Source: Novosphingobium barchaimii LL02 (GTDB lineage Bacteria; Pseudomonadota; Alphaproteobacteria; Sphingomonadales; Sphingomonadaceae). Taken from it: a stretch of DNA of 64,000 nucleotides. Both the position numbers and the translations under genes were made by a program. This document shows positions 1 to 64,000 of this stretch, one piece after another; within the stretch, counting starts at the first letter, position 1; every line of letters starts with the position of its first letter. The stretch covers positions 764,040 through 828,039 of the forward strand of contig NZ_KQ130453.1 in NCBI RefSeq assembly GCF_001046635.1, read 5' to 3'. Below the pieces are notes generated by a model. That model searched no databases, was not told the origin of the DNA, and saw only the letters and a list, made by a program, of their open reading frames with translations.

Positions 1-643
1 CCCCTTTGGCGGTGACGAGTTCGGTCTTGGCGTCCTCGGCAAGCCCGAAGCTGAGTGTGATCATCGAATAGCGGATCGCCACCGGATCGATCACCGGAAG
101 GCCAAGCACGTCCTTCACCCACTGCGCCGACTTGCGCAGGTCCGGGCAAGCCAGCACCATGATGAAAGGCCGGTCGACCAGCGAACGCGGCTGCGGCAGA
201 CCCGTATCCGGGCCCGGCTGGAGGATTTCGGTGAGATAGACCGTTTCCAGGTCGGCGCCGCGAACCTGCATTGGCTTGACCGTGGCGAACCCGTCGAGTT
301 CCTTGGGCGGGCCGATCACCTCAAAGGGGCTTTCCAGCATCTTTGCATTGACCGCCTCGACATTCGACACGCACAGTTCGATGGCTGCCCAGCCGTAGCT
401 GCGTATCGGCAAATAGTCCGCCACCGGATCGCCCTCCACGAAGCGCAGGAACACTTCCTCACCCGAAGCAGGCTGCAACACGGCATAGGCCTTGCCCACG
501 CTAGCGGGCGCCTGCCAAGCAGCGGCGAGGTCTTCAGGCACAGCCCCTTCTTCGACGAGGCGGTAGTCCATCCAGGTTTCGTAACGCTCGATTGCCGCTG
601 GAACATCCGCAACGACATGGGTGGCACACTTGAGTAAGGTCAT
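1..643 (-). CDS. VOC (glyoxalase/bleomycin-resistance fold) family protein, partial
   Basis: The reading frame is open from an ATG at 643 to the left edge, so about 214 N-terminal residues are visible and the C-terminus is missing. The start reads MTLLKCATHVVADVPAAIE, typical of the first beta strand and helix of a VOC module. A second module seems to begin near residue 150 (DRPFIMVLACPDLRKSAQW), so the full protein probably has two VOC domains and about 300 residues. A GAGGAG ribosome site lies just upstream. VOC proteins include metal-dependent dioxygenases, lyases and isomerases; no metal ligand set can be assigned from the visible part. Two candidate operators (675-692 and 730-746) lie upstream. 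The family is fairly sure, the reaction unknown. Confidence 0.75.
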   Translation of the reverse strand, partial: MTLLKCATHVVADVPAAIERYETWMDYRLVEEGAVPEDLAAAWQAPASVGKAYAVLQPASGEEVFLRFVEGDPVADYLPIRSYGWAAIELCVSNVEAVNAKMLESPFEVIGPPKELDGFATVKPMQVRGADLETVYLTEILQPGPDTGLPQPRSLVDRPFIMVLACPDLRKSAQWVKDVLGLPVIDPVAIRYSMITLSFGLAEDAKTELVTAKG

Positions 644-674
644 TTTGGCTCCTCGCCCTGCCCGTCGATTAATT

Positions 675-692
675 TGATATACATTTATATCA
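675..692. promoter_or_regulatory. candidate operator, TGnTATA-N4-TATAnCA palindrome (site 1 of 3)
   Basis: The sequence TGATATACATTTATATCA is a near-perfect inverted repeat (TGATATA, four bases, TATATCA), 32 bases upstream of the VOC gene. The same architecture recurs at 3332-3349 (one good half-site) and 17345-17362. It lies in an AT-rich patch and may overlap a -10 box, so promoter and operator cannot be separated by eye. Confidence 0.4.
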
Positions 693-729
693 TATTGCAA
701 GCGGAAACGGTGCGCGCCGGGTACCCGGC

Positions 730-746
730 TGTCCGTCCTGCGGAGA
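730..746. promoter_or_regulatory. candidate IclR-regulon operator (TGTCCGTCCTGCGGAGA)
   Basis: This 17-mer fits the recurring TnTCCG-N5-CGGAnA pattern with both half-sites intact. It lies between the VOC gene start (643) and the end of the PrpD-family gene (756), so it could act on the VOC gene. Assignment rests on similarity to the perfect palindrome at 23509-23525. Confidence 0.4.
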
Positions 747-755
747 AAATTCGCT

Positions 756-2132
756 TCAGCCGATCACGCCGCTGCTGCGCAACATCGCCACCGCATCCGC
801 AGCCTTCGGCAACTGCGCGATGGTATCGGCCAGGGCGGCATGACCGTCCTCCATCTGCGCGAAGGCCAGACATCCGCGCGCCTTGGCGAGATGCTCGGCC
901 TCGCTGAGTGGCCACTCCGGCGAGCCGAACTGCGCGAGTACATCTTCAACCAGTTCGCGCCCGTCCACGGTGCGCGCCGCAGCCCGCGCCGGGACAAAGG
1001 CGGCAAGGTCAGGGTTGCCGTCCGCGACCACGCGGATACGCGCCGCCAGAGCCAGCACGGCGGGATCGTCCAGCGTACCGCGTTTGAAATCGCCGAGCGA
1101 CACGGTGCCGCGCAGCAAGGTCACAGCCGCGAGGAACGGGAGGCACAGCCGCGCATAGCCAGGCTCCATTCCTGGTTTCGCAGGCCGTCCAACCAGCCGG
1201 TGGATTAGCGGGGGCGCATGATATTCCAGACTGTCCAGCCGATCGGCAGTGAGCCCATGAAGCGCCATCAACCGCTGCACCGAAACGATGCCTCCATGGC
1301 CCGCGCGGCCGGTCGGAAACGGCTTCCAGCTGACTTCGGTGATTCTGTGTCCCTGCTCCAGCCGCGCCAGCGCGGCGGCCAGTTCCTCGCGCTTCTCCAT
1401 CAGCGCGAAGTACCCGAACGGGCCGTCCAGCGGATGAGCCACGCCCGGCATCCCTGCCCGTGCGAGATCGACGGCATCAAGACTGCTGCGCGCCGCATGG
1501 GCGACCTGCACCGGCAGCGCCGGCTTGCCTTCCAGATGGGCCTGCATCGTACCCGAAGCAAATGCCATGGCATGGCCGAATGCATCCAGCGCCACGTCAC
1601 GCGGCATAGCCCGCAGACTGGCGATAGCCGCCACGCAGCCGAAAATACCTGCCGTCGCGGGACGGAAGAACATCAGCGCATCGGGCGCTGCGATTCCCAG
1701 CGTCACCGCCACATCAACACCTGCGACCATCGCCGTCAGGAACTGTTCGCCGCTGACTGGATCGCCCCGCTCCGCCTCTGCCAACAATGCTGCCAGAACC
1801 GTTGCCATCGGGTGCAGCACGGCGGGTTCATGAACGCAGTCATATTCCTGCCCGTGGATCTGGAAGGCGTTGACGAACGCCGCCGAAGGCGCAGGCAAGC
1901 GAACACCGGGGCGGCCCAGCACACCGGCGGCCTCGCCCTCTCCCCACCCCCGCACCATGGCGAGCACGCCGTCGGCGTGGGGGGCATTGCGCCCCGCCAC
2001 ACCAACCGCGAGACTATCGTGAAGGAAGATCAGCGCCTTATCCCGGGCCGTGGCGGGAATGTCTTCCCAGCGTAGCGCCAGCGCATGATCGATCAGCACA
2101 TGGGCGGGATTGCCAGCCTGCGCATCCGCCAT
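756..2132 (-). CDS. MmgE/PrpD family protein
   Basis: The 458-residue product has the family's usual length and features: an all-helical N-terminal domain with KALIFLHDSLAVGVAGRNAPHADG, then VNAFQIHGQEYDCVHEPAVLHP, which resembles the family's conserved HxxDxDD/HP region. Known members are 2-methylcitrate dehydratase, cis-aconitate decarboxylase and iminodisuccinate epimerase, all acting on branched or substituted di- and tricarboxylates. The gene is last in a minus-strand operon after a HapK-like protein and an SDR, with one base between the SDR stop and this ATG and a GAGGAG site upstream. A dehydratase or decarboxylase acting on a carboxylic-acid intermediate is likely; the substrate is unknown. 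Confidence 0.85.
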   Translation of the reverse strand: MADAQAGNPAHVLIDHALALRWEDIPATARDKALIFLHDSLAVGVAGRNAPHADGVLAMVRGWGEGEAAGVLGRPGVRLPAPSAAFVNAFQIHGQEYDCVHEPAVLHPMATVLAALLAEAERGDPVSGEQFLTAMVAGVDVAVTLGIAAPDALMFFRPATAGIFGCVAAIASLRAMPRDVALDAFGHAMAFASGTMQAHLEGKPALPVQVAHAARSSLDAVDLARAGMPGVAHPLDGPFGYFALMEKREELAAALARLEQGHRITEVSWKPFPTGRAGHGGIVSVQRLMALHGLTADRLDSLEYHAPPLIHRLVGRPAKPGMEPGYARLCLPFLAAVTLLRGTVSLGDFKRGTLDDPAVLALAARIRVVADGNPDLAAFVPARAAARTVDGRELVEDVLAQFGSPEWPLSEAEHLAKARGCLAFAQMEDGHAALADTIAQLPKAADAVAMLRSSGVIG

Positions 2133-2133
2133 C

Positions 2134-2955
2134 TCAGTGCGGCTCCTCGCCGCCAGACACGTTCATGCTCTCTCCGGTGATGTAGGCAGCCTCGTCCGAG
2201 CAGAGGAAGGCAACGGCGCTGGCGGTATCCTGCGGCAAGCCCGGGCGCCCCATCGGGATGCGCCCCGCCATGCGTTTCAGGTATTCCTCGACCGAGATGC
2301 CCTGCAACTCGGCAAAATGCTCGTTCTGCCACTTGCCAAGGCCCGTGGTGACATGGTTGGGGCACACGTTGTTGACCGTGATCCCCTCCGGCCCCAATTC
2401 GATCGAAGCAGAGCGGACCAGCCCGACAAGGCCGTGCTTCGACGCCGTATAAGCCTGCGCATGGGGAAAGCCGGATTTGGCGGCCTGGCTGGCGATGTTG
2501 ACGATGCGCCCCCCGCGTCCTTGCTTGATCATGCGCTCGGCAGCGGCCTGCAGGCCGAACCACGCGCCGGTCAGGTTCACATCGATCACCGCGCGCCAAT
2601 CGTCCGGCGAAACTTCGCCGAGCGGCTTCATGATATAGCCGATGCCCGCATTGTTCACCCAAATGTCCAGCGAACCATGCGTAGTAATTGCATGATCGGC
2701 CAGCGCCGCTACCTGCGCCGGATCACGCACATCGCAGGCAAAAGTGGACGCCTGCGTCGGCAACGATGCGGCGATGTCCTGCATTTCCGCAGTGCCGCCG
2801 ATCATCGCGTCTGGCGTCGCCGCATCGCGTGATCCGCCGATATCGGAAATGACCAGCTTTGCGCCTTCCTCGGACAGGCGGCGGGCGATCGACTCGCCCA
2901 GCCCACCCTTGCGGCCCGATCCGGTTACGACCGCGACTTTGCCCGCGAACCTCAT
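2134..2955 (-). CDS. SDR family NAD(P)-dependent oxidoreductase
   Basis: The 273-residue product is a classical short-chain dehydrogenase. It carries the Rossmann motif TGSGRKGGLG near residue 11, the NNAGIG motif, and the catalytic YTASK pair with an upstream Ser. Such enzymes interconvert alcohols and ketones with NAD(P)H in the cytoplasm. The start overlaps the stop of the HapK-like gene by ATGA, so the two are translationally coupled, and the PrpD-family gene follows directly. A Gly-rich loop with an extra Lys/Gly is slightly unusual but common in this family. The substrate is probably an oxygenated acid or ring intermediate of the pathway. Confidence 0.9.
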   Translation of the reverse strand: MRFAGKVAVVTGSGRKGGLGESIARRLSEEGAKLVISDIGGSRDAATPDAMIGGTAEMQDIAASLPTQASTFACDVRDPAQVAALADHAITTHGSLDIWVNNAGIGYIMKPLGEVSPDDWRAVIDVNLTGAWFGLQAAAERMIKQGRGGRIVNIASQAAKSGFPHAQAYTASKHGLVGLVRSASIELGPEGITVNNVCPNHVTTGLGKWQNEHFAELQGISVEEYLKRMAGRIPMGRPGLPQDTASAVAFLCSDEAAYITGESMNVSGGEEPH

Positions 2956-3260
2956 GCGGTCAGTTCCTCGGTGGTGAGGAAAGTCACTTCGACCATGCCT
3001 TGGAACACGGCGGCCACTTCCTGCATCGCGGCGGCTGAAACATCGGCGCCGAACTGGTCCATGTCCTTGACGTCCAGCACTTCGATATAGCCGAACGGCG
3101 GCGGCGCATCGCTGCCCAGGACGCCGGTCGTGCGGAAAACACGAAAGCTCTCGATCGAGGCAAGGGCGTTGACGGTGGGCAGATCCGACTTCTTGGCCCA
3201 GGCTTCGTATGCTTCCACCGAGACACCCGGCTTCAGGTTGAACAGCGCGAAAATCAGCAT
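2952..3260 (-). CDS. HapK/RedY-like small protein
   Basis: A 102-residue protein beginning MLIFALFNLKPGVSVEAYEAWA, followed by DLPTVNALASIESFRVFRT and a FGYIEVLDV strand. This matches REDY-like proteins named after HapK/RedY of prodigiosin-type pathways, a dimeric alpha+beta barrel (ferredoxin-like) fold. The reading frame could extend 16 residues upstream, but the ATG at 3260 has an AGGA site and begins the conserved strand. It is first in an operon with an SDR and a PrpD-family gene (ATGA overlap). The biochemical role of RedY-like proteins in catabolic clusters is not established; they may help an oxidation or a ring tautomerisation. Confidence 0.7.
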   Translation of the reverse strand: MLIFALFNLKPGVSVEAYEAWAKKSDLPTVNALASIESFRVFRTTGVLGSDAPPPFGYIEVLDVKDMDQFGADVSAAAMQEVAAVFQGMVEVTFLTTEELTA

Positions 3261-3275
3261 TTCGTAAGTCCTTCC

Positions 3276-3292
3276 TCTTCGCCTGCCGGACA
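3276..3292 (-). promoter_or_regulatory. candidate IclR-regulon operator (TGTCCGGCAGGCGAAGA)
   Basis: On the minus strand this 17-mer differs by a few bases from the sites at 32021 and 37737. It sits only 16 bases before the HapK-like start codon, a position that would favour repression of the HapK-SDR-PrpD operon. Confidence 0.45.
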
Positions 3293-3331
3293 ATGCCGCC
3301 ACGCGCACTTGCTTCCGCCTCTCAGGCCATA

Positions 3332-3349
3332 TATCATAACACTATAACA
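3332..3349. promoter_or_regulatory. candidate operator, TGnTATA-N4-TATAnCA (site 2 of 3)
   Basis: TATCATAACACTATAACA has one perfect half-site (TATAACA) and one degraded half-site. It lies in the divergent gap between the HapK-like operon and the methyltransferase operon, 14 bases before the GTG of the latter. TATAAC could also be a -10 box for the plus-strand promoter. Confidence 0.3.
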
Positions 3350-3362
3350 AATGAGGTAGGCC

Positions 3363-4607
3363 GTGAAGACGTCTCAGACACCCCATTCATCCGCCCCTGC
3401 CGCGAACGACCCTAGCGCAGCCTACGACGGGCCGCCGGACTATCGGGTCATTGGTCGCCACGCGGTTTTCCCCGAGACCAGCCATGACGAGATCGAGCGG
3501 ATCAACTTCCTCGCGCAGATGAACCGGCATCTCGCCGCGCGCGTGGTTCCGGGGGTGAAGGCTGCCTACGACAACCGCGTCGTCCCCGGCTTTGCGGCGC
3601 AGAACGGCCGCCCGCTCGCCAATCGCCATGAAGCGCGAAAGGCCATGTTGGAAGATCCGGCGTACCAAACCTGGTCAGCGCTACGCCGGATGACCATGGA
3701 GCAGCGCCAGCAGGCAGGGCGCTGGACGGCGCTGCGCCAGAACGAGCGGCTCGCCCGTATCGCCGCCGACCTGACCGATGGCGACGAACGCCTCAGCCTG
3801 GACCCTGCGCTGGCGATCCCGCGCTATGTTTCGGCGGTGGACCACCACTGCATGCCGGGCAGTTATCACACCGAATACTTCCCGGGAGACGTCACTAACG
3901 GCGCCAATTATGACCACGCCGGGTTCGTCACCACCAGCGGCCTCCTCGGCAAATATTCGGACGGCGGCGGCCATGCGGTAGTCAACTGGGTTCGCCGCAA
4001 CCTGCCCGATTTCAAGCCGAGAAAGATCCTCGAGATCGGCGGCACCGTCGGCCATTCCAGCCTGCCGCTGGCACAGGCCTTTCCCGATGCGGAACTGACG
4101 ATCGCCGATCTCGGCGCCCCGGTTCTGCGCTACGGCCTGGCCCGCGCCAAGTCGCTCGGCGTCGACAATGTGCGCTTCGTGCAGGCAAGCGGCGAGGATC
4201 TTTCCGCCTTCGCGGACGAGAGCTTCGACTGGATCCAGACGACGATGTTCCTGCACGAGCTTTCGACCAAGGCGCTGCGCAACATCTTCGCGGAAACCCG
4301 CCGCCTGCTAAAGCCGGGCGGCATCGTGCTCCATGTCGAACAGCCACAGTATGCCGCGGAAATGCCGCTGTTCGAACAGGCAATGCGTGATTGGGACGCC
4401 TTCTACAACAACGAGCCGTTCTGGAGCCGGATGCACGAGATGGACCTCGACGCCGAGATGGTCGCCGCCGGATTCGACAGGGACAGCCTGATCCACGGCG
4501 GCGTTTTCGGCGTCGTCGACCGCGATCTGTTCCCGGATGCCGCTGAGGACGAAACCGAGGATTACGGCCGCAAGGCCGCCTGGCATGTGATCGGAGCGAC
4601 GATATGA
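3363..4607 (+). CDS. class I SAM-dependent methyltransferase (large form, with partner gene)
   Basis: A 414-residue protein starting at GTG with a GAGG site. An N-terminal helical region of about 130 residues precedes PRYVSAVDHHCMPGSY. The SAM-binding fold follows: ILEIGGTVGHSSLP (motif I, near residue 220), an acidic TIADLGAP loop, then FDWIQTTMFLHE and LLKPGGIVLHVEQP. A YNNEPFW segment is shared with the other two methyltransferases of the window (43241 and 63152). Substrate is unknown. The gene overlaps the small partner gene by ATGA, and a flavin dehydrogenase gene follows in the same way, so the three probably work together. O- or C-methylation in a catabolic operon is unusual; demethylase-like or carrier roles cannot be excluded. 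Confidence 0.85.
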   Translation: MKTSQTPHSSAPAANDPSAAYDGPPDYRVIGRHAVFPETSHDEIERINFLAQMNRHLAARVVPGVKAAYDNRVVPGFAAQNGRPLANRHEARKAMLEDPAYQTWSALRRMTMEQRQQAGRWTALRQNERLARIAADLTDGDERLSLDPALAIPRYVSAVDHHCMPGSYHTEYFPGDVTNGANYDHAGFVTTSGLLGKYSDGGGHAVVNWVRRNLPDFKPRKILEIGGTVGHSSLPLAQAFPDAELTIADLGAPVLRYGLARAKSLGVDNVRFVQASGEDLSAFADESFDWIQTTMFLHELSTKALRNIFAETRRLLKPGGIVLHVEQPQYAAEMPLFEQAMRDWDAFYNNEPFWSRMHEMDLDAEMVAAGFDRDSLIHGGVFGVVDRDLFPDAAEDETEDYGRKAAWHVIGATI

Positions 4608-4963
4608 GCTTTGCCGAGGCCCTGAACCACGCCGGTGCCAAACCCGCTGGCAAACGTCCCTATTTCCTCGATTCGCAGGTCGAGCGCGTGCTCGCCATCA
4701 CCATGGCGGTGGCGCAGGAACTGGCGGTTGCGCGTCAGCGCGCCGACACGCTCGAGCGCCTGCTGCTTGACAAAGGCGTTCTGTCAGCGGGCGAGATCGA
4801 CGCTTTCGCGCCGGACCGCGCTGCCTCGGCCGAGCGGCAGATGTGGAACCAGGAATATATCGCCCGCATCCTGCGCATCGTCCAGCAGGAGAACGAAGCG
4901 GCCATGTTTGGCGAGGATGTCGCCTCGGGCGATGTCGGCGACGAACTGGCCGGCGAGAAATGA
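4604..4963 (+). CDS. small helical methyltransferase-associated protein
   Basis: A 119-residue protein with no motif I recognise. It starts by ATGA overlap with the methyltransferase. It contains GKRPYFLDSQVERVLAIT, a long predicted helix with LAVARQRADTLERLL, and an acidic, Glu-rich C-terminus. The product of 44467-44841, also directly after a methyltransferase, shares GKRPxFxD, the MxLAxEx-VxRxRxDxxER helix and overall length. A subunit or scaffold that binds the methyltransferase is the simplest reading from synteny; a substrate carrier is another. No catalytic residues are apparent. Confidence 0.7.
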   Translation: MSFAEALNHAGAKPAGKRPYFLDSQVERVLAITMAVAQELAVARQRADTLERLLLDKGVLSAGEIDAFAPDRAASAERQMWNQEYIARILRIVQQENEAAMFGEDVASGDVGDELAGEK

Positions 4964-6369
4964 GCCAGCCGTTTGAAATCACCGTTCCCGTGCTGGTAGT
5001 CGGCGGCGGCGCCTGCGGCTGCGTTGCGGCGCTTTCGGCGCATGAAGCCGGCGCGCAAGTGCTGCTGGTGGAACAGGACGAACGACCCATGGGGTCGACC
5101 GGCATGTCGCAGGGTCTTGTCTGCGCGGCCGGAACGAAATCGCAGGCGGAACACGGCATAGAAGATGATGCCGACCGCTATTATGCCGATATCATCGCCA
5201 AGACGCGCGGGCTGACCGACCCAGTTCTCGCCCGCGCAATCGCCGACCATGCCGGGCCGGCCGTGGACTGGATGATCGAGTCTCTAGACATGCCATGGCA
5301 GCTCGATACCGGCTTCCGCCCCGCCTATGGCAACAGCGCCTACCGCGTCCACGGCTGGCGCGGCCATAGCGGGCAGGACATGGTTGACCTGCTTCACCGC
5401 CGGTTGGACGATGCCGGCATCGATGTCCTTCTAGGCGCCCGGCTCAGCGAAGTTCACGCCGACGAAAACGGACGGATACTGGGCGTTTCGCTGTCTCGGC
5501 CCGATGGTTCGGTTGAGCGCATCGGCTGCGGCGCGCTTGTGCTCGCCTGCGGCGGCTTTGCGGCCAACCACGCCATGGTCGCGCGCTACATGCCTGAAAT
5601 GGCTCATGCCCGAAACAACGGCCACGAAGGTAGCCAGGGCACCGCCGTGCGCGTGGGCGAACAGCTTGGCGCCATGCTCGGCGATATGGCCGCCTATCAG
5701 GGCTATGCCATGCTGACCGAACCACAGGGCATACCGGTTCCGCCGGGGGTTCCGGTGGAGGGCGGCGTGCTCGTCAACATGGCGGGCGAACGCTTCGTCG
5801 ACGAAACCGCGGACATCGCCGGCATGGTGCACCCGGTGCTGGCGCAGGAAGGCGATCACGTATGGGTGGTCTTCGACGGGCGGATCGAGGCGGCCGCCGA
5901 TTATATCCCCGAAATGCAGCAGCTCAAAGCGCTCAACGCTCTGAAAAAGGCCGATAGCGCAGCCGATCTGGCCGAAGCCATCCGCGTTCCTGCCAGCGCA
6001 CTTGAAACCGCACTAGCGGAAGCGAAAGCGGCGCAAAGCGAAGGTCGGCCCGATGCCCTGGGACGCCTGTGGGGCGATGACGTGCCTCCTTCGGGAAGCT
6101 ACCGCGCACTCAAGGTCGTCGGCGCGATCTTCCATACCCAGGGCGGTTTGCAGATAGACGGCGAGGCCCGCGTTGTCCGCTCCGATGGTTCGCCCCTGCC
6201 CAACCTTTTCGCCGGCGGCGGCGCTGCGCGTTCGGTCTCCGGCCCCGCGCACTGGGGTTACCTGCCCGCGATGGGGCTTGCCACGGCGGTGACGTTCGGA
6301 CGGCTCGCAGGCCGGGCTGCGGCGCATACCGCACTCACCTGCGGCGAGGCCGAATTCTCCGACAGGTGA
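4960..6369 (+). CDS. FAD-dependent dehydrogenase, fumarate reductase flavoprotein/KstD type
   Basis: A 469-residue flavoprotein whose ATG overlaps the preceding stop. VLVVGGGACGCVAALSAHEAG near residue 12 is the dinucleotide-binding motif, followed by the acidic strand end EQDERPMGSTGMSQG. GALVLACGGFAAN and the C-terminal NLFAGGGAARSVSGPAHWGYLPAMGLATAV are typical of the FAD_binding_2 family. Members include fumarate reductase, 3-ketosteroid 1-dehydrogenase and urocanate reductase, which add or remove hydrogen next to a carbonyl. It ends the methyltransferase operon. Reaction likely a C-C desaturation or reduction of an activated double bond; the substrate is not known. Its stop codon lies inside a candidate operator (6356-6372). 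Confidence 0.85.
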   Translation: MSQPFEITVPVLVVGGGACGCVAALSAHEAGAQVLLVEQDERPMGSTGMSQGLVCAAGTKSQAEHGIEDDADRYYADIIAKTRGLTDPVLARAIADHAGPAVDWMIESLDMPWQLDTGFRPAYGNSAYRVHGWRGHSGQDMVDLLHRRLDDAGIDVLLGARLSEVHADENGRILGVSLSRPDGSVERIGCGALVLACGGFAANHAMVARYMPEMAHARNNGHEGSQGTAVRVGEQLGAMLGDMAAYQGYAMLTEPQGIPVPPGVPVEGGVLVNMAGERFVDETADIAGMVHPVLAQEGDHVWVVFDGRIEAAADYIPEMQQLKALNALKKADSAADLAEAIRVPASALETALAEAKAAQSEGRPDALGRLWGDDVPPSGSYRALKVVGAIFHTQGGLQIDGEARVVRSDGSPLPNLFAGGGAARSVSGPAHWGYLPAMGLATAVTFGRLAGRAAAHTALTCGEAEFSDR

Positions 6370-6372
6370 GCA
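6356..6372. promoter_or_regulatory. candidate IclR-regulon operator (TCTCCGACAGGTGAGCA), upstream of a tandem pair
   Basis: This 17-mer overlaps the stop codon of the flavin dehydrogenase and begins 21 bases (two helical turns) before a second copy at 6377. Together they precede the FAD oxidase gene at 6464. The tandem, same-face arrangement is what cooperative binding would require. Confidence 0.4.
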
Positions 6373-6376
6373 TCTT

Positions 6377-6393
6377 TATCCGACTGGCGCGCA
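6377..6393. promoter_or_regulatory. candidate IclR-regulon operator (TATCCGACTGGCGCGCA)
   Basis: The left half-site TATCCGAC is identical to that of the perfect palindrome at 23509. It is 70 bases before the ATG of the FAD oxidase and forms a 21-base-spaced tandem with the element at 6356. Confidence 0.45.
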
Positions 6394-6463
6394 AGCCTTG
6401 GGCGGCGCGCCAATTGATCTAATAACAAGCCATATTTGGCATTCAGCGTTCGGGAACGAGACC

Positions 6464-8119
6464 ATGTCCGATAGCCAGACCTTCGAGCAGATCCTGACCA
6501 AGATCGCTCCGTGCCCCGCCGATCTGCGCGCCGCTCTGGAAGCGATCGTCGGGCGCGATAACGTCAGCGCCGATGACGCCCGCCTGCGCCTGTTCAGCGA
6601 GGACGTGTGGACCCGTGCGGATCACGTCGCAATGCTGGCAGTCGCCCCGGCAACCACCGCCGAACTCGCCGCCGTGGTCAAGGCCGCCAACGACGCTGGC
6701 GTTGCCATCGCCCCGCGCGGCGCGGGCATGAGCTACACCGAAAGCTACCTGCCGGTTACCGACGATACCGTTACTATCGACACCACCCGCATGGACCAGG
6801 TTCTAAAGGTCAGCCCCGAGGACATGACGGTCACCGTCCAGTGCGGCTGCACCTGGCTGGCGCTTAACGAAGCGCTGAAGCCCCACGGACTGCGCACGCC
6901 GTTCTGGGGCCCGATGTCGGGCATCTACTCCACCATCGGCGGCGGCCTTTCGCAGCTCAACGCCATGTTCGGCGCGGGCCACTACGGAACCTCCAGCGAA
7001 AGCGTCATAGCGGTGACCATGGTGCTGGCGGACGGCCGCATGTTGCGCACCGGCGCACGCGGTCCTGACGGCGACACCCCGCACTACCGCCACTTCGGCC
7101 CCGACCTTGCCGGGCTGTTCTGCGGCGATTCCGGTACGCTGGGCCTCAAGGCCGAAGTAACCTTCCGCCTGATCCGCACGCCGCAGTTCGAGGACTCGGT
7201 ATCGTTCTCGTTCCCGGACGGCGAGGTCATGGTCCAGGCGCTGGCGGAAATGACCCGCGCGGGCATCGCATCGGAAACCTGCGGCTTCGACCCTGGCCTC
7301 ACCAAGGTCCGCATGCGCCGCATGTCGCTGGCAAGTGACATGAAAACGCTGGGCAAGGTCGTCGCCAAGGAGAAATCGCTGGGCAAGGGCCTTCTCGCCG
7401 CTGCCAAGATCGCGATGGGCGGACGCGACTTCATTCCCGAGGATGATTACCCGCTGCACATCACGGCGGAAGGCCGCTGCAAGGAAGCCGTTGCAGCAGA
7501 CTTGGCCACCGCGCGCGAGATCGCCAGGCGCTTCGGCGGCACCGAGATTGAAAACTCGATCGCCAAGGTCATCCGCGCGATGCCCTTCCCGGCGCCCAAT
7601 TCCATCCTTGGCCCCGAGGGCGAAAGCTGGGTGCCCGTTCACGGACAGGCCTCGCTTTCCACCGCGCCCGCCATGTTCGCCGAAATTCGTGCATACTTCG
7701 ATTCGATGAAGGAGCGTTTCGACGCACTGGGCATCCACAACGGCTTCCTGTTCTCATCGCTTTCCACCAATGCGATCGTCATCGAGCCGGTATTCTTCTG
7801 GCCTGAAGGCTACCGCCCGGTGCATGAATCGATGGTCGAGCCGGACCATCTCAAGCGCCTCAAGCAGCTTGGCTCCGCGCCCGAGGCGACCGCCATGGTC
7901 ACCGAGGCGCGCGAACAGGTGAAGGCGATCTGCAAGAAATACGGCGCCGCCCATTTTCAGATCGGCCGCGCCTATCCCTACCGCGAAACTCGCGACCCGG
8001 CCTTCCTCGACGTGCTTGATGCGGTGAAGGCCGTGATGGACCCCAAGGGCCTGTTCAACCCCGGGGGCCTCGGCTTCCCACAGGGCAAGATCGCCGCCCG
8101 GCAGGGAGCCGCCGGATGA
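6464..8119 (+). CDS. FAD-binding oxidoreductase, VAO/4-cresol dehydrogenase type
   Basis: A 551-residue protein; an in-frame ATG at 6398 exists, but 6464 follows a GGAACGAG site and leaves room for the operators. The PCMH FAD-binding domain spans about residues 40-230: VAPATTAELAAVVKAANDAGVAIAPRGAGMSY, then GIYSTIGGGLSQLNAMFGAGHYG and FCGDSGTLGLKAEVTFRLI. The C-terminus ends LFNPGGLGFPQGK, as in vanillyl-alcohol oxidase and D-lactate dehydrogenase relatives. Such flavoenzymes oxidise phenolic side chains, hydroxy acids or amines. It leads a six-gene operon whose later genes cleave a carboxylic acid, so it may oxidise the substrate entering that branch. Confidence 0.82.
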   Translation: MSDSQTFEQILTKIAPCPADLRAALEAIVGRDNVSADDARLRLFSEDVWTRADHVAMLAVAPATTAELAAVVKAANDAGVAIAPRGAGMSYTESYLPVTDDTVTIDTTRMDQVLKVSPEDMTVTVQCGCTWLALNEALKPHGLRTPFWGPMSGIYSTIGGGLSQLNAMFGAGHYGTSSESVIAVTMVLADGRMLRTGARGPDGDTPHYRHFGPDLAGLFCGDSGTLGLKAEVTFRLIRTPQFEDSVSFSFPDGEVMVQALAEMTRAGIASETCGFDPGLTKVRMRRMSLASDMKTLGKVVAKEKSLGKGLLAAAKIAMGGRDFIPEDDYPLHITAEGRCKEAVAADLATAREIARRFGGTEIENSIAKVIRAMPFPAPNSILGPEGESWVPVHGQASLSTAPAMFAEIRAYFDSMKERFDALGIHNGFLFSSLSTNAIVIEPVFFWPEGYRPVHESMVEPDHLKRLKQLGSAPEATAMVTEAREQVKAICKKYGAAHFQIGRAYPYRETRDPAFLDVLDAVKAVMDPKGLFNPGGLGFPQGKIAARQGAAG

Positions 8120-9141
8120 TGAGCGAAACCTACCGCGCCATCCGGCTGACACGCATCGCCCCTTCGTTTCGCGAGGGCAGCGAGATAGTGGAATTACCGC
8201 TGACCGCGCCCGGCCCCGGCGAGATTCGCGTGCGCAACCTGCACTGCGGCGTCAACGCCATCTTCGACACCCAGATCGCCCGCAATGCGGTGGATTACGT
8301 GAAGATCGCCCTGCCTACGTTCACCGGCGTGGAAGCAATCGGCACGGTCGAGGCAGTCGGCGCGGACGTGACCGATTATGCCCCCGGCGACGCTGCCGTG
8401 ACTGTGCGCTTCACCGGTGGTTACCGCGAGGCCAATGTCGGCGCAGCTGTCCAGTTCGCCAAGGCTCCTGCGGCGACCCGCGAATATCTCGCGCTGGCTT
8501 CCACCGGCGTTTCCGCGCTTGTCGCACTGGAAAGGATCGGCGAGCTGAAGGAAGGCGAAACCATCGCCATTTCGGCAGCCGCAGGCGGCCTCGGCCACTT
8601 GCTGGTACAGCTTGCCGTGCTCAAGGGCGCCCGGGTAATCGGTGTGGCGGGTGGTCCGGCGAAGTGCGCCTTCGTGGCCTCGCTCGGCGCCGAACGGGTG
8701 ATCGACTACAAGTCCGAAGACGTGGATACCGTGCTTGCGGCTGAGTATCCCGGCGGCCTTGATGTGGCGGTGGACACCGTCAGCGGCGCGATCTTCGACG
8801 CCTTCCTCACCCATCTGGCAAATCATGGACGCCTTGTCGTTGGCGGCGCTGCTTCCGACCTCGAAGGCAAACCCGAAGTCGTCACCGGCCCGCGCATCGC
8901 CCATACCATATACTACAAGGGCGCATCGGTTCGCGGCTTCATGAACGGCCTGCTCACCCCCTACTGGGCAGAGGCGCGCGAACGGCTGTTCGCCCTCTAC
9001 GCCGAGGGCAAGCTGAAAGTGCATTTCGACGACGAACCACACACGGGCATCGAAGGCGTTTTCGGCGCTGTAGAGCGCCTGCTTTCCGGCCGTTCAATGG
9101 GCAAGGTCGTGGTCGACCTCACCCCCAAGCAGGCTATTTGA
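8116..9141 (+). CDS. zinc-free MDR oxidoreductase (quinone oxidoreductase/prostaglandin reductase 3-like)
   Basis: A 341-residue medium-chain dehydrogenase/reductase starting at ATGATG that overlaps the previous stop. It has the GroES-like N-terminal half with PGPGEIRVRNLHCGVNAIF (no zinc cysteines) and a Rossmann half with AAAGGLGHLLVQLAVLKGARVIGVAG around residue 155. C-terminal residues YYKGASVRGFMNG are typical of the ZADH2/PTGR3 group, which reduces the double bond of enones with NADPH. In this operon it would reduce or isomerise an unsaturated oxidation product before the hydro-lyase step. The family is clear, the substrate inferred only loosely. Confidence 0.85.
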   Translation: MMSETYRAIRLTRIAPSFREGSEIVELPLTAPGPGEIRVRNLHCGVNAIFDTQIARNAVDYVKIALPTFTGVEAIGTVEAVGADVTDYAPGDAAVTVRFTGGYREANVGAAVQFAKAPAATREYLALASTGVSALVALERIGELKEGETIAISAAAGGLGHLLVQLAVLKGARVIGVAGGPAKCAFVASLGAERVIDYKSEDVDTVLAAEYPGGLDVAVDTVSGAIFDAFLTHLANHGRLVVGGAASDLEGKPEVVTGPRIAHTIYYKGASVRGFMNGLLTPYWAEARERLFALYAEGKLKVHFDDEPHTGIEGVFGAVERLLSGRSMGKVVVDLTPKQAI

Positions 9142-9169
9142 ACCGGCACTAAGCCGGGTGCGACAACAT

Positions 9170-10552
9170 ATGACAGTGCAAAAAGCCAAGACACTCTTCG
9201 AAAAGATCTGGGATGCCCACCATGTCGCGGATACCGCGACGGGAGCCTCTCTCATCGCCGTAGACCGCGTGTTCCTTCACGAACGCACCGGCGCCGCCGC
9301 GCTAAAATCCATGGCGGCGGCAAAGCGTCCCGTGTGCGATCCCGCCCGCGTCTTCGCGGTGATGGACCATATCGTCGACACCCGCCCGGGACGAGGCGAC
9401 GGCACTTTGATGGAAGGCGGATCGGCGTTCATCACTGAAACCCGCGCCGCCGCGAAGGCCGCCGGGATCACCCTGTTCGACGTGAACGACCGCGACCAGG
9501 GCATCACGCATGTGATCTCGCCCGAACTGGGCATCGTCCTGCCCGGCCTCACCCTCGTTGCGCCTGACAGCCATACCTGCACGCAGGGCGCGTTGGGAGC
9601 GCTGGCCTGGGGCATTGGCTCCAGCGAGGCGGAACATGCCATGGCGACCGGCGTGCTGAGGCTTGACCGGCCGAAGACGATGCGCGTCACCTACCGGGGC
9701 AAGCTGGCGCCGGGCGTCACTGCCAAGGACATGGTGCTGGCCCTGATCGCCGCAAACGGCGCTGGCGGCGGCGCTGGCCATGTAGTGGAATTCGCCGGCG
9801 AGGCTGTACGCGCCCTCGATATTGAGGCGCGCATGACCCTGTGCAACATGGCCACCGAATTCGCGGCCATGACCGGGATCATCGCGCCCGATGCGCGGAC
9901 TTTCGAATACCTTGCCGACCGCCGCTACGCGCCCGAAAATTTCGACGAGCCATACTGGCACACGCTGCGCACCGACGACGGCGCCCGCTTCGACCGCGAG
10001 ATTGAGATCGACGCCGCCGCGCTGGCGCCGATGGTCAGCTGGGGCACCAGCCCGGAGCACGCTATGCCGGTAGATGGCACCGTGCCGCAAGGTCCGCCGC
10101 GCGCGCACGACTATATCGGCCTCGATGCAGGCGCGCCGCTGCTGGGCACGCCGATCGACGTAGCCTTCATCGGTTCCTGCACCAATGCCCGCATATCCGA
10201 CCTGCGCCGCGCCGCCGCGATGCTGAAGGGGCGCCATATCGCGCCCTCTATCCGCAAGGCCCTGGTCGTGCCGGGAAGCTCCGCGGTAAAGCGCGCCGCG
10301 GAAGCCGAGGGGCTCGACGCGATCTTTACCGCCGCCGGGTTCGAGTGGCGCGCCAGCGGCTGTTCACTGTGCTTCTTCGCGGGCGGCGAGAGCTTCCCCG
10401 AAGGCAGCCGCACCGTCAGCAGCACCAACCGCAACTTCGAAGGCCGTCAGGGGCCGGGCATCCGCACTCATATCGCCAGCCCCGAAACAGTGGTCGCCAG
10501 CGCGATCGCGGGCATGATCGCGGACCCCCGAGAACTGCTGGTCGGGAACTGA
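9170..10552 (+). CDS. LeuC-like aconitase-superfamily large subunit (hydro-lyase)
   Basis: A 460-residue protein; a GTG 12 bases upstream is possible but the ATG at 9170 starts the conserved TLFEKIWDAH segment. DSHTCTQGALGALAWGIGSSE, FIGSCTNARISDLRRAA and SGCSLC supply the three [4Fe-4S] ligands (Cys of SCTN and the two of CSLC), and NRNFEGRQG binds carboxylate. It pairs with the LeuD-like subunit five bases downstream. Known relatives are isopropylmalate, citraconate and dimethylmaleate hydratases. Next to a CoA-lyase and a CoA-transferase rather than leuB, it is more likely a catabolic hydratase of a maleate derivative than a leucine-biosynthetic enzyme. It diverges clearly from the copy at 34161. 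Confidence 0.85.
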   Translation: MTVQKAKTLFEKIWDAHHVADTATGASLIAVDRVFLHERTGAAALKSMAAAKRPVCDPARVFAVMDHIVDTRPGRGDGTLMEGGSAFITETRAAAKAAGITLFDVNDRDQGITHVISPELGIVLPGLTLVAPDSHTCTQGALGALAWGIGSSEAEHAMATGVLRLDRPKTMRVTYRGKLAPGVTAKDMVLALIAANGAGGGAGHVVEFAGEAVRALDIEARMTLCNMATEFAAMTGIIAPDARTFEYLADRRYAPENFDEPYWHTLRTDDGARFDREIEIDAAALAPMVSWGTSPEHAMPVDGTVPQGPPRAHDYIGLDAGAPLLGTPIDVAFIGSCTNARISDLRRAAAMLKGRHIAPSIRKALVVPGSSAVKRAAEAEGLDAIFTAAGFEWRASGCSLCFFAGGESFPEGSRTVSSTNRNFEGRQGPGIRTHIASPETVVASAIAGMIADPRELLVGN

Positions 10553-10556
10553 TGGC

Positions 10557-11162
10557 ATGACCCCTTTCATCATACTTTCTTCGCGCGCGGCTCCGCTCCT
10601 GCGCGACAACGTCGATACCGATGCGATCATCCCCAGCCGCGAGATGAAAAGCACCGGCCGCACCGGCCTCGCAGATGGGTTGTTCGCACCGTGGCGCTAT
10701 CTCGATGCTGCCGCCCGCACGCCCGATCCAGAGTTTTCGCTAAATCGGCCGGAAGCGTCAGGCGCGCAAATCCTGCTGGGGGGCGCGAATTTCGGATGCG
10801 GGTCCAGCCGCGAACATGCGGTCTGGGCGCTGGCCGAATATGGCATGCGCTGCGTGATCGCCCCCAGTTTCGCGCCGATATTCCGCGCGAACTGCATCCG
10901 CAACGGCTTGCTGCCGGTGACGCTTCCCGAAGCCGCCATCGCCCCCATGGCGTGGCAGGCGATCACCGTGGACCTGCCCGCTCAGGAAGTGCGCTGCGCA
11001 GATGCCGTCCACCGATTCGAAATCGAGCCCGAGCCGCGCGAGATGCTGCTCGAAGGGCTCGATGCCATCGATCTCACGCTCAAGTCGCTGCCGGCCATCG
11101 AGGACTGGACCTCGCTGGACCGCAAGGCGCGGCCATGGGTCTATCTCGAAAGAACACAATGA
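10557..11162 (+). CDS. LeuD-like aconitase-superfamily small subunit
   Basis: A 201-residue protein with the swivel-domain signatures DNVDTDAIIPSREM and ANFGCGSSREHAVWAL, the latter holding the substrate-binding SSRE. RANCIRNGLLPVTLP is also typical. It completes the hydro-lyase with the LeuC-like subunit just upstream. Its stop overlaps the ATG of the CoA-lyase gene, implying coordinated production. The segment after DTDAIIPSRE differs from biosynthetic LeuD (EMKSTGRTGLADGLFAPWRYLD), suggesting a different substrate. A catabolic substituted-maleate hydratase is inferred from the neighbours. Confidence 0.85.
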   Translation: MTPFIILSSRAAPLLRDNVDTDAIIPSREMKSTGRTGLADGLFAPWRYLDAAARTPDPEFSLNRPEASGAQILLGGANFGCGSSREHAVWALAEYGMRCVIAPSFAPIFRANCIRNGLLPVTLPEAAIAPMAWQAITVDLPAQEVRCADAVHRFEIEPEPREMLLEGLDAIDLTLKSLPAIEDWTSLDRKARPWVYLERTQ

Positions 11163-12079
11163 CGCAGATACTGGTTTCCGAAGTCGGCCCGCGCGACGGG
11201 TTGCAGTCGATCAAGGCGGTCATGCCGCTGGAGGCCAAGAAGGCCTGGATCGCCGCCGAGGCCGCTGCCGGCGTGCGCGAGATCGAAGTGGGCAGCTTCG
11301 TGCCGCCCAGCCTCCTGCCGCAGATGGCCGATACGGCCGAACTCGTTCGCTTCGCGCGCGGAATTGAAGGACTTAACGTCGTCGCCCTCGTGCCCAATGC
11401 CAAGGGCGCGCAGCGCGCGGTCGACGCGGGCGTGCACGCTATGTCGATCCCACTTTCAATGAGCGAGACGCACTCGATCCGCAACGTGCGCAAGGACCAT
11501 CCGGCCATGCTGGCGGAAATCGCCGAGGCCGCGCAGATCGCCAGGGCGGCGGGCGTGCACTTCGCCGTCGGCCTGGCGACCGCCTTTGGCTGCACTATCG
11601 AGGGCGCAGTGGCCGAAGACGCCGTGGTGCGCCTTGCCGTTGCCGCCGCCGAAGCGGGCGCGCAGGAGTTCAGCCTGTCCGACACCACCGGCTATGCCGA
11701 CCCGGCGCAAGTCCGACGGCTGGTCCGCAAGGTCAGAGCGGCGGTGGGCGCGGACATGCTCACTACCCTGCATCTTCACAACACACGCGGCCTCGGCCTC
11801 GCCAATGCGCTGGCCGGTCTTGAGGAAGGCATCACCACCCTTGACGCATCGCTTGGCGGCCTTGGCGGCTGCCCTGCCGCACCGGGGGCTTCGGGCAACC
11901 TTGTCACCGAAGACCTCGTGCTCATGCTCAATGCCATGGGCCTCGATACCGGCATCGACCTCGAACGCCTGCTCAAAGTGCGCCAGATCCTCGTCGACGC
12001 ACTGCCAGGCGAACCGCTCTACGGCTTCACGCCCGATGCCGGACCGATGCTGGACTACAACGAAAGGATCGCCCGATGA
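11159..12079 (+). CDS. HMG-CoA lyase family protein, possibly citramalyl-CoA lyase
   Basis: A 306-residue TIM-barrel lyase starting by ATGA overlap. SEVGPRDGLQ carries the catalytic Arg and Asp, SDTTGYADP and HLHNTRG hold the divalent-metal His pair, and LGGCPAAPGASGNLVTED contains the active-site loop Cys. The family splits 3-hydroxyacyl-CoAs such as HMG-CoA, and a Chloroflexus homologue is known to cleave (R)-citramalyl-CoA to pyruvate and acetyl-CoA. It is followed by a CoA-transferase and preceded by a hydro-lyase pair. The gene order hydratase, lyase, CoA-transferase fits hydration of citraconate or a homologue, CoA activation and cleavage. The exact acid is not proven. Confidence 0.85.
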   Translation: MTQILVSEVGPRDGLQSIKAVMPLEAKKAWIAAEAAAGVREIEVGSFVPPSLLPQMADTAELVRFARGIEGLNVVALVPNAKGAQRAVDAGVHAMSIPLSMSETHSIRNVRKDHPAMLAEIAEAAQIARAAGVHFAVGLATAFGCTIEGAVAEDAVVRLAVAAAEAGAQEFSLSDTTGYADPAQVRRLVRKVRAAVGADMLTTLHLHNTRGLGLANALAGLEEGITTLDASLGGLGGCPAAPGASGNLVTEDLVLMLNAMGLDTGIDLERLLKVRQILVDALPGEPLYGFTPDAGPMLDYNERIAR

Positions 12080-13266
12080 GCGAGACCCCCGCAACTCCCC
12101 AGCCCCTTGCCGGCATCCGCGTCGTCGAATTCACCCATATGGTCATGGGCCCCGCCGTGGGGCACATCCTGGCCGGACTGGGCGCCGAAGTCGTCCGCAT
12201 CGAGCCCATCGGCGGCGACCAGACCCGCCGCCTGCTCGGCTCGGGCTCGGGCTACTTCCCGATGTACAACCGGGGCAAGCAGTCGATCTGCCTCGACCTC
12301 AAATCGCCCGAGGGCCTCGCCGTCGCCCGCGACCTTGCCGAGGGCGCCGACGTCCTGATCGAGAACTTCCGCCCCGGCGCGCTCGACCGGCTGGGCCTTT
12401 CCTACGAGCAGCTTGCCGAGGTCAATCCGCGCCTCATCTACTGCTCGGAAAAAGGCTTTCTCCCCGGCCCTTACGAACAGCGTACCGCGCTTGACGAAGT
12501 GGCCCAGATGATGGGCGGTCTTGCCTATATGACCGGCCCGCCGGGACGCCCCCTGCGCGCAGGCTCCAGCGTCATCGACGTGACCGGCGGCATGTTCGGT
12601 GTGATCGGCATCCTTGCCGCGCTGGAGGAACGCCACCGCACCGGACGCGGCCAGAAGGTCGTTGCCAGCCTGTTCGAAACCACGATCTACCTCGTTGGCC
12701 AGCACATGGCGCAGTTCGCCGTCACCGGACAGGCCGCCGCACCCATGCCAGCGCGTATCTCGGCCTGGGCGATCTACGACGTGTTCGAAACCCGCGACGA
12801 GCCAGTCTTCATCGGCGTTGTAAGCGATGTGCTGTGGCAAAAATTCTGTGCGCTGTTCGCGCTGGATGACCTGTGGGCGGACGAATCCCTGCGCACCAAT
12901 AACCAGCGAGTGATGGCCCGCGACCGCATCCTGCCGCACGTCCGCGCACTGGTCGCTTCGATGACCCGGGACGAGATCGTGGCCAAGCTGGAAGGCACCG
13001 GGCTGCCCTTCGCCCCCATCGCCCGGCCCGAAGACATGTTCGATGACCCGCAGCTCGCCAACGGGGGCCTTGAGCCGGTCACGCTGGATACCGGAGGCGA
13101 GACTCGCCTGCCGACGATCCCGCTGCAGATGGGCGGCCTGCGCCCCGGCGCCCCGGTCACCCTGCCCGCCCCCGGAGCAGACAGCCGCGCGGTGCTAGCA
13201 GAGCTGGGCTACGACGAGGAGCGGATCGAGCGGCTTGTCGCACAGGGAGCGGTCGGGTCTCAGTGA
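12076..13266 (+). CDS. CaiB/BaiF family (class III) CoA-transferase
   Basis: A 396-residue protein starting by ATGA overlap. It has the family pattern GLGAEVVRIEP, CLDLKSPEGLAVARDLAEGADVLIENFRPGALDRLGL and LDEVAQMMGGLAYMTG, where the Asp is the likely catalytic residue, then GSSVIDVTGGMFGVIGILAALEERHRTGRGQKV. Class III transferases move CoA between carboxylic acids; succinyl-CoA:citramalate and similar enzymes belong here. As last gene of the operon it would activate the hydroxy-acid made by the LeuCD-like pair so that the HMG-CoA-lyase-like enzyme can cleave it. A convergent terminator follows. Confidence 0.88.
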   Translation: MSETPATPQPLAGIRVVEFTHMVMGPAVGHILAGLGAEVVRIEPIGGDQTRRLLGSGSGYFPMYNRGKQSICLDLKSPEGLAVARDLAEGADVLIENFRPGALDRLGLSYEQLAEVNPRLIYCSEKGFLPGPYEQRTALDEVAQMMGGLAYMTGPPGRPLRAGSSVIDVTGGMFGVIGILAALEERHRTGRGQKVVASLFETTIYLVGQHMAQFAVTGQAAAPMPARISAWAIYDVFETRDEPVFIGVVSDVLWQKFCALFALDDLWADESLRTNNQRVMARDRILPHVRALVASMTRDEIVAKLEGTGLPFAPIARPEDMFDDPQLANGGLEPVTLDTGGETRLPTIPLQMGGLRPGAPVTLPAPGADSRAVLAELGYDEERIERLVAQGAVGSQ

Positions 13267-13332
13267 CCCGGCCCCCCCGGGGGCGCAACTGATTACGTCG
13301 GCAAACTGACGGAACGGGCTTCAAGGGATAAG

Positions 13333-13368
13333 AAAAAGGCGCAAAGGCAGTTAGCCTTGCGCCTTTTT
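13333..13368. terminator. bidirectional intrinsic terminator
   Basis: A stem AAAAAGGCGCAA/TTGCGCCTTTTT with a GGC/GCC extension and short loop, flanked by A and T runs, lies between the converging CoA-transferase and racemase-fold genes and can serve both. Confidence 0.85.
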
Positions 13369-13391
13369 ACCGTATGGGAACACGTCCCTTG

Positions 13392-14135
13392 TCAGAACTC
13401 GGCCAGAAGACGGCCCATGCCTTGGATCTTGTCCTCGATGCCCACTGCGCGCAGGGCGTGCCAATACGTCGCGGTGTTGATGGCGATCACCGGCTTGGCC
13501 AGCTTCGCCTCGTATTCGGCGGCCAGATCGACCATTGAAAGGTTCGTGCCCACCTGTACGATGGCGTCGACATCATCCCCGTCGAGCTCGGCCATCACTT
13601 CGCGCAGACGGTCGGGACCGACTTTGGCGATGTCGGTCCAGCGCTTGCATTCCAGCGGGATGTCGCGCTTGACGGTAAAGCCCGACTGCTCAAGGAAATT
13701 GCGCACTTCGGCATTGGCGACCGGGTAGTAAGGCGAGACGAAACTCACCGTCTTGGCACCGTAGGCGTGAAGCGCGGCCGCCACCGATTCGGCGCCCGTG
13801 GAAGCGCCTGTCCCGGACAGGTCCTCGACTTGCTTCTTCCATTTTCGGCTACCCTCGACGCCGCCGTAGAATGTGATCGCCGACATGCCCAGCACGAGAT
13901 AGTCCGGCTTGCAGGTCATCACCGAACGCACCGCGTCGAGCGTGTTTTCGGCAATGGCCGTGGTCCCGGCGATGAAATCCTCGTTCGAGAGCGCCAGCGG
14001 GTCCTCGACGTAGATGCGCGAGAAATGGTTGGTCACGCCTTCGGGGCGCATCCGTTCCATATCGGGCTGCACCACCGTGTTGGTTGAGGGGGCGATGACC
14101 CCCAGCAGCTTGCGCCAACCAAGAACGTCTCCCAT
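13392..14135 (-). CDS. Asp/Glu racemase/maleate isomerase-fold protein lacking catalytic cysteines
   Basis: A 247-residue protein with an AGGAG site. GVIAPSTNTVVQPDMERM is the N-terminal signature of the maleate isomerase/arylmalonate decarboxylase branch. The first catalytic position is VLGMSAITFYGG (Met/Ser, no Cys) and the second is VQVGTNLSMVDLAAEYEAKLAKPV, where the usual Cys is Gly. The only cysteines are in VMTCKPDY and PLECKRW, outside these loops. It therefore cannot use the two-Cys racemase/isomerase mechanism as known. It lies 65 bases downstream of a PHBH-type monooxygenase, so it probably processes that branch, perhaps as a hydratase, tautomerase or decarboxylase with a different acid-base pair. 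Confidence 0.75.
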   Translation of the reverse strand: MGDVLGWRKLLGVIAPSTNTVVQPDMERMRPEGVTNHFSRIYVEDPLALSNEDFIAGTTAIAENTLDAVRSVMTCKPDYLVLGMSAITFYGGVEGSRKWKKQVEDLSGTGASTGAESVAAALHAYGAKTVSFVSPYYPVANAEVRNFLEQSGFTVKRDIPLECKRWTDIAKVGPDRLREVMAELDGDDVDAIVQVGTNLSMVDLAAEYEAKLAKPVIAINTATYWHALRAVGIEDKIQGMGRLLAEF

Positions 14136-14200
14136 TGCAGATACTCCTGTTGCGGAACTTGCGGGCGCCGCGTGTTGATGGGGTTTGCCGGGGACGGGGT

Positions 14201-15418
14201 TCAGCGGATCTGCGAAGCCAGCGCCAGGCTCTCGTACATGGCCTGCCGCATCATGTAAGCGCGCCGGGCAGTGTCATCCTGCTTGATGGCCATCATGGCT
14301 TCGCGGCGGCGCTTATGCGCATCGTCCTGACCGCCGCGGATCATCGCCATGTTTTCCTTGGTCTGCGTCTGGGTGAAGCTATGCGTCACCTCGCGACGCT
14401 GACGGTCGTAAAGCGCGAGGTTCTCCTCTGCGACGGCGGCCGAAACCTGGCCCTTCAGCACCGGCAGCAGCTTTTCGAACAAATTGAAGGCATCGTGCAC
14501 GCCTGAATTCATGCCGAACCCGCCCAGCGGGTTGTTGAGATGGGCGGCATCGCCCGCCAGCAGCACCCGGCCCTCGCGGAACGACTTCGCGACGCGCTGA
14601 TGGACGCGGTAGAGCGTGCGGTGCCTAGTCTGCACCATCGACCCGTCCCCGACGAGGCGGCCGAAGATCGCATCCTTCATGGCATCCGAACGCAGTTCGT
14701 CATCGCTGAGCGTTCCATCGGTCGGCACCAGTACGCGCCACAGCGAAGGTACGCGCAGCAGCACCAGCCACTCATCGGGATCGGAGACATAGTTGACCCA
14801 CGCCAGGTTCGGCAGGTGGGCGGCAATGTCGAACTCGGTCGAAAGGCAAAGGAACCGCTCGGCGTAAGTGAAACCGTCAAATTCAATGCCGAGCCACTTG
14901 CGTACCACCGAGTTCGCACCGTCCGCGCCAATCAGGTAATCGCAGCGCAGGCGCTCGATGCCGGTCATCGTCTCGATCGCGAGGTTCACGCCCTCGGCGT
15001 CTTCCTCGAAAGCCAGCAGACGGCTGCCGAAGCGGACCTGCGCATTGCCCTGCTTTTCGAGGCCCGACGCCAGCGCGCGCGAAAGGTGGTACTGTTCGCA
15101 CTGGATGCGGAAAGGGTAGCGGCTGACGTCGCTGATCTCGGCAAGGTCGAAGTCGATAACTTCGCCGGAATGCCGGTCACGCCAATGGAAGACGGGCGCC
15201 TTCAGGCCCTTTTCGAGCAGCATCGGAGTGATCCCGATCTGGTCGAGCATTTCCAGCGTGGGCGGATGGAAGGTCGAGGCGCGCAGATCCTGTGCGCAGT
15301 CATGGCCCGTCTCGATGACGACCACGTCGATACCCGCCTGCGCCAGCAGCGTCGCCATAACCGTTCCGACCGGGCCGGCCCCCGCAATCGCCACCTGGCA
15401 CCTTCCAACCGCTGTCAT
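14201..15418 (-). CDS. FAD-dependent monooxygenase, PHBH/UbiH type (copy 1)
   Basis: A 405-residue group A flavin monooxygenase with a GGAG site. It shows VAIAGAGPVGTVMATLLAQAG (FAD), LIGADGANSVVRKWLG (DG motif) and VLLAGDAAHLNNPLGGFGMNSGVHDAFNL (GD motif). Such enzymes hydroxylate electron-rich rings using NAD(P)H and O2. The product is over 70% identical by eye to that of 47956-49164, through the whole length, so the two are recent duplicates with perhaps different substrates. The C-terminal helix (HKRRREAMMAIKQDDTARRAYMMRQAMYESL) is shared by both and lacks the thioredoxin-like domain of larger relatives. The racemase-fold gene follows; a candidate operator lies at 15498. Confidence 0.88.
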   Translation of the reverse strand: MTAVGRCQVAIAGAGPVGTVMATLLAQAGIDVVVIETGHDCAQDLRASTFHPPTLEMLDQIGITPMLLEKGLKAPVFHWRDRHSGEVIDFDLAEISDVSRYPFRIQCEQYHLSRALASGLEKQGNAQVRFGSRLLAFEEDAEGVNLAIETMTGIERLRCDYLIGADGANSVVRKWLGIEFDGFTYAERFLCLSTEFDIAAHLPNLAWVNYVSDPDEWLVLLRVPSLWRVLVPTDGTLSDDELRSDAMKDAIFGRLVGDGSMVQTRHRTLYRVHQRVAKSFREGRVLLAGDAAHLNNPLGGFGMNSGVHDAFNLFEKLLPVLKGQVSAAVAEENLALYDRQRREVTHSFTQTQTKENMAMIRGGQDDAHKRRREAMMAIKQDDTARRAYMMRQAMYESLALASQIR

Positions 15419-15497
15419 GTCGAGCAGACTCCAATAATCCTATTCTGCTCAAGGCTATGGACTGGTGTTCTCGCTCCAAACGGCAATCTCGCCGAAC

Positions 15498-15514
15498 TAT
15501 CCGCCTCGCGGTGA
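15498..15514. promoter_or_regulatory. candidate IclR-regulon operator (TATCCGCCTCGCGGTGA)
   Basis: It lies 80 bases before the PHBH-type monooxygenase start. The paralogous monooxygenase at 47956 has nearly the same element (TATCCGACGCGCGGTAA) at the same place, 77 bases before its start. The rest of the 268-base gap 15419-15687 holds only the hairpin at 15632 and a weaker similar motif near 15549. Confidence 0.5.
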
Positions 15515-15631
15515 ACGGGCGGCATTGTAATCCGGGGCATATGGCTATTGGTCGGCAGGCGGAGGTTTCAAACCCATTGCCCGCCTAGTGGGAAGCGGAA
15601 TTTCGTGTTTGCCGGCAGCACCCTGACGCCA

Positions 15632-15661
15632 AGAAGGGCGCACCTTGCGGTACGCCCTTCT
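15632..15661 (-). terminator. hairpin, possible terminator of the aldehyde dehydrogenase gene
   Basis: AGAAGGGCG and CGCCCTTCT form a 9-bp stem about 27 bases past the aldehyde dehydrogenase stop. There is no strong U run on the minus strand, so termination is plausible but not sure. Confidence 0.5.
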
Positions 15662-15687
15662 GTCTGTTTTCGATTGTATTTCCGGCG

Positions 15688-17193
15688 TCAGACCACGGCG
15701 CAGATGGTCTTCCACTCCAGGTAATTCTCCAAGGCCTGCCGCCCGCTGTCGCGGCCCCAGCCGGACTGCTTGACGCCGCCGATGGCCAGTGTGGGATCGT
15801 ACATCGCGTGACAGTTGATCCACACAGTGCCCGCCTTGATCGCGCTCGACATCCGGTGAGCGTTCGACAGGCCCTCGGTCCAGACGCTGGCGGCAAGGCC
15901 GTATTCGCTGTCGTTCGCAGCCGCGATCACTTCCTCCACATCGTCGAAGGCCTGCGCGACCAGGACCGGGCCGAACACTTCTTCGCGCACGATCTCCATG
16001 CCGGGCTTTACGTCGACGACAAGGGTGGGGGTGATGAAGGTGCCTGCCTCACCGGTACGCTCGCCGCCGGCCAGCATCGTCGCCCCCTCGGCGCGGGCGC
16101 GCTGGAGGAAGCCCTCGACACGCTCGGCATGGCGCAGCGATACCACCGGACCCATCTGCGTATCGGCGGCAAGGCCGTGGCCCAGCTTCAGGCCCTTGGC
16201 ATATTCGGCCACGCCTTCCACGACCTGATCGTGGACGGAACGATGGACGTAAAGCCTCGATCCGGCGATGCACACCTGCCCGCCGTTGAAGTAGATCGCA
16301 TTGGCGACGCCAGGGATCGCCTGCGACAGGTCGGCATCGGGCATGATGATGGAGGGTGACTTGCCGCCCAGTTCCAGCGTCACGCGCTTGAAATTGGTCT
16401 TCGCGGCATCGAGCACCGCGCGGCCGGTGGCGGTGGAGCCGGTGAACGCGATCTTGGCGACGCCCGGATGGGCAGCCAGCGCCGCGCCGGTTTCGCCGCC
16501 CAGGCCGGTGACGATGTTGATGACGCCCGCAGGCACCCCAGCCTCGATCATCAGTTCGCCAAGGCGCAGTGCGGTGAGCGAGGTGTCCTCGGCAGGTTTG
16601 AGCACAACGGTACAGCCTGCCGCTAGCGCCGGGGCCAGCTTCATCGCTGTGAGCACCAGCGGGGAGTTCCACGGCACAATGGCGGCCACCACGCCTACCG
16701 GTTCGCGCACCGTCCATGTGCGCATCTGCTTGCCGGCGGGCTGGTAGTTGATCGAGCTTTCGAGCGTGCTGCCCTCTATAGCCATGGCCTGTCCGGCAAA
16801 AAAGCGGAACTGGCTGACGGCGCCGGGGATCTCGGCCCAGCGGCCGACGAACAGCGGCTTGCCTTGGTCGAGCGTTTCCAGTTCGGCAAGGTCGTCGATG
16901 TTCGCCTCGATAAGGTCCGCCACCTTCCAGAGGATGCGCGCGCGCTCTGCGGGAACCGTGGCGCCCCAGACTGCCAGCGCGGCACGGGCGGCAGAAACGG
17001 CGGCATCGACATCGGCCGCGCCGGCCTTGGCGACCTGCCCCAGTTCGCTGCCGGTGGCGGGGTCCAGGGTAGCGAACGTGCCGCCATTCGCGGCCTGCGC
17101 CCACTCGCCGCCGATCAGCAGGCCCTGTCCGCTGGCGCGCCGCGCAAGAAACTCCCGCGTACCGGTGCGAAGCGTGCTGAAGTCGAGTGGCAT
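15688..17193 (-). CDS. NAD(P)-dependent aldehyde dehydrogenase (copy 1)
   Basis: A 501-residue ALDH starting at the ATG with an AGGAG site (a longer frame up to 17253 is not needed). It contains IVPWNSPLVLTAMKLAPALAAGCTVVLKPAEDTS, FTGSTATGR (cofactor Gly-loop), VTLELGGKSP with the general-base Glu near residue 265, and GGQVCIAGSRLYVH with the catalytic Cys near 300. Such cytoplasmic enzymes oxidise aldehydes to acids. Monocistronic, divergent from the hydantoinase operon, with a candidate operator 66 bases upstream. The second ALDH at 24477 is similar but keeps QNCMAGTR at the nucleophile. Substrate unknown. Confidence 0.92.
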   Translation of the reverse strand: MPLDFSTLRTGTREFLARRASGQGLLIGGEWAQAANGGTFATLDPATGSELGQVAKAGAADVDAAVSAARAALAVWGATVPAERARILWKVADLIEANIDDLAELETLDQGKPLFVGRWAEIPGAVSQFRFFAGQAMAIEGSTLESSINYQPAGKQMRTWTVREPVGVVAAIVPWNSPLVLTAMKLAPALAAGCTVVLKPAEDTSLTALRLGELMIEAGVPAGVINIVTGLGGETGAALAAHPGVAKIAFTGSTATGRAVLDAAKTNFKRVTLELGGKSPSIIMPDADLSQAIPGVANAIYFNGGQVCIAGSRLYVHRSVHDQVVEGVAEYAKGLKLGHGLAADTQMGPVVSLRHAERVEGFLQRARAEGATMLAGGERTGEAGTFITPTLVVDVKPGMEIVREEVFGPVLVAQAFDDVEEVIAAANDSEYGLAASVWTEGLSNAHRMSSAIKAGTVWINCHAMYDPTLAIGGVKQSGWGRDSGRQALENYLEWKTICAVV

Positions 17194-17259
17194 GGCTGTC
17201 TCCTTTGTTGCGACCTTCCTAGTATGGTGAACGGCGACGTGGCCCCTCACCACCCCAAA

Positions 17260-17276
17260 AATTCGCTTGGCGGATA
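17260..17276 (-). promoter_or_regulatory. candidate IclR-regulon operator (TATCCGCCAAGCGAATT)
   Basis: In the divergent gap between the aldehyde dehydrogenase and hydantoinase operons, 66 bases before the former. The left half-site is intact; the right half is degenerate. Confidence 0.4.
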
Positions 17277-17344
17277 AGTTTGTCCGAAACCGCAGCGCCG
17301 GCGCGCCTGCACAGTACGCATAACAGGATGCGGCCTTGCCGGAT

Positions 17345-17362
17345 TGTTATATTTATATACCA
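17345..17362. promoter_or_regulatory. candidate operator, TGnTATA-N4-TATAnCA (site 3 of 3)
   Basis: TGTTATATTTATATACCA fits the same 18-base plan as 675-692 with both half-sites intact. It is 89 bases before the hydantoinase A start. Confidence 0.4.
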
Positions 17363-17451
17363 TTTTGATAAACCCGGAGTCGTCAACCGCACACCGCGCG
17401 CGAAATTCGGGACCAAGAAACGGCCTGCGGGCAAACCGGGATGGGAAACGC

Positions 17452-19500
17452 ATGACCTATCGTTTGGGCGTGGATGTCGGCGGGACGTTCACCGATCTGT
17501 TGCTGTTCAACCAGGAAAACGGTGAGTTCTGGCGTCACAAGACGCCGTCGACCCCGCATGACAGTTCCGAGGGCATTCTGAACGGTGTAACCGCCGTTTG
17601 CGAAAAGGGCGGTATCGCCCCGTCCGACGTCGAATTCTTCCTGCACGGCACCACCGTCGCCACCAATGCGGTGCTCGAGGGGAAGGGCGCGCGCGTTGGC
17701 CTTATCACCACCGATGGCTATCGCCAGGTGATGCAGATCGCCCGTTCCTTCGTGCCCGGCGGCCTGGCAGGTTGGATCGTCTGGCCCAAGCCCGAGCCGT
17801 TGGCCGCGCTGGAGGACACCTTCGAGATCGCCGGCCGCATGAATGCCCGCGGCGAGGAAACCGCCCCGATCGACGAGGCCCAGATCCGCTCCGTACTGGA
17901 AACGCTCAAAGCCTCTGGCGTGGAAGCGCTGACCGTTGCGCTCATTAACGCCTATCTAAACGGCGCGCACGAAGTTCGGGTGGCTGAACTGGCCGCAGAG
18001 ATCATGCCCGACGTGCCGATCTCCCTTAGCCACCTTGTCCTGCCGGAGATGCAGGAATACGAACGCACGCTTACTACCGTGGCCAATGCCGCTGTGCGCC
18101 CGGTCGTGGGCAAGTACGTGCGCAACCTGCGCAGCCGGCTGCGCGGTGCCGGCATGGCGGGCTCGCTCTCCCTGCTGCGTTCGGACGGCGGGTTGATGAG
18201 TTCGGAGAAGTCTGAGGAGCATCCCGTCTCGCTGCTGATGTCTGGCCCTGCAGGCGGCGTCACCGGCGCGATCTGGGTCGGCCGCAATGCCGGTATCCGC
18301 AATATCCTGACGCTGGACGTCGGCGGGACCTCCACCGACGTCGCCCTGATCGAGGACCTTGAGGCGCGCCGCCAGCGCACTACCGAAGTCGGGCACCTTT
18401 CCGTCCGCGCCTCCGCGCTGGATGTGAAGACAGTCGGTGCAGGCGGCGGGTCCATCGCCTATGTGCCAGAGTTGACCAAAGCGCTGCGCGTCGGCCCACA
18501 GTCGGCCGGCGCGGTGCCGGGGCCCGTCGCCTATGGCAAGGGCGGCACCGCGCCCACCGTCACCGACGCCAACGTCGTGCTCGGCTACCTGCCCGAAAAC
18601 CTGCTTGGCGGCACATTCAAGCTCGATCGTGAGGGCGCTAGGACCGCTGTCCAGACCATCGCCGACGCGCTTGGCATCGGCCTGATGGAAGCCGCGCGCG
18701 GCATCATCGACATCGTCAACGAGAACATGTTCGGCGCTCTGCGTATGATCTCGGTGCAGCAGGGCTACGACCCGCGCGACTTCGCGGTGATGGGCTTCGG
18801 CGGCGCCGGCCCGCTGCATGTCAACGCGGTGGCCCGGCTGATGGGGTCATGGCCTGCCGTCTCGCCGGTCTCGCCGGGCGTGCTCTGCGCGCTTGGTGAT
18901 GCCACTACCCGTATGCGCACCGAAACCGCGCGCTCGTTCTCGCAGCGCGTGGCTGATACCGGAGAGGATCAGGTGCTGACCCTGCTGGAGGAAATGGCCC
19001 GCCAGACCCGCGCCGAGCTGGTGGCCGAAGGCATCGCCGATGCCGACATAACCAGCCAGTTCGAACTCGACGTGCGCTATGAAGGGCAAGCCTTCGAAGT
19101 ACCGCTCTCGATCGACCCGGAAACGCTGAAAGCCGATGGTCTGGCGGGCGTCACTGCTCGCTTTGATGCCGAGCACCTGCGCCTTTTCACTTTCAACATG
19201 GACTCGGCCCATGAACTGGTGAACCTGCGCGCGGTGGCAATGGGCCCTGCGCTGGAACTGCCCTCGCCCCCTCTCGAAAAGGGAGACGGCAATCCGATCC
19301 GCGCCAAGATCCGCGATCACGAACTGTGGACCGGCAGCGCCATGCAGGCGGCCGTCATCTACGACCGCGCGAAGCTGCTTGCCGGAGACGTGATCCCCGG
19401 CCCCGCCGTCGTCACCGAGATGGATTCGACCACGCTGATCGAAGCCGACTGCATCGGCACCGTCGATCACGCCGGCAACATCCTCATCAACCTCGCCTGA
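17452..19500 (+). CDS. hyuA: hydantoinase/oxoprolinase family subunit A (HyuA)
   Basis: A 682-residue protein, usual for HyuA. The ATG at 17452 begins MTYRLGVDVGGTFTDLLL, the ATP-binding phosphate-1 motif; extensions upstream lack the family fold. HGTTVATNAVLEGKGARVGLITTDGYRQVMQI, LRSDGGLMSSE, SGPAGGVTGA, LTLDVGGTSTDVAL (second actin-like phosphate motif) and GGSIAY are all conserved. Known members split N-methylhydantoin or 5-oxoproline with ATP, or carboxylate acetone. With HyuB directly downstream it forms an ATP-using amidohydrolase or carboxylase. Given the imidase-like and amidase genes elsewhere, opening of a lactam, hydantoin or imide ring is reasonable; a carboxylase role is not excluded. 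Confidence 0.9.
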   Translation: MTYRLGVDVGGTFTDLLLFNQENGEFWRHKTPSTPHDSSEGILNGVTAVCEKGGIAPSDVEFFLHGTTVATNAVLEGKGARVGLITTDGYRQVMQIARSFVPGGLAGWIVWPKPEPLAALEDTFEIAGRMNARGEETAPIDEAQIRSVLETLKASGVEALTVALINAYLNGAHEVRVAELAAEIMPDVPISLSHLVLPEMQEYERTLTTVANAAVRPVVGKYVRNLRSRLRGAGMAGSLSLLRSDGGLMSSEKSEEHPVSLLMSGPAGGVTGAIWVGRNAGIRNILTLDVGGTSTDVALIEDLEARRQRTTEVGHLSVRASALDVKTVGAGGGSIAYVPELTKALRVGPQSAGAVPGPVAYGKGGTAPTVTDANVVLGYLPENLLGGTFKLDREGARTAVQTIADALGIGLMEAARGIIDIVNENMFGALRMISVQQGYDPRDFAVMGFGGAGPLHVNAVARLMGSWPAVSPVSPGVLCALGDATTRMRTETARSFSQRVADTGEDQVLTLLEEMARQTRAELVAEGIADADITSQFELDVRYEGQAFEVPLSIDPETLKADGLAGVTARFDAEHLRLFTFNMDSAHELVNLRAVAMGPALELPSPPLEKGDGNPIRAKIRDHELWTGSAMQAAVIYDRAKLLAGDVIPGPAVVTEMDSTTLIEADCIGTVDHAGNILINLA

Positions 19501-19513
19501 GGGAGCCTTTCAC

Positions 19514-21403
19514 ATGACCGCACGCATCATCCAGGCCAACCAGGCTCCCTTTCAGACCGTACACGTCGACCCGGTCACGCTCGACATCATCGAGAACGCA
19601 CTGCGTAACGCCCGCATCGAGATGGACGCCACGCTGGTGCGCACCGCCATGTCGCCCGGCATCCGCGAACAGGGCGACGCCTTCCCCCTCATCGCCGACC
19701 ACAAGGGCAAGATGATCGTGGGCCAGTTCGGCTCCTACATCGGCCCCTTCCTGGACGGCTTCGACGGCACGGTAGAGGACGGGGACCTTATCTTCCTGTC
19801 CGACCCCTATTCGGTTGGCGGCGCAATCAGCCATTGCAACGACTGGCTGGTGCTGCTGCCGGTGTTCAAGGACGGGCGCCTGATCGCCTATACCTCGATG
19901 TTCGGCCACCAGAGCGACATCGGCGGAATGGTGCCCGGATCGATGCCGATCCACGCCACCGAAATCTTTCAGGAAGGCGTGCGCATCCCGCCCGTGAAGA
20001 TCTGGAAGAAGGGCGAATACAACGAGGACCTCATCAAGCTGGTCATGCACCAGTCGCGCACCCCGGACTGGTGCAAGGCGGACCTCAACGCCCTGATCGC
20101 TTCTTGCCGGGTCGCCGCGCACCGTGTGGTCGAAATGGTGGAGCGCTTCGGCGACGATGTCTTCGTGTCGGCCACCGACATGCTGCTGGAACGCAACCAC
20201 CGCGCGATGAAGCATCTGATCGAAAGCTCGATCGGCGAGGACAAGGTGTCCTTCGAGGACTACATCTGCGACGACGGCATGGGGTGCGGCCCGTACAAGA
20301 TCAAGTGCACGATGTGGCGCGAGAACGGCCGCGTCGTGCTAGACTTCGCGGGCACCGATCCGCAGTCGAAGGCATCGATCAACATGCTGCTGAACGAAAA
20401 CATGATGCGCATGTTCTTCGGCATCTACATGATCATGATTTTCGACCCGCAGATCCTGTTCAACGACGGGTATTACGACCTGATCGACGTGCGCATTCCC
20501 GAAGGTTCGCTGCTCAAGCCGAAGTTCCCCGCCGCGCTTTCGGGCCGCACCCACGTGCTGGGACGCCTGTTCGACATCCTGGGCGGCCTGCTGGGCCAGA
20601 AAACACCGGAATTCCTCAACGCCGCCGGCTTCTCGTCGTCGCCGCACCTGTTCTATGCAGGGCACGACAAGGCCGGAAAGTGGTTCCAGCTGTTCCAGAT
20701 CGGCTTTGGCGGGATTCCCGGCCGTCCGCTGGGCGACGGCCCGGATGGCCATTCGCTGTTTCCGGGCTTCACCAACGTGCCCAACGAGTTTCTGGAACGC
20801 TACTTTCCGCTGGAGATCGTGCGTTACGAAACGGTGGCGGATTCGGGCGGGGCTGGCCTGCACCGGGGCGGTAACGGCATCAACATGGTCTACCGCTTCC
20901 TGGAAAGCGGCGTAATCGCCATCCACGACGACCGCTGGTTCGTACCTCCTTGGGGCGTCAACGGCGGACTTCCGGGCAAGCGCGCGAAAAAGATTCTCAC
21001 CAAAGCAGACGGCACGCGGATCGTCGTCGGCAACAAGCTGGAGGACTATCCGGTCGAGGCCGGTGACGAACTCCAGTTCATCACCTGGGGCGGCGGCGGC
21101 TGGGGCGACCCGCTCGACCGCGAACCGGCGCTGCTGGCCAAGGAACTCAAGCAAGGGCTCGTCACCGCAGAGGGCGCGAAGGACTACGGTGTAGTGCTGG
21201 TCAACGGTTCGGTGGACGACGCGGCGACGCAGGCGTTACGCAGCGAAATGCGCGCCGTGCGCGGCGCAGTTCCAGTGTTCAACTTTGGCCCCGACATCGA
21301 GGAATTGCGCCGCAACTGCCTCGCTGAAACCGGCCTGCCTGCGCCGACCGCGCCGCAGTGGGCCACCCTCTCGAACGGCGCGCTCGCCGAAGCCGCCGCA
21401 TAA
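19514..21403 (+). CDS. hyuB: hydantoinase/oxoprolinase family subunit B (HyuB)
   Basis: A 629-residue protein with a GAGGGAG site 13 bases after HyuA. VDPVTLDIIENALRNARIEMDATLVRTAMSPGIREQGDAFPLIAD is the family's N-terminal signature; GDLIFLSDPYSVGGAISHCNDW and YTSMFGHQSDIGGMVPGSMP carry the metal-binding Asp/His set. Near the end it shows VRYETVADSGGAGLHRGGNG and FITWGGGGWGDPLDREP, also diagnostic. It forms the catalytic complex with HyuA. The C-terminal 70 residues are somewhat longer than in N-methylhydantoinase B. It is the second gene of an operon that ends with a lyase and an alcohol dehydrogenase. Confidence 0.92.
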   Translation: MTARIIQANQAPFQTVHVDPVTLDIIENALRNARIEMDATLVRTAMSPGIREQGDAFPLIADHKGKMIVGQFGSYIGPFLDGFDGTVEDGDLIFLSDPYSVGGAISHCNDWLVLLPVFKDGRLIAYTSMFGHQSDIGGMVPGSMPIHATEIFQEGVRIPPVKIWKKGEYNEDLIKLVMHQSRTPDWCKADLNALIASCRVAAHRVVEMVERFGDDVFVSATDMLLERNHRAMKHLIESSIGEDKVSFEDYICDDGMGCGPYKIKCTMWRENGRVVLDFAGTDPQSKASINMLLNENMMRMFFGIYMIMIFDPQILFNDGYYDLIDVRIPEGSLLKPKFPAALSGRTHVLGRLFDILGGLLGQKTPEFLNAAGFSSSPHLFYAGHDKAGKWFQLFQIGFGGIPGRPLGDGPDGHSLFPGFTNVPNEFLERYFPLEIVRYETVADSGGAGLHRGGNGINMVYRFLESGVIAIHDDRWFVPPWGVNGGLPGKRAKKILTKADGTRIVVGNKLEDYPVEAGDELQFITWGGGGWGDPLDREPALLAKELKQGLVTAEGAKDYGVVLVNGSVDDAATQALRSEMRAVRGAVPVFNFGPDIEELRRNCLAETGLPAPTAPQWATLSNGALAEAAA

Positions 21404-21428
21404 GCATTCAGATTACAAGGAAACCATC

Positions 21429-22301
21429 ATGGCCAACCCGATTTTTCGCCAGAAGCTGGAAAGCGGCAAATTCTTCATCGTCCCCGGCATCCAGGACATG
21501 ATCGCCGCAGTGATCGCCAACAAGGTCGGGTTCGACCTCGTCTACGGCACCGGCTACTGGCTCACCGCCTCTGCCTGGGGGCTGCCTGATGCTGGCATCG
21601 CCACTTACACCGAGATGCGTAACCGCATGGAAACGCTGGTACGCACTTCCAACGCAGCGGTGATCGCCGATGCCGACACCGGCTACGGCGGCCTGCTCAA
21701 CGTCCACCACACCGTCAAAGGCTACGAGGCTTCGGGCGTCACCGCGATCCAGTTCGAAGACCAGGAATTCCCCAAGAAATGCGGCCACACGCCTTTCAAG
21801 CGCCTGATCCCGCTGGAAGACATGGTCGAGAAAATCAAGGTCGCCATCGATGCCCGCAGCGATGAAAATCTCGTCGTCATCGCCCGCAGCGATGCCCGCG
21901 CCAGCGAAGGTATGGACGGCATGCTCCGCCGCCTGGAAGCCTATTCCAAGGCGGGCGCCGACGTACTCTTTCCAGAAGCGCTGACCTCGGAAGAAGAAAT
22001 GCGCCGCGCCTGCGCCGAACTGGACAAGCCGTGCATGGCCAACATGTCGAACGGCGGGAAATCCCCGGTGCCGAACGCCTCGGTGCTGGAGGAGATCGGC
22101 TATGCCTATGCAATCTACCCCTCGCTCACCAGCCTCGTCGCCTGCACTGCGATGGAGAAGGCGTTACGTAACCTCAAGGATAACGGTGTCGGCGAGCCGG
22201 AAGGCATCTTCGACTTCAACGAGTTCTGCTCGCTGATCGGCTTCGAGGACGTCTGGGACTTCGAGAAGAAGTGGGCGCCCGCCCCGGCTCCGGTCAACTA
22301 A
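21429..22301 (+). CDS. isocitrate lyase/PEP mutase family lyase (2-methylisocitrate or dimethylmalate lyase-like)
   Basis: A 290-residue TIM-barrel enzyme with an AAGGAA site. Residues IADADTGYGG near 80-90 hold the Mg-binding Asp pair and FPKKCGHTPF near 118 is the K-K-C-G-H active-site loop of C-C lyases, absent from PEP mutase itself. This group cleaves 2-methylisocitrate, 2,3-dimethylmalate or similar branched hydroxy-diacids to pyruvate or propionate-level products. The N-terminus (FRQKLESGKFFIVPGIQDMIAA) and length fit dimethylmalate/oxaloacetate-type enzymes. Being in the hydantoinase operon it probably finishes the acid produced there or by one of the LeuCD-like hydratases. Confidence 0.88.
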   Translation: MANPIFRQKLESGKFFIVPGIQDMIAAVIANKVGFDLVYGTGYWLTASAWGLPDAGIATYTEMRNRMETLVRTSNAAVIADADTGYGGLLNVHHTVKGYEASGVTAIQFEDQEFPKKCGHTPFKRLIPLEDMVEKIKVAIDARSDENLVVIARSDARASEGMDGMLRRLEAYSKAGADVLFPEALTSEEEMRRACAELDKPCMANMSNGGKSPVPNASVLEEIGYAYAIYPSLTSLVACTAMEKALRNLKDNGVGEPEGIFDFNEFCSLIGFEDVWDFEKKWAPAPAPVN

Positions 22302-22312
22302 GGCATAATCCC

Positions 22313-23443
22313 ATGAAACGCCGCATCGCCGCTGCCGTCCTCTCCCGCTCGGGCGACCATCCCAAGCCCTATGCCGAGAACGAACCCCTCGCGGTTCGCC
22401 AACTCGATCTTGACGATCCGCTGCCCGGCGAAGTGCTGGTACGCATCGATGCTGCGGGCATCTGCCACTCGGACCTCTCGGTCATCAATGGCGACCGCCC
22501 ACGGCCGATGCCGATGGCGCTGGGGCACGAGGCCGCGGGCACCGTGCTCGAACTTGGCGATCCTGATGAGCCGGGCCTCGCCGTGGGCGACCGCGTGGTG
22601 CTGGTCTTCCTGCCCAGTTGCGGTCAATGCGTGCAGTGCCTTTCGGGCGAGGGGTATCTCTGCGCCAACGGCGCCGCCGCCAACGGCAAGGGCGAATTGA
22701 TGCGCGGCGGCAGCCGCCTGTCCTGCAACGGGGAACATGGCCGCGAGACCGTGCACCATCACCTCGGCGTCTCGGCCTTCGCGACCCAGGCGGTGGTGGA
22801 CCGCCGCTCGCTGGTGAAGATCGATGCCGATATTCCGCCCGAAACCGCCGCCCTTTTCGGCTGTGCGGTATTGACCGGGGTCGGTGCGGTGATGAACACC
22901 GCGAAAGTCCAGCCGGGTGAAAGCGTGACCGTGATCGGCCTAGGCGGCGTTGGCCTTTCGGCGCTGCTGGGCGCGCTGGCGGCGGGCGCGCAGCCGGTCC
23001 ATGCCGTTGACCCGTCTCCCGCAAAGCGGGCGCTGGCATTGGAACTGGGCGCGGCCAGTGCTTCGGCTCCCGGCGAGGATGAAGTGGCGATGGGCAGCGA
23101 CGTGGTGGTCGAAACGGTCGGCAAGGCCGCCGTGCTCGCCCACGCATACCGCTCGGCTCGGCGCGGCGGGCGCATCGTTACGGTAGGCTTGCCCAATCCT
23201 TCGGAAGAACTGTCGATCAACGCGCTATCGGTGGTGGCTGACGGAAAAACCCTCATGGGCAGCTACATGGGCTCCTCAATCCCCGCCCGCGACATCCCCC
23301 GATACATCAAACTCTGGCGCGCAGGACGCCTGCCGGTGGAGAAGCTGCTGACCTCGGTTGGTCCGCTGGAGGAGATCAACGAGGCCATGGACAAGCTGGC
23401 TTCGGGTGAGGCTATCCGACAGGTGATCGTGCCCGGCTGGTAG
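22313..23443 (+). CDS. zinc-dependent alcohol dehydrogenase, MDR class
   Basis: A 376-residue protein. AAGICHSDLSVINGDRP supplies the catalytic-zinc Cys, GHEAAG the His, and SCGQCVQCLSGEGYLC the four structural-zinc cysteines. VIGLGGVGLSALLGALAAGA near residue 205 binds NAD(P). Relatives include benzyl-alcohol and glutathione-dependent formaldehyde dehydrogenases. It starts 11 bases after the lyase stop and ends the hydantoinase operon. The expected step is oxidation of a primary alcohol to the aldehyde, possibly feeding one of the two aldehyde dehydrogenases. Substrate unknown. Confidence 0.9.
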   Translation: MKRRIAAAVLSRSGDHPKPYAENEPLAVRQLDLDDPLPGEVLVRIDAAGICHSDLSVINGDRPRPMPMALGHEAAGTVLELGDPDEPGLAVGDRVVLVFLPSCGQCVQCLSGEGYLCANGAAANGKGELMRGGSRLSCNGEHGRETVHHHLGVSAFATQAVVDRRSLVKIDADIPPETAALFGCAVLTGVGAVMNTAKVQPGESVTVIGLGGVGLSALLGALAAGAQPVHAVDPSPAKRALALELGAASASAPGEDEVAMGSDVVVETVGKAAVLAHAYRSARRGGRIVTVGLPNPSEELSINALSVVADGKTLMGSYMGSSIPARDIPRYIKLWRAGRLPVEKLLTSVGPLEEINEAMDKLASGEAIRQVIVPGW

Positions 23444-23508
23444 CCGCAAAGCAGGACCCGCGCTGCAAATGCCGATGGGCGGATTGGTTCCCGCCTATCG
23501 GCTTTATC

Positions 23509-23525
23509 TATCCGACAGTCGGATA
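23509..23525. promoter_or_regulatory. perfect palindrome TATCCGACAGTCGGATA, probable IclR operator
   Basis: Two 8-base arms (TATCCGAC and GTCGGATA) around a single A, 76 bases before the ATG of the IclR gene. It is the best copy of the motif found throughout the window, as expected for the autoregulatory site of the regulator itself. Confidence 0.65.
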
Positions 23526-23601
23526 ATAGCTTGATTAATTCGAGCAAACGTCATTCTCTTGTCACTCTCTCTTCATCGCAAGAAACTGACAGGGTCTGAT
23601 A

Positions 23602-24396
23602 ATGGAAAAAGGGGTTCCAATTCGCTCTATCACGCGTTCGATCGCGGCATTGAAAGCCATCAACCGACACGGTTCGCTCTCCATGATGGAGATCGCCAAG
23701 GCTTCCGAAGTGCCCTATCCGACCGCGTGCCGCATCGTTCAGACCTTGCTTTATGAAGGCCTGATCGAGCAGGAGCCCGCGCGCAAGCGCTACCGCGCGA
23801 CCGCTATGGTCCAGACACTGGCCACCGGATTTCAGCATGACGACGAACTCGTCCGCTTGGCCCGTCCGCATATCGTTGGCCTGACCAAGCGCGTCGGCTG
23901 GCCGGTCTCAATAGCGATTCGCGTGGGCCGCGAGATGATGCTGCGCGATTCGACGCACTCGAACTCGTCGCTGACGTTTGAGCGGTATTACCCCGGCTTT
24001 ACGCTGCCGATCCTCGATAGCGCCTCAGGGAAGGTCTCGATGGCCTATGCTCCCGACGATGAGCGCGAAATGATCCTGCGCTTCATGCGTGTCTCGCAGG
24101 AAATCGACCTCAACTATCTCGCCACCGCCGAAGTCAGCCTGGATGTCGAGCGCATCCGTGCTGAAGGTTACGCGGTGCAGGGCCGTAACCACTTCAACCT
24201 GACGCCGGGCAAGACCTCGTCGATCTCGGTCCCGATCTTCCGCAATGGGCACTTCGAAGCGGCGATGACCATGGTGTTCTTCGTGGCAGCCATGCGGCTT
24301 TCGCAGGCGCTGGAACTCTACCTCGACGATCTGCGCGCGACGGCCGCTGCGATCAGTCACGACCTGTCGAACCCGATGCCGATGGGCAACGCCTGA
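23602..24396 (+). CDS. IclR family transcriptional regulator
   Basis: A 264-residue regulator. Residues 1-70 form the winged helix-turn-helix (SLSMMEIAKASEVPYPTACRIVQTLLYEGLIEQEPARKRYRAT). Residues 80-250 form the GAF-like effector domain (PHIVGLTKRVGWPVSIAIRVG, SASGKVSMAYAP, SSISVPIFRNGHFEAAMT). Within IclR, the MhpR/HcaR group of aromatic-acid regulators is similar. It is the only regulator gene in the window, and a perfect palindrome lies upstream. Related degenerate copies precede most operons here, so it is the best candidate for island-wide control, either as activator or repressor depending on ligand. Confidence 0.92.
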   Translation: MEKGVPIRSITRSIAALKAINRHGSLSMMEIAKASEVPYPTACRIVQTLLYEGLIEQEPARKRYRATAMVQTLATGFQHDDELVRLARPHIVGLTKRVGWPVSIAIRVGREMMLRDSTHSNSSLTFERYYPGFTLPILDSASGKVSMAYAPDDEREMILRFMRVSQEIDLNYLATAEVSLDVERIRAEGYAVQGRNHFNLTPGKTSSISVPIFRNGHFEAAMTMVFFVAAMRLSQALELYLDDLRATAAAISHDLSNPMPMGNA

Positions 24397-24404
24397 CACG
24401 AAAA

Positions 24405-24464
24405 CGGGAGGTCCAGTGGACCTCCCGAGATGTTGCCTCCGACGCGCCTCAACGGCGCTTTTTT
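24405..24464 (+). terminator. terminator after the IclR gene (two hairpins)
   Basis: A perfect 10-bp stem CGGGAGGTCC/GGACCTCCCG (24405-24427) is followed by GCGCC-TCAAC-GGCGC and six T (24444-24464), a good intrinsic terminator. Confidence 0.85.
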
Positions 24465-24476
24465 ATTGGTTCGACG

Positions 24477-25985
24477 TCAAAGCCGAGCAGTGACCGCCTT
24501 GGTTTCAAGATAACCATCGAGCCCTTCTTTGCCGAACTCGCGACCCCAGCCCGACTGGCCGTAGCCGCCAAAGGGGATGTTGGTCCCCACCGCGCCGTGG
24601 CAATTGATCGAGACATGGCCGGAACGGATACGCTTCACCAGCCGGTGCGCGGTCGAAAGGTCCTTGGTCCAGACCGAACCGGACAGCCCATAAGGCGTGT
24701 CGTTGGCCATCGCCGCCAGTTCGTCGAGATCGGTCGTCTCGACTTTCATCACTGCCATAACCGGCCCGAAAATCTCTTCCTTCACCAGCGCCATGTCCGG
24801 ACGGCAGTCCGTATAGATCGTCGGCCGGATGAAGTTGCCCGGACGGTCCAATTTCTCTCCGCCTGTCACCAGCGTTGCCCCGCCTGCCTCGGCACTACCG
24901 ATGTAGCCCATGACCTTGGCTGTATGGGCCCCGGAAATCATCGGCCCCTGCATCGTCGCCGGGTCAAGGCCGTGCCCCAGTTTCATTGACTCCGCAAAGC
25001 CCTTGAGCCCGGCCACCAGTTGGTCATGCACGTCGGCATGGGCGAAGATGCGCGTGCCGGCCATGCAGTTCTGGCCCTGCAGGAAGAAAGTCGCCATTGC
25101 GACGCCCGGCACGGCCAGCGAAAGGTCGGCGTCGGGCATGATCATGACCGGGCTCTTGCCGCCCAGTTCCAGGCTGACCTTTTTGAGATTTCCCAGCGCC
25201 GCCGAGACGATCTTGCGCCCGGTCGCGGTGGAGCCGGTGAACGAGACCTTGTCGATCCCCGGATGCGCCGCGATCGCAGCCCCGGCATCGCCGCCGAGGC
25301 CATTGACGATATTGACCACCCCTGCGGGAAAGCCAGCGTCCAGCACCATCTGCCCCAGCGCAAGCACCGAAAGCGGGGTCTCTTCCGACGGCTTTATGAC
25401 TACCGTGCAGCCGGCCGCCAGGGCCGGCGCCAGCTTCAGGATCGCGGTCGAAAGCGGTACGTTCCACGGCACGATCTGGCCGACCACGCCCACAGGTTCG
25501 CGCAAGGTGTAAGTCAGCGCTTCGGTTTCCGCGGCGATATGGCGCGGGGGCGCGGTGGTGGTGCCCTCGATGCGCATGATCGCGCCTGCGTAATAGTCGA
25601 TCATCTCGACGCAGTTCGACGTCGTCAATCCGGCGATGAAGGCGGGCATGCCATTGTCGAGAATGTCGAGCTGAGTCAGCAGCAGCGCGTTCTGCTCCAT
25701 GATCCGGGCAAGTCGGTGCATCAGCGCGGTCCGTTCAGCCACGGTCATGCGGGTCCACGGCCCGTCGAACGCCCGCCGCGCGGCGGCCACGGCGCGGTCC
25801 ACTTCCGCAGCCCCGCCCGTCTGGACACGGGTCAGCTCTATGCCGGTGGCCGGGTCGATGCTCGCCATCTCGCCGCTGCCCTCGACCCATTCGCCGCCGA
25901 TCAGCAGCTTGTGGGTCTTGCCGAGGAAAGCGGCGGTTTCGGGCGCGATGGCGTGGCCATCGAACGGTACAGCGTTGGCGCTCAT
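24477..25985 (-). CDS. NAD(P)-dependent aldehyde dehydrogenase (copy 2)
   Basis: A 502-residue ALDH whose ATG overlaps the FAD monooxygenase stop. IVPWNVPLSTAILKLAPALAAGCTVVIKPSEETPLS, FTGSTATGRKI, VSLELGGKSPVMIM with the general-base Glu, and QGQNCMAGTRIFAH with the catalytic Cys are intact. It is the last gene of the imidase-like / FAD monooxygenase / ALDH operon, where it would oxidise an aldehyde released after ring or side-chain oxidation. It resembles copy 1 at 15688 in the cofactor loops but differs at the N-terminus (DNGMPAFIAGLTTSNCVEMIDYYAG). Substrate unknown. Confidence 0.92.
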   Translation of the reverse strand: MSANAVPFDGHAIAPETAAFLGKTHKLLIGGEWVEGSGEMASIDPATGIELTRVQTGGAAEVDRAVAAARRAFDGPWTRMTVAERTALMHRLARIMEQNALLLTQLDILDNGMPAFIAGLTTSNCVEMIDYYAGAIMRIEGTTTAPPRHIAAETEALTYTLREPVGVVGQIVPWNVPLSTAILKLAPALAAGCTVVIKPSEETPLSVLALGQMVLDAGFPAGVVNIVNGLGGDAGAAIAAHPGIDKVSFTGSTATGRKIVSAALGNLKKVSLELGGKSPVMIMPDADLSLAVPGVAMATFFLQGQNCMAGTRIFAHADVHDQLVAGLKGFAESMKLGHGLDPATMQGPMISGAHTAKVMGYIGSAEAGGATLVTGGEKLDRPGNFIRPTIYTDCRPDMALVKEEIFGPVMAVMKVETTDLDELAAMANDTPYGLSGSVWTKDLSTAHRLVKRIRSGHVSINCHGAVGTNIPFGGYGQSGWGREFGKEGLDGYLETKAVTARL

Positions 25986-27133
25986 ACCGGTACCGTCCGG
26001 CAATCGTAAGTGAACAGTCCCAGCGATTCTTCGTCCTTCGTGCCTTCGAGGCCGAAGAAGTCGGTGTTCTGTCCCTGCATGCGGTCGGCGTTGGCGTTGC
26101 TCTCGGCCTGGATGAAGGTCGCGCGTTCGTGGCGCGCGGCTTCGTAGCGCTTCAGGCCCTCGCCGATGGAGGCTGAGGCCGCCAATGCGCGGGCCAGCAC
26201 CACACCGTCCTCGATACCGCAGGCCGCACCGTGCCCCAGGAACGGCGTCATGGCGTGGGCGGCGTCGCCGATCAGGGTGACGTTGTCGTCGACGATCCAG
26301 CCGGGCAGCGCGGTGCGGGCGTTGATCGCCCACTTGTACATCGGCTGCTCGCAGGCGGCCGCGATCAGTTTCTGTGCATCGTCGCACCAGCCTGCATAGA
26401 CCTTGCGGACTTCCTCCGGGTCGACCGGAGTGGTCCAGCCTTCCTCATTCCAGCCTTCCTGGCGTGAGAAGAACACCAAGTTCATCGCCGTCGACCCACG
26501 GATATTATAGCGTGTGATCATTGCGCCCGGACCGATGATGATGCCGGGAAAGTCGGAAAGCTCCTGCAGTTCCGGCGTCACCGGCACCAGGCAGCGCCAG
26601 GCGACGTGGCCGGTGAAGTGCGGCGGCGTGGTCTCGAAGCGTTCGCGGATCACAGACTTGACGCCGTCCGCACCAACGATGAGGTCACCCGTCACGGTCG
26701 AACCGTCGACCAGCGTCACAGTGTTGCCATCGCTGGAAACCACGCCGGCGCTGGTGCGCAGCTCAACGCCCGCGCGGCGCGCGGCGCCCAGGAGCACTTC
26801 GTGCAGGTCGGCGCGGTGAATCGTAACGTAAGGCGCGCCGTACTTGTCACGCTGGTCCGAACGGTCCTTGGCCACGATGGTGCGCCCATCATGCCAGTGC
26901 TGGATACGCTGGCGGCTAGGCTCGACGCCCGCAGTTGCCGTTTCCTCGCAGATGCCGATGAAATCGAGGCCCTTCATCGCGTTCGGGGACAGCGTAACAC
27001 CCGCCCCGATCTCGCCAAATTCACGCGCGCTTTCGAGCAGCGTGACCTTGAAGCCCTCCTGCGCAAGCGCGGCGGCTGCGGTCATACCCGCAATGCCGCC
27101 GCCCACCACGACGATAGTTTCGCTGCGGCCCAT
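25982..27133 (-). CDS. FAD-dependent aromatic monooxygenase, salicylate/3-hydroxybenzoate/6-hydroxynicotinate hydroxylase type
   Basis: A 383-residue group A flavoprotein. IVVVGGGIAGMTAAAALAQEGFKVTLLESA is the FAD motif, LIVGADGVKSVIRERF the DG motif and NVTLIGDAAHAMTPFLGHGAACGIEDGVVLARAL the GD motif. This AHAMTPFLGHGA form is typical of salicylate and 6-hydroxynicotinate hydroxylases, which hydroxylate with or without decarboxylation. It follows the PuuE-like gene by one base and overlaps the ALDH gene. An (aza)aromatic acid or hydroxylated heterocycle is likely; no neighbour fixes the substrate. Confidence 0.88.
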   Translation of the reverse strand: MGRSETIVVVGGGIAGMTAAAALAQEGFKVTLLESAREFGEIGAGVTLSPNAMKGLDFIGICEETATAGVEPSRQRIQHWHDGRTIVAKDRSDQRDKYGAPYVTIHRADLHEVLLGAARRAGVELRTSAGVVSSDGNTVTLVDGSTVTGDLIVGADGVKSVIRERFETTPPHFTGHVAWRCLVPVTPELQELSDFPGIIIGPGAMITRYNIRGSTAMNLVFFSRQEGWNEEGWTTPVDPEEVRKVYAGWCDDAQKLIAAACEQPMYKWAINARTALPGWIVDDNVTLIGDAAHAMTPFLGHGAACGIEDGVVLARALAASASIGEGLKRYEAARHERATFIQAESNANADRMQGQNTDFFGLEGTKDEESLGLFTYDCRTVPV

Positions 27134-27134
27134 G

Positions 27135-28058
27135 TCAGCCCTTGCTCTCGAGTTGGCCGGGAATGTGCGACTCGTGGTTCTGAAGATACCACTCGGCGAT
27201 TTCCTCACGGGTGGCCCACCAGACGCCCGGCAGCGACTTGGCGTGTTCGATGAATTCACGCAGCGCCCGCACGCGGTGGGCGCGGCCCGAGACATGCGGA
27301 TGCAGGCCCACGTTCATGATACGGCCTGTCTTCGCACCCTCGGCATAGAGCACGTCGAGTTCCTCGATCAATGCATCACGGAACTGGTCGGTGGTGAAGT
27401 TTTTGCGGGTGATGAAGGTGAAGTCGTTGATCTCGTTCGAATAAGGCACCGAAACGATCGGGCCGTTCGGCGTGCGCAGCAGGAACGGCTGGTCGTCGTT
27501 CATGATGTCGCAGTAGAACGTGCAGCCCTGCTCCGCCAGAATGTCGGCCGTCTGCATCGTGCCGCGCAGCGAGGACGAGAGCCAGCCCTTCGATTTGCGG
27601 CCGGTGAACTTCTCAAACTGCTCAAGGCTGCGCATGACGATGTCGCGCTCCTTCTCCGGGTGGTGGGCGAAGTTGGTCAGCAGTTCGCCCTGCTCCCAGT
27701 TATGGGTCAGCAGTTCCCAGCCGCGCTCAAGCACGGCGTCGGTCATTGCCTTGCGGCGCTCGAACGTCACGGCGTTGGTGGTGCAGCTGGCCGGAACGCC
27801 CAGTTCGTCGAACAGTTCGAACAGGCGCCAGATGCCTACGCGCTGGCCGTATTCGCGCCAGGTGAAGTTCGGAAAGTCAGGCGTATTTCCGGGCAGTACA
27901 TCGGGCAGGATCGCCGGGCCGCCCGCGTAATAGGGCTTGTCTGTGTCCTTGGTAAGGTCCCAGGTTTCAAGGTTGAACGTCAGGATCAGGGCAACCCGCG
28001 CGTCGTTCGGCCACTTGAGGGGCTTACGCTGCGGAAGGGGGACGTAATCGTATTCCAT
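27135..28058 (-). CDS. polysaccharide deacetylase (NodB)-like hydrolase, PuuE/cyclic-imidase group
   Basis: A 307-residue NodB-fold protein. LTFNLETWD stands where the family's first metal motif lies, LLTHNWEQGELL carries the His, and NVGLHPHVSGRAHRVRALREFIEHA matches the C-terminal HPxxxGRxxR motif of PuuE allantoinase and bacterial cyclic imide hydrolases. WREYGQRVGIWRLFELFDELGVPASCTTNAV is also typical. These enzymes open hydantoin-like or imide rings and not polysaccharides. It leads an operon with a FAD monooxygenase and an ALDH. A ring-opening hydrolase of a cyclic imide or ureide is inferred. Confidence 0.78.
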   Translation of the reverse strand: MEYDYVPLPQRKPLKWPNDARVALILTFNLETWDLTKDTDKPYYAGGPAILPDVLPGNTPDFPNFTWREYGQRVGIWRLFELFDELGVPASCTTNAVTFERRKAMTDAVLERGWELLTHNWEQGELLTNFAHHPEKERDIVMRSLEQFEKFTGRKSKGWLSSSLRGTMQTADILAEQGCTFYCDIMNDDQPFLLRTPNGPIVSVPYSNEINDFTFITRKNFTTDQFRDALIEELDVLYAEGAKTGRIMNVGLHPHVSGRAHRVRALREFIEHAKSLPGVWWATREEIAEWYLQNHESHIPGQLESKG

Positions 28059-28156
28059 GGGACAATTCTCGCTTACGACTTGTTACAGGACCCGAACCAT
28101 AATCCAGGCATCCTTCCCCACCCCCGCGCCGCGAATCTCCGACTTGCGATCAAAGG

Positions 28157-28173
28157 CTTGCAAGTTTCGGATA
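28157..28173 (-). promoter_or_regulatory. weak candidate IclR-regulon operator (TATCCGAAACTTGCAAG)
   Basis: Only the left half-site is kept. It lies 99 bases before the PuuE-like start, between it and the amine oxidase stop. Lowest-scoring of the set. Confidence 0.25.
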
Positions 28174-28198
28174 AGCCGGGGGCGACACCTCATGGCAC

Positions 28199-29665
28199 TC
28201 ACATGCCGAGAACTTCAAGAGCCACGCGCTCGGAAGATTCCAGAGCGCCTTCCAGGCCCCGCGCACCTGTGGCGGTATGTTCGCCGCAGAAGAACAGATT
28301 GCCGGCCGGCTTTGCCATCTCGTCCATCCAGGCCACCTGCCCGGGCGCGATGTAGGAAAAGTCACCCAGGTTGAACTTTTCCTGCGACCAGCTGAAATAG
28401 GAATGCGCGGTCAGCTTGCCTTTCGCGGCAGGACGCAGCGCCTCGATCCGGGCGACGACCATGGCCTTGACCGCTTCTGCTCCGGCCCGGTCCCAATAGT
28501 TCGCGAGATTGCCTCGGGCCTGCGCGATGAAGCCGGTGATCTGCTGGGGGTCTTCACCGTAGCGCTGCGGGATGACGTTGCCGAGCGTCCCGTCAGTCCA
28601 CATGGCGGGCGCAAGGCCGTCCTGCTCCCAGAAAGGGGTCTCTGCCGTCACGAAAACCATGGAAATCGGCTGATAGCCGAGCTGCGCCACCGCCTGCGCC
28701 TGAATGCCGGAAAGACCGGGGTCGATCGCCACGTTGCGCAGCGCAGAGAACGGCAGCGAGCAGATTACCTTCGGCGCGGAGAACGTCGCCCCATCTGCGC
28801 AATGAACGGTGACCTTGCCCCCCGCTTGGGTGATCGCCACGATTTCGCGGCCCAGCAGGAGGTCGCCCTTCATCTGCTTTGCCAGCGCCATCGGCATAAG
28901 CAGGTTGCCGCCTTTCACTGCGAAGGACTTTGGGCCCGCAGCGATCTGCGCCTTGACGAAACCGTCGTTGTATTCGCTGAGCAGCGCCGAAACGTCGTAG
29001 GCGTTCATGCCGTAATAGGGCGCGATATCGTAGGCGAGGTGGATCGCCTGATCCGATAGCCCCTGCTCGCGCAAAAATGCATGGAGCGAGATGTCGAGCT
29101 TCGCGTTGACCGGATCGTGCCAGGAGTTCCAGTCCGTCAGCCGGGTTTTCTGGGCCACCAGCATCGGCACGAGTTCGCCGGGCATCACCGATTTGAACGC
29201 ATCGGGGAAGGGGTTCCCGGGAAACTTCGCCCATTCCTCACGGGTGAGCGCCTTGTCGCCCATGTACAGCAGGCCCGGCGGGCCGATGCGATAGCGGGCG
29301 CCCACTTCCTGCATCTCGACGCCGGCGCGGTTGGCGATATCCAGGCCGCGGCCATAGCCCTCGCCCATCGAATTGAAGCCCATCTCGGGATAGCCAGGCT
29401 GGTCAAGCAAGGTCATGATCCGCCCGCCGACACGATCGCGCGCCTCGATCACGCTGACCTTGAGGCCCTGGTCCTCAAGCAGCCAGGCCGCCTGTAGACC
29501 AGAGATACCTGCGCCAAGGACCAGCACATCGGGCTCACCGGAACGCGCGGCAGCGGGTTTCGCCTTCGCCGCCTTCGCAGCAGAGGTGCGCGGCAGGCCC
29601 GAGGCCAGTGCGCCCACGCCGAACGCCGCTGCGCCGATTGCGAACCTGCGCCTGTCCATCGCCAT
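28199..29665 (-). CDS. flavin monoamine oxidase family protein, Tat-exported
   Basis: A 488-residue protein; the ATG at 29665 is chosen for its GAGGAG site (29659 is an alternative). MDRRRFAIGAAAFGVGALASG is a twin-arginine signal, so export with FAD bound is likely. VLVLGAGISGLQAAWLLEDQGLKVSVIEARDRVGGRI is the FAD motif, and the C-terminus NLFFCGEHTATGARGLEGALESSERVALEVL is the amine-oxidase FAD-covering segment. Members oxidise amines, including nicotine (NicA2, also Tat-type), or act on tryptophan/polyamines. It appears monocistronic, with a candidate operator at 29778. Substrate unknown, possibly an amine in the periplasm. Confidence 0.88.
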   Translation of the reverse strand: MAMDRRRFAIGAAAFGVGALASGLPRTSAAKAAKAKPAAARSGEPDVLVLGAGISGLQAAWLLEDQGLKVSVIEARDRVGGRIMTLLDQPGYPEMGFNSMGEGYGRGLDIANRAGVEMQEVGARYRIGPPGLLYMGDKALTREEWAKFPGNPFPDAFKSVMPGELVPMLVAQKTRLTDWNSWHDPVNAKLDISLHAFLREQGLSDQAIHLAYDIAPYYGMNAYDVSALLSEYNDGFVKAQIAAGPKSFAVKGGNLLMPMALAKQMKGDLLLGREIVAITQAGGKVTVHCADGATFSAPKVICSLPFSALRNVAIDPGLSGIQAQAVAQLGYQPISMVFVTAETPFWEQDGLAPAMWTDGTLGNVIPQRYGEDPQQITGFIAQARGNLANYWDRAGAEAVKAMVVARIEALRPAAKGKLTAHSYFSWSQEKFNLGDFSYIAPGQVAWMDEMAKPAGNLFFCGEHTATGARGLEGALESSERVALEVLGM

Positions 29666-29777
29666 CCGTGCCTGCTCCTCGATCCGTAGGGGGCTGAAAC
29701 GCGCAGTAATCGCGCGAAATCGTAGTCTCAACGAGAGATACCGCGCCGTGTGAAAGTCAGGACGGGATCGGCGTGGA

Positions 29778-29794
29778 TGCCCATCAGGCGGATA
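29778..29794 (-). promoter_or_regulatory. candidate IclR-regulon operator (TATCCGCCTGATGGGCA)
   Basis: Sits 113 bases before the amine oxidase start and just past the stop of the alpha/beta hydrolase gene. Left half intact, right half moderate. Confidence 0.35.
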
Positions 29795-29820
29795 ACCGGG
29801 TCAGGCGGAATGGTACTGGT

Positions 29821-30639
29821 CTAGGCAAGGAAGGCGTTCACCTCTGCCACGACCCGGTCCCGCTCCAGTTGGATGACCCCGTGCTTGACGCCAGGCATGT
29901 CGATCCTGCGGCCACCGCGATAATGGTGGGCGGTTTCGAGTGTGACATCCCACAGGTCGTCCTCGGGATTGAACACCAGCACCGGCTGCCGGACCTGCGC
30001 CATCGCGCCAAGGAAGTCGTAGCGGTAGACCGAGATGTAGCCCCACGGCATCCGCGATCCAAGGCGCAGGTATTCCGCCATGTTGACGTGGCGTTCTTCG
30101 TAGGGAATGCGCGGATCGCTGAGTTCGCCGATGATCGACCACAGTTTCTCGACGTGAGAGAGATCCTTCCCCGGCGGAGGGAAAGCACTCAGGAGTTCTT
30201 CCAGCTTCGCCTCGCGCAGTTCCGCCGGGAAGGCCGCCACGCCGAACACCACGACGCGCCGCACCCGCTTCGGCAGGCTGCGCGCAAGTTCGGTCGCGAT
30301 AAGCGAACCGGTGTGGAAACCCATGACGTCGAATGCGCCTGGCGCGATGATGCCTTGCGCGGCAAGGTCGTCCATCAGGGAGGCCATCACTTCCCCGAAA
30401 TCCTCGATCCGTGCCGGTTCCGGGGGAACATCGCTCATACCGTAACCGGGCGTGTCTACTGCGATCACCGTGCGCCCCTGCGCCAGCGGCTCCATCACCG
30501 GCAACCAGTCCCTGCCGTTGCTGGGGGTCTGGTGAAGGCACAGCAGCGCAGGCCCCTGCGCACTGAGCGCGCCTTGAGCAATACGGTAGTGAAGCTGGCC
30601 GTAACGGCTGTCGGCATAGCCGCGTTTGATGACGGTCAT
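29821..30639 (-). CDS. alpha/beta-hydrolase-fold protein with G-x-H-T-G elbow (1 of 4)
   Basis: A 272-residue protein. The oxyanion region LLCLHQTPSNGRDW, AVDTPGYGMSD and a nucleophile elbow VMGFHTGSLIATELA are visible. In the elbow the third position, where Ser/Asp/Cys acts as nucleophile, is His. The acid strand ends in FNPEDDLWDV and a C-terminal His is present in GVKHGVIQ. Three further proteins of the window share the His elbow. It is downstream of a VOC gene with ATGA overlap. Ordinary ester hydrolysis is unlikely with this elbow; a lyase, retro-aldol or cofactor-free role is possible. Confidence 0.8.
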   Translation of the reverse strand: MTVIKRGYADSRYGQLHYRIAQGALSAQGPALLCLHQTPSNGRDWLPVMEPLAQGRTVIAVDTPGYGMSDVPPEPARIEDFGEVMASLMDDLAAQGIIAPGAFDVMGFHTGSLIATELARSLPKRVRRVVVFGVAAFPAELREAKLEELLSAFPPPGKDLSHVEKLWSIIGELSDPRIPYEERHVNMAEYLRLGSRMPWGYISVYRYDFLGAMAQVRQPVLVFNPEDDLWDVTLETAHHYRGGRRIDMPGVKHGVIQLERDRVVAEVNAFLA

Positions 30640-31166
30640 TGCGTGATATCCTGATTATCGCCGGAGTAGGACAGCTCAGGTGCTGTCCGCTCCTGCTCGG
30701 CGGGGTCCGTCTCTACGAGATTGATGAAAACGCCGTCGCAGTCGCGGATGCAGACTTCGAGCTGAGCGCGGTGTTCCATCGTGAACAGCATCGGCTCAGG
30801 CGCCCAGGTGGCTCCCAGTTCGCGCAGCCGCGCCGTAGTCGCCGCCATACTTGTGACGTAGAATACCAGCGCTACCTCGCCGATCCGCGCCGGGCCGGTC
30901 GCTGGCGGCAGTTCTTCGGCGGGGGTGCCGTCGGCCAGTTGAAAAAGCCCGATCATCCCGTAGTTCGGCCCCGGACGCTTGACGATACGGATGCGGAACG
31001 GGCGCGGGTCCTCGAAACCAAGGATCGCCATGGCCGACGGATGATCCAGGTTTCCCTCGAAATATGTCTCGGTCAAGCCGATGGCGCGGTAGAACCTGGT
31101 CGCACGGTCGAGGTCGCGCACGAAAAGCGTGGCGCGGATCAGGGCGGAACTGGGATGCTCCTGCAT
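30636..31166 (-). CDS. VOC family protein (glyoxalase-like)
   Basis: A 176-residue protein starting MQEHPSSALIRATLFVRDLDRATRFYRAIGL, the usual first VOC module, followed by FRIRIVKRPGPNYGMIGLFQLADG and VALVFYVTSMAATTARLRELGATW for the second. CIRDCDGVFINLVETD is the typical last strand with the metal-binding Glu. Single-chain two-module VOC proteins include dioxygenases, glyoxalase I and epimerases. It overlaps the alpha/beta-fold gene by ATGA. The frame continues far upstream without a plausible start, so the ATG at 31166 is preferred. Function not assignable beyond fold. Confidence 0.82.
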   Translation of the reverse strand: MQEHPSSALIRATLFVRDLDRATRFYRAIGLTETYFEGNLDHPSAMAILGFEDPRPFRIRIVKRPGPNYGMIGLFQLADGTPAEELPPATGPARIGEVALVFYVTSMAATTARLRELGATWAPEPMLFTMEHRAQLEVCIRDCDGVFINLVETDPAEQERTAPELSYSGDNQDITQ

Positions 31167-31245
31167 GGTCGGTAGGCGTCCTTCGCGTTTCGTAAAGCGA
31201 AAACAGACGCGAGCGACCGCCAGCGTGCAGCCCCTCTCCCGCCAG

Positions 31246-31262
31246 TGGCCGATAGGTGGACA
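31246..31262. promoter_or_regulatory. weak candidate IclR-regulon operator (TGGCCGATAGGTGGACA)
   Basis: In the divergent gap between the VOC gene (start 31166) and the unknown gene at 31337. It shares CCGA-AGGTGGAC with the site at 62978. Confidence 0.3.
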
Positions 31263-31336
31263 TCCGGCACCTTTGCGGCTTGCTGCGCCCCCTGTTCCTT
31301 GCGCAGATATGCGAAAGGAACAGGGGACATCACCTA

Positions 31337-32014
31337 ATGACCGATCATGTTCGGGGACATATTTCCTACTTGCGGGAAGGCGTGGAAACCGGGCGTGAAT
31401 GGTTCGATCGGATCGACCACCCACAGACCGGCGCCAGCACGCTGCGCGCGTTCTGCGAGATGGACGACGCCGCCCTCACCCGCGACGTCACCTATTTCCT
31501 CGACAGCACATCGCGCCCGGTCGATGCCTTCTGCCGGGTTACCGTGGGCGGTGCGGTCAAGGGTACGGCGCTGTTCCTTGCCGAGAAGGAAGGCGTTCGC
31601 TGCGAGGCGCGAATGCAGGACCTCGGGCGGATTTCGCAGCATCTGCCGCTGAAAGAGCCGGCCGCCTATCTCGGTCTCCATCCGCTGGTCGGAGACGCGC
31701 TGGTGGCGCCGCTTCGCGGCACCGCGCGGGCCGGCGAATTCCTGCCGGTTCACGGCGTGACCAACTCCATCTCCCCGAACGGCGACCAGGGCCTTTACGC
31801 AATGCCCGTCACCATCGACGCCGCCTGGCTTGGCCGCGAGCAGGTAACGGTGCCCGCCGGCACGTTCGATGCCGACCGCTACGCCCTGCGCTGGCACGTG
31901 GACTGGCCCGTTGCAGACCTGTGGGTATACGGTCCGCGCGCCATATTCGTTCAGATGGCCTGGGACATGGTAGGCGCCCGCTACGAACTCACCGAAATCT
32001 CAGGCGCGGATTGA
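31337..32014 (+). CDS. protein of unknown function, beta-rich
   Basis: A 225-residue protein I do not recognise. MTDHVRGHISYLREGVETGREWFDR opens it; the body alternates short strands (AFCRVTVGGAVKGTALFLAEKEGVRCEARMQDLG). The C-terminal part reads REQVTVPAGTFDADRYALRWHV, WVYGPRAIFVQMAWDMVGARYELTEI, which resembles the DUF3108/lipocalin-like pattern in which VPAGTF precedes a barrel strand. No signal peptide or metal motif is evident. An AGGGGA site precedes the ATG. It leads a plus-strand run with two alpha/beta hydrolases. A ligand-binding role or a small-molecule enzyme is possible. Confidence 0.75.
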   Translation: MTDHVRGHISYLREGVETGREWFDRIDHPQTGASTLRAFCEMDDAALTRDVTYFLDSTSRPVDAFCRVTVGGAVKGTALFLAEKEGVRCEARMQDLGRISQHLPLKEPAAYLGLHPLVGDALVAPLRGTARAGEFLPVHGVTNSISPNGDQGLYAMPVTIDAAWLGREQVTVPAGTFDADRYALRWHVDWPVADLWVYGPRAIFVQMAWDMVGARYELTEISGAD

Positions 32015-32020
32015 AAAAGC

Positions 32021-32037
32021 TCTCCGGCAGGCGAACA
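32021..32037. promoter_or_regulatory. candidate IclR-regulon operator (TCTCCGGCAGGCGAACA)
   Basis: Lies in the 103-base gap before the alpha/beta-fold gene at 32118. It differs from the 37737 site at three positions, one of the closest pairs in the set. Confidence 0.45.
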
Positions 32038-32117
32038 TTCGGGACCAGCCCCTCCTCCGCCCCTCCAGCCGTGCGCATCATTGCACCGGACGCCCAGGCC
32101 CCATAAGGTGAAGCCGC

Positions 32118-32975
32118 ATGAATTCGAGCCAGTTGCCTGCCAAGCCCATCACCCGGCGCGGCTATGCCGACGGTCCTTTCGGGCAGGTCCATTACCAGAA
32201 CCTGGGAGACGGCGCCCCTCTGCTGCTGCTGCATCAGGCTCCCATGACATCCTCGCAGTTCGACTATGTCTATGAGCCGCTGGCCCGGCGCGGCTTCCGG
32301 GCGATCGGCATCGACATGCCCGGCTTCGGCGGTTCAGATGCCACTCCCGATACACCGACCATCGGCGACTATGCGCAGGTCGTGCCCGCAGTGCTCGATG
32401 CGCTGGGGTTGGAGAAAGCCGCGATCCTCGGCCACCATACCGGCGCGCTCGCCGCCACCGAGGCGGCTGTCGTGTTCCCTTCGCGAGTGAGCGCGCTCAT
32501 CATCAATGGGCCCCTGCTGGTCGACGAAGCCGGCCTGCGCGAATTCATGGAAGGCCTGCACGAGAAGGAAAAGGCCTTCCATGCAGAACCCGAAGCGGGC
32601 CACATCGTCAACATCGTCAAGGTGCGCGACTGGTTGGCGAAAGGCGCGATCCCGCCCGAACGCCTGAGCGACTACGCGGTTCAGGCGCTCGTGGGCCGGG
32701 GCGCATATTGGTGGGGCCATCACGCTGCGTTCACGTACGATCAGGCCGCCCGCCTGCCACTGGTGACCCAGCCGGCCATGATCCTCACCAATACCGGCGA
32801 CGTGATCCACAACCATGCACCTGCCGCCCATGCACTCCGCCCCGACTTCGCCTATGCGGCCCTTGAAGGCAGCGGCGTGGACATCGTCGACGAACAGCCC
32901 GAAGCCTGGGCCGATGCCGTAGCCGCGTTCCTGCACCCGGCCGGAAATACTCTCCAGGCGGATATTACAGCCTGA
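32118..32975 (+). CDS. alpha/beta-hydrolase-fold protein with G-x-H-T-G elbow (2 of 4)
   Basis: A 285-residue protein: GQVHYQNLGDGAPLLLLHQAPMTSSQFDY, AIGIDMPGFGGSD and the elbow ILGHHTGALAATEAA, with His in the nucleophile position. The acid loop TNTGDVIHNHAP is present, but the C-terminal region GSGVDIVDEQPEAWADAV lacks a catalytic His. So two of the three triad residues are missing. An AAGGTG site precedes the ATG. Similar in length and motifs to those at 29821, 53784 and 56050. Cytoplasmic (no signal). Not a standard esterase. Confidence 0.8.
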   Translation: MNSSQLPAKPITRRGYADGPFGQVHYQNLGDGAPLLLLHQAPMTSSQFDYVYEPLARRGFRAIGIDMPGFGGSDATPDTPTIGDYAQVVPAVLDALGLEKAAILGHHTGALAATEAAVVFPSRVSALIINGPLLVDEAGLREFMEGLHEKEKAFHAEPEAGHIVNIVKVRDWLAKGAIPPERLSDYAVQALVGRGAYWWGHHAAFTYDQAARLPLVTQPAMILTNTGDVIHNHAPAAHALRPDFAYAALEGSGVDIVDEQPEAWADAVAAFLHPAGNTLQADITA

Positions 32976-33061
32976 TTTTCAGGGCGCACCGGAGCGGCGC
33001 GTTACGACCTTATTGCGTACCTCACCGCCGAAGCGCCCACTGGTTGAAGGATAGAACAAAC

Positions 33062-34075
33062 GTGCCGTCACTGCGCAGCTTCAGCCCTACCGCCCTTGCC
33101 ATCGCGTTGTCGCTCTGCGCGATCCAGCCTGCCGCCGCCCAGGGGACGTCTGCCTCGACCGCAGCTCCGTCTGCAAGCGCCCAGCCTCACCCATGGCTGA
33201 CGGTTGCCGAGTTGCGCAAGCTCTACAAGGACGACCAGAGCCGGTTCCTGACCGTGGGCGACCTCACCATCCATTACAAGGATGAAGGCCCGCGCGATGC
33301 GCCCGTGTTGCTCATGGTCCACGGTTCGGAAAGCAGTTTGCGGACATGGGACCGGATCACACAGGTTCTCAAGAGCCGATACCGCGTGATACGCTTTGAC
33401 CTGCCGTCCTATGGCCTATCCGATGGCCCCACCGACAAGGCTGTAAAGGCCCTTCAGCCTACCGACGTTCCCATCGCCCTGCTGGACAAGTTGGGCGTGA
33501 AGAAAGTGACGTTCGTCGGCGTGTCCAGCGGCGGCACCATGGGCATGTACCTTACCGCCCGCCGGCCAGACATGGTCGAGCGGCTGATCCTGTCCAACAC
33601 GCCGTCCGACCCGGTGGATACCAGTCACCTCGTCATGCCCAAGGCGTTCCTCGATGCGCAGGCACGCGCCAAGGAGACGGGCTTTCGCGATCAGGATTTC
33701 TGGAACCAGTTCCTCAGCTACTTCGCGGGAGATGCCAGCCGCATTTCCGCGCAGACGCGCAAGGAATATTACGACTTCTACCGCCGTGTGCCCGAGAAGA
33801 ACCTGATCGCACTGATCGCCCGCATCGGCGACGGCAAGCAGGCTTCGGTGGAAATGGCCAAGATCGACAAGCCGGCCTTCCTCATCTGGGGCGGCGCCGA
33901 CCCGCTGCTGCCGGAATCGGCCGTAACTGCAATCACGCGCTATCTTTCGCACGCGCAGATTTCGAAGGTGGTGATGCCCGATGTCGGACATTACCCGCCG
34001 CTGGAAGTGCCGGACCGCTTCGCCCAGCTTGTCGCCGCCTATGTCGAGGCGGGAACGCCGAAGCTGCCGCAATAG
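33062..34075 (+). CDS. exported alpha/beta hydrolase, Ser-triad form (1 of 4)
   Basis: A 337-residue protein from the GTG at 33062 (AAGGA upstream; a TTG at 33044 is an alternative). LRSFSPTALAIALSLCAIQPAAAQ is a cleavable signal peptide ending AAAQG. The triad is complete: Ser in GVSSGGTMG, Asp in IWGGADPLLPE, His in PDVGHYPPLE. VMVHGSESSLRTWD and RFDLPSYGLSDGP are the oxyanion and cap-entry segments. Sequence is close to those at 49291, 59427 and 60802. A periplasmic hydrolase of an ester, lactone or C-C bond is expected. Confidence 0.85.
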   Translation: MPSLRSFSPTALAIALSLCAIQPAAAQGTSASTAAPSASAQPHPWLTVAELRKLYKDDQSRFLTVGDLTIHYKDEGPRDAPVLLMVHGSESSLRTWDRITQVLKSRYRVIRFDLPSYGLSDGPTDKAVKALQPTDVPIALLDKLGVKKVTFVGVSSGGTMGMYLTARRPDMVERLILSNTPSDPVDTSHLVMPKAFLDAQARAKETGFRDQDFWNQFLSYFAGDASRISAQTRKEYYDFYRRVPEKNLIALIARIGDGKQASVEMAKIDKPAFLIWGGADPLLPESAVTAITRYLSHAQISKVVMPDVGHYPPLEVPDRFAQLVAAYVEAGTPKLPQ

Positions 34076-34093
34076 CCGAAATCGCGTTCCGAT

Positions 34094-34110
34094 TGCCCGC
34101 TGGTCGGAGA
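34094..34110 (-). promoter_or_regulatory. candidate IclR-regulon operator (TCTCCGACCAGCGGGCA)
   Basis: On the minus strand in the 85-base gap before the second LeuC-like gene (ATG 34161). Left half intact; right half GCGGGCA fits the consensus. Confidence 0.4.
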
Positions 34111-34160
34111 TTGCCAGCCGCCGTCCTCCGCGGCATGGCTTTCCCCCTTAGGAGCGAACC

Positions 34161-35567
34161 ATGACCGCACTGCGCACGCTTTACGAGAAGCTGTGGGACA
34201 GCCACGTCGTCGCCGAATTGCCCGGCGGCGACAGTCTGCTCTACATCGACCGCCACATCGTCCACGAAGTTTCGAGTCCGCAGGCCTTTGTTGCCATGCG
34301 CGAAAGCGGGCGCAAGTTGCGCCGGCCAGAAACGCACCTCGGCGTGGCGGATCACGCCGTCCCTACCCGGACCCGCGGCGGCGAAATCCCCGATCCGCAG
34401 GCCCGTGCGCAAGTCGCCGAGCTGGAAGGCAACGTCGCCGAATTCGGCGTGCCTTATGCCGATCTCACCGGACCGGAGCAGGGCATCGTCCATGTGATAG
34501 GCCCCGAGACCGGCTTCACCCTGCCCGGCACCACCGTGGTCTGCGGAGACAGTCACACGACAACCCACGGCGCGTTCGGGGCGCTTGCCTTCGGGATCGG
34601 CGCCAGCGAACAGGGCACTGTGATGGCCGCGCAGGCGCTGCCGCAGGGCAAGGCGCGCACGATGAAAGTCGAACTTGTCGGCAAGCGTCATCCGCTGATC
34701 GACGCCAAGGACATCGCGCTCGCCCTGATCGCCAGGATCGGCGCGCATGGCGCAGTGGGTCATGCCGTCGAATACGTCGGCCCCGCCATCGCCGGCATGG
34801 CCATGTCCGAGCGCATGACCTTGTGCAACATGACCATTGAGGCAGGCAGCCGCATGGGCATGGTCGCGCCCGACGAAGTGACGTTCGCCTACCTCAAGGG
34901 CCGCCGGCTTGCGCCCAGGGGAGCAGCCTGGGAGGCCGCGACCGCCTACTGGCGTACGCTCGCCAGCGATCCCGGCGCAGCTTACGACAGGATCGTCACG
35001 CTGGACCTCGACCTGATCGAGCCGCAGGTGAGCTGGGGCACCAGCCCCAACCAGACCCTGCCGATCGGCGCAATGGTGCCCAGCCCGGCCGCTATTGCCG
35101 ATGCTTCCGAAAGGCGCGAAACCGAGAAGGCGCTCGCCTACATGGGGCTTGAAGCCGGACAGCCACTCTCCAGCGTTGCGATCGACCATGTCTTCATCGG
35201 CTCCTGCACCAATGGCCGCATCGAAGACCTGCGCGCCGCTGCCCGCATCGCGCAGGGCCGCAAGGTGGCGGATGGGGTACGCGCCATCGTCGTGCCGGGC
35301 TCCGCCGCCACCCGCGCGCTCGCCGAAGCCGAAGGGCTGGACCACATTTTTCGCGATGCCGGTTTCGAGTGGCGTTTCGCGGGCTGTTCGATGTGCGTGG
35401 CCATGAACGAGGACCGCCTTGCCCCCGGCGAGCGCTGCGCCAGCACATCCAACCGCAACTTCGAGGGGCGGCAAGGCCCCGGTGGCCGCACGCACCTGAT
35501 GAGCCCGGCCATGGCGGCGGCCGCCGCCGTTTCCGGCCATCTCGCCGACGTGAGGGATTTCGCCTGA
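34161..35567 (+). CDS. leuC: LeuC-type isomerase/hydro-lyase large subunit (copy 2)
   Basis: A 468-residue protein with an AGGAG site. [43 protein letters not shown] is almost canonical LeuC; Cys of [17 protein letters not shown] and the two of [12 protein letters not shown] ligate the [4Fe-4S] cluster. Compared with the copy at 9170 it is much more like biosynthetic isopropylmalate isomerase, so leucine biosynthesis cannot be ruled out. Its operon partners, a LeuD and an amidase with overlapping starts, favour a catabolic alkyl-maleate hydratase. The operator upstream also ties it to the island. Assignment to one or the other is uncertain. Confidence 0.85.
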
Positions 35568-36211
35568 TGCCCAGCACATCTTCAGACAAGGGGCCGTTCA
35601 AGACGGTCACCGGCCTCGCCGCCGCCATGCGCGAGGAGAACATCGATACCGATATCATCTTTCCGGCGCGCTTCCTGCTCATCACCGCGCGCTCCGGGCT
35701 GGGCGAATATGCGTTTCATGATCGCCGCTTCGATGCACAAGGCAAGGAAGTGCCCGGCTTCGTGCTGAATTCCGAGCAGTTCCGTGAAGCGCCGGTGATT
35801 GTCGCAGGTGCGAACTTCGGCTCCGGCTCCAGCCGCGAACAGGCGGTCTGGGCGCTGCTGGGCCGCGGAACCCGCGTGGTCATATCGTCCAGCTTCGGCG
35901 AAATCTTCTATTCGAACTGCCTGCGCAATGGCGTCTTGCCGATCCTGCTGCCGCAGGACGATGTCGCCGCGCTGATGGAGGCAGCGCAAAGCGGCGCCGT
36001 CTTCACCGCAGACCTCGAAACCCAGGAACTTCGGGTGGACGGACAAGGCGCGCGCACTTTCTCAATCCCTGCCGAACGCCGCATGGCGATGCTCAACGGC
36101 TGGGACGAGACCGACCAGATCATCAACCAGTACAGCCCTGCGATCGACGCCTTCGAACAGGGGCAGCGCCGCGTACAGCCGTGGCTTTATCAAGAGGAAC
36201 AGGACGCATGA
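35567..36211 (+). CDS. leuD: LeuD-type small subunit (copy 2)
   Basis: A 214-residue protein starting at an ATG whose A is the last base of the LeuC stop. ENIDTDIIFPARFLLITARSGLGEYAFHDRRFD and ANFGSGSSREQAVWALLGRGTRVVISSSFGEIFYSNCLRNGVLPI are the swivel-domain and substrate-recognition motifs. Longer than the copy at 10557 and nearer to biosynthetic LeuD. It forms the hydro-lyase with the LeuC-type subunit. Its stop overlaps the amidase start (ATGA). That order suits hydration of the diacid released by the amidase. Confidence 0.88.
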   Translation: MPSTSSDKGPFKTVTGLAAAMREENIDTDIIFPARFLLITARSGLGEYAFHDRRFDAQGKEVPGFVLNSEQFREAPVIVAGANFGSGSSREQAVWALLGRGTRVVISSSFGEIFYSNCLRNGVLPILLPQDDVAALMEAAQSGAVFTADLETQELRVDGQGARTFSIPAERRMAMLNGWDETDQIINQYSPAIDAFEQGQRRVQPWLYQEEQDA

Positions 36212-36843
36212 GCAGCGAGGAAGACCTGCTAGCCAACTACAAGAAGGCCTATGACAACCGCGTCGGCTTCGGATCGCGCCCCGCGCTGATCATGATCGAT
36301 TTCTGCCAGGCCTATTTCGAGCCGGGAAATGCGCTCTATTCCGAGGTGGACGAGGCACTGGAATCGGCGCTGCGCGTGCGCGCCGCCGCCCGTGCGGCAG
36401 GCGTGCCGGTAGTGCTGACCAACGTGGTCTACCACCCCACGGGCTTCGACGGCGGCCGCTTCTATGAAAAGGCGATGCCGCTGAAGAACTTCCTCAAGGG
36501 CAGTCCGATGGGCGCCTTCGGCCCCGGCCTGGAGCCGTTCGACGATGAACTGGTGGTCTCCAAGCAGTACCCCAGCGCTTTCTTCGGCACTTCGCTAGCC
36601 TCGACACTGACGGCTGCGGGGATCGACAGTGTGATCCTGACCGGCCTCACCACATCGGGCTGCGTGCGCGCCACCTGCGTCGATGCCATGAGCCACGGCT
36701 TTCGCACCGCCGTCGTCGCCGAAGCCTGCGGCGACCGGCATGCCGCTCCGCATGAAGCGAACCTGTTCGACATGAATGCCAAGTATGCCGACGTCGTCGG
36801 CGAAGCCGAAGTCGTGGCCTTCCTTGAGGGCCTCAAGGCCTGA
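36208..36843 (+). CDS. isochorismatase-like cysteine hydrolase, N-carbamoylsarcosine/maleamate amidase type
   Basis: A 211-residue protein from the ATG overlapping the LeuD stop. The triad is Asp in LIMIDFCQAYFEPG, Lys in VVSKQYPSAFFGT and Cys in LTTSGCVRATCVDAM. VGFGSRPALIMIDF and FYEKAMPLKNF resemble N-carbamoylsarcosine amidohydrolase and maleamate amidase (NicF). The enzyme should cleave an amide or carbamoyl group, releasing ammonia. In this operon it would turn a maleamate-like half-amide into the diacid that the LeuCD pair hydrates. The substrate is inferred from the context only. Confidence 0.82.
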   Translation: MSSEEDLLANYKKAYDNRVGFGSRPALIMIDFCQAYFEPGNALYSEVDEALESALRVRAAARAAGVPVVLTNVVYHPTGFDGGRFYEKAMPLKNFLKGSPMGAFGPGLEPFDDELVVSKQYPSAFFGTSLASTLTAAGIDSVILTGLTTSGCVRATCVDAMSHGFRTAVVAEACGDRHAAPHEANLFDMNAKYADVVGEAEVVAFLEGLKA

Positions 36844-36849
36844 ACACAC

Positions 36850-36866
36850 TCTCCGCCGGGCGGTCA
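36850..36866. promoter_or_regulatory. candidate IclR-regulon operator (TCTCCGCCGGGCGGTCA)
   Basis: In the 72-base gap before the SDR gene at 36916. A GCCGGGC/GCCCGGC hairpin (36855-36879) overlaps it, so a structural explanation for the similarity is possible. Confidence 0.3.
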
Positions 36867-36915
36867 TAGACTGCCCGGCCCGCATTCCCGGCATGGCGGC
36901 CCTTAGCATCGCCCC

Positions 36916-37710
36916 ATGTCCACGAACCCCAACTCTCCATCTCATCGCGAGGGCCGCCTTGCCGGCCGCACCGCGCTCATCACCGGCGCCGGTCTTGGCA
37001 TCGGGCGCGCCTGCGCCGTCCGTTTCTCCGAGGAAGGCGCGCGGCTGGTCCTCACCGACATCGACCCCATAAACCTCGCGAAAACGCGCGCACTGCTCGC
37101 ACCCGGATGCGAGGTGCTCGTCCACGTCGCCGACGTCACCGAAGAAACCCAGGTCGCCGAACTTTTCAGCCACGCCGATGCGTTCGGCCCCGTCGAAATT
37201 CTGGTCAACAACGTCGGCGGCGGCCGTCCCGGACGCATCTGGGACCTTTCGGTCGAAGACTGGGACCACACCATGCGTCTCAGCCTGCGCTCGATGTTCC
37301 TGTGCACGCGGGCGATTCTGCCCGGCATGATCGAGCGTGGCTACGGACGAATCGCCTGCCTTTCCTCCGGCGCGCGCAACGGCACCGTATGGAATGCTCT
37401 GCACATGGGGGCCTGCGCCTATTCCACCGCCAAGGCGGGCGTGACCGGGTTTGTCCGCGATCTTGCGATAGAGTTGGCCGACAGCGGCGTCACCATCAAC
37501 GCAGTCGCACCCGGCCCCATCGACACCGAACTGGCCGGACCATTCCTGCGCGCCATGGAAGAGCAAGGCCTTGATTACAGCCCGTTCCGCATGGTTCCCA
37601 TGCACAGGCTGGGCACCCCGCGCGAAGTCGCGGACGCGCTGCTTTACGTTTGCTCGCAGGAAGCCAGCTACGTGACCGGCACTACGCTCGACGTCTCGGG
37701 CGGGCGTTGA
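36916..37710 (+). CDS. SDR family oxidoreductase
   Basis: A 264-residue classical SDR. TALITGAGLGIGRACAVRFSEEGA is the cofactor motif, with Asp in LTDIDP suggesting NAD, ILVNNVGGGRPG the stabilising motif, and YSTAKAGVTGFVRDLAIELA the catalytic Tyr/Lys; the catalytic Ser is in LSSGARNG. Such enzymes interconvert ketone and hydroxyl groups or act as dihydrodiol dehydrogenases. It is a single-gene unit with a candidate operator in front and an AT-rich region after. Substrate unknown. Confidence 0.9.
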   Translation: MSTNPNSPSHREGRLAGRTALITGAGLGIGRACAVRFSEEGARLVLTDIDPINLAKTRALLAPGCEVLVHVADVTEETQVAELFSHADAFGPVEILVNNVGGGRPGRIWDLSVEDWDHTMRLSLRSMFLCTRAILPGMIERGYGRIACLSSGARNGTVWNALHMGACAYSTAKAGVTGFVRDLAIELADSGVTINAVAPGPIDTELAGPFLRAMEEQGLDYSPFRMVPMHRLGTPREVADALLYVCSQEASYVTGTTLDVSGGR

Positions 37711-38079
37711 ACGACCGCCCTTTTCTCACCCCCATGCATCCGACAGGCGAACACGCATCAATTTCGCCGTCATTCTGACGAGACTCAAGTAAATCTATCA
37801 GTGCAAGAAAAGGCGGTACGCCGCCCCACCAGGCCAAAACCGGACAACAGGGAAGACGATTCAAAAGCACATTCGCTTTCACGCAATGATGCGATCCAAT
37901 ATCAGAAAACAAATATACAATATTAAATATATGTATTTCGAAACAGTACGGACATCGAGTTAGAAAGCTGCACTCAAGCAGACTTCACTCGCTGCCGATA
38001 AAAACAAGTGTTCAAGCAGCAGGGACTCGATTTAGAGCGACGCGCACCGTGCGTCCTTTGATTAGCATTGAGGGAAAAC
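37711..38079. other. 369-base AT-rich intergenic leader before the TonB receptor
   Basis: No gene is seen here. It starts GC-rich, carries a candidate operator at 37737, and turns AT-rich from about 37880, with stretches such as ATATTAAATATATG, in contrast to the rest of the window. Promoter and 5' leader of the receptor gene are expected here. No riboswitch fold was recognised. Confidence 0.7.
37737..37753. promoter_or_regulatory. candidate IclR-regulon operator (CATCCGACAGGCGAACA)
   Basis: Sixteen of 17 positions match the common form TATCCGACAGGCGAACA. It lies after the SDR stop and about 330 bases before the TonB receptor, farther upstream than in most units. Confidence 0.45.
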
Positions 38080-40608
38080 ATGACTGGCAATTCTCGCACA
38101 ATCCGTCTCGCGTCCACGCTTTCCACGATGGCGCTCGTCACAGGCATGGCCTGGGCGGCCCCGGCCATGGCCCAGGCATCCGGCAGCGTGGGCGGTGACA
38201 TCATCGTCACGGCCCGCAAGACCGGCGAAGACATTCTGAAGGTTCCCGTCACGGTTACCGCGATCACCTCGGAAACGCTGGATGCCAAGGGCATCGTTTC
38301 GGTCGTCGACATGGCGCAGTCGACCCCGGGCATCAACATCAACAACAGCTCGTCGGGCCACGCCGATCGCTCGTTCCAGCAAGTCGTGATGCGCGGCATG
38401 ACCCCGTCGACCACGCTGGCGACCACCACCTCGATGTTTATCGACGGCGTCGCGGTGTCTTCGCCTTCGCAGCTCAGCGCCGTCACCAGCCCCGAGCGTA
38501 TCGAGATCATCAAGGGCCCGCAAAGCGCCTACTTCGGCCGCAACACCTTTGCCGGCGCGATCAACGTCGTCAACAAGGTTCCCGGCAACGACTGGGGCGG
38601 CGAAGTGCTCGGCATGATCGGGACGCGCGACAACTGGCGTCTGCGCGGCTCGATCGAAGGCCCGATCATCGAGGACCTGATGTCGTTCCGCATCGCCGGC
38701 GAGAAGTTCTCCAAGGATGGTTCCTGGAAGAACTACGACGGTCAGACCCTGGGCGACCAGTCGACCAAGGTCGCCAGTCTGCTTGTCGCGATCACCCCTT
38801 CGCCGGACGTGACCATCAAGCTGTTCGGTATGCTCAGCGAGGACAAGGACGGCCCCGCCGCCCAGACGCGGCTTTATGCCTATGATGCCGTTGCGCCGTC
38901 GGGTCAGGTAGTCGTAGCTGGCCAGTCGAACTGCACGCTCACCGGGGACACGCGCGGCGTGATCAACCCCACCACCGGACTTCCTGCGGGCGCTCCTGTG
39001 CGGAACAACTACTTCTGCGGCACCATCCCCAGCATCGGTAACCCCGTCACCGCCAACGTCACGAACACCGATTTCATCCGCCAATTCCTGGCGATCGGTA
39101 CCAATCGAGTGGTCAATCCGGAAGACGGTGTCCAGGGCTACGGCCTGCTGCGCAAGACCAAGCATGCCCATGCCACCTTCGACTGGGACGTGACGGATTC
39201 GGTGAAGTTCTCGGCTCTGGCCGGTTACAACAGAGAAATCTGGACCACCCTGATCGACCTTGACGGCTACGACACCCGCGCCTTCCCATCCGGATACGAC
39301 TATAACCGCAACGGGGTCATCAACCCTTCGGAGATCTTCGGCCAAGGCTATTTCGACTTCCCTTACCTGATCGAACGCAAGATCGAGGATTTCTCGGTCG
39401 AGGGCCGCTTGTCGTATGACAAGGGTCCGGTCCACGGCGTCGTCGGTGTCAGCTACCTGAGCGCCGACCAGCTTCAAGGTCTTGGCGGCGGCAGCGGCGC
39501 ATTAACCGCGGCGGTTCTCAGCCCCGGCGGTCTTAGCCGCAACAAGACCACCGGCTTCTTCTTCGGTGCCACTTACGACCTGACCGACACCCTGTCGTTG
39601 AGCGTCGAAGGCCGTTACCAGATCGACAAGCTGGAATCGTTCGCTCGTCCTTCGGGCCTCACTGTCCAATCGAGCGCCTTCATCCCGGCCGGCTTCTACA
39701 CCGGCGGCACACTGCTGGTGGGTCAGACCTACAAAAACTTCACGCCCCGCGTGATCGCCAACTGGCAGGTCAGCCCCGATCTGATGGTCTACGCATCCTG
39801 GGCCAAGGGTGTGAATCCGGCGCAGTTCAACACCAACATCCTGTCCAACACTGGCCCTGTGCAGCAGGCTGCGCTCGATGCCGGTGGCCGGCTTGCGATC
39901 GATCCCGAAAAGGTCACCAACTACGAAGTGGGCATCAAGGGCCGTATCGGTTCCACCTTCCGTTACACCGCCGCCGCCTACTATGCCCAGTGGCGCAAGC
40001 TGATCAATGCCGTGCTGATCGTCGCTCCGGACGCCACGCAGACCACTGGCTTCAGCTTCGTCAACACGTCGGCGAACGCAGGTTCTGTCAATCTGTACGG
40101 GATCGAGGCTGAAGCCTCCTGGCGTCCGACCGAATTCCTGACCATCGATGCCGCAGCTGCTTTCAACGACAGCGACATCCAGGAGTTCGCCTCGACAACC
40201 GTCAGCGCGCTTTCAGGGATCTACGACTTCTCCGGCAAGGAAATGAAGAACACGTCGAAGTACTCCGCCAACGTCGGCGTCCAGGTCGGAACGGAGATCG
40301 CAGGCTGGGATCGCGGTAGCTGGTTCCTGCGTGGCGACTGGAACTTCAAGTCCGGGCAGTGGTCGAACGAAGCCAACCTTGCCAAGAGCCCGGATGTGCA
40401 TTTCTTCAATACACGAGCCGGACTGACCCATGGCAACATTTCGATCGAAGTGTTCGTCAACAACGTGTTCAATAACAAGAAACCAATTTCGATTTCCGAC
40501 AACTTCCTGTTCACGCCGGACTTCGCGTACACTGCGCGTAGCTCGGCGCTGGTACTCGGCCTGCCGGAACTGCGCACTGCCGGTATCCAAGCGAAGGTCA
40601 AATTCTGA
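38080..40608 (+). CDS. TonB-dependent outer membrane receptor
   Basis: An 842-residue protein; the ATG at 38080 has a GAGGGA site (a TTG at 38068 is less likely). The first 32 residues (RTIRLASTLSTMALVTGMAWAAPAMAQA) are a signal peptide. GGDIIVTARKTGEDILKVPVTVTAIT opens the plug domain, and VVMRGM, MFIDGVAVSS and ERIEIIKGPQSAYFGRNTFAGAINVV are plug motifs. The rest forms the 22-strand barrel, ending in RTAGIQAKVKF with a terminal Phe. It has the usual form of sphingomonad receptors for aromatic or plant-derived ligands and probably imports the island's substrate across the outer membrane. Confidence 0.95.
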   Translation: MTGNSRTIRLASTLSTMALVTGMAWAAPAMAQASGSVGGDIIVTARKTGEDILKVPVTVTAITSETLDAKGIVSVVDMAQSTPGININNSSSGHADRSFQQVVMRGMTPSTTLATTTSMFIDGVAVSSPSQLSAVTSPERIEIIKGPQSAYFGRNTFAGAINVVNKVPGNDWGGEVLGMIGTRDNWRLRGSIEGPIIEDLMSFRIAGEKFSKDGSWKNYDGQTLGDQSTKVASLLVAITPSPDVTIKLFGMLSEDKDGPAAQTRLYAYDAVAPSGQVVVAGQSNCTLTGDTRGVINPTTGLPAGAPVRNNYFCGTIPSIGNPVTANVTNTDFIRQFLAIGTNRVVNPEDGVQGYGLLRKTKHAHATFDWDVTDSVKFSALAGYNREIWTTLIDLDGYDTRAFPSGYDYNRNGVINPSEIFGQGYFDFPYLIERKIEDFSVEGRLSYDKGPVHGVVGVSYLSADQLQGLGGGSGALTAAVLSPGGLSRNKTTGFFFGATYDLTDTLSLSVEGRYQIDKLESFARPSGLTVQSSAFIPAGFYTGGTLLVGQTYKNFTPRVIANWQVSPDLMVYASWAKGVNPAQFNTNILSNTGPVQQAALDAGGRLAIDPEKVTNYEVGIKGRIGSTFRYTAAAYYAQWRKLINAVLIVAPDATQTTGFSFVNTSANAGSVNLYGIEAEASWRPTEFLTIDAAAAFNDSDIQEFASTTVSALSGIYDFSGKEMKNTSKYSANVGVQVGTEIAGWDRGSWFLRGDWNFKSGQWSNEANLAKSPDVHFFNTRAGLTHGNISIEVFVNNVFNNKKPISISDNFLFTPDFAYTARSSALVLGLPELRTAGIQAKVKF

Positions 40609-40631
40609 TCTTCGATTAAAAGACAAGACAG

Positions 40632-40663
40632 AAAGGCCGGGCGCGCAAGCGTCCGGCCTTTTT
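40632..40663 (+). terminator. terminator of the TonB receptor gene
   Basis: AAAGGCCGG and CCGGCCTTTTT form a GC-rich stem with a short GCGCGCAAGCGT loop region, 24 bases after the receptor stop. Confidence 0.85.
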
Positions 40664-40798
40664 CGTCATACAGCTGATAAGCCTGGTGGTGAAATGCGGG
40701 CAGTACCCGGGCCGCGACTGGGAGCATGGCCGGTCAATCGCCGCAATCAGTGAAAGCTGCGGCGGAACGCGTAGGGGCAGTTATTGCAGGCCAGGGCC

Positions 40799-41857
40799 CT
40801 ATCCAGGCACAACGTCCAGCGGCGGGTCGATCGCATCGGCAGCGGAATTGGCGCGTGCGGATGCCTTCACCCTGTCGATCAGGCCAATAAGGCGCGCGGC
40901 GTCGTGGCCGGTCGGACAGCGGTGCACCTCGCCCCGCACGGCAGCGACGAATTCACGCAGCTGATCGCGGAAATAATGCTCCAGCTTGCGCCCGCCCATC
41001 GCGCGCGGATCGATCAGCACGCCTTCGGGCGGCGCAACCAGGACGTCGCCGTTCCAGCTGAGGATCTCGCCGTGTTCGATCTCGAGCACGCCCTTATCAA
41101 AATGCAGCACCTTGCGATCGAGGACTGAGGGCTGGTTATAGGAAATATGGACGCTCGCCATACGGCGGCCGGGATAGGCCATGAGGATCATCGCCTCGTC
41201 CTCTCCCTGCCAGCCGGACTGGTGGCGCGCCGCCTCGACATGGACCCGCACAGGATCATCCTGTCCCATGACAAGCTGGACGAAATCCAGCGCGTGCGGC
41301 GCGAACAGGGAAAGGATCAATCCTTCCTCGGGCTTGCGCTCTGCCCACCACGGTGCCTGCGGGCCGTCCCACTTGACGCAGGATGACACTTCCAGCGTAC
41401 GCAGGCGGCCGAAGCTTTCCTGGTTGTCCATGATATGGCGGACGGCGGCATTGTGACGGAACGTGTGCCCGGCCGCGAGAACCAGTCCGCGCGCCTCGGC
41501 CTCGCGCGCCAGGGCAGCGGCCTGCTCTCCGGTTTCGGCCACCGGCTTTTCGACGAGAACGTGGCGCCCTGCCCGCAGCGCCGCGAGGCACTGCTCGGCA
41601 TGGAGGGCATTGGGTGTGGCCACCAGCACCGCCTCCACCTCGGGCAAGGCCAGCGCCTCGTCCAGCGAAGCGAACGCGGGCGCCCCCGCCGGTTTGGCCG
41701 CGGCCTGTGCAGCGGAAAGGTCTGCATCGACCGCAGCCACAAGGCGAACCTGAGCCGGCAGCGCAGCCACGGCGGCAAGATGCGCACCAGATATGCGGCC
41801 GCAGCCGATGACCGCAATCCCTAGAGGGCCGGTAGGAAAATTTTTCAGTTCAGCCAT
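40799..41857 (-). CDS. Gfo/Idh/MocA family oxidoreductase
   Basis: A 352-residue protein from the ATG at 41857 (GGAAG upstream); one at 41869 would add four residues. IAVIGCGRISGAHLAAVAALP is the NAD(P) motif, and VEKPVAETGEQAAALAREAE is the EKP motif typical of the family. GHTFRHNAAVRHI and APHALDFVQLVMG carry the usual catalytic His region. Members act on sugars, inositols and also biliverdin and dihydrodiols. It appears monocistronic, with a candidate operator at 41934. Substrate unknown. Confidence 0.88.
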   Translation of the reverse strand: MAELKNFPTGPLGIAVIGCGRISGAHLAAVAALPAQVRLVAAVDADLSAAQAAAKPAGAPAFASLDEALALPEVEAVLVATPNALHAEQCLAALRAGRHVLVEKPVAETGEQAAALAREAEARGLVLAAGHTFRHNAAVRHIMDNQESFGRLRTLEVSSCVKWDGPQAPWWAERKPEEGLILSLFAPHALDFVQLVMGQDDPVRVHVEAARHQSGWQGEDEAMILMAYPGRRMASVHISYNQPSVLDRKVLHFDKGVLEIEHGEILSWNGDVLVAPPEGVLIDPRAMGGRKLEHYFRDQLREFVAAVRGEVHRCPTGHDAARLIGLIDRVKASARANSAADAIDPPLDVVPG

Positions 41858-41933
41858 CCACGCTTCCATCCATCTTCAATCATGCGCCGGAGAGTGCCCC
41901 GGAATGACGGTAAAGGCTCGGCCCGCATGCCTC

Positions 41934-41950
41934 TGTCCGATGGCCGAACA
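41934..41950. promoter_or_regulatory. candidate IclR-regulon operator (TGTCCGATGGCCGAACA)
   Basis: Seventy-six bases before the Gfo/Idh/MocA start and only three bases from the terminator of the DUF1838 gene. The order terminator-operator-gene gives a clean unit boundary. Confidence 0.4.
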
Positions 41951-41953
41951 GAA

Positions 41954-41982
41954 ACGGCCGGCGGGTCATCCCCGCCGGCCGT
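41954..41982 (-). terminator. terminator of the DUF1838 gene
   Basis: A perfect 12-bp stem ACGGCCGGCGGG/CCCGCCGGCCGT with a five-base loop, followed by TTTCTG on the minus strand. Confidence 0.75.
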
Positions 41983-42022
41983 TCGGTGTGGTCAGATGCG
42001 TTTCGGCACCCTCGGATAGGGT

Positions 42023-43060
42023 CTACTCGGGCTTGCGGACAAGCGCCTTTGCTGCGGGCGGCGGCTTGGGCGGTGTCCAACCGGCCGGAACTGGCGCAGG
42101 CTTTTGTTCGCGAGCATAGTTTTCAAGGCTCGACAGCGAGGGGCCGTAATCCTCGGTGGGTGCATGGAGCCACTTCTCGTCCATCGCGCGCGCTGCGGCC
42201 ACCAGATCGGCGGGAAGGCCCTTCACACCGTCCTCAATCGTCTGAAAGTGAGTGAAATAGTTCACATGGCCTTCCGCCTGGCCCATCAACATCCACGGCA
42301 ACCACGGCGTAATACGGCTCCATGCACCGATGTGGGGGATATGGGTGAGGCGCGGGTTTTCAACGTCCTTGCGCTGCACGGTGTAGATGAAGTGCTCGGA
42401 CACGCGGTTCATGGCGCCAGCGGATTCGCGTACCCATTTCGCCGGATCGAGCGCATTGGGATACTGCATGTCGATGTCGGTACGCAGAATCATCGTGCCG
42501 TTGGGGCCGAATTCCCAGTCTTGCAGGAACGGCTTGCGCGGCGGCTTGTCCTTGTTGAGACCGCCGTAGGAAGGCGGCTCGGGCGCCCACTGGCTGATGG
42601 TGAAGTTGAACGGATCGTTGGCGATCGGCACCACCTTCACCGTTTCGCCAGTATAGGGATTGTCCCAGGTTTCAAGGATCTTGCCGGTCTCCAGATCACG
42701 GTAGAACACGATCTCGCGCAGCATACGGCGGTAGGACCCATCTTCCAGACGCTTGGTCCGCACGAAGCTGAACCCTTCGACGCCAAACAGCTGACGAACC
42801 GGCTCGTTCGGACGCACGCCGTAAGCCTTGCCTTTCAGCCAGCCGCACTTTTCCTTGGTCGGATCGATGTCGGCATCAAGGCGGGCATAAACGTCCCGGT
42901 TCCACTCGGGATCCTTGAAATCGATCTTGGTGCGAAATGCCGGGGTCGCCTTGCTGGGGCCCGCCGTGGCCGCCTGCGCCAGTGAGGGCGCGGCGGCGAT
43001 CCCTGCTGCAAGCCCGGCAAGCCCGAGGCTTTCGCGGCGCGAGAACTTCATATCGTCCAT
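42023..43060 (-). CDS. DUF1838 family protein with Tat-like signal
   Basis: A 345-residue protein. MKFSRRESLGLAGLAAGIAAAPSLAQA is a twin-arginine-type signal, so export is likely. Trp/Tyr-rich segments ETWDNPYTGETVKVVPIANDP and THIPHIGAWSRITPWLPWMLMGQAEGHVNYFTH match DUF1838, whose function is unknown. A GGGGG site favours the ATG at 43060 over that at 43051. The C-terminus is Pro/Lys-rich. Single-gene unit divergent from the methyltransferase at 43241. DUF1838 proteins occur beside aromatic or steroid degradation genes in sphingomonads; a periplasmic role is inferred only. Confidence 0.8.
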   Translation of the reverse strand: MDDMKFSRRESLGLAGLAAGIAAAPSLAQAATAGPSKATPAFRTKIDFKDPEWNRDVYARLDADIDPTKEKCGWLKGKAYGVRPNEPVRQLFGVEGFSFVRTKRLEDGSYRRMLREIVFYRDLETGKILETWDNPYTGETVKVVPIANDPFNFTISQWAPEPPSYGGLNKDKPPRKPFLQDWEFGPNGTMILRTDIDMQYPNALDPAKWVRESAGAMNRVSEHFIYTVQRKDVENPRLTHIPHIGAWSRITPWLPWMLMGQAEGHVNYFTHFQTIEDGVKGLPADLVAAARAMDEKWLHAPTEDYGPSLSSLENYAREQKPAPVPAGWTPPKPPPAAKALVRKPE

Positions 43061-43143
43061 TCGATGACCCCCTGTTGGATTCCATTATCTACTCGTGCGG
43101 TTTTTGCGCTTTTGAATGCCGGCGACATCGCGATAGGATGCGT

Positions 43144-43160
43144 TGGTCGCCAAGCGGATA
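43144..43160 (-). promoter_or_regulatory. candidate IclR-regulon operator (TATCCGCTTGGCGACCA)
   Basis: In the 180-base divergent gap between the DUF1838 and methyltransferase 2 genes, 84 and 81 bases from their starts. Could serve either. Confidence 0.4.
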
Positions 43161-43240
43161 GCCGGCGGTGCCGACGCTGCCATAGCGGCCGCAACACCGC
43201 ACAACAGGCCGCGCGCACAGGATCAAGCGGAGTCGCAACC

Positions 43241-44470
43241 ATGCTCAACACTTTCCAGCAATCGGCCCATTCGGCCTTGCCCACGGCTACGGCAGACGAG
43301 GCATCGCGCCAGGAATTCGCCAAAAGCTTCAAGGGCTTCATCCAGTCGGGCCTGTTGCCTGGCCTCACCCCCGTTTATCAAACCCGCGTTTCTCGCGCGT
43401 TCGAAAAAGCCAACGGCCGCGCCCCTGCCGACCGCCGCGACATCCGCGCTGGCATGGTCGATGACCTGTATTTCCAGCACTATGCCGCCGCGAACCGCAT
43501 CGCGCAGGAACTGCTGTGGGAATCTGTCAACGGATCGGTCGATCGCCAGCTTCCCCAGCTGATTGAAAAGGCGAAGGAACTTTCAGCCTCGACGCCTGCC
43601 AAGCTCCTGATTCCCGAAGGCTTCGAGCCTCCCCGTTACGTCACCGCGCTTGACATCCACTGCATGCCCGGCGGCTACTGCTCCGAGGTCTGCGCCGACG
43701 ACATTTCGGTCGGCGCGCTCTACGACCGGGGCGTCTACCTTTATGCGATGGGCTATACCGGCCCCGACAACGACGACATGGGCCGCTCTGTGGTGAACTA
43801 CCTCAAGCGCAAGATGCCGGACTTTAAGCCGCGTCGCATCCTCGACATGGGGTGCACGGTGGGCCACTCGACCCTGCCCTACAAGGAACTGTTCCCCGAG
43901 GCCGAGGTCTGGGGCATCGACGTGGGCGGACCGGTTGTGCGCTATGCCCACGCCCGCGCCGCCGCGATGGGCCAGGAAGTGAACTTCGCGCAGATGAACG
44001 CCGAGAACACATCCTTCCCCGATGGTCACTTCGACCTCGTGGTCAGCCATATCCTGCTGCACGAAACCAGCGGCAAGGCCATGCCGAAGATCTTCCAGGA
44101 GGCTTTCCGCGTGCTCGCACCCGGCGGCATGATGGTCCACGCAGACCTTCCCCCGTTCGACCTCATGGATCCGTTCACCCAGTTCATTCTCGACAACGAG
44201 ACCTGGTACAACAACGAGCCGTTCTGGGGCGCCATGCGCGACATGGACCAGGTCGCACTGGCCGAAAAGGCCGGGTTCGACCGCGCGGAAGTGCGCTTCG
44301 ACACCGCCCCGATGGCCGTGATGGAATTCGCCGCAGCCGCAGCCGGTTACAGCCAGGAAGCCTCCGAGCACGTCGCCGAACGTGATTTCACCGCCGGTGA
44401 GTTCGCTCCCGGCGGGGGCTGGGAGGTGTTGATTGCCCACAAGCCCGAAGAAAAGGCGCTCGCCGCGTGA
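43241..44470 (+). CDS. class I SAM-dependent methyltransferase (copy 2)
   Basis: A 409-residue protein from the ATG with a GGAG site. The N-terminal 130 residues are helical (FAKSFKGFIQSGLLPGLTPVYQTRVSRAFEKANGR). PRYVTALDIHCMPGGYCSE, ILDMGCTVGHSTLP (motif I), VWGIDVGGPV, FDLVVSHILLHETSGKAMPKIFQEAFRVLAPGGMMVHADLPP and TWYNNEPFWGAM are shared with the proteins at 3363 and 63152. It overlaps its partner gene (44467) by GTGA. Substrate unknown; conserved Cys-Met-Pro-Gly near residue 150 may be functional. Confidence 0.85.
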   Translation: MLNTFQQSAHSALPTATADEASRQEFAKSFKGFIQSGLLPGLTPVYQTRVSRAFEKANGRAPADRRDIRAGMVDDLYFQHYAAANRIAQELLWESVNGSVDRQLPQLIEKAKELSASTPAKLLIPEGFEPPRYVTALDIHCMPGGYCSEVCADDISVGALYDRGVYLYAMGYTGPDNDDMGRSVVNYLKRKMPDFKPRRILDMGCTVGHSTLPYKELFPEAEVWGIDVGGPVVRYAHARAAAMGQEVNFAQMNAENTSFPDGHFDLVVSHILLHETSGKAMPKIFQEAFRVLAPGGMMVHADLPPFDLMDPFTQFILDNETWYNNEPFWGAMRDMDQVALAEKAGFDRAEVRFDTAPMAVMEFAAAAAGYSQEASEHVAERDFTAGEFAPGGGWEVLIAHKPEEKALAA

Positions 44471-44841
44471 ACGACATGACCATGACTGAAGAAGAACGCC
44501 CGCACGTCATCCGCCACGCCAAGGGCAAGCGCCCGCAGTTCTACGACACGCCCGGCCTCGATGCCGCGATGTCGATGATCATGGTGCTCGCCAACGAGAT
44601 GTGCGTCCTGCGCGACCGCCTCGATTCCGCTGAACGCGTGGCCAAGGGCTCCGGCCTCGACCTTGCCGCCGGGATCGAAGCGCTCGAACTGGACCAAGAC
44701 GCACTGGAGGAGCGCGAGCAGCGCCGGCAGGACTTCCTGCAGCGCCTGTTCTACCTTCAGCTCAAGGACGCGGATGAGGCTGCAAAAGCGCAGACCGAAG
44801 CCGTCTACAACGATACTATCGCGGACATCGCCCAGCAGTAA
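44467..44841 (+). CDS. small helical methyltransferase-associated protein (copy 2)
   Basis: A 124-residue protein from the GTG overlapping the methyltransferase stop (ATG at 44476 is possible). GKRPQFYDTPGLDAAMSMIMVLANEMCVLRDRLDSAERVAKG aligns with the corresponding region of the product of 4604-4963; the C-terminal half is a charged helix (LEEREQRRQDFLQRLFYLQLKDADEAAKAQTEA). No catalytic motif. The same gene order twice supports a stable complex with the methyltransferase. Confidence 0.72.
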   Translation: MNDMTMTEEERPHVIRHAKGKRPQFYDTPGLDAAMSMIMVLANEMCVLRDRLDSAERVAKGSGLDLAAGIEALELDQDALEEREQRRQDFLQRLFYLQLKDADEAAKAQTEAVYNDTIADIAQQ

Positions 44842-44879
44842 CCCGCATAGAAGAACCTTCGCCCGGGTTGGGGTATGAC

Positions 44880-44927
44880 AAAACAAAGACCCCCCGGCGG
44901 AATATCCCGCCGGGGGGTCTTTGTTTT
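44880..44927. terminator. strong bidirectional intrinsic terminator
   Basis: A perfect 17-bp stem CAAAGACCCCCCGGCGG/CCGCCGGGGGGTCTTTG with a six-base loop, flanked by AAAA and TTTT, between the converging partner gene and LLM gene. Confidence 0.92.
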
Positions 44928-44933
44928 CCGTTT

Positions 44934-46001
44934 TCAGATGGCGTCGGCCAAACGCCGCAGGTCGGGACCGATCTCTGTGCCGATGCGGTGTGTGTCCGCC
45001 AGCCAGTCGAACCCGGTTATGAGGAAGTTGTCGATCCCGGCCTCGCGGTAGCGCAGCAGCGCCTTGACCAGAGTATCCGGCGATCCCACCAGACACATTA
45101 CCTGAAGCCGCCCCTGCGTCGCACGCGTAAGCCCAGTCCAAAGGCACGGGTCCACTGCCGCATCGTCAGCTTCGACGGCGCGCTTTGCGGCATCCTGCGC
45201 CGCCCGGCCCAGATCGCGGCCGAGAGCGCCATGCCCCGATTGCCGCGCTTCCACGCCGCGCAGAAGATCGCGCGCGCGGTCCCATGCGGCATCGTCGCTG
45301 TCGGCGACGACAAGGCGCATCGACATCGAAAAGCGCGGATTGCGACCATGGGCTGCGGCAGCCGCTTTCACCGTGCCCACCAATTCGGCCACCTGCGCCG
45401 TGCTGCCGGGGCCCAGCGCGTAGACGTCGGCCAATTCGGCGCCGTAGCGTATGCCCAGGTCCGACGTACCCGCCCAGAACACAGGCACGCCGCCGTTCAC
45501 CGGGCGGACTTCGCTGCCGCCCTGCTCGAACCTATACCATTCGCCCTCATGGTCGAGAGGCTGCTCTCCGGCCCACATGCGGCGCAAAACCTGCACATAT
45601 TCGCGGCTACGATGGTAGCGTTCCTCCTTGGAGCGGTAATCGCCGTCGCAGCGCGTCTCGATGTCGGAGAAGGCGGTTATGATGTGTACGCCCGCACGCC
45701 CGCCCGAAAACTGGTCGAGCGTGGCAAACGCACGGGCGGCCATGGTCGGCGCAATGAAGCCGGGCCGGTGGGCTACCATGAGCTTCAACCGGGTTGTGGC
45801 CGCTGCCACCCAAGTCGCGGTGACGAGGCTGTCGGCCGACCTGGCGTTCTGCCCGATCAGTACCCGGTCGTAACCGGCAGCTTCATAAGCGCGCGCGCAT
45901 TCGGCAATGAAGGCAGGATCGTAAGGCGTGGGCTCAGGGCTCGCTTCGGAACTGCGATAAGGCGAGATCAGACCTACGAGTTCGATGGGATGGCGGGGCA
46001 T
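44934..46001 (-). CDS. LLM class flavin-dependent monooxygenase, SsuD-like (copy 1)
   Basis: A 355-residue bacterial luciferase-like TIM barrel. IELVGLISPYRSSEASP, RVLIGQNARSADSLVTATWVAAATTRLKLMVAHRPG, FSGGRAGVHIITAFSDIETRCDGDYRSKEERYHRSREYVQVLRRMW and GRNPRFSMSMRLVVAD are in the pattern of alkanesulfonate/FMNH2-dependent monooxygenases. It needs reduced flavin from a separate reductase. The protein at 61812 is a clear paralogue. It is downstream of a GPH transporter gene with 46 bases between them. Substrate unknown; C-S, C-N or Baeyer-Villiger oxidation are all seen in this superfamily. Confidence 0.85.
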   Translation of the reverse strand: MPRHPIELVGLISPYRSSEASPEPTPYDPAFIAECARAYEAAGYDRVLIGQNARSADSLVTATWVAAATTRLKLMVAHRPGFIAPTMAARAFATLDQFSGGRAGVHIITAFSDIETRCDGDYRSKEERYHRSREYVQVLRRMWAGEQPLDHEGEWYRFEQGGSEVRPVNGGVPVFWAGTSDLGIRYGAELADVYALGPGSTAQVAELVGTVKAAAAAHGRNPRFSMSMRLVVADSDDAAWDRARDLLRGVEARQSGHGALGRDLGRAAQDAAKRAVEADDAAVDPCLWTGLTRATQGRLQVMCLVGSPDTLVKALLRYREAGIDNFLITGFDWLADTHRIGTEIGPDLRRLADAI

Positions 46002-46047
46002 GAAAACAGTCCTTGGGAAACTGGCCTGGATGATCGGGCCTCAGGGC

Positions 46048-47496
46048 TTAGGCCTTGGCGTCCTGACCGATCTCCAGCGCCTCAAGCTGCGCCGGATCGA
46101 GCTTGTAGAAACACAAGGCGACGATGGCACCGAGCATGGCCAGCGCGGGAACGGCGGATTCGCACAGCATGATTGCCATGACGGCCCGCTCGCCCTGCTG
46201 CGCGGCCTGGCCGCTGGCGGAGGGCACATAGCCCATCGCGCCGAGGAACACGCCCATCGCGGCGAGTGCGGCGGCTGACGATAGCTTGTCGAACAATGTG
46301 GTGAAGCCCGCAAAGGCGCCTTCTCGCCGTTCGCCGCTCTGGACGTAATCGTAGCGTACTGCGTCCGAAAGCAGGGCGTAGGCGCAAAGGATCATGCCGC
46401 CGCCCGCAAAACCGCTGGCAAGGCCCCGCACACCGACGAGCACCATGCTTTCGCCCGGCGATGCCAGAAGCCAGCTTAGCTGCACCAGCCCGAACAACGC
46501 GAGCGCGCCCATGTAGCACGCCTTCTTGCCGACCCGGCCCGAGAGCCATACCCACACGGTCATGCCCAGGACCATCATTACGGTCGCCATCATGAAATAC
46601 GTGCCCAGCACCTCGTCACCGAGCCCCAGTACGATGCGGGTGAAATAGGCGAGCGCTGCGGAACCGATCGCCGTGCCGAACAACAGGAAGACATGCGCGA
46701 TGGCCAGAATGCGGAAAGGCCGGTTGTCCCAAGCCAACTTTACCTGATGCCCCAGCGCGCTCAGCGGGTTGCGGCGAACCGCAGCAACCGATACGCGCGG
46801 CTGCGTGCGCGGCGCATCGCGCAGCATACGCACCGCCAGCAGGGTCGCCATGAACACCACGACGCCGACGACCACGGCCAGCAGCAGGTGCCCGCCGCGC
46901 GTCGGCCCCGTCATTCCAAGCAGCCATGCCGGCAACGTCGAGCCGATCAGGGTGCCGATGGCATTACCGTAAGTGCGCCAGGCCATAAGCCGGGTACGCT
47001 CATGCGGGTCGGACGAGCTTTCCACCACCATCGCAAAGCCGGGGATCGTCAGCAGAGTATAGCCGCTGGCATGGATCGCCAGCGCCAGCGTTACAAAAAC
47101 CTGCGCGAGCAGGATCGAACCGAAATCAGGCGCACCGAACAACAGGGCAAGCCCCAGCGGCATGGCCAGGCCGCCCGCGAAAAGGAAGGGCAGACGCCGA
47201 CCCCAGCGCGTCATCGCGCGGTCGCTCCAGGCGCCGATCGCAGGGTCCAGGAAACCATCGTAAATCTTGACGAGCGCGAAGATCAGCCCGGCCGCGCCTG
47301 CCGAAATGGCGAGGCTGTCGGTCATGAACCGCAGGCCCAGCACCGTAACGACATTCTGGCCCGCCGCATGGGCCAGCGGGATCAGCAGCGAACCGAAACG
47401 GATGCGCCAGGTCTTGGAACCGGCCGGCGCGGCAAGCTCCTGCGGTGTCTCGAGGCCGAGCGGGACTGCTCCTGCATCGGAAATGTTGCTGGTCAA
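46048..47496 (-). CDS. MFS transporter, GPH (MelB-like) family (copy 1)
   Basis: A 482-residue inner-membrane protein with about 12 hydrophobic helices. FALVKIYDGFLDPAIGAWSDRAMTRWGRRLPFLFAGGLAMPLG is the GPH-family signature after helix 2. It has a long hydrophilic N-terminus and the usual central loop. GPH transporters move glycosides and other organic solutes with cations. The protein at 54653 is a paralogue. A candidate operator lies 89 bases upstream. The adjacent LLM gene suggests it imports the LLM substrate. Confidence 0.88.
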   Translation of the reverse strand: MTSNISDAGAVPLGLETPQELAAPAGSKTWRIRFGSLLIPLAHAAGQNVVTVLGLRFMTDSLAISAGAAGLIFALVKIYDGFLDPAIGAWSDRAMTRWGRRLPFLFAGGLAMPLGLALLFGAPDFGSILLAQVFVTLALAIHASGYTLLTIPGFAMVVESSSDPHERTRLMAWRTYGNAIGTLIGSTLPAWLLGMTGPTRGGHLLLAVVVGVVVFMATLLAVRMLRDAPRTQPRVSVAAVRRNPLSALGHQVKLAWDNRPFRILAIAHVFLLFGTAIGSAALAYFTRIVLGLGDEVLGTYFMMATVMMVLGMTVWVWLSGRVGKKACYMGALALFGLVQLSWLLASPGESMVLVGVRGLASGFAGGGMILCAYALLSDAVRYDYVQSGERREGAFAGFTTLFDKLSSAAALAAMGVFLGAMGYVPSASGQAAQQGERAVMAIMLCESAVPALAMLGAIVALCFYKLDPAQLEALEIGQDAKA

Positions 47497-47584
47497 GCCT
47501 TTGCGCTCCTGCCCGGCATCCCAGTCGATGCCTTCAATGGAAAGGTGCCTGCAACGCCCCGCCGACCTTGCCGTTTCTGGTCAC

Positions 47585-47601
47585 TCTCCGCACAGCGGAC
47601 A
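47585..47601. promoter_or_regulatory. candidate IclR-regulon operator (TCTCCGCACAGCGGACA)
   Basis: TCTCCG-N5-CGGACA keeps both half-sites as an inverted repeat. It is 89 bases before the GPH transporter start and 11 bases after the DUF1330 stop. Confidence 0.5.
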
Positions 47602-47611
47602 CGCCAAGCTG

Positions 47612-47902
47612 CTACCCCTCCACGAGGGTCACGCTGACATCGGCGATGCCGTCGCGCAGCTTCTTGACCTCGGCATATTCGGGCGAGTTCCAGAACGCCA
47701 TCGCCGTCTCGGCGTCGGGCCATTCCATGACGACGGCGCCGCCGCCTTCATAGCCGTCACCTTCGAGTACACGGCCCTGCCTGCCGCGCAGCAGGTAGCG
47801 CGCGCCATGCTGCTGGGCGAGCTGCGCAACAGCAGGCGAATAGCCCTCCATGAAGGCCGCGCGGTCATGAACCTTGGTGGTGATGATGAACCATGCGGGC
47901 AT
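47612..47902 (-). CDS. DUF1330 family protein
   Basis: A 96-residue protein of the dimeric alpha+beta barrel (ferredoxin-like) fold: MPAWFIITTKVHDRAAFMEGYSPAVAQLAQQHGARYLLRGRQ, then VVMEWPDAETAMAFWNSPEYAEVKKLRDG. This is the DUF1330 pattern. Function unknown; such proteins act as small-molecule monooxygenases or tautomerases in some pathways. It follows the PHBH-type monooxygenase by 53 bases and may process its product. Similar in fold to the HapK-like protein at 2952. Confidence 0.85.
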   Translation of the reverse strand: MPAWFIITTKVHDRAAFMEGYSPAVAQLAQQHGARYLLRGRQGRVLEGDGYEGGGAVVMEWPDAETAMAFWNSPEYAEVKKLRDGIADVSVTLVEG

Positions 47903-47955
47903 TGAGGATCTCCTTTTGGCGGGACCGGACCGCCAGGCGCCCGGTCCCGAATGCG

Positions 47956-49164
47956 TCAGCGAATCAGCGCTGCATCCTCGAGGCTCTGGAACATCGCCTG
48001 GCGCATCAAATAGGCCCGGCGGTGTTCGTCATTTTCCTTGATCGCAAGGAATTCGCGGCGGCGGGCATCGTGCGCGGAACCGACGCCGCCGCTTATGAAA
48101 GCCATGTTCTGCTTGGTCTGCGCCTGGGTGAACGAATGCGTCACCTCACGGCGCTGGCGTTCGTAGAGCGAGAGATTCAGATCCATCGGCGCCTGCCCCT
48201 TGAGCACAGGCAGCATCTTTTCGAAAAGATTGAAGGCATCGTGGACGCCTGAATTCATGCCGAAGCCGCCGAGCGGATTGTTAAGGTGCGCCGCATCGCC
48301 GACCAGCATCACGCGGCCTTCGCGGAACGATTTCGCCACGCGTTGGTGAACGCGGTACAGCGTGCGATGATGCGTCACCACAGAGGCTCCATCCCCGGTC
48401 AGGCGGTCGAAGATCGCGTTCTTGTTGGCATCGGAAGTCAGGTCCGCCTCGTCCACCGAACCGTTCACCGGCACCAGTACGCGCCACACCGACGGCACCT
48501 TCAGAAGCACCAGCCATTCCTGCGGGTCGGAAACGTAGTTCACCAGCGAAAGGTTGGGCAGATGCTGGGCAAGGTCGGTTTCAGTGGAAAGCGTCAGGAA
48601 TCGTTCGGGATAAGTGAAGCCGTCGAACTCGATGCCCAGCCACTTGCGCACGATCGAGTTCGCCCCATCGGCGCCGATCAGGTAGTCCGCGCGGATCCGC
48701 TCGATACCCACCATCGTCTCGACGGCCATGTCGACGCCGCTGTCGTCCTGCTCGAACGACAGCAGGCGGGTGCCGAAACGGACGTCCGCATTGGAACAGT
48801 TGTCCAGCCCTGAAGCCAGCGCCCGCGACAGGTGATACTGCTCACACTGGATGCGGAAAGGGTAACGGGTGACATCGCTCAGTTCGCCAAGATCGAACTC
48901 GATCGTCTCGCCCGAACCACGGTCGCGCCACTGGTAGACAGGCGCCTTGAGGCCCTTTTCCAGCAGCATAGACGTGATGCCGATCTGATCCAGCATTTCC
49001 AGCGTCGGCGGATGGAACGTTGAGGCGCGCAGATCCTGCGCACAGTCCTGGCCGGCTTCCAGGAGGATCACCGAGACCCCCGCCTGCGCAAGTAACGTCG
49101 CCATGACGGTGCCGACAGGGCCGGCACCGGCAATCGCCACCTGGCAACGATCTTTACCTGACAT
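47956..49164 (-). CDS. FAD-dependent monooxygenase, PHBH/UbiH type (copy 2)
   Basis: A 402-residue protein. The start at 49164 (MSGKDRCQVAIAGAGPVG) aligns with copy 1 (MTAVGRCQVAIAGAGPVG); an upstream ATG at 49197 would add 11 residues. FAD, DG (LIGADGANSIVRKWLG) and GD (VMLVGDAAHLNNPLGGFGMN) motifs are intact. Over 70% identical by eye to the protein at 14201, so the two arose by duplication and both may hydroxylate related aromatics. Followed by DUF1330. The upstream element at 49241 also resembles that of copy 1. Confidence 0.88.
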   Translation of the reverse strand: MSGKDRCQVAIAGAGPVGTVMATLLAQAGVSVILLEAGQDCAQDLRASTFHPPTLEMLDQIGITSMLLEKGLKAPVYQWRDRGSGETIEFDLGELSDVTRYPFRIQCEQYHLSRALASGLDNCSNADVRFGTRLLSFEQDDSGVDMAVETMVGIERIRADYLIGADGANSIVRKWLGIEFDGFTYPERFLTLSTETDLAQHLPNLSLVNYVSDPQEWLVLLKVPSVWRVLVPVNGSVDEADLTSDANKNAIFDRLTGDGASVVTHHRTLYRVHQRVAKSFREGRVMLVGDAAHLNNPLGGFGMNSGVHDAFNLFEKMLPVLKGQAPMDLNLSLYERQRREVTHSFTQAQTKQNMAFISGGVGSAHDARRREFLAIKENDEHRRAYLMRQAMFQSLEDAALIR

Positions 49165-49240
49165 GTGTGATAGAACTCCATTCACAAGGACCGACATCCC
49201 TAGGCAAGGACGTCGCGTCTTGCGGTGCCAACCGGGACTC

Positions 49241-49257
49241 TATCCGACGCGCGGTAA
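49241..49257. promoter_or_regulatory. candidate IclR-regulon operator (TATCCGACGCGCGGTAA)
   Basis: Seventy-six bases before the monooxygenase start and 34 bases before the alpha/beta hydrolase stop. It differs from the site at 15498 before the paralogous gene in only a few bases. Confidence 0.5.
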
Positions 49258-49290
49258 GCCCCATCGGTACGGCGATGTTGCAAAGAGCGT

Positions 49291-50295
49291 TCAGCCTTGC
49301 GGCATCTCGGCAGGCCGCTGCCCCGCCGAGCTGACGGTGCCCAACCAGGCCTTGAGATCGCGCGTGAACTTTTCGGGCTTTTCCCACATCGGGAAATGGC
49401 CGAGATCGGGGTATTCGATCAACCTCACAGGCGCATGGGTGAAGCGCGCGACGGAGGCCGTCGCGCCCTGTGAGATCACGTCGTCATAACTGCACCATTG
49501 CAGTAAAACCGGCACGTTAACCGTCGTCGCCACGCTGCCCACGTCCGATGTCTGGAATGCCCTGACGTTGGCCTTGATATAGGCCGCCTGTCGATCCAGC
49601 GCGCCGGGCAGGTTGTTCATGTCGTATATCTGGTCGACCATACGATCGGTCGGCTTGAAGCCGGGGGGCGTGGTATCCTCCAGCATCAGCTTCCAGAACC
49701 AGTGCGAGCGCCAGTTCGGCAGCACCGCCTTGTGAAACGACAGCATCCAGGCCAGACGCCGATCGACCTTGCGAGTCTGGCTGGGCCGCTCCAGCGGCAA
49801 CATGGAGAAGGCCATCGCCGTCGCATGCCCCGGATAGGCACGGTTGTATTCAAGCGCCACGTTCGAGCCGTTGGAGGTCGCCACCACCGCGAACTTGTCG
49901 TAGTCAAGCTGTTTCAGCAGCCCGGCCATGAGCTGGGCCGAACGCGGAGTGGAATAAACGCCCGAAGGATCGGGCCCGGTCAGGCCATAGGGCGACCAGT
50001 CAAAACGGACCACGCGGTAGTGGTCCTTGAGCAGATCGGCGACATTGTCCCATTCGTGCAGGTTGACGATCGAACCGTGCAGCATGACGACTACAGGTGC
50101 GTTCGCGGGACCTTCCTCGCGAACATGCATACGCACCCCGTCCACCATAACGAAGCGCGAAGGGGCGTCGGCCCAGCGCTTTTCCAGTTCCGCACGGTCG
50201 CTCGCACCGGCTCCGGCGCGCAGCGCCAGCACGCTGCCCCCGCCGACCAGCACCACTGCCCCCAACGCGGCGAGGAGGATATGGCGTTTCTTCAT
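49291..50295 (-). CDS. membrane-anchored alpha/beta hydrolase, Ser-triad form (2 of 4)
   Basis: A 334-residue protein. RHILLAALGAVVLVGGGSVLALRAG is an N-terminal transmembrane anchor, so the catalytic domain lies outside the cytoplasm. Ser is in VVATSNGSNVALEY, Asp in LLQWCSYDDVIS, His in YPDLGHFPMW. VVMLHGSIVNLHEWD and VVRFDWSPYGLTGPDPSG match the paralogues at 33062, 59427 and 60802. The C-terminus is extended and Pro/Gly-rich. It overlaps the LLM gene by ATGA as last gene of a four-gene operon with two LLM proteins and an M24 protein. Confidence 0.85.
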   Translation of the reverse strand: MKKRHILLAALGAVVLVGGGSVLALRAGAGASDRAELEKRWADAPSRFVMVDGVRMHVREEGPANAPVVVMLHGSIVNLHEWDNVADLLKDHYRVVRFDWSPYGLTGPDPSGVYSTPRSAQLMAGLLKQLDYDKFAVVATSNGSNVALEYNRAYPGHATAMAFSMLPLERPSQTRKVDRRLAWMLSFHKAVLPNWRSHWFWKLMLEDTTPPGFKPTDRMVDQIYDMNNLPGALDRQAAYIKANVRAFQTSDVGSVATTVNVPVLLQWCSYDDVISQGATASVARFTHAPVRLIEYPDLGHFPMWEKPEKFTRDLKAWLGTVSSAGQRPAEMPQG

Positions 50296-51521
50296 GCCGT
50301 CACCGCTTCGCGCGCGGAAAGGCCCAGGGTTTCACGCAGCGTCGTGCCAGGGTATTCGGTGCGCAGTCGTCCGCGCTTCTGCAGGATCGGCACGACCTGC
50401 TCGACGAAGTCTTCAAGGCCGCCGGGCATGTAGCTGGGCTGCAGTGTGAAGCCGTCGCATGCCCCGGCGTCGCGCCATTCGATCATCATGTCGGCCATCT
50501 GCTCAGGCGTGCCAAGGAAGACGTTGTGACCGCGCGGATGGCGCATGAAATTCGCCGCGAACGCGCCAAGCGGGGTGCCCTTCTCCTGCGCCGGGGTAAC
50601 GGCGCGGGCGATGTCGGCCCGGGGCAAAATGGTCTGGTCGAGAATGGTTTCGACCGGGATCATGCCCAGCGGATCGAAAGCGGTCAGATCGCAGCCCAGC
50701 GATTCCGAAAGATACTCGATAGCCAGCGCGTCGTCAGCCAGGTCGAGGATCGCGGTGTGGGCGGCGCGCGCTTCTTCCTCGCTGCCGCCCAGTACGCAGG
50801 ACAGGCCCGGCATGATCCGCACGCCGTCGGGGTTACGGCCGACATCGGCGACGCGGCTTCGCAGGTCGTTGCGAAAGTCGATCCCGGCCTCGATATTGGC
50901 GGCAGGGCAGAAGATGGCTTCCGCCGTGCGCGCGGCAAAATCGCGGCCATCGGGGGACTGGCCGGCCTGCACCAGCACCGGACGGCCCTGCGGCAGCATG
51001 GGGCCTTCCCGGTCCATCGCAGCCCAGAGTTCACAGGCTTTCGCGACCACTTCCTTGGCGCGGCGATAACGCTCGTCCTTGGGCGGCAGATCATCCTCGC
51101 CGAAGTTGGGCGCGGTGGCCGGGTGCGCGGTGGTGACAATGTTCCACCCTGCGCGGCCACCTGAAATACGCTCCATCGCGCCGAACCGCTCAGCCAGCAT
51201 CTCCGCAGTGTTGTAGCTGGTCGAAACCGTGGCAACCAAGCCGACGTGGTCGGTCACCGCGGCCATCGCGGCAAGCAGGCTGACGGGGTCCAGCGTCGGC
51301 ATTGCCATGCGCTCGGGCGTGCGGCCCCCGGCGCCGCGCGACTGAAGTTGATCACCGAAGACGATGGCATCGAAGCAGCCCTGCTCGGCCAGCCTTGCGA
51401 CGCGGGCGTAGTAGTCCATCGAGAAGACGCCTTCCGGTCGCGCGCGCTCATGCATCCATCCACTCGGGAAGAAGCCAATACCCTGCAGGAAGGCCCAGAG
51501 GTGAATTTGCTTTTCCATCAT
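50292..51521 (-). CDS. LLM class flavin monooxygenase, NtaA/SnaA/DszA-like
   Basis: A 409-residue protein of the NtaA family (larger than SsuD-type): IHLWAFLQGIGFFPSGWMHERARPEGVFSMDYYARVARLAEQGCFDAIVFGDQ, TSYNTAEMLAERFGAMERISGGRAGWNIVTTAHPATAPNFG, and LPQGRPVLVQAGQSPDGRDFAARTAEAIF. Known relatives oxidise nitrilotriacetate, dibenzothiophene sulfone or dimethyl sulfide with FMNH2. It starts by ATGA overlap with the short LLM gene and overlaps the hydrolase gene. The N-terminal GW loop and SPDG segment are intact, so it is likely active. Needs a flavin reductase not found here. Confidence 0.87.
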   Translation of the reverse strand: MMEKQIHLWAFLQGIGFFPSGWMHERARPEGVFSMDYYARVARLAEQGCFDAIVFGDQLQSRGAGGRTPERMAMPTLDPVSLLAAMAAVTDHVGLVATVSTSYNTAEMLAERFGAMERISGGRAGWNIVTTAHPATAPNFGEDDLPPKDERYRRAKEVVAKACELWAAMDREGPMLPQGRPVLVQAGQSPDGRDFAARTAEAIFCPAANIEAGIDFRNDLRSRVADVGRNPDGVRIMPGLSCVLGGSEEEARAAHTAILDLADDALAIEYLSESLGCDLTAFDPLGMIPVETILDQTILPRADIARAVTPAQEKGTPLGAFAANFMRHPRGHNVFLGTPEQMADMMIEWRDAGACDGFTLQPSYMPGGLEDFVEQVVPILQKRGRLRTEYPGTTLRETLGLSAREAVTA

Positions 51522-52366
51522 GCGTTCTCCGGGATCACGGCGCCGCCGGGCTGGTTGGATGCAGTCTGCGGGATCGGCAGGCCAAGGCGGCGGCGCAGGT
51601 CGCCCGCCTCGTGGGCCCGGCCCTCGACCAGCGACGTGAAGCGCGCGCCGATCTCGGGCAATTGGGCAGCGGCATTGGTCAGGGTGAGATGCACGCCGTC
51701 GATCTCTCCCGCCTCAAAGCGAGTTATGAGCGAGGCCACATCGGCATCCGGCGAAACCTTGAGCAGACGCTTGGTCGCGGTGGGCGCCGCGCCGTCCTCG
51801 TCGATCAGGGCCAGGTCGGCATCGGATATGGCGATTGGGTCATCCCCGTCCACCACCAGCAGCGGATGGCCCAGCGGCGGGCGCATGGCATTGACCGGCC
51901 CCGCCACCTTAAAGAACGGCCCTTCGTAATTCGACGCATGGACCTTCGCCGCGTCGAGATAGCGTCCGCTTGCCTTGTCGAGGATCAGGGTGTCGCTACC
52001 CCAGCCGTCCCATAGTGCGCGCGCGGCGCCGACCATGTCCTCGGCCATGCCGTCCTCGGCGCCTTCGGGGATCACCGACCATCCAGTCCGGCCTGCGGTC
52101 AGGAAGTCGATCGCCGACAGGGCGCGGGCGACATGAAACGGGTGCGCATTCGAGGCTGGAACCGTGGCGACAAGGCCGAGGCGCGTAGTCATCGGCGCGG
52201 CCCAGGCCAGCAGCACCTGCGCGTCAAAGGGACGTTCGCCGGAGCGGCCCATGACGAGCAGGTCGAGCCCGGCCGCCTCGGCAGCCTGCAGGATCGGCGC
52301 GGCGGTTTCGGGAACCGCGAAGGTGGCCTCGGCAATCGAGGCGGAAAGGATGAAAGGTCTGGTCAT
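51518..52366 (-). CDS. short LLM-family flavin-binding protein
   Basis: A 282-residue protein, shorter than full LLM enzymes. MTRPFILSASIAEATFAVPETAAPILQAAEAAGLDLLVMGR is the first beta-alpha unit, VATVPASNAHPFHVARALSAIDFLTAGRTGWSVIPEG the SGGR-GW-type motif. The region after about residue 110 is reduced, and the usual insertion is missing. It may be a small LLM of the NtaA group or a partner subunit for the product of 50292. It lies between the M24 gene and the NtaA-like gene, both with ATGA overlap. Confidence 0.75.
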   Translation of the reverse strand: MTRPFILSASIAEATFAVPETAAPILQAAEAAGLDLLVMGRSGERPFDAQVLLAWAAPMTTRLGLVATVPASNAHPFHVARALSAIDFLTAGRTGWSVIPEGAEDGMAEDMVGAARALWDGWGSDTLILDKASGRYLDAAKVHASNYEGPFFKVAGPVNAMRPPLGHPLLVVDGDDPIAISDADLALIDEDGAAPTATKRLLKVSPDADVASLITRFEAGEIDGVHLTLTNAAAQLPEIGARFTSLVEGRAHEAGDLRRRLGLPIPQTASNQPGGAVIPENA

Positions 52367-53664
52367 ACGATGATCACCGGTTCGTGAAGGGGATGGATGG
52401 GCTCGCAGCCCGTCTCGGTAATGAGCACGAGGTCTTCGCAGTGGGCCGAGCCGCCGATGCCGGTATCGAGCGTCGGACAATCGACCGAGAGGATCATGCC
52501 GGGTTCGAGCACGATGTCGGGCTTGCGCCAGAAGCCGCCGTGAACTTCGCCCGGCTCGTCAGTATGAGCCAGGCCGACGCTGTGCGGGCCGAAGCCAATC
52601 GCGGCATCGTAGCCGGCCTTGCGGATGGCATCTTCGCCCAGCGCGGCGATTTCGGAATAGCGCAAGCCCGGCCGCAGCTTTTCACGAACGGCCTGCCAGC
52701 CGAACGCCGCGGCCTGCGCTGCGCGGGCCGCGGTCCGGGTGGGCTCACCCACGAAGACGGTGCGCGCAAAGTCGCCGTGGTAGCCCAGATGCTGACTGAC
52801 CCCGTCAAGCATGAGCGTCTGCCCGTCCGCCACTTTCAGGCGCGAAAGCTCGGAGGAAACGCGGTCTACGTTGAGGAACACCGCCGTGTTGCCGCGCGCG
52901 GCGGCCTCCATGCGGAACAGCGCCTGCAATTCACCGTGGGTCGCACCTGCGCGGATGGCGCTGCCGACGGCGTTGAGCGCATCGACATTGGCCTTTGCCG
53001 CGTGCGCCATCAGCGCATGTTCCAGCGGTGATTTAACGAGGCGTATCTCGCGCAGGATATTATCGGCCTGCACCATAGCGCCCGGATGGTCGTGGTGCTG
53101 GGCGACCTGGGCGATCACAGGGTGGTCGAAACCGATCCGGCCCTGCCACAGACCCAGCCCGCGCATGGCCGCGACGATTGCCGCTCCCGCATCGCCGCGC
53201 GCCGTCTTGGCTCCGGCCTCGCGCGCAGAGATCGCAGCGCGGTGGTGCTCGGCAACGGTGAGCGGCGCGGCATCGCGCTGCGGCAGCACCGGCGCGGCGG
53301 GCACTTCGCCGGGCGCCTCGTCACCCTCGTCACCGAGAAACGTATATAGCCACACGGCAACGTCGCTGCGATCGCGCCCGTCGGCCCAGCTGTAATGGTG
53401 CAGGAACCGGCTGGTGACCAGACCCAGCTGCTGGGGACGCGCGCGGCCGATCAGCGCAAACGTGCCCGGCGGCTGGCCCATGCGGGTCCGGCCGATCTGC
53501 GGCCAGTGGCCCAGCGCGTGGAACACGTTGACAGGGTCGCCAAGCACCAACCCTGCAAGGTCGTGCCGTTCCATGACGGCGACTGCACGGGCCAGGTTCA
53601 TCGGCCCCTCGCGTTCCAGCGCTGCCAGAAGCGCGCTGTCGTCAGGAAGGAAGGATGTGTCCAT
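52363..53664 (-). CDS. M24 (aminopeptidase P/creatinase fold) family protein
   Basis: A 433-residue pita-bread-fold protein. The first metal Asp is in MLDGVSQHLGYHGDFART with a second Asp after it, the His in FGPHSVGLAHTDEP, and the last acid in GGSAHCEDLVLITE. The fourth ligand, normally Glu in EPG, is Asp (SVDCPTL). The N-terminal domain resembles creatinase/Xaa-Pro dipeptidase. Family members hydrolyse Xaa-Pro or creatine-like C-N bonds. In this operon of flavin oxygenases a C-N bond hydrolase of a pathway intermediate is more likely than peptide turnover. Leads the four-gene operon. Confidence 0.82.
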   Translation of the reverse strand: MDTSFLPDDSALLAALEREGPMNLARAVAVMERHDLAGLVLGDPVNVFHALGHWPQIGRTRMGQPPGTFALIGRARPQQLGLVTSRFLHHYSWADGRDRSDVAVWLYTFLGDEGDEAPGEVPAAPVLPQRDAAPLTVAEHHRAAISAREAGAKTARGDAGAAIVAAMRGLGLWQGRIGFDHPVIAQVAQHHDHPGAMVQADNILREIRLVKSPLEHALMAHAAKANVDALNAVGSAIRAGATHGELQALFRMEAAARGNTAVFLNVDRVSSELSRLKVADGQTLMLDGVSQHLGYHGDFARTVFVGEPTRTAARAAQAAAFGWQAVREKLRPGLRYSEIAALGEDAIRKAGYDAAIGFGPHSVGLAHTDEPGEVHGGFWRKPDIVLEPGMILSVDCPTLDTGIGGSAHCEDLVLITETGCEPIHPLHEPVIIV

Positions 53665-53716
53665 GAAGGCAACTATGAACCCGGCCGAGCGGCATTCCGG
53701 GACGGGGGGATAAAAC

Positions 53717-53733
53717 TATTCGCCTGCCGATCA
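53717..53733 (-). promoter_or_regulatory. candidate IclR-regulon operator (TGATCGGCAGGCGAATA)
   Basis: In the divergent gap between the M24 operon (start 53664) and the hydrolase operon (start 53784). Thirteen of 17 bases match the 32021 site. Confidence 0.35.
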
Positions 53734-53783
53734 AGTTTGCATGGAGGGGCGGCCGATGACCGGCCTGCGATAGCCTTCGTGTC

Positions 53784-54656
53784 ATGAGCCAGCCCGAGAC
53801 TCCGACCATCAACGAGATCGAACGCGCCTTCGTCCGGCTGGACGAAGGTCAACTGCACCTGCGCCGCCTGCCTGCCGCGGACGCAGGCCATGTTCCGATG
53901 CTGATACTCCACCCATCGCCGGCATCGTCGTGGTTCATGCAGGACCTGGTGCTGGAACTGCGCAAGGCGGGCTGCCTTGGCGAAATCATCGCGCCCGATA
54001 CGCTTGGCAACGGCGATTCTCCTGCGCCCGTCCCCGCCGAACCGGACATTGCCTACTTCGCTGATTCGATGGACCGGCTCTGCGCCGCGCTCGGCTTGGA
54101 GCAGGTGGACGTCTATGGCAGCCACACCGGCGCTCGTATCGCCTGCGAGCTCGCGGCCGCCTCCCCGGCGCGCGTGCGGCGCGTGGTGCTCGACGGCATC
54201 ACCGAGTACGAAGACAACTTGCGCGATGCGGTGATCGCCAATTACGCCCCAATGGTCGAGCCCGACGAATATGGCCGCCACTTCATCTGGGCGTTTAATT
54301 TCTGCCGCGATCAGGCGCTGTTCTTTCCGCACTTCATGAAGGATGCCGCGCACCGTCTTGCCGTGCCGATGCCGCCGCCGCAGGTGCTGCACCGCATGAC
54401 GCTCGACGTGCTCAAGGCGCTGGATACCTACCCCAAGCCCTACATCGCCGCATTCCGCTACCGCGCCTTCGAGCGCATGGCCCGGATCACCGCGCCCACG
54501 CTGCTGCTCAAGCCCGAAACCGAACTCGCCCTGCTCAACGCCTCGGTGAAGACCGCGCTTGGCCTGCTGGCTGACGGGCACGAGGCAACAACCGGCGGTT
54601 CGCCGGCAGCCAAGGCTGCCGCCATGACGACATTCCTCAAGAGGCAGCTACCATGA
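53784..54656 (+). CDS. alpha/beta-hydrolase-fold protein with G-x-H-T-G elbow (3 of 4)
   Basis: A 290-residue protein: PMLILHPSPASSWFMQD, IAPDTLGNGDSP, elbow DVYGSHTGARIACELAA with His in place of the nucleophile. The acid loop (LLLKPETELALLNAS) has Glu and not Asp, and the C-terminus LADGHEATTGGSPA offers no clear catalytic His position. The triad is therefore the most degraded of the four. It starts an operon with a GPH transporter (ATGA overlap). No signal peptide. Non-hydrolytic or ligand-binding role is likely. Confidence 0.8.
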   Translation: MSQPETPTINEIERAFVRLDEGQLHLRRLPAADAGHVPMLILHPSPASSWFMQDLVLELRKAGCLGEIIAPDTLGNGDSPAPVPAEPDIAYFADSMDRLCAALGLEQVDVYGSHTGARIACELAAASPARVRRVVLDGITEYEDNLRDAVIANYAPMVEPDEYGRHFIWAFNFCRDQALFFPHFMKDAAHRLAVPMPPPQVLHRMTLDVLKALDTYPKPYIAAFRYRAFERMARITAPTLLLKPETELALLNASVKTALGLLADGHEATTGGSPAAKAAAMTTFLKRQLP

Positions 54657-56053
54657 CGATGCCCCGTTCAAAGGACGACGCCGCCGATGCCCGGCTCAGC
54701 ATAGGCACCTGCCTTGGCTTCGGGATCGGCACGGTGGGCGTGTCGATCATGCTCAACACCGTGACCACCTACTTCCCGGCGATGATGTCCACCGTGCTGG
54801 GCCAGTCGCCCGAAATTGCCGGCTACCTGCTGATGATCTCGAAGCTGGCCGATGCGGTGATCGACGTCGCCATCGGCAGTCTGTCCGACCGCGCCCGCAC
54901 GCGCTGGGGCCGCCGCAAGCCGTTTCTGCTGGGAGGCGCGCTGCTTTCGGCCATCTCGTTCGTGATGCTGTTCGCACCGCCGGTCATGTCCGAGGGTACG
55001 CTGCTGGTCTGGATGATCGCCGGTCTGGTGATATATTCCACGGCCTATTCGCTGTTCAACGTGCCGTACATGGCCCTGCCTGCCGAACTGACCGACGGCT
55101 TTCACGAACGCACCCGCCTGATCTCGTTCCGCACCGTATTCGTCTCCATCGGCCAGCTGCTCGCAATGGCGGGCACCGCGTGGCTGATCCAGAGCGGCGG
55201 CGCCGGGCGTTCCGGCTTTGCGACGATGGGCCTCGTCATGGCGCTTATCATCGCGGGTTCGATGACCGCCACGGCGCTGGCGGTGCCGGTAAAGCACGGA
55301 GCTGCGCCGAAGGCGGGCCAGCATCTCCCCGGCTTCGCGCAGATCCGCGCCATTGCCCGCAACCGGCCGTTCATGATGCTGCTGGGCGCCAAAGTGTTCC
55401 AGTTCCTTTCCTTTGCCTCGGTCGCCTCGACGATGCTGCTTTACATGCTGAACGTGGTAGGCGTGGGCTACAGCGGGCAGATCGCCTTCGCGGTAACCCA
55501 GAACGTCGTTACCGCGCTGGCCATGCCGCTATGGGTCTGGACCGGCAAGCGCTTCGGCAAGCGCCGCACCTACCTTGCCGGGGTAGTGCTGTTCTGTCTG
55601 ACCACGCTGAGCTGGCTTTTCGCCGACCATTCGATCACCACCCTGGGCATCGTCCTGCGCGGTATCTTCGGCGGCCTTGGTTCAGGTGCGATCATCCTCA
55701 TGTCGATCTCGATGCTGGGCGACACCCAGGCCTACGACCGCCTCCTCACCGGCGAGGCCCGCGAAGGTCTGCTGTCGAGCGCCATCGCGGTGATCGAGAA
55801 AGTCAGCTTTGCACTGGGCGTCGCGGTGCTCGGCATATTTCTTCATGGCCTTGGCTACGTACCGACCACGGGCGGCGCCATCGTTGCCCAGCCCGCCAGC
55901 GCTCTGTTGGCGCTGAAGCTGGGTTTCTCGGTGATCCCGGCATGCATGTTCGCAATCAACGGGCTGTTCCTTTGGGCCTACGATCTCGATGAGGACAAGC
56001 TCGCCGCGGCCCGGCTGGAAACCGCCGAAGTCACCGGGAACGCGCTTGCATGA
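54653..56053 (+). CDS. MFS transporter, GPH family (copy 2)
   Basis: A 466-residue inner-membrane protein with about 12 helices. LMISKLADAVIDVAIGSLSDRARTRWGRRKPFLLGGALLSA is the GPH motif, and FHERTRLISFRTVFVSIGQLLA the conserved loop after helix 4. It resembles the transporter at 46048. It sits between two G-x-H-T-G proteins with ATGA overlaps on both sides, so transport and the following cytoplasmic step are probably coupled. Confidence 0.88.
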   Translation: MTMPRSKDDAADARLSIGTCLGFGIGTVGVSIMLNTVTTYFPAMMSTVLGQSPEIAGYLLMISKLADAVIDVAIGSLSDRARTRWGRRKPFLLGGALLSAISFVMLFAPPVMSEGTLLVWMIAGLVIYSTAYSLFNVPYMALPAELTDGFHERTRLISFRTVFVSIGQLLAMAGTAWLIQSGGAGRSGFATMGLVMALIIAGSMTATALAVPVKHGAAPKAGQHLPGFAQIRAIARNRPFMMLLGAKVFQFLSFASVASTMLLYMLNVVGVGYSGQIAFAVTQNVVTALAMPLWVWTGKRFGKRRTYLAGVVLFCLTTLSWLFADHSITTLGIVLRGIFGGLGSGAIILMSISMLGDTQAYDRLLTGEAREGLLSSAIAVIEKVSFALGVAVLGIFLHGLGYVPTTGGAIVAQPASALLALKLGFSVIPACMFAINGLFLWAYDLDEDKLAAARLETAEVTGNALA

Positions 56054-56958
56054 GCGGATACCCGAACAGCGGAGAGTCCATGCTCCATCAGCGCAGCGGA
56101 CAGCGTGAAGCGCATTCTACAGGCATGAACGAGGCCCCCGCGATCCACCGCGCCTATACCCGCTGCCGCCACGGCCAGATGCATTACCGCATCGCGGGCC
56201 CGGCAAAGGGCACGCGTGTTCCGATCGTGCTGCTGCACCAGAACCCCTCCTCGTCCTACGAGTACGAGCCGCTTATCCGCGCCTTGGCGACCGACCGTCT
56301 GGTCGTGGCCCTCGACACGCCCGGCTACGGCATGTCGGATGCCCCGCCCGCCCCTCCCGGCATGCCGGGCTATGCGGCCGCGTTTTCCGATGCGCTGGAC
56401 GCGCTGGCAGAAGAAGGCATACTGACCGGGCCGGTCGACCTATACGGCTTCCACACCGGCACCTTGCTATCGTGCGAACTGGCGATCGCCCGGCCTGACC
56501 GGGTACGCGCGCTCGGCCTCACCGGCATTCCAATGTTCGACGAAGCCGCGCTCGCGCAGCGCCTTGCCGCCGCCGACGATTTCCCGGCGCCGGACGAAGA
56601 CGGCACCGTGATCGGGGACCTCCTGACTAAGCTGTGGACTTACGTGGTCACCAGCCGAAACCCGGCCGTGCCCCTGGACAAGGCCGCGCTTAACTTCGCC
56701 GACAAGGCCCGCGTGCTGGACCGCTTCACCTGGGCCTATCGGGGCGTGTGGTCCTGGGATTTCTCCCGCCTCGAACAGGTCACCCAGCCCGCGCTGCTCA
56801 TCCAGCCGGCCGAAGACCTTCTCTCCGTTTCCCTGGAGGCTGCCGCGCGCATGCCTTTCTGCCGTGTGGTCGAACTTCCTGATCTCGACCGCGACATCTT
56901 TGACATTGCTCCGGAGCGTATTGCCCATGAACTGCGTGACTTCCTTGACCGCGTCTGA
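56050..56958 (+). CDS. alpha/beta-hydrolase-fold protein with G-x-H-T-G elbow (4 of 4)
   Basis: A 302-residue protein from the ATG overlapping the transporter stop; an ATG at 56125 aligns better with the relatives and would give 277 residues. GQMHYRIAGPAKGTRVPIVLLHQNPSSSYEYEP, ALDTPGYGMSDAP and DLYGFHTGTLLSCELAIA with the His elbow. The acid is in LLIQPAEDLLSV; the usual His position reads DLDRDIFDIAPE, without His. Closest in the window to the protein at 29821. It overlaps the kinase gene that follows. Not a standard esterase. Confidence 0.8.
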   Translation: MSGYPNSGESMLHQRSGQREAHSTGMNEAPAIHRAYTRCRHGQMHYRIAGPAKGTRVPIVLLHQNPSSSYEYEPLIRALATDRLVVALDTPGYGMSDAPPAPPGMPGYAAAFSDALDALAEEGILTGPVDLYGFHTGTLLSCELAIARPDRVRALGLTGIPMFDEAALAQRLAAADDFPAPDEDGTVIGDLLTKLWTYVVTSRNPAVPLDKAALNFADKARVLDRFTWAYRGVWSWDFSRLEQVTQPALLIQPAEDLLSVSLEAAARMPFCRVVELPDLDRDIFDIAPERIAHELRDFLDRV

Positions 56959-57943
56959 AATCCCCGTGGCCGAGGTTTCGCACTCGGTCCTCCACCCCGA
57001 GTTCATCGCCGCCGAAGTGGCGCGCCGATATCCGATCAGGGGCGAGCTGACCTGTTTCCTGCTCTACCGGGGCATGAACGACGTTTACCTCGTCCAGGAC
57101 GAAGAAACGAAGTATGCCCTGCGCGTCTGGCGCAAGACCTACCGCGATGTCGACGATGTCGCCTACGAACTCGATTTCCTCGACTATCTGCGCCAGCAGG
57201 GCTTCCCCGCCTCGGTCGGCGTGCCCCAGCATGATGGCAAGCTCTACTTCAAGGTCGCCTCGCCCGAAGGAGAGCGCGCGATCGCGCTTTACGACTGGGC
57301 CCCCGGCGTGAAGTTCGGCGACCGCCTTTCGGAAGAAACTGCCTTCCGCATCGGCGCGGCCATGGCGCGCATGCACCTGTTGGGCGACAGCTGGGCCGGC
57401 AAGGATCACCAGTTCTCGACTGAAACGGCGAAGGACTACAACATCTGCATGCCGGCGCTGATCGATTTCGTTTACGACCGGCCTGACGACCTGCGCGACT
57501 ATCCGGTGATCGCCGCCAACCTCGACAAGCGGCTCGACGAACTGGCCGCATCGGGCAAGGTCCCGCTTGGCGTCTGCCACCGCGACTTCCACCCCAGCAA
57601 CGTCCACGTCGCCGAAGACGGCGGCATCACCCTGCTCGACTTCGACGCGGCGGGTGAGGACTTCCTCATGCAGGACGTGCAGAACTTCGTCTGGGGCAAC
57701 CTGTTCTACGGCTTCGACCCCAAGATCGGCGAAGCGTTCGAGGACGGCTATCAGTCGGTGCGGCCCTTCACCAAGGAAGAGACCGAGAATACCGAACTGT
57801 TCCTGATGGCCAAGGCGCTGCGTCTCATCGCGGGAATGGCCCATAGCTCGACCGCCGTAGGCCGCGGCACGCTACGCTTTCGCAACCTCGACTGGCTGGG
57901 CGACTATGTGAAGACCCGCGCCCGCGCCTGCGGCCTGCTCTGA
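56927..57943 (+). CDS. aminoglycoside phosphotransferase (APH)-type kinase
   Basis: A 338-residue protein from the ATG with GGAG; it overlaps the preceding gene by 32 bases. LCFLLYRGMNDVYLVQ-like glycine loop (residues CFLLYRGMNDVYLV), LGVCHRDFHPSNVHVAEDGG with the catalytic Asp and Asn, and ITLLDFDAAGEDF with the metal-binding Asp are intact. The fold covers aminoglycoside, choline and homoserine kinases and the SrkA stress kinase. Between two transporter genes in a catabolic operon, phosphorylation of an imported hydroxyl-bearing substrate is plausible; antibiotic resistance is not suggested by context. Confidence 0.82.
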   Translation: MNCVTSLTASEIPVAEVSHSVLHPEFIAAEVARRYPIRGELTCFLLYRGMNDVYLVQDEETKYALRVWRKTYRDVDDVAYELDFLDYLRQQGFPASVGVPQHDGKLYFKVASPEGERAIALYDWAPGVKFGDRLSEETAFRIGAAMARMHLLGDSWAGKDHQFSTETAKDYNICMPALIDFVYDRPDDLRDYPVIAANLDKRLDELAASGKVPLGVCHRDFHPSNVHVAEDGGITLLDFDAAGEDFLMQDVQNFVWGNLFYGFDPKIGEAFEDGYQSVRPFTKEETENTELFLMAKALRLIAGMAHSSTAVGRGTLRFRNLDWLGDYVKTRARACGLL

Positions 57944-57945
57944 CC

Positions 57946-59361
57946 ATGGCGCAAGGCATGAGCCCCAGCGCAATCGATCTGACCGAGGCTCCGGCGGCAA
58001 GGCCTGTCGGAGCGGCCGGGGGATCGTGGCCGGGCGGCAAGTCCGCCTGGGTCATGGTCTTCATGCTGTTCCTCGCGGGTGTCCTGTCGGTCATCGACCG
58101 TGCGGCGCTCAACATCCTCGTCGATCCGGTGCGCGCCGATATTGGCATCGGGGATGAGCAGATCGGGCTGTTGCAGGGCCTTGCCTTCGGGCTGTTCTAC
58201 GCCTTCATGGGCTTGCCGATGGGGTTGCTGGCGGACCGCGTATCGCGCCGTAACCTGATCGTCGCCGGCATCGCGCTGTGGAGCGTGGCGACGATCGGCA
58301 GCGGCCTGGCGCAGACTTTCGGCTGGCTTTTCACCGCCCGCCTGATGGTCGGCCTTGGCGAAGCGGCGCTGGGCCCTGCCGCGATCTCGCTGATCGCAGA
58401 CCTGTTCTCGCCTGCGCGGCGCGGGCGGCCGATCTCCTTCTACATGATGGGCCAGGGCCTTGCGAACGGTATCGCCATTTCACTCACCGGCCTGTTGGTG
58501 ACGGCAGCGGGCGCAGGTGCATTCGTGGGCGTGCCGGTAATCGGCCATCTGGTGCCGTGGCGGATCGTCTTCGTGGTGTTCGGTGCCGGCGGCTTGGTCG
58601 TGGCGCTGGCCCTGCTCGCTTTCACACGTGAACCTGCGCGGCAGGTCCAGGCCGCTACGGGCGCTGCCGCACGCATGCCCGGTGCGGCCGAAGCCGCATA
58701 CTTCTGGCGCAATCGCGGCGTGCTGCTGCCGCTCTATTTCGGTTTCGCGACCTGCTTCACGGTCGCCTACGGCGCTTCCGCCTGGGCGCCCACGATGCTG
58801 CTGCGCGGCTACGGCGCCGACGCCGCGTTCCTGGGCAAATGGCTGGGTCCGCTGTCGATCCTGTTTTCGGCGATCGGCCCGCTGATCGGCGGGACCATCC
58901 TTGACCGTTCGATGCGATCCGGCCGGACGATGGCGCGTTTTGCAATCCTGTCGATCGCGCCGGTCTTTGCGCTCCCGTCCGTGCTCGCAGTGCTGGCAGG
59001 CGAACTTCATCTCGCCACCGTACTGGTGGCATCATCGAATGCCGTGTTCTCGGTGATCGGCACGGTGATGTTCGCGACGTTGCAGTCGGTGGTTCCACCC
59101 CGCATGCGCGGCTCCGCCATTTCGCTGACACTGGTGCTCAACACCATCATTGGCGCCACTCTCGGCCCGCTGATGGTTGCGAGCGTGACCGAGCGAGTGC
59201 TGCATGATCCGGCTCTGGTGGGCTGGTCGATCGCGGTGGTCTGCACGCCGTTCCTGCTGATCGGCGCGGCGCTTTATGCACTTGCGGGACGCACCATGCG
59301 CCGGGCGGCGGCGCGCGGCGACAGCGAATGCGCCGACCTGCTGTCCAGCGGAGCCAACTAA
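57946..59361 (+). CDS. MFS transporter, aromatic acid/spinster type
   Basis: A 471-residue protein starting two bases after the kinase stop. A hydrophilic N-terminus of about 35 residues is followed by 12 hydrophobic helices. FMLFLAGVLSVIDRAALNILVDPVRADIGIGDEQIGLLQGLAFGLFYAFMGLPMGLLADRVSRRNLIVAGI contains the MFS motif GLLADRVSRR. It is distinct from the two GPH-type proteins. It probably carries a carboxylate or the final product of the operon. A GC-rich hairpin at 59376 follows. Confidence 0.88.
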   Translation: MAQGMSPSAIDLTEAPAARPVGAAGGSWPGGKSAWVMVFMLFLAGVLSVIDRAALNILVDPVRADIGIGDEQIGLLQGLAFGLFYAFMGLPMGLLADRVSRRNLIVAGIALWSVATIGSGLAQTFGWLFTARLMVGLGEAALGPAAISLIADLFSPARRGRPISFYMMGQGLANGIAISLTGLLVTAAGAGAFVGVPVIGHLVPWRIVFVVFGAGGLVVALALLAFTREPARQVQAATGAAARMPGAAEAAYFWRNRGVLLPLYFGFATCFTVAYGASAWAPTMLLRGYGADAAFLGKWLGPLSILFSAIGPLIGGTILDRSMRSGRTMARFAILSIAPVFALPSVLAVLAGELHLATVLVASSNAVFSVIGTVMFATLQSVVPPRMRGSAISLTLVLNTIIGATLGPLMVASVTERVLHDPALVGWSIAVVCTPFLLIGAALYALAGRTMRRAAARGDSECADLLSSGAN

Positions 59362-59375
59362 GCGAAAATAGGTTT

Positions 59376-59402
59376 CGGGGCGGGCGTTATCGCCCGGCCC
59401 CG
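59376..59402 (+). terminator. hairpin after the MFS gene
   Basis: CGGGGCGGGCG and CGCCCGGCCCCG pair with one bulged base and a TTAT loop. The run after it is TTAATA, so it may be a weak terminator or a leader structure for the gene at 59427. Confidence 0.5.
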
Positions 59403-59426
59403 TTAATACACAAGGGGGGAACAGCG

Positions 59427-60419
59427 ATGACGGTCGGTCGAATTCTCAAGGCTGCGGGAGGGTTGCTCCTTGCCGTGGTCATCTTGCTGGCATTGGTGCT
59501 ACTGACGATGCGCCTGGGCTGGTGGAATCCCTCGTATGAAAGCGTGAAAGCCGCACAGGCCACCGCGCCCTCCACCTTCGAGCAGGTCGGCACCGCTAAC
59601 CTCCACATCCGCGACGAAGGCCCGCGCGGCGGTCCGGTCGTCATCATGCTGCACAGCTCGATGACCAACCTGCGCGAATGGGACGGCTGGACTGATGCCC
59701 TCAAGGACAAGTACCGCGTGATCCGCTTCGACTGGCCGCCCTACGGCCTTTCGACCGACAGCGCCCCTTCCAGCGGCATGCCCGGTGTGGTCGCCCTGCT
59801 CGAAAAGCTGGTCGAGAAGAAGGGCCTAACCCGCTTCGCACTTGTCGGCACTTCCAGCGGGGCGACCGTCTCGACGCTCTACGCCGCCAAGTATCCGGAA
59901 AAGGTCACCGCCCTGGCGCTTTCGGCGCTGCCGCTCAAGGCGCCGCCGCCGAGCGATTTCAGCCGCGTGATGTGGGCCATGGTCTGGACCCATGAGAATT
60001 TCGTGCCCAACTACTACCCGCGTTTCTACTACCGCCGCGCCCTGTCCGAACTTTACGGCCGGCCCGAACGCCTAACCGACGCGACGGTGGACTGGTACTA
60101 CCAGACCAACAACCTCCCCGGAGGCTTCGCCCGCGTGAAAGAATACTACGAAACCAACAAGAAGGTGGTCTGGGCCAAGGGCGCGGGCGACGATGCGGCG
60201 CAGGTCAAGGCGCCCATCCTGCTGCAATGGGGCGATGTCGACCCGGTCCTGCCCAAATACCTTGCCGCCGATGCGGTGAAGCAGTTCTCCGGCACCAAGG
60301 TCGACGTGATCCATTACCCTGACCTCAGCCACTATCCGATGCTGGAATTGCCGAAGGAAACCGCGAGGGACTTGCGCACCTGGCTGGATCGCACCGTGCC
60401 CGCCGGGGCTCCGCGGTGA
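59427..60419 (+). CDS. membrane-anchored alpha/beta hydrolase, Ser-triad form (3 of 4)
   Basis: A 330-residue protein from the ATG with a strong AAGGGGGGA site. ILKAAGGLLLAVVILLALVLLTMRLGWW is an N-terminal transmembrane anchor. Triad: Ser in LVGTSSGATVSTLYAAKYP, Asp in LLQWGDVDPVLPK, His in YPDLSHYPMLE. VIMLHSSMTNLREWDGW and RFDWPPYGLSTDS are shared with the proteins at 33062, 49291 and 60802. It overlaps the next gene by GTGA. Periplasmic hydrolysis of an ester or C-C bond is inferred. Confidence 0.85.
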   Translation: MTVGRILKAAGGLLLAVVILLALVLLTMRLGWWNPSYESVKAAQATAPSTFEQVGTANLHIRDEGPRGGPVVIMLHSSMTNLREWDGWTDALKDKYRVIRFDWPPYGLSTDSAPSSGMPGVVALLEKLVEKKGLTRFALVGTSSGATVSTLYAAKYPEKVTALALSALPLKAPPPSDFSRVMWAMVWTHENFVPNYYPRFYYRRALSELYGRPERLTDATVDWYYQTNNLPGGFARVKEYYETNKKVVWAKGAGDDAAQVKAPILLQWGDVDPVLPKYLAADAVKQFSGTKVDVIHYPDLSHYPMLELPKETARDLRTWLDRTVPAGAPR

Positions 60420-60805
60420 CGGCGGCCCCGGACATTGCAGGCACCTGGGCCCTGCACGGCGCCACCCTCGGCCCCGAGGGCGACACGCTCTACGAGTGGG
60501 ATGCCGAGATGACTCTCTCAGCCAGCGCAAGCAGCTTCGCCGTCGCGATCGAAACGACGGGTTTCAAGACTTCGCGTTCGATCAGCTTCGCCGAAAAGCT
60601 CACCGCCCTGCCATCGGGCGAATGGCACTTGCGCTATGGCTACGAGGCCGACCCGGCGCACTTCGCGACCGAAAGCCACACGTTCTTCGGCCTTTCGCAG
60701 CTGACCTTTGCACCGGACCTGCAAAGCGCCGAAGGAACCTCGTGCAACTATAATGGGCGCTACGTGGTCATGCTGTTGCAGGCCAGGCGGCAGGAACCGG
60801 CATGA
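60416..60805 (+). CDS. small protein of unknown function between two hydrolases
   Basis: A 129-residue protein from a GTG overlapping the upstream stop. It reads DIAGTWALHGATLGPEGDTLYEWDAEMTLSASASSFAVAIETTGF and GEWHLRYGYEADPAHFATESHTFFGLSQLTFAPDL, mostly beta strand with an aromatic/His-rich middle. No signal peptide or known motif. A lipocalin-like or SnoaL-like small barrel would be compatible. Its stop overlaps the next hydrolase start, so it is part of a three-gene unit. Function unknown. Confidence 0.7.
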   Translation: MTAAPDIAGTWALHGATLGPEGDTLYEWDAEMTLSASASSFAVAIETTGFKTSRSISFAEKLTALPSGEWHLRYGYEADPAHFATESHTFFGLSQLTFAPDLQSAEGTSCNYNGRYVVMLLQARRQEPA

Positions 60806-61758
60806 AGGCAGTATCGGTCGCGACGGGGCTTTTGCTGGCCGCGCTCACCGCCTCATCCGCAATCGCCCAGTCGGCGCCTGCCCAGCTTGACGACGCGGCC
60901 CTGCGCAGCCGCTATGCGCTGGCCAACTCGCAGTTCGGCGAAATCGATGGAGAAACCGTGCACTATGCCGTGCAAGGCAAGGGCCCGGCGATCCTGCTGG
61001 TCCACGGCTCCTTCGCCAGTCTGCGCCAGTGGGACGAATGGGCAGCAAAACTCTCGCGCCGTTACCGGGTGATCCGGTACGATCAGTCGCCCGCCGGACT
61101 TTCGGGCCCCAGCCCAGCCGGCGACTATTCAATCGAACACCGCATCCGCGTGATCGATGGGCTGATGGACCGGCTGAAGATCGAGCGCTTCGTCATGGTC
61201 GCAACTTCCAGCGGCGGCCTGCCTGCCGCTGCCTATGCCGCCGCCCGGCCGCAGCGGGTGCAGGGGCTGGTGCTCAACAACATCGCAGTTGGCCCGGTGA
61301 AGTTCGACCTGGACGGGATGGCGCCGGCGCTCAAGGCTGCACTGGCCGAAGATCGCACCCACCCCGGCTGGCACGCCCCGGAATATTGGCGCCAGATCCT
61401 GCTGGCGAATGTCACCGACCCCTCGGGCATCACGCCTGCGCTGGTGCAGCAGTGGACCGATCTCAACAGCCGCCTCTTGCGCGATCCTGCCATCGGCAAG
61501 GCTGTGGCGGCCTCCACCTCTTTCAAGCGCGCGCCGGATGACTTGCGAGCGATCACCGCGCCCACCTTGCTGCTGTGGTCCGCCGACGACCATGAGACCA
61601 CGCTGGAGCGCGACGGCAAGCAGGCACTCTACCTGCTTGGCAGCACGGACAAAACGCTGGAGGTGGTCGAGGCATGCGGACACATGATGCCGTTCGACTG
61701 CCCCAACCGGGCGCTTGCCCGCGTGACACCGTTCCTGCAGCGTATCACCGGCAAATAA
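60802..61758 (+). CDS. exported alpha/beta hydrolase, Ser-triad form (4 of 4)
   Basis: A 318-residue protein. VSVATGLLLAALTASSAIAQSAPAQ is a signal peptide ending AIAQS. Triad: Ser in MVATSSGGLPAAAYAAARP, Asp in LLWSADDHETT, His in EACGHMMPFDCP. AILLVHGSFASLRQWDEW and RYDQSPAGLSGPSPAGDYS match the paralogues. It has the shortest and most direct triad form. It ends the unit and is followed by a terminator. Periplasmic ester or lactone hydrolysis is expected. Confidence 0.85.
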   Translation: MKAVSVATGLLLAALTASSAIAQSAPAQLDDAALRSRYALANSQFGEIDGETVHYAVQGKGPAILLVHGSFASLRQWDEWAAKLSRRYRVIRYDQSPAGLSGPSPAGDYSIEHRIRVIDGLMDRLKIERFVMVATSSGGLPAAAYAAARPQRVQGLVLNNIAVGPVKFDLDGMAPALKAALAEDRTHPGWHAPEYWRQILLANVTDPSGITPALVQQWTDLNSRLLRDPAIGKAVAASTSFKRAPDDLRAITAPTLLLWSADDHETTLERDGKQALYLLGSTDKTLEVVEACGHMMPFDCPNRALARVTPFLQRITGK

Positions 61759-61790
61759 AAAGGCCGCGCCCTGACCGGCGCGGCCTTTTT
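61757..61790. terminator. bidirectional intrinsic terminator
   Basis: AAAAAGGCCGCGCC and GGCGCGGCCTTTTT pair perfectly around a six-base loop. It overlaps the hydrolase stop codon and also serves the converging LLM gene. Confidence 0.9.
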
Positions 61791-61811
61791 ACCAGATCGA
61801 CCAGGCGCGGG

Positions 61812-62897
61812 TCAGGCCATTGCAGTTGCCAGTTCGGCATCACGCTCCGCCACTTTTGCACGCACAAGCGGGATGAGATCACGCCCGATGGCGATGACGT
61901 CCTCCACTGGGTCGAAGCCGCGCAGGATGAAGGCGGAAACTCCGGCGTCGTAATAATCCATCAGCGCATCGGCAAGTTGCTCGGGTGTCCCGACCAGCGT
62001 GCCGGAATTGCTCTGCCCGCCGCGAAGCTGGTTGATGCCGTTCCAGAAACATTTTTCCAGCCGGTCGCCCCTCGCCGCGAGTTCGGCGGTCCGTTTGAAA
62101 CCATCAGCCTTCACCGCGGCGGTGTTCGGCGCCAGCTTGCCCATGTTGGCAGCCACCGCCTCGCGGATCTCGTCGGCGCGGGCCCAGGCCGCTTCCTCGG
62201 TATCGGCGATGACGATGCGGATCGACATCAGGAAGCGCGGGCTGCGATCATAAGGCGCGGCGGCCTCGCGGACTTTGCCGACCACTTCCGTCATGCCCGC
62301 GACCGTATCGGACAGGGTGGCGAACGTGTCGCAATATTCGCCCGCCACTTCCAGCGCGGCCGGGCTCATGCCGCCGAAATAGACCGGGACTGTGCCCTGC
62401 GTGGGCTTGATCGCCGCGAAGCCACCGTTGAACCGAAACCACTTGCCCTCATGGTCGATGGGCTTGTCGCTGGTCCACATCCGGCGCAGCACCGCGATAT
62501 ATTCCTTCGCACGGTCATAGCGCTCGACTTTGGTCCGGTAATCGCCGTCGGCCTGGGTTTCCTCGTCGCTGGCTGCGGTGATGATATGAACACCGACCCG
62601 GCCCGGCATTAGCCGATCAAGCGTGGCGAGCATGCGTGCCGCCATCGTCGGCGGAATGAAGCCGGGGCGGTGCGCCAGCATGACGCCAAGCCGCTTGGTA
62701 TGGGCAGCGACATATCCGGCGATTGTGAAGTTGTCGGGCATGATCGCGGCATTGGCGACCAGTACCTTGTCGTAGCCCCAGGCGTCGTGAAGCTTGGCCA
62801 TCTCGGCGATGCCTTCGGGATCGAATATTTCGAAGGGAACGGGATGCGTCTCGCTCGAAATGTTGTGGTTGAGCAGACCGTTGATCTCGACCGGCAT
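61812..62897 (-). CDS. LLM class flavin-dependent monooxygenase, SsuD-like (copy 2)
   Basis: A 361-residue protein with a GGAGGG site. KVLVANAAIMPDNFTIAGYVAAHTKRLGVMLAHRPGFIPPTMAARMLATLDRLMPGRVGVHIITAASDEETQADGDYRTKVERYDRAKEYIAVLRRMW aligns with the LLM at 44934, as do GTVPVYFGGMSPAALEVAGEYCD and DRSPRFLMSIRIVIAD. It uses FMNH2 from a reductase elsewhere. Monocistronic, with a candidate operator at 62978. The C-terminus is slightly longer than in copy 1. Substrate unknown, probably a relative of that of copy 1. Confidence 0.85.
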   Translation of the reverse strand: MPVEINGLLNHNISSETHPVPFEIFDPEGIAEMAKLHDAWGYDKVLVANAAIMPDNFTIAGYVAAHTKRLGVMLAHRPGFIPPTMAARMLATLDRLMPGRVGVHIITAASDEETQADGDYRTKVERYDRAKEYIAVLRRMWTSDKPIDHEGKWFRFNGGFAAIKPTQGTVPVYFGGMSPAALEVAGEYCDTFATLSDTVAGMTEVVGKVREAAAPYDRSPRFLMSIRIVIADTEEAAWARADEIREAVAANMGKLAPNTAAVKADGFKRTAELAARGDRLEKCFWNGINQLRGGQSNSGTLVGTPEQLADALMDYYDAGVSAFILRGFDPVEDVIAIGRDLIPLVRAKVAERDAELATAMA

Positions 62898-62977
62898 GAG
62901 CGCGAGGCCCTCCCTGATGCTTGTTGAAGGCCCAAGTCTATGCTGGGTGAGACGCGCAGAAAATCGCGGTTTGCGAG

Positions 62978-62994
62978 TATCCGACAGGTGGACC
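62978..62994. promoter_or_regulatory. candidate IclR-regulon operator (TATCCGACAGGTGGACC)
   Basis: Eighty-one bases before the LLM start. Nine of the first ten bases equal the IclR palindrome. The rest of the 254-base gap 62898-63151 holds only this element and the terminator at 63047. Confidence 0.45.
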
Positions 62995-63046
62995 GCAGCC
63001 GCTGAAGAACGCTTTGCCCTGGTTCATTACGGGGAACAAAACGAAA

Positions 63047-63073
63047 CAACCCAGGGCAGCTTGCCCTGGGTTG
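63047..63073 (-). terminator. terminator of methyltransferase 3
   Basis: CAACCCAGGGCA and TGCCCTGGGTTG pair perfectly around three bases, with TTTCGTTTTG following on the minus strand. Confidence 0.85.
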
Positions 63074-63151
63074 TCGCGCGGCTTCGCCGTCCGCAAAGAC
63101 GAATCTTTCGTGGCCATGCGCCCGATTAGAACGAGCGGGCAGCGATTTATC

Positions 63152-64000
63152 CTACTTCGTCGCCGAGCAGGCGTACCAGCTGCCGATCATCGCCCGTCCT
63201 TCGGGGTGGCCTTCGGTGAAGAAGTCCGACCGGTCCGGCTTCAGGAAGAACGTGCCCTTGCGGTAACCCACCAGCACGCCTTCAGCATCGAACCCGGCAT
63301 CGAGGGCAACCTTCATCCAGTCCGTCCGGGCCAGCGAGGTCATGAACGGTTCGTTGTTGTAATGGCTCTCGAAATCGCAGCGCATCTGGTCCCAGAGCGA
63401 CATGTGCTCATGGCGCGGCGGGACGTCGACGTGGCACATCACCCCGCCCTCTCGCAGCAGGCGGTGGCATTCCTTGAAGATGCCGCGCATGCCCTTGGCC
63501 GAAGTCTCGTGAAGCACCGCCGACGAGCAGACGAGGTCGAAGCTGCCGTCCTCGAAATCGGTATGTTCGGCGTCCTGCTGGCTGAAGTGGATCGGCGCGC
63601 CCATCGCCTCGGCGCGGGCGTGGCCGTAGCGCAGCATCGGCGCGCCGACATCCAGCGCGAAGACTTCGGCATCGGGGAAAGCCTGAGCGATCGCCACGGT
63701 GGAATGGCCCACCGAGCAGCCGAGGTCCAGGATGCGCTTCGGCTTGAAGTCCGGGTAGAAGTCCTGGACATGGCTGGCCAGCGTATGGCCGCGCCCGTCA
63801 TTCTTCCAGCCGCCGTTGAGGTTGCGCAGGTACGTGGAAGCGAAACGGTCGTACAGCGCGCCGGCGCGGAAATCGCCCACGGCGGTGTCGACGGTGTAGC
63901 TGCCGGGCATCCGATGATGGTCGAAGGCGGAGATATAGCGCGGGATCGCAAGCTCCGGGTTCAAGCGAAGGCTGCCTTTCGGCTCGGACACCTGCGCCTC
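63152..64000 (-). CDS. class I SAM-dependent methyltransferase (copy 3), partial
   Basis: The frame is open to the right edge; about 280 C-terminal residues are visible, and the helical N-terminal part of the relatives is missing (an internal GTG near 63991 is not a likely start). It shows PRYISAFDHHRMPGSYTVD, ILDLGCSVGHSTVAIAQAFPDAEVFALDVGAP (motif I and acidic loop), FDLVCSSAVLHETSAKGMRGIFKECHRLLREGGVMCHVDVPP and HYNNEPFMTSL. Same family as the proteins at 3363 and 43241. No small partner gene follows it here, unlike the other two. Substrate unknown. Confidence 0.85.
   Translation of the reverse strand, partial: EAQVSEPKGSLRLNPELAIPRYISAFDHHRMPGSYTVDTAVGDFRAGALYDRFASTYLRNLNGGWKNDGRGHTLASHVQDFYPDFKPKRILDLGCSVGHSTVAIAQAFPDAEVFALDVGAPMLRYGHARAEAMGAPIHFSQQDAEHTDFEDGSFDLVCSSAVLHETSAKGMRGIFKECHRLLREGGVMCHVDVPPRHEHMSLWDQMRCDFESHYNNEPFMTSLARTDWMKVALDAGFDAEGVLVGYRKGTFFLKPDRSDFFTEGHPEGRAMIGSWYACSATK

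Follow-up and report, generated by a model that had tools for sequence, protein, structure and literature searches.

The closest described systems belong to the IclR family of regulators. In those parts of a comparative survey that concern us here, IclR group 1 is given the consensus GKTYCRYW3-4RYGRAMC, and in many groups, though not all, palindromes stand in tandem 18-22 nt apart (Suvorova and Gelfand 2021, PMC8222616). The same parts describe a TGT-11-ACA subgroup enriched for aromatic catabolism, sites of the GTNCG-N5-6-CGNAC type for PcaR/PcaU/PobR/MhpR, and regulogs of 1 to 55 COGs each, 98 of 181 of them with ten or fewer (PMC8222616). Among sphingomonads, PheR of Sphingobium sp. SHPJ-2 is described, in the portion of its report drawn on here, as repressing a phenanthrene operon, with core GCAACG and protection from +23 to -21 (PMC13273656). 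For N. aromaticivorans, public DAP-seq covered four IclR proteins, of which three gave peaks (PMC12352068).

We analysed 64,000 nt of Novosphingobium barchaimii LL02 (GCF_001046635.1, NZ_KQ130453.1, positions 764,040-828,039 of the forward strand; hereafter the window), which with gene starts set by hand comprises 4,930 gap positions and 59,054 coding positions. A recurrent element in its gaps is best described as a 17-bp palindrome, TNTCCGN5CGGANA, or in fuller form TNTCCGNCWGNCGGANA. Compared by eye, it contains the group 1 core TYCR...YGRA with its 3-4 nt centre. The open-access literature on Novosphingobium or sphingomonad IclR sites and regulons yielded no earlier report of this motif.

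Form and placement of the palindrome

All nine copies quoted by an earlier sequence-only reading of this DNA are exact at their coordinates, the one at 3276 lying on the minus strand, and the literal consensus TnTCCGnnnnGCGnnnA is matched 12 times over the two strands taken together, at 11 places, the copy at 47585 matching on both. The recurrence noticed in that reading is thus real, and its description of the motif needs correcting in that the motif is symmetric. Allowing one mismatch, TNTCCGN5CGGANA has 10 matches in gaps of the window and 2 in coding sequence; with no mismatch the figures are 3 and 0. When 15,360 combinations of half-site and spacing were enumerated at up to one mismatch, it ranked first in gaps with its 10 matches, the runner-up having 6. 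Among the 20 sites that we listed ourselves, CCG at positions 4-6 is kept in 19 and G at 13 in all 20, as had been said, and the pyrimidine at 12, reported for all 20 of the reading's own list, is kept in 19 of ours. Across 161 sites the three central bases are C (0.75), W (0.86) and G (0.85), with A/T predominating at the middle position alone.

Sites were scored with a matrix whose sole input was the iclR promoters of 30 other loci, the window's own iclR site being excluded; we picked the best site per promoter, omitted L031 and entered L004 through a site with 2 mismatches. Leaving aside the iclR site, this matrix gives 12 gap against 2 coding matches in the window at 8 bits or more, and 18 against 7 at 4 bits or more, and 5 of the 20 window sites score below 7 bits. 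Among the 27 gaps of at least 17 bp between called genes, sites of at least 4 bits occupy 5/5 divergent, 13/17 tandem and 0/5 convergent gaps, which bears out the earlier statement that they precede most transcription units.

The closest relative, G083, is colinear with the window at 93% identity and served for tests of density and conservation. At 8 bits or more, 22 matches fall in the gaps of its island (6,767 positions) and 5 in the island's coding sequence (97,217 positions), and three 80-kb control regions of the same genome hold 1 match in their gaps (26,434 positions) and 3 in genes (island gaps versus control gaps, p = 1e-14). The equal density in genes or unrelated gaps that the earlier reading had named as grounds for abandoning its proposal is contradicted there, with 22 island-gap matches against 1 in control gaps. 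Sites in G083 span about 104 kb, beyond the stretch matching the window. Between the window and G083, 0/200 core positions changed in our 20 sites, compared with 469/4464 in the remaining gap positions; the 20 include the one site located within a gene's 3' end.

Predicted operators across the island

The strongest predicted operator, TATCCGACAGTCGGATA at 23509..23525 (29.9 bits), is a perfect palindrome before iclR, with a weak second predicted operator at 23488..23504 (2.5 bits), 21 bp from it. For the other sites we give, gene by gene, the number of orthologues with a site as obtained in an earlier count, in which trimming had put four gene models out of frame and M24 lacked a stop. Five predicted operators lie in divergent gaps: 3276..3292 (11.9 bits), between a HapK-like orf, named after the gene at the corresponding place in pJE1, and a methyltransferase gene; 17260..17276 (16.6 bits), between ALDH and HyuA/HyuB genes (15/25 and 12/24 orthologues); 31246..31262 (7.4 bits), between glyoxalase and unknown genes; 43144..43160 (13.2 bits), between DUF1838 and methyltransferase genes (5/6 and 9/11); and 53717..53733 (9.5 bits), between M24 and hydrolase genes (5/5 on each side). 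The last of these is absent from the sites quoted in the sequence-only reading.

Sites before oxidoreductase and related genes include 6377..6393 (13.3 bits), which precedes an FAD_binding_4 gene and is accompanied by a weak tandem site at 6356, at a distance of 21 bp, and 15498..15514 (13.1 bits), before a minus-strand FAD monooxygenase gene, where 7/16 orthologues of 14201-15418 have a site of at least 8 bits. A second FAD monooxygenase gene is preceded by 49241..49257 (8.1 bits; 7/17, many of the orthologue rows being common to the paralogue 14201-15418). Further predicted operators precede genes for a flavin amine oxidase (29778..29794, 9.4 bits; 19/19), an SDR protein (36850..36866, 8.0 bits; 1/5), a GFO/IDH/MocA oxidoreductase (41934..41950, 6.5 bits; 1/7) and a luciferase-like monooxygenase (62978..62994, 13.3 bits; 2/3). 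Others stand before genes for a PuuE-like deacetylase (28136..28152, 4.8 bits; 11/32), an alpha/beta hydrolase (32021..32037, 11.9 bits) and LeuC/LeuD-like proteins (34094..34110, 4.7 bits; 2/18, weak outside support), and an operator-like site at 32948..32964 (13.5 bits) lies in the terminal part of one gene and 96 bp ahead of a hydrolase gene at 33044 whose orthologues have a site in 17/20 cases. Transport genes are represented by 37737..37753 (16.1 bits), 331 bp before a TonB receptor gene, and by TCTCCGCACAGCGGACA at 47585..47601 (5.2 bits), before an MFS_2 transporter gene (1/3). Finally, TGTCCGTCCTGCGGAGA at 730..746 (4.2 bits) lies shortly after the stop codon of PrpD; the alignment with G083 places it some 30 bp ahead of the next gene on the minus strand.

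A recount on 52 in-frame genes out of 53, from which M24 was dropped and iclR and the window's last gene were excluded, found sites at 124/232 orthologues of 21 genes led by a site and at 12/291 orthologues of 29 other genes; before frame repair the figures had been 129/237 and 7/241, and G083 was excluded from both counts. The upstream regions of the remaining 108/232 orthologues of site-led genes have no site of 8 bits.

The proposed regulator and its probable mode of action

The gene at 23602..24396 on the plus strand encodes a protein of 264 aa, the proposed regulator of all sites, which belongs to the IclR family by its HTH_IclR (PF09339, 35.7 bits, cut-off 22) and IclR_C (PF01614, 50.7 bits, cut-off 24) domains. 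It matched ten distinct sequences among solved structures, most of them named IclR-type, and a phage search gave weak matches only (22-25% identity, 4 records). Its best NCBIfam matches are to PRK09834 models, which we take to be MhpR, with pcaR_pcaU fourth, and all its scores lie far below the curated cut-offs, including those for MhpR (153.6 vs 299 bits) and PcaR/PcaU/PobR (78.8 vs 284.75). A scan of genomes yielded 31 relatives at 52-97% identity, and 48 of the first 66 residues are invariant across the 31 sequences. A site is conserved upstream of the regulator's own gene in 30/31 loci, 29 with at most one mismatch and L004 with two; in L031 (IclR 52%) the iclR gene lacks such a site despite an identical recognition helix. 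Among more distant IclR genes (44-56%), 12/20 have no 8-bit site upstream.

Perfect sites follow the regulator across genomes, being present in 18/20 genomes with an IclR of at least 80% identity, in 8/17 whose IclR relatives all fall below 60% and in 16/112 without an IclR at E 1e-40; a control, the same pattern in backward order, is present in 11 of all 149. The two genomes with IclR of at least 80% and no perfect site have near-perfect sites before iclR. Within the 18 genomes, 37 perfect sites divide into 17 at iclR, 15 within 60 kb of it and 5 elsewhere, where about 2.4% would be expected within 60 kb. On pJE1, a homologous cluster has a GntR gene and no IclR annotated within the 33.6-kb stretch covered, and the 9 gaps there hold no site, the best score being 0.2 bits. 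A spacing of 21 bp was counted 8 times around 112 strong sites (0.18 expected; 3 in the next bin), counts that are not independent because they come partly from the same pair in related genomes, and 10/31 iclR promoters (30 loci and the window) have a partner of at least 0 bits at 20-21 bp. The 35 other regions are likewise related rather than independent, so p-values across them are merely indicative.

We therefore consider it very probable that the IclR protein binds these repeats as its operators, because the site stands before iclR in nearly all loci and co-occurs and clusters with it, because the pJE1 cluster has no gap sites, because some sites show the 21-bp tandem spacing and the motif's core fits the group 1 consensus, and because orthologous targets keep sites more often than other genes do. 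On these sequence comparisons the island-wide IclR regulon suggested earlier appears well founded; IclR was named there as the only regulator gene of the window, and in G083 the wider island has a LysR and a GntR gene on its flanks. In the mechanism we propose, an IclR dimer would bind each palindrome, joined at some promoters by another dimer at a distance of 21 bp, and the protein would control iclR itself together with most transcription units of a catabolic island that measures at least 64 kb, with a metabolite of the island's substrate presumably acting as inducer.

IclR likely activates its target promoters, since -10-like hexamers, where recognizable, lie 43-49 bp beyond the operator centre and would place the operator between about -55 and -61. 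The pattern TA...T occurs at offsets 51-57 in 32/107 sites, against 0-3/107 in other bins and 2/107 for offsets 23-50 together; this signal was found in 9 of 23 gene families only, in instances that are partly orthologues. It was not seen at iclR itself, for which no promoter could be assigned. A comparable activator position, near -58, applies to MhpR, a placement for which we found no confirmation in the open-access literature. The same protein might instead act on the same sites as a repressor released by inducer, a reading we hold to be rather unlikely: it would suit the 54/161 sites that start less than 60 bp from a start codon, which activator geometry leaves unexplained unless starts are misplaced, and IclR regulators of aromatic catabolism are typically repressors according to the part of the PheR paper used here (PMC13273656), but the -10-like hexamer, where recognizable, does not lie under the operator.

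It is improbable that a different regulator such as LysR or GntR reads the sites, with iclR merely one target. Both genes flank the wider island in G083, and the motif, in which T3 and A15 are separated by 11 bases, fits the T-N11-A spacing of LysR-type sites. However, the co-occurrence expected of a LysR operator is lacking for the island-flanking LysR: of the 20 genomes whose IclR reaches 80%, only 3 have a relative of it at 80% or more (one more at 57%). The GntR is matched at E 1e-50 in 10 of the 20; pJE1 has GntR beside homologous genes yet nine site-free gaps, and the tandem spacing and consensus fit IclR instead. It is next to impossible that the pattern arose merely from GC-rich gaps and from picking sites by eye, the latter a bias the sequence-only reading had itself acknowledged: at two mismatches several GC-rich patterns do equal or exceed it (maximum 25, against 19), but it leads the enumeration at one mismatch, a matrix built from other genomes' iclR promoters recovers the sites, control gaps are nearly empty, cores are unchanged and convergent gaps are vacant.

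Significance and relation to known IclR systems

More tentatively, a single IclR may be the pathway-specific activator of about 25-30 operators in roughly 100 kb that together build a catabolic route not described before, its substrate perhaps a nitrogen heterocycle degraded via imide, amide and methylmaleate-type intermediates, and may belong to a sphingomonad subfamily in which relatives at 46-56% identity recognize the same TAT-11-ATA code on islands elsewhere. Open-access literature on dimethylmaleate hydratase/dimethylmalate lyase, pJE1 and HapK/hydantoinase gave nothing useful on the substrate. The regulator and its predicted operators offer a handle on a large island, as the response of a reporter driven by one of these promoters to candidate compounds would reveal the inducer and hence the pathway. 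The island is also a clean record of operator conservation, and pJE1, with homologous enzymes beside a GntR gene and without sites, provides a natural comparison. The island suits study of how one regulator gains or gives up promoters when catabolic genes are transferred from replicon to replicon.

Like PheR, the protein is an IclR-family regulator in a sphingomonad catabolic locus, although PheR, in the portion of its report considered, is a repressor with the different core GCAACG (PMC13273656). The palindromic site is comparable with the GTNCG-N5-6-CGNAC type of MhpR and PcaR/PcaU/PobR. As far as the survey sections used here go (PMC8222616), the motif resembles IclR group 1 in being a 17-bp palindrome of odd length with core TYCR...YGRA and in having tandem partners at 21 bp, but differs in its outer T/A rather than G/C and in a centre that is not W-rich. 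The strongest sites read TAT...ATA, unlike the four group 1 subgroups listed there, and set against the regulogs of those sections the operators packed into this one locus are large in number (PMC8222616).

A symmetric element in the intergenic gaps

The recurrent 17-bp element proposed from the sequence alone is confirmed. All nine quoted copies were found at their given positions in the window, and the consensus, for which the sequence-only reading gave one notation, is better written as the symmetric palindrome TNTCCGN5CGGANA. Because the copies had originally been collected by eye, we enumerated every palindrome built to this design (15,360, from half-sites combined with spacings of 0-14) and scored them in the window gaps. 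At no more than one mismatch, TNTCCGN5CGGANA ranked first, with 10 gap matches against 6 for the runner-up; gaps make up less than 8% of the window, and coding sequence held 2 matches. With two mismatches allowed, its 19 gap matches were not exceptional (the top pattern reached 25), and the strength of the signal therefore rests on the good copies. The element also emerged from an independent matrix built from 30 iclR promoters at other loci, which contained no window site and was scanned with the window's own iclR site (23509..23525) excluded. Gap and coding matches numbered 12 and 2 at a cut-off of 8 bits, and 18 versus 7 when the cut-off was 4 bits; the scan also recovered an extra site at 53717 absent from the quoted copies. 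Sites of at least 4 bits occupied 5/5 divergent, 13/17 tandem and 0/5 convergent gaps.

In the closest relative's genome (G083), the IclR protein is nearly identical (about 99-100%) and the island is colinear with the window at 93.3% identity, with matches running past both ends of the equivalent stretch and spanning about 1616 to 1720 kb. Across 20 sites, the two genomes differ at 0 of 200 core and 3 of 100 spacer positions, and at 469 of 4,464 positions in the rest of the gaps; weak copies likewise show no core change. Nor is the density of sites equal in genes or unrelated gaps: at 8 bits or more, the 6,767 gap positions of the G083 island hold 22 matches and its genes 5, whereas three control regions have a single match across 26,434 gap positions and 3 within genes.

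The predicted reader of the sites

The proposed island-wide IclR regulon is supported by comparison, through sites at iclR promoters, co-occurrence across genomes and clustering near iclR. As suspected, IclR (23602..24396, plus strand; 264 aa) was the only regulator found among 50 window ORFs scanned with Pfam, small ORFs being partly covered. A genome scan for IclR relatives gave 31 loci, 30 of which carry a site in the iclR promoter, 73-96 bp upstream of the gene and with a variable spacer. Among 149 genus-group genomes, a perfect copy of the fuller, extended site occurs in 18/20 with an IclR of at least 80% identity, 8/17 having only relatives below 60% and 16/112 without a relative at E 1e-40; the pattern read backwards, a control, occurs in 11/149. 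The two genomes with a close IclR and no perfect site (G091 and G115) have near-perfect sites upstream of iclR. The 37 perfect sites in the 18 genomes comprise 17 at iclR, 15 more within 60 kb and 5 elsewhere. Across 31 sequences, 48 of IclR residues 1-66, which include the DNA-binding helix, are invariant, compared with 94 of 191 in the later part.

Two regulators flanking the island in G083 were considered as readers and are unlikely, as neither tracks the motif: the GntR protein is found in 10 of the 20 genomes with a close IclR, and a LysR relative of at least 80% in just 3. The homologous cluster on plasmid pJE1 includes a GntR gene and no annotated IclR within the 33.6-kb stretch examined; its nine scanned gaps held no site (top score 0.2 bits).

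For IclR, the favoured reader, 20 genes of more distant relatives (44-56% identical; loci L094-L111) were also compared. Eight of these genes, at 46-56%, have a site of at least 8 bits within 300 bp upstream (for example, 29.1 and 14.0 bits at L096), and the other 12 have none in that interval.

Target genes and island content

Orthologues of 21 site-led and 29 other window genes were counted in 35 other regions, with a cut-off of 8 bits upstream. A site precedes 124/232 orthologues of the former and 12/291 of the latter, and for every one of the 21, a site stands before one or more orthologues; random 275-bp stretches from 36 regions, iclR promoters included, reached 8 bits in 101/2,160 cases. 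Sites are constant for the amine oxidase (19/19 orthologues) and the divergent M24/hydrolase pair (5/5 on each side), among others, and are poorly kept for genes such as LeuC (2/18) and GFO (1/7). In G070, taken as Novosphingobium sp. RL4, positions 290001-330000 of C2 match window 40799-63991 and are separated by roughly 250 kb from the section that contains iclR. Several genes there are still site-led; contiguity of the regulon is therefore not required.

Among the families encoded in the island are FAD monooxygenases, hydantoinase A/B, LeuCD-like and PrpB-like proteins, an isochorismatase-type amidase, an arylmalonate decarboxylase relative, a PuuE-like deacetylase, hydrolases and luciferase-like monooxygenases. 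The monooxygenase at 14201-15418 has PnpA as its closest solved chain, followed by HspB (6-hydroxy-3-succinoylpyridine monooxygenase), and among solved chains the amidase is closest to an N-carbamoylsarcosine amidohydrolase. Our guess is that the substrate is a nitrogen heterocycle. The PuuE-like deacetylase (27135-28058, minus strand) has 86-99% matches in 33/36 regions and is kept at 87% even in L031, where IclR is 52% identical, which suggests a core role. A small ORF (2952-3308, minus strand) corresponds, by place alone, to a pJE1 gene named REDY-like protein HapK, a name associated with prodigiosin synthesis.

Promoter geometry and known IclR systems

At 107 sites separated from the start codon by 60 bp or more, -10-like TA...T forms cluster downstream, at offsets of 51-57 counted from where the site begins (32/107; other bins 0-3/107), a signal seen in 9/23 gene families; the promoter of iclR itself lacks it. 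The operator would thus sit at about -58, a usual position for activators, and we therefore favour IclR acting as an activator of its targets. Downstream of the operator, iclR promoters at many loci (window 23525-23570, for example) carry CTTGA and a TTGTCACTCT-like block.

Around 112 strong sites, partners in tandem 21 bp away are enriched (8 counts versus 0.18 expected, partly one pair repeated in related genomes), and 10/31 iclR promoters have a partner of at least 0 bits at 20-21 bp. Together, the sites and iclR are supported as a large, compact regulon, predicted from sequence comparison, that is new in itself and has a regulator of a known kind. Tandem spacing of this size is described for IclR regulators by Suvorova and Gelfand (PMC8222616), and the core of the window motif fits their group 1 consensus.
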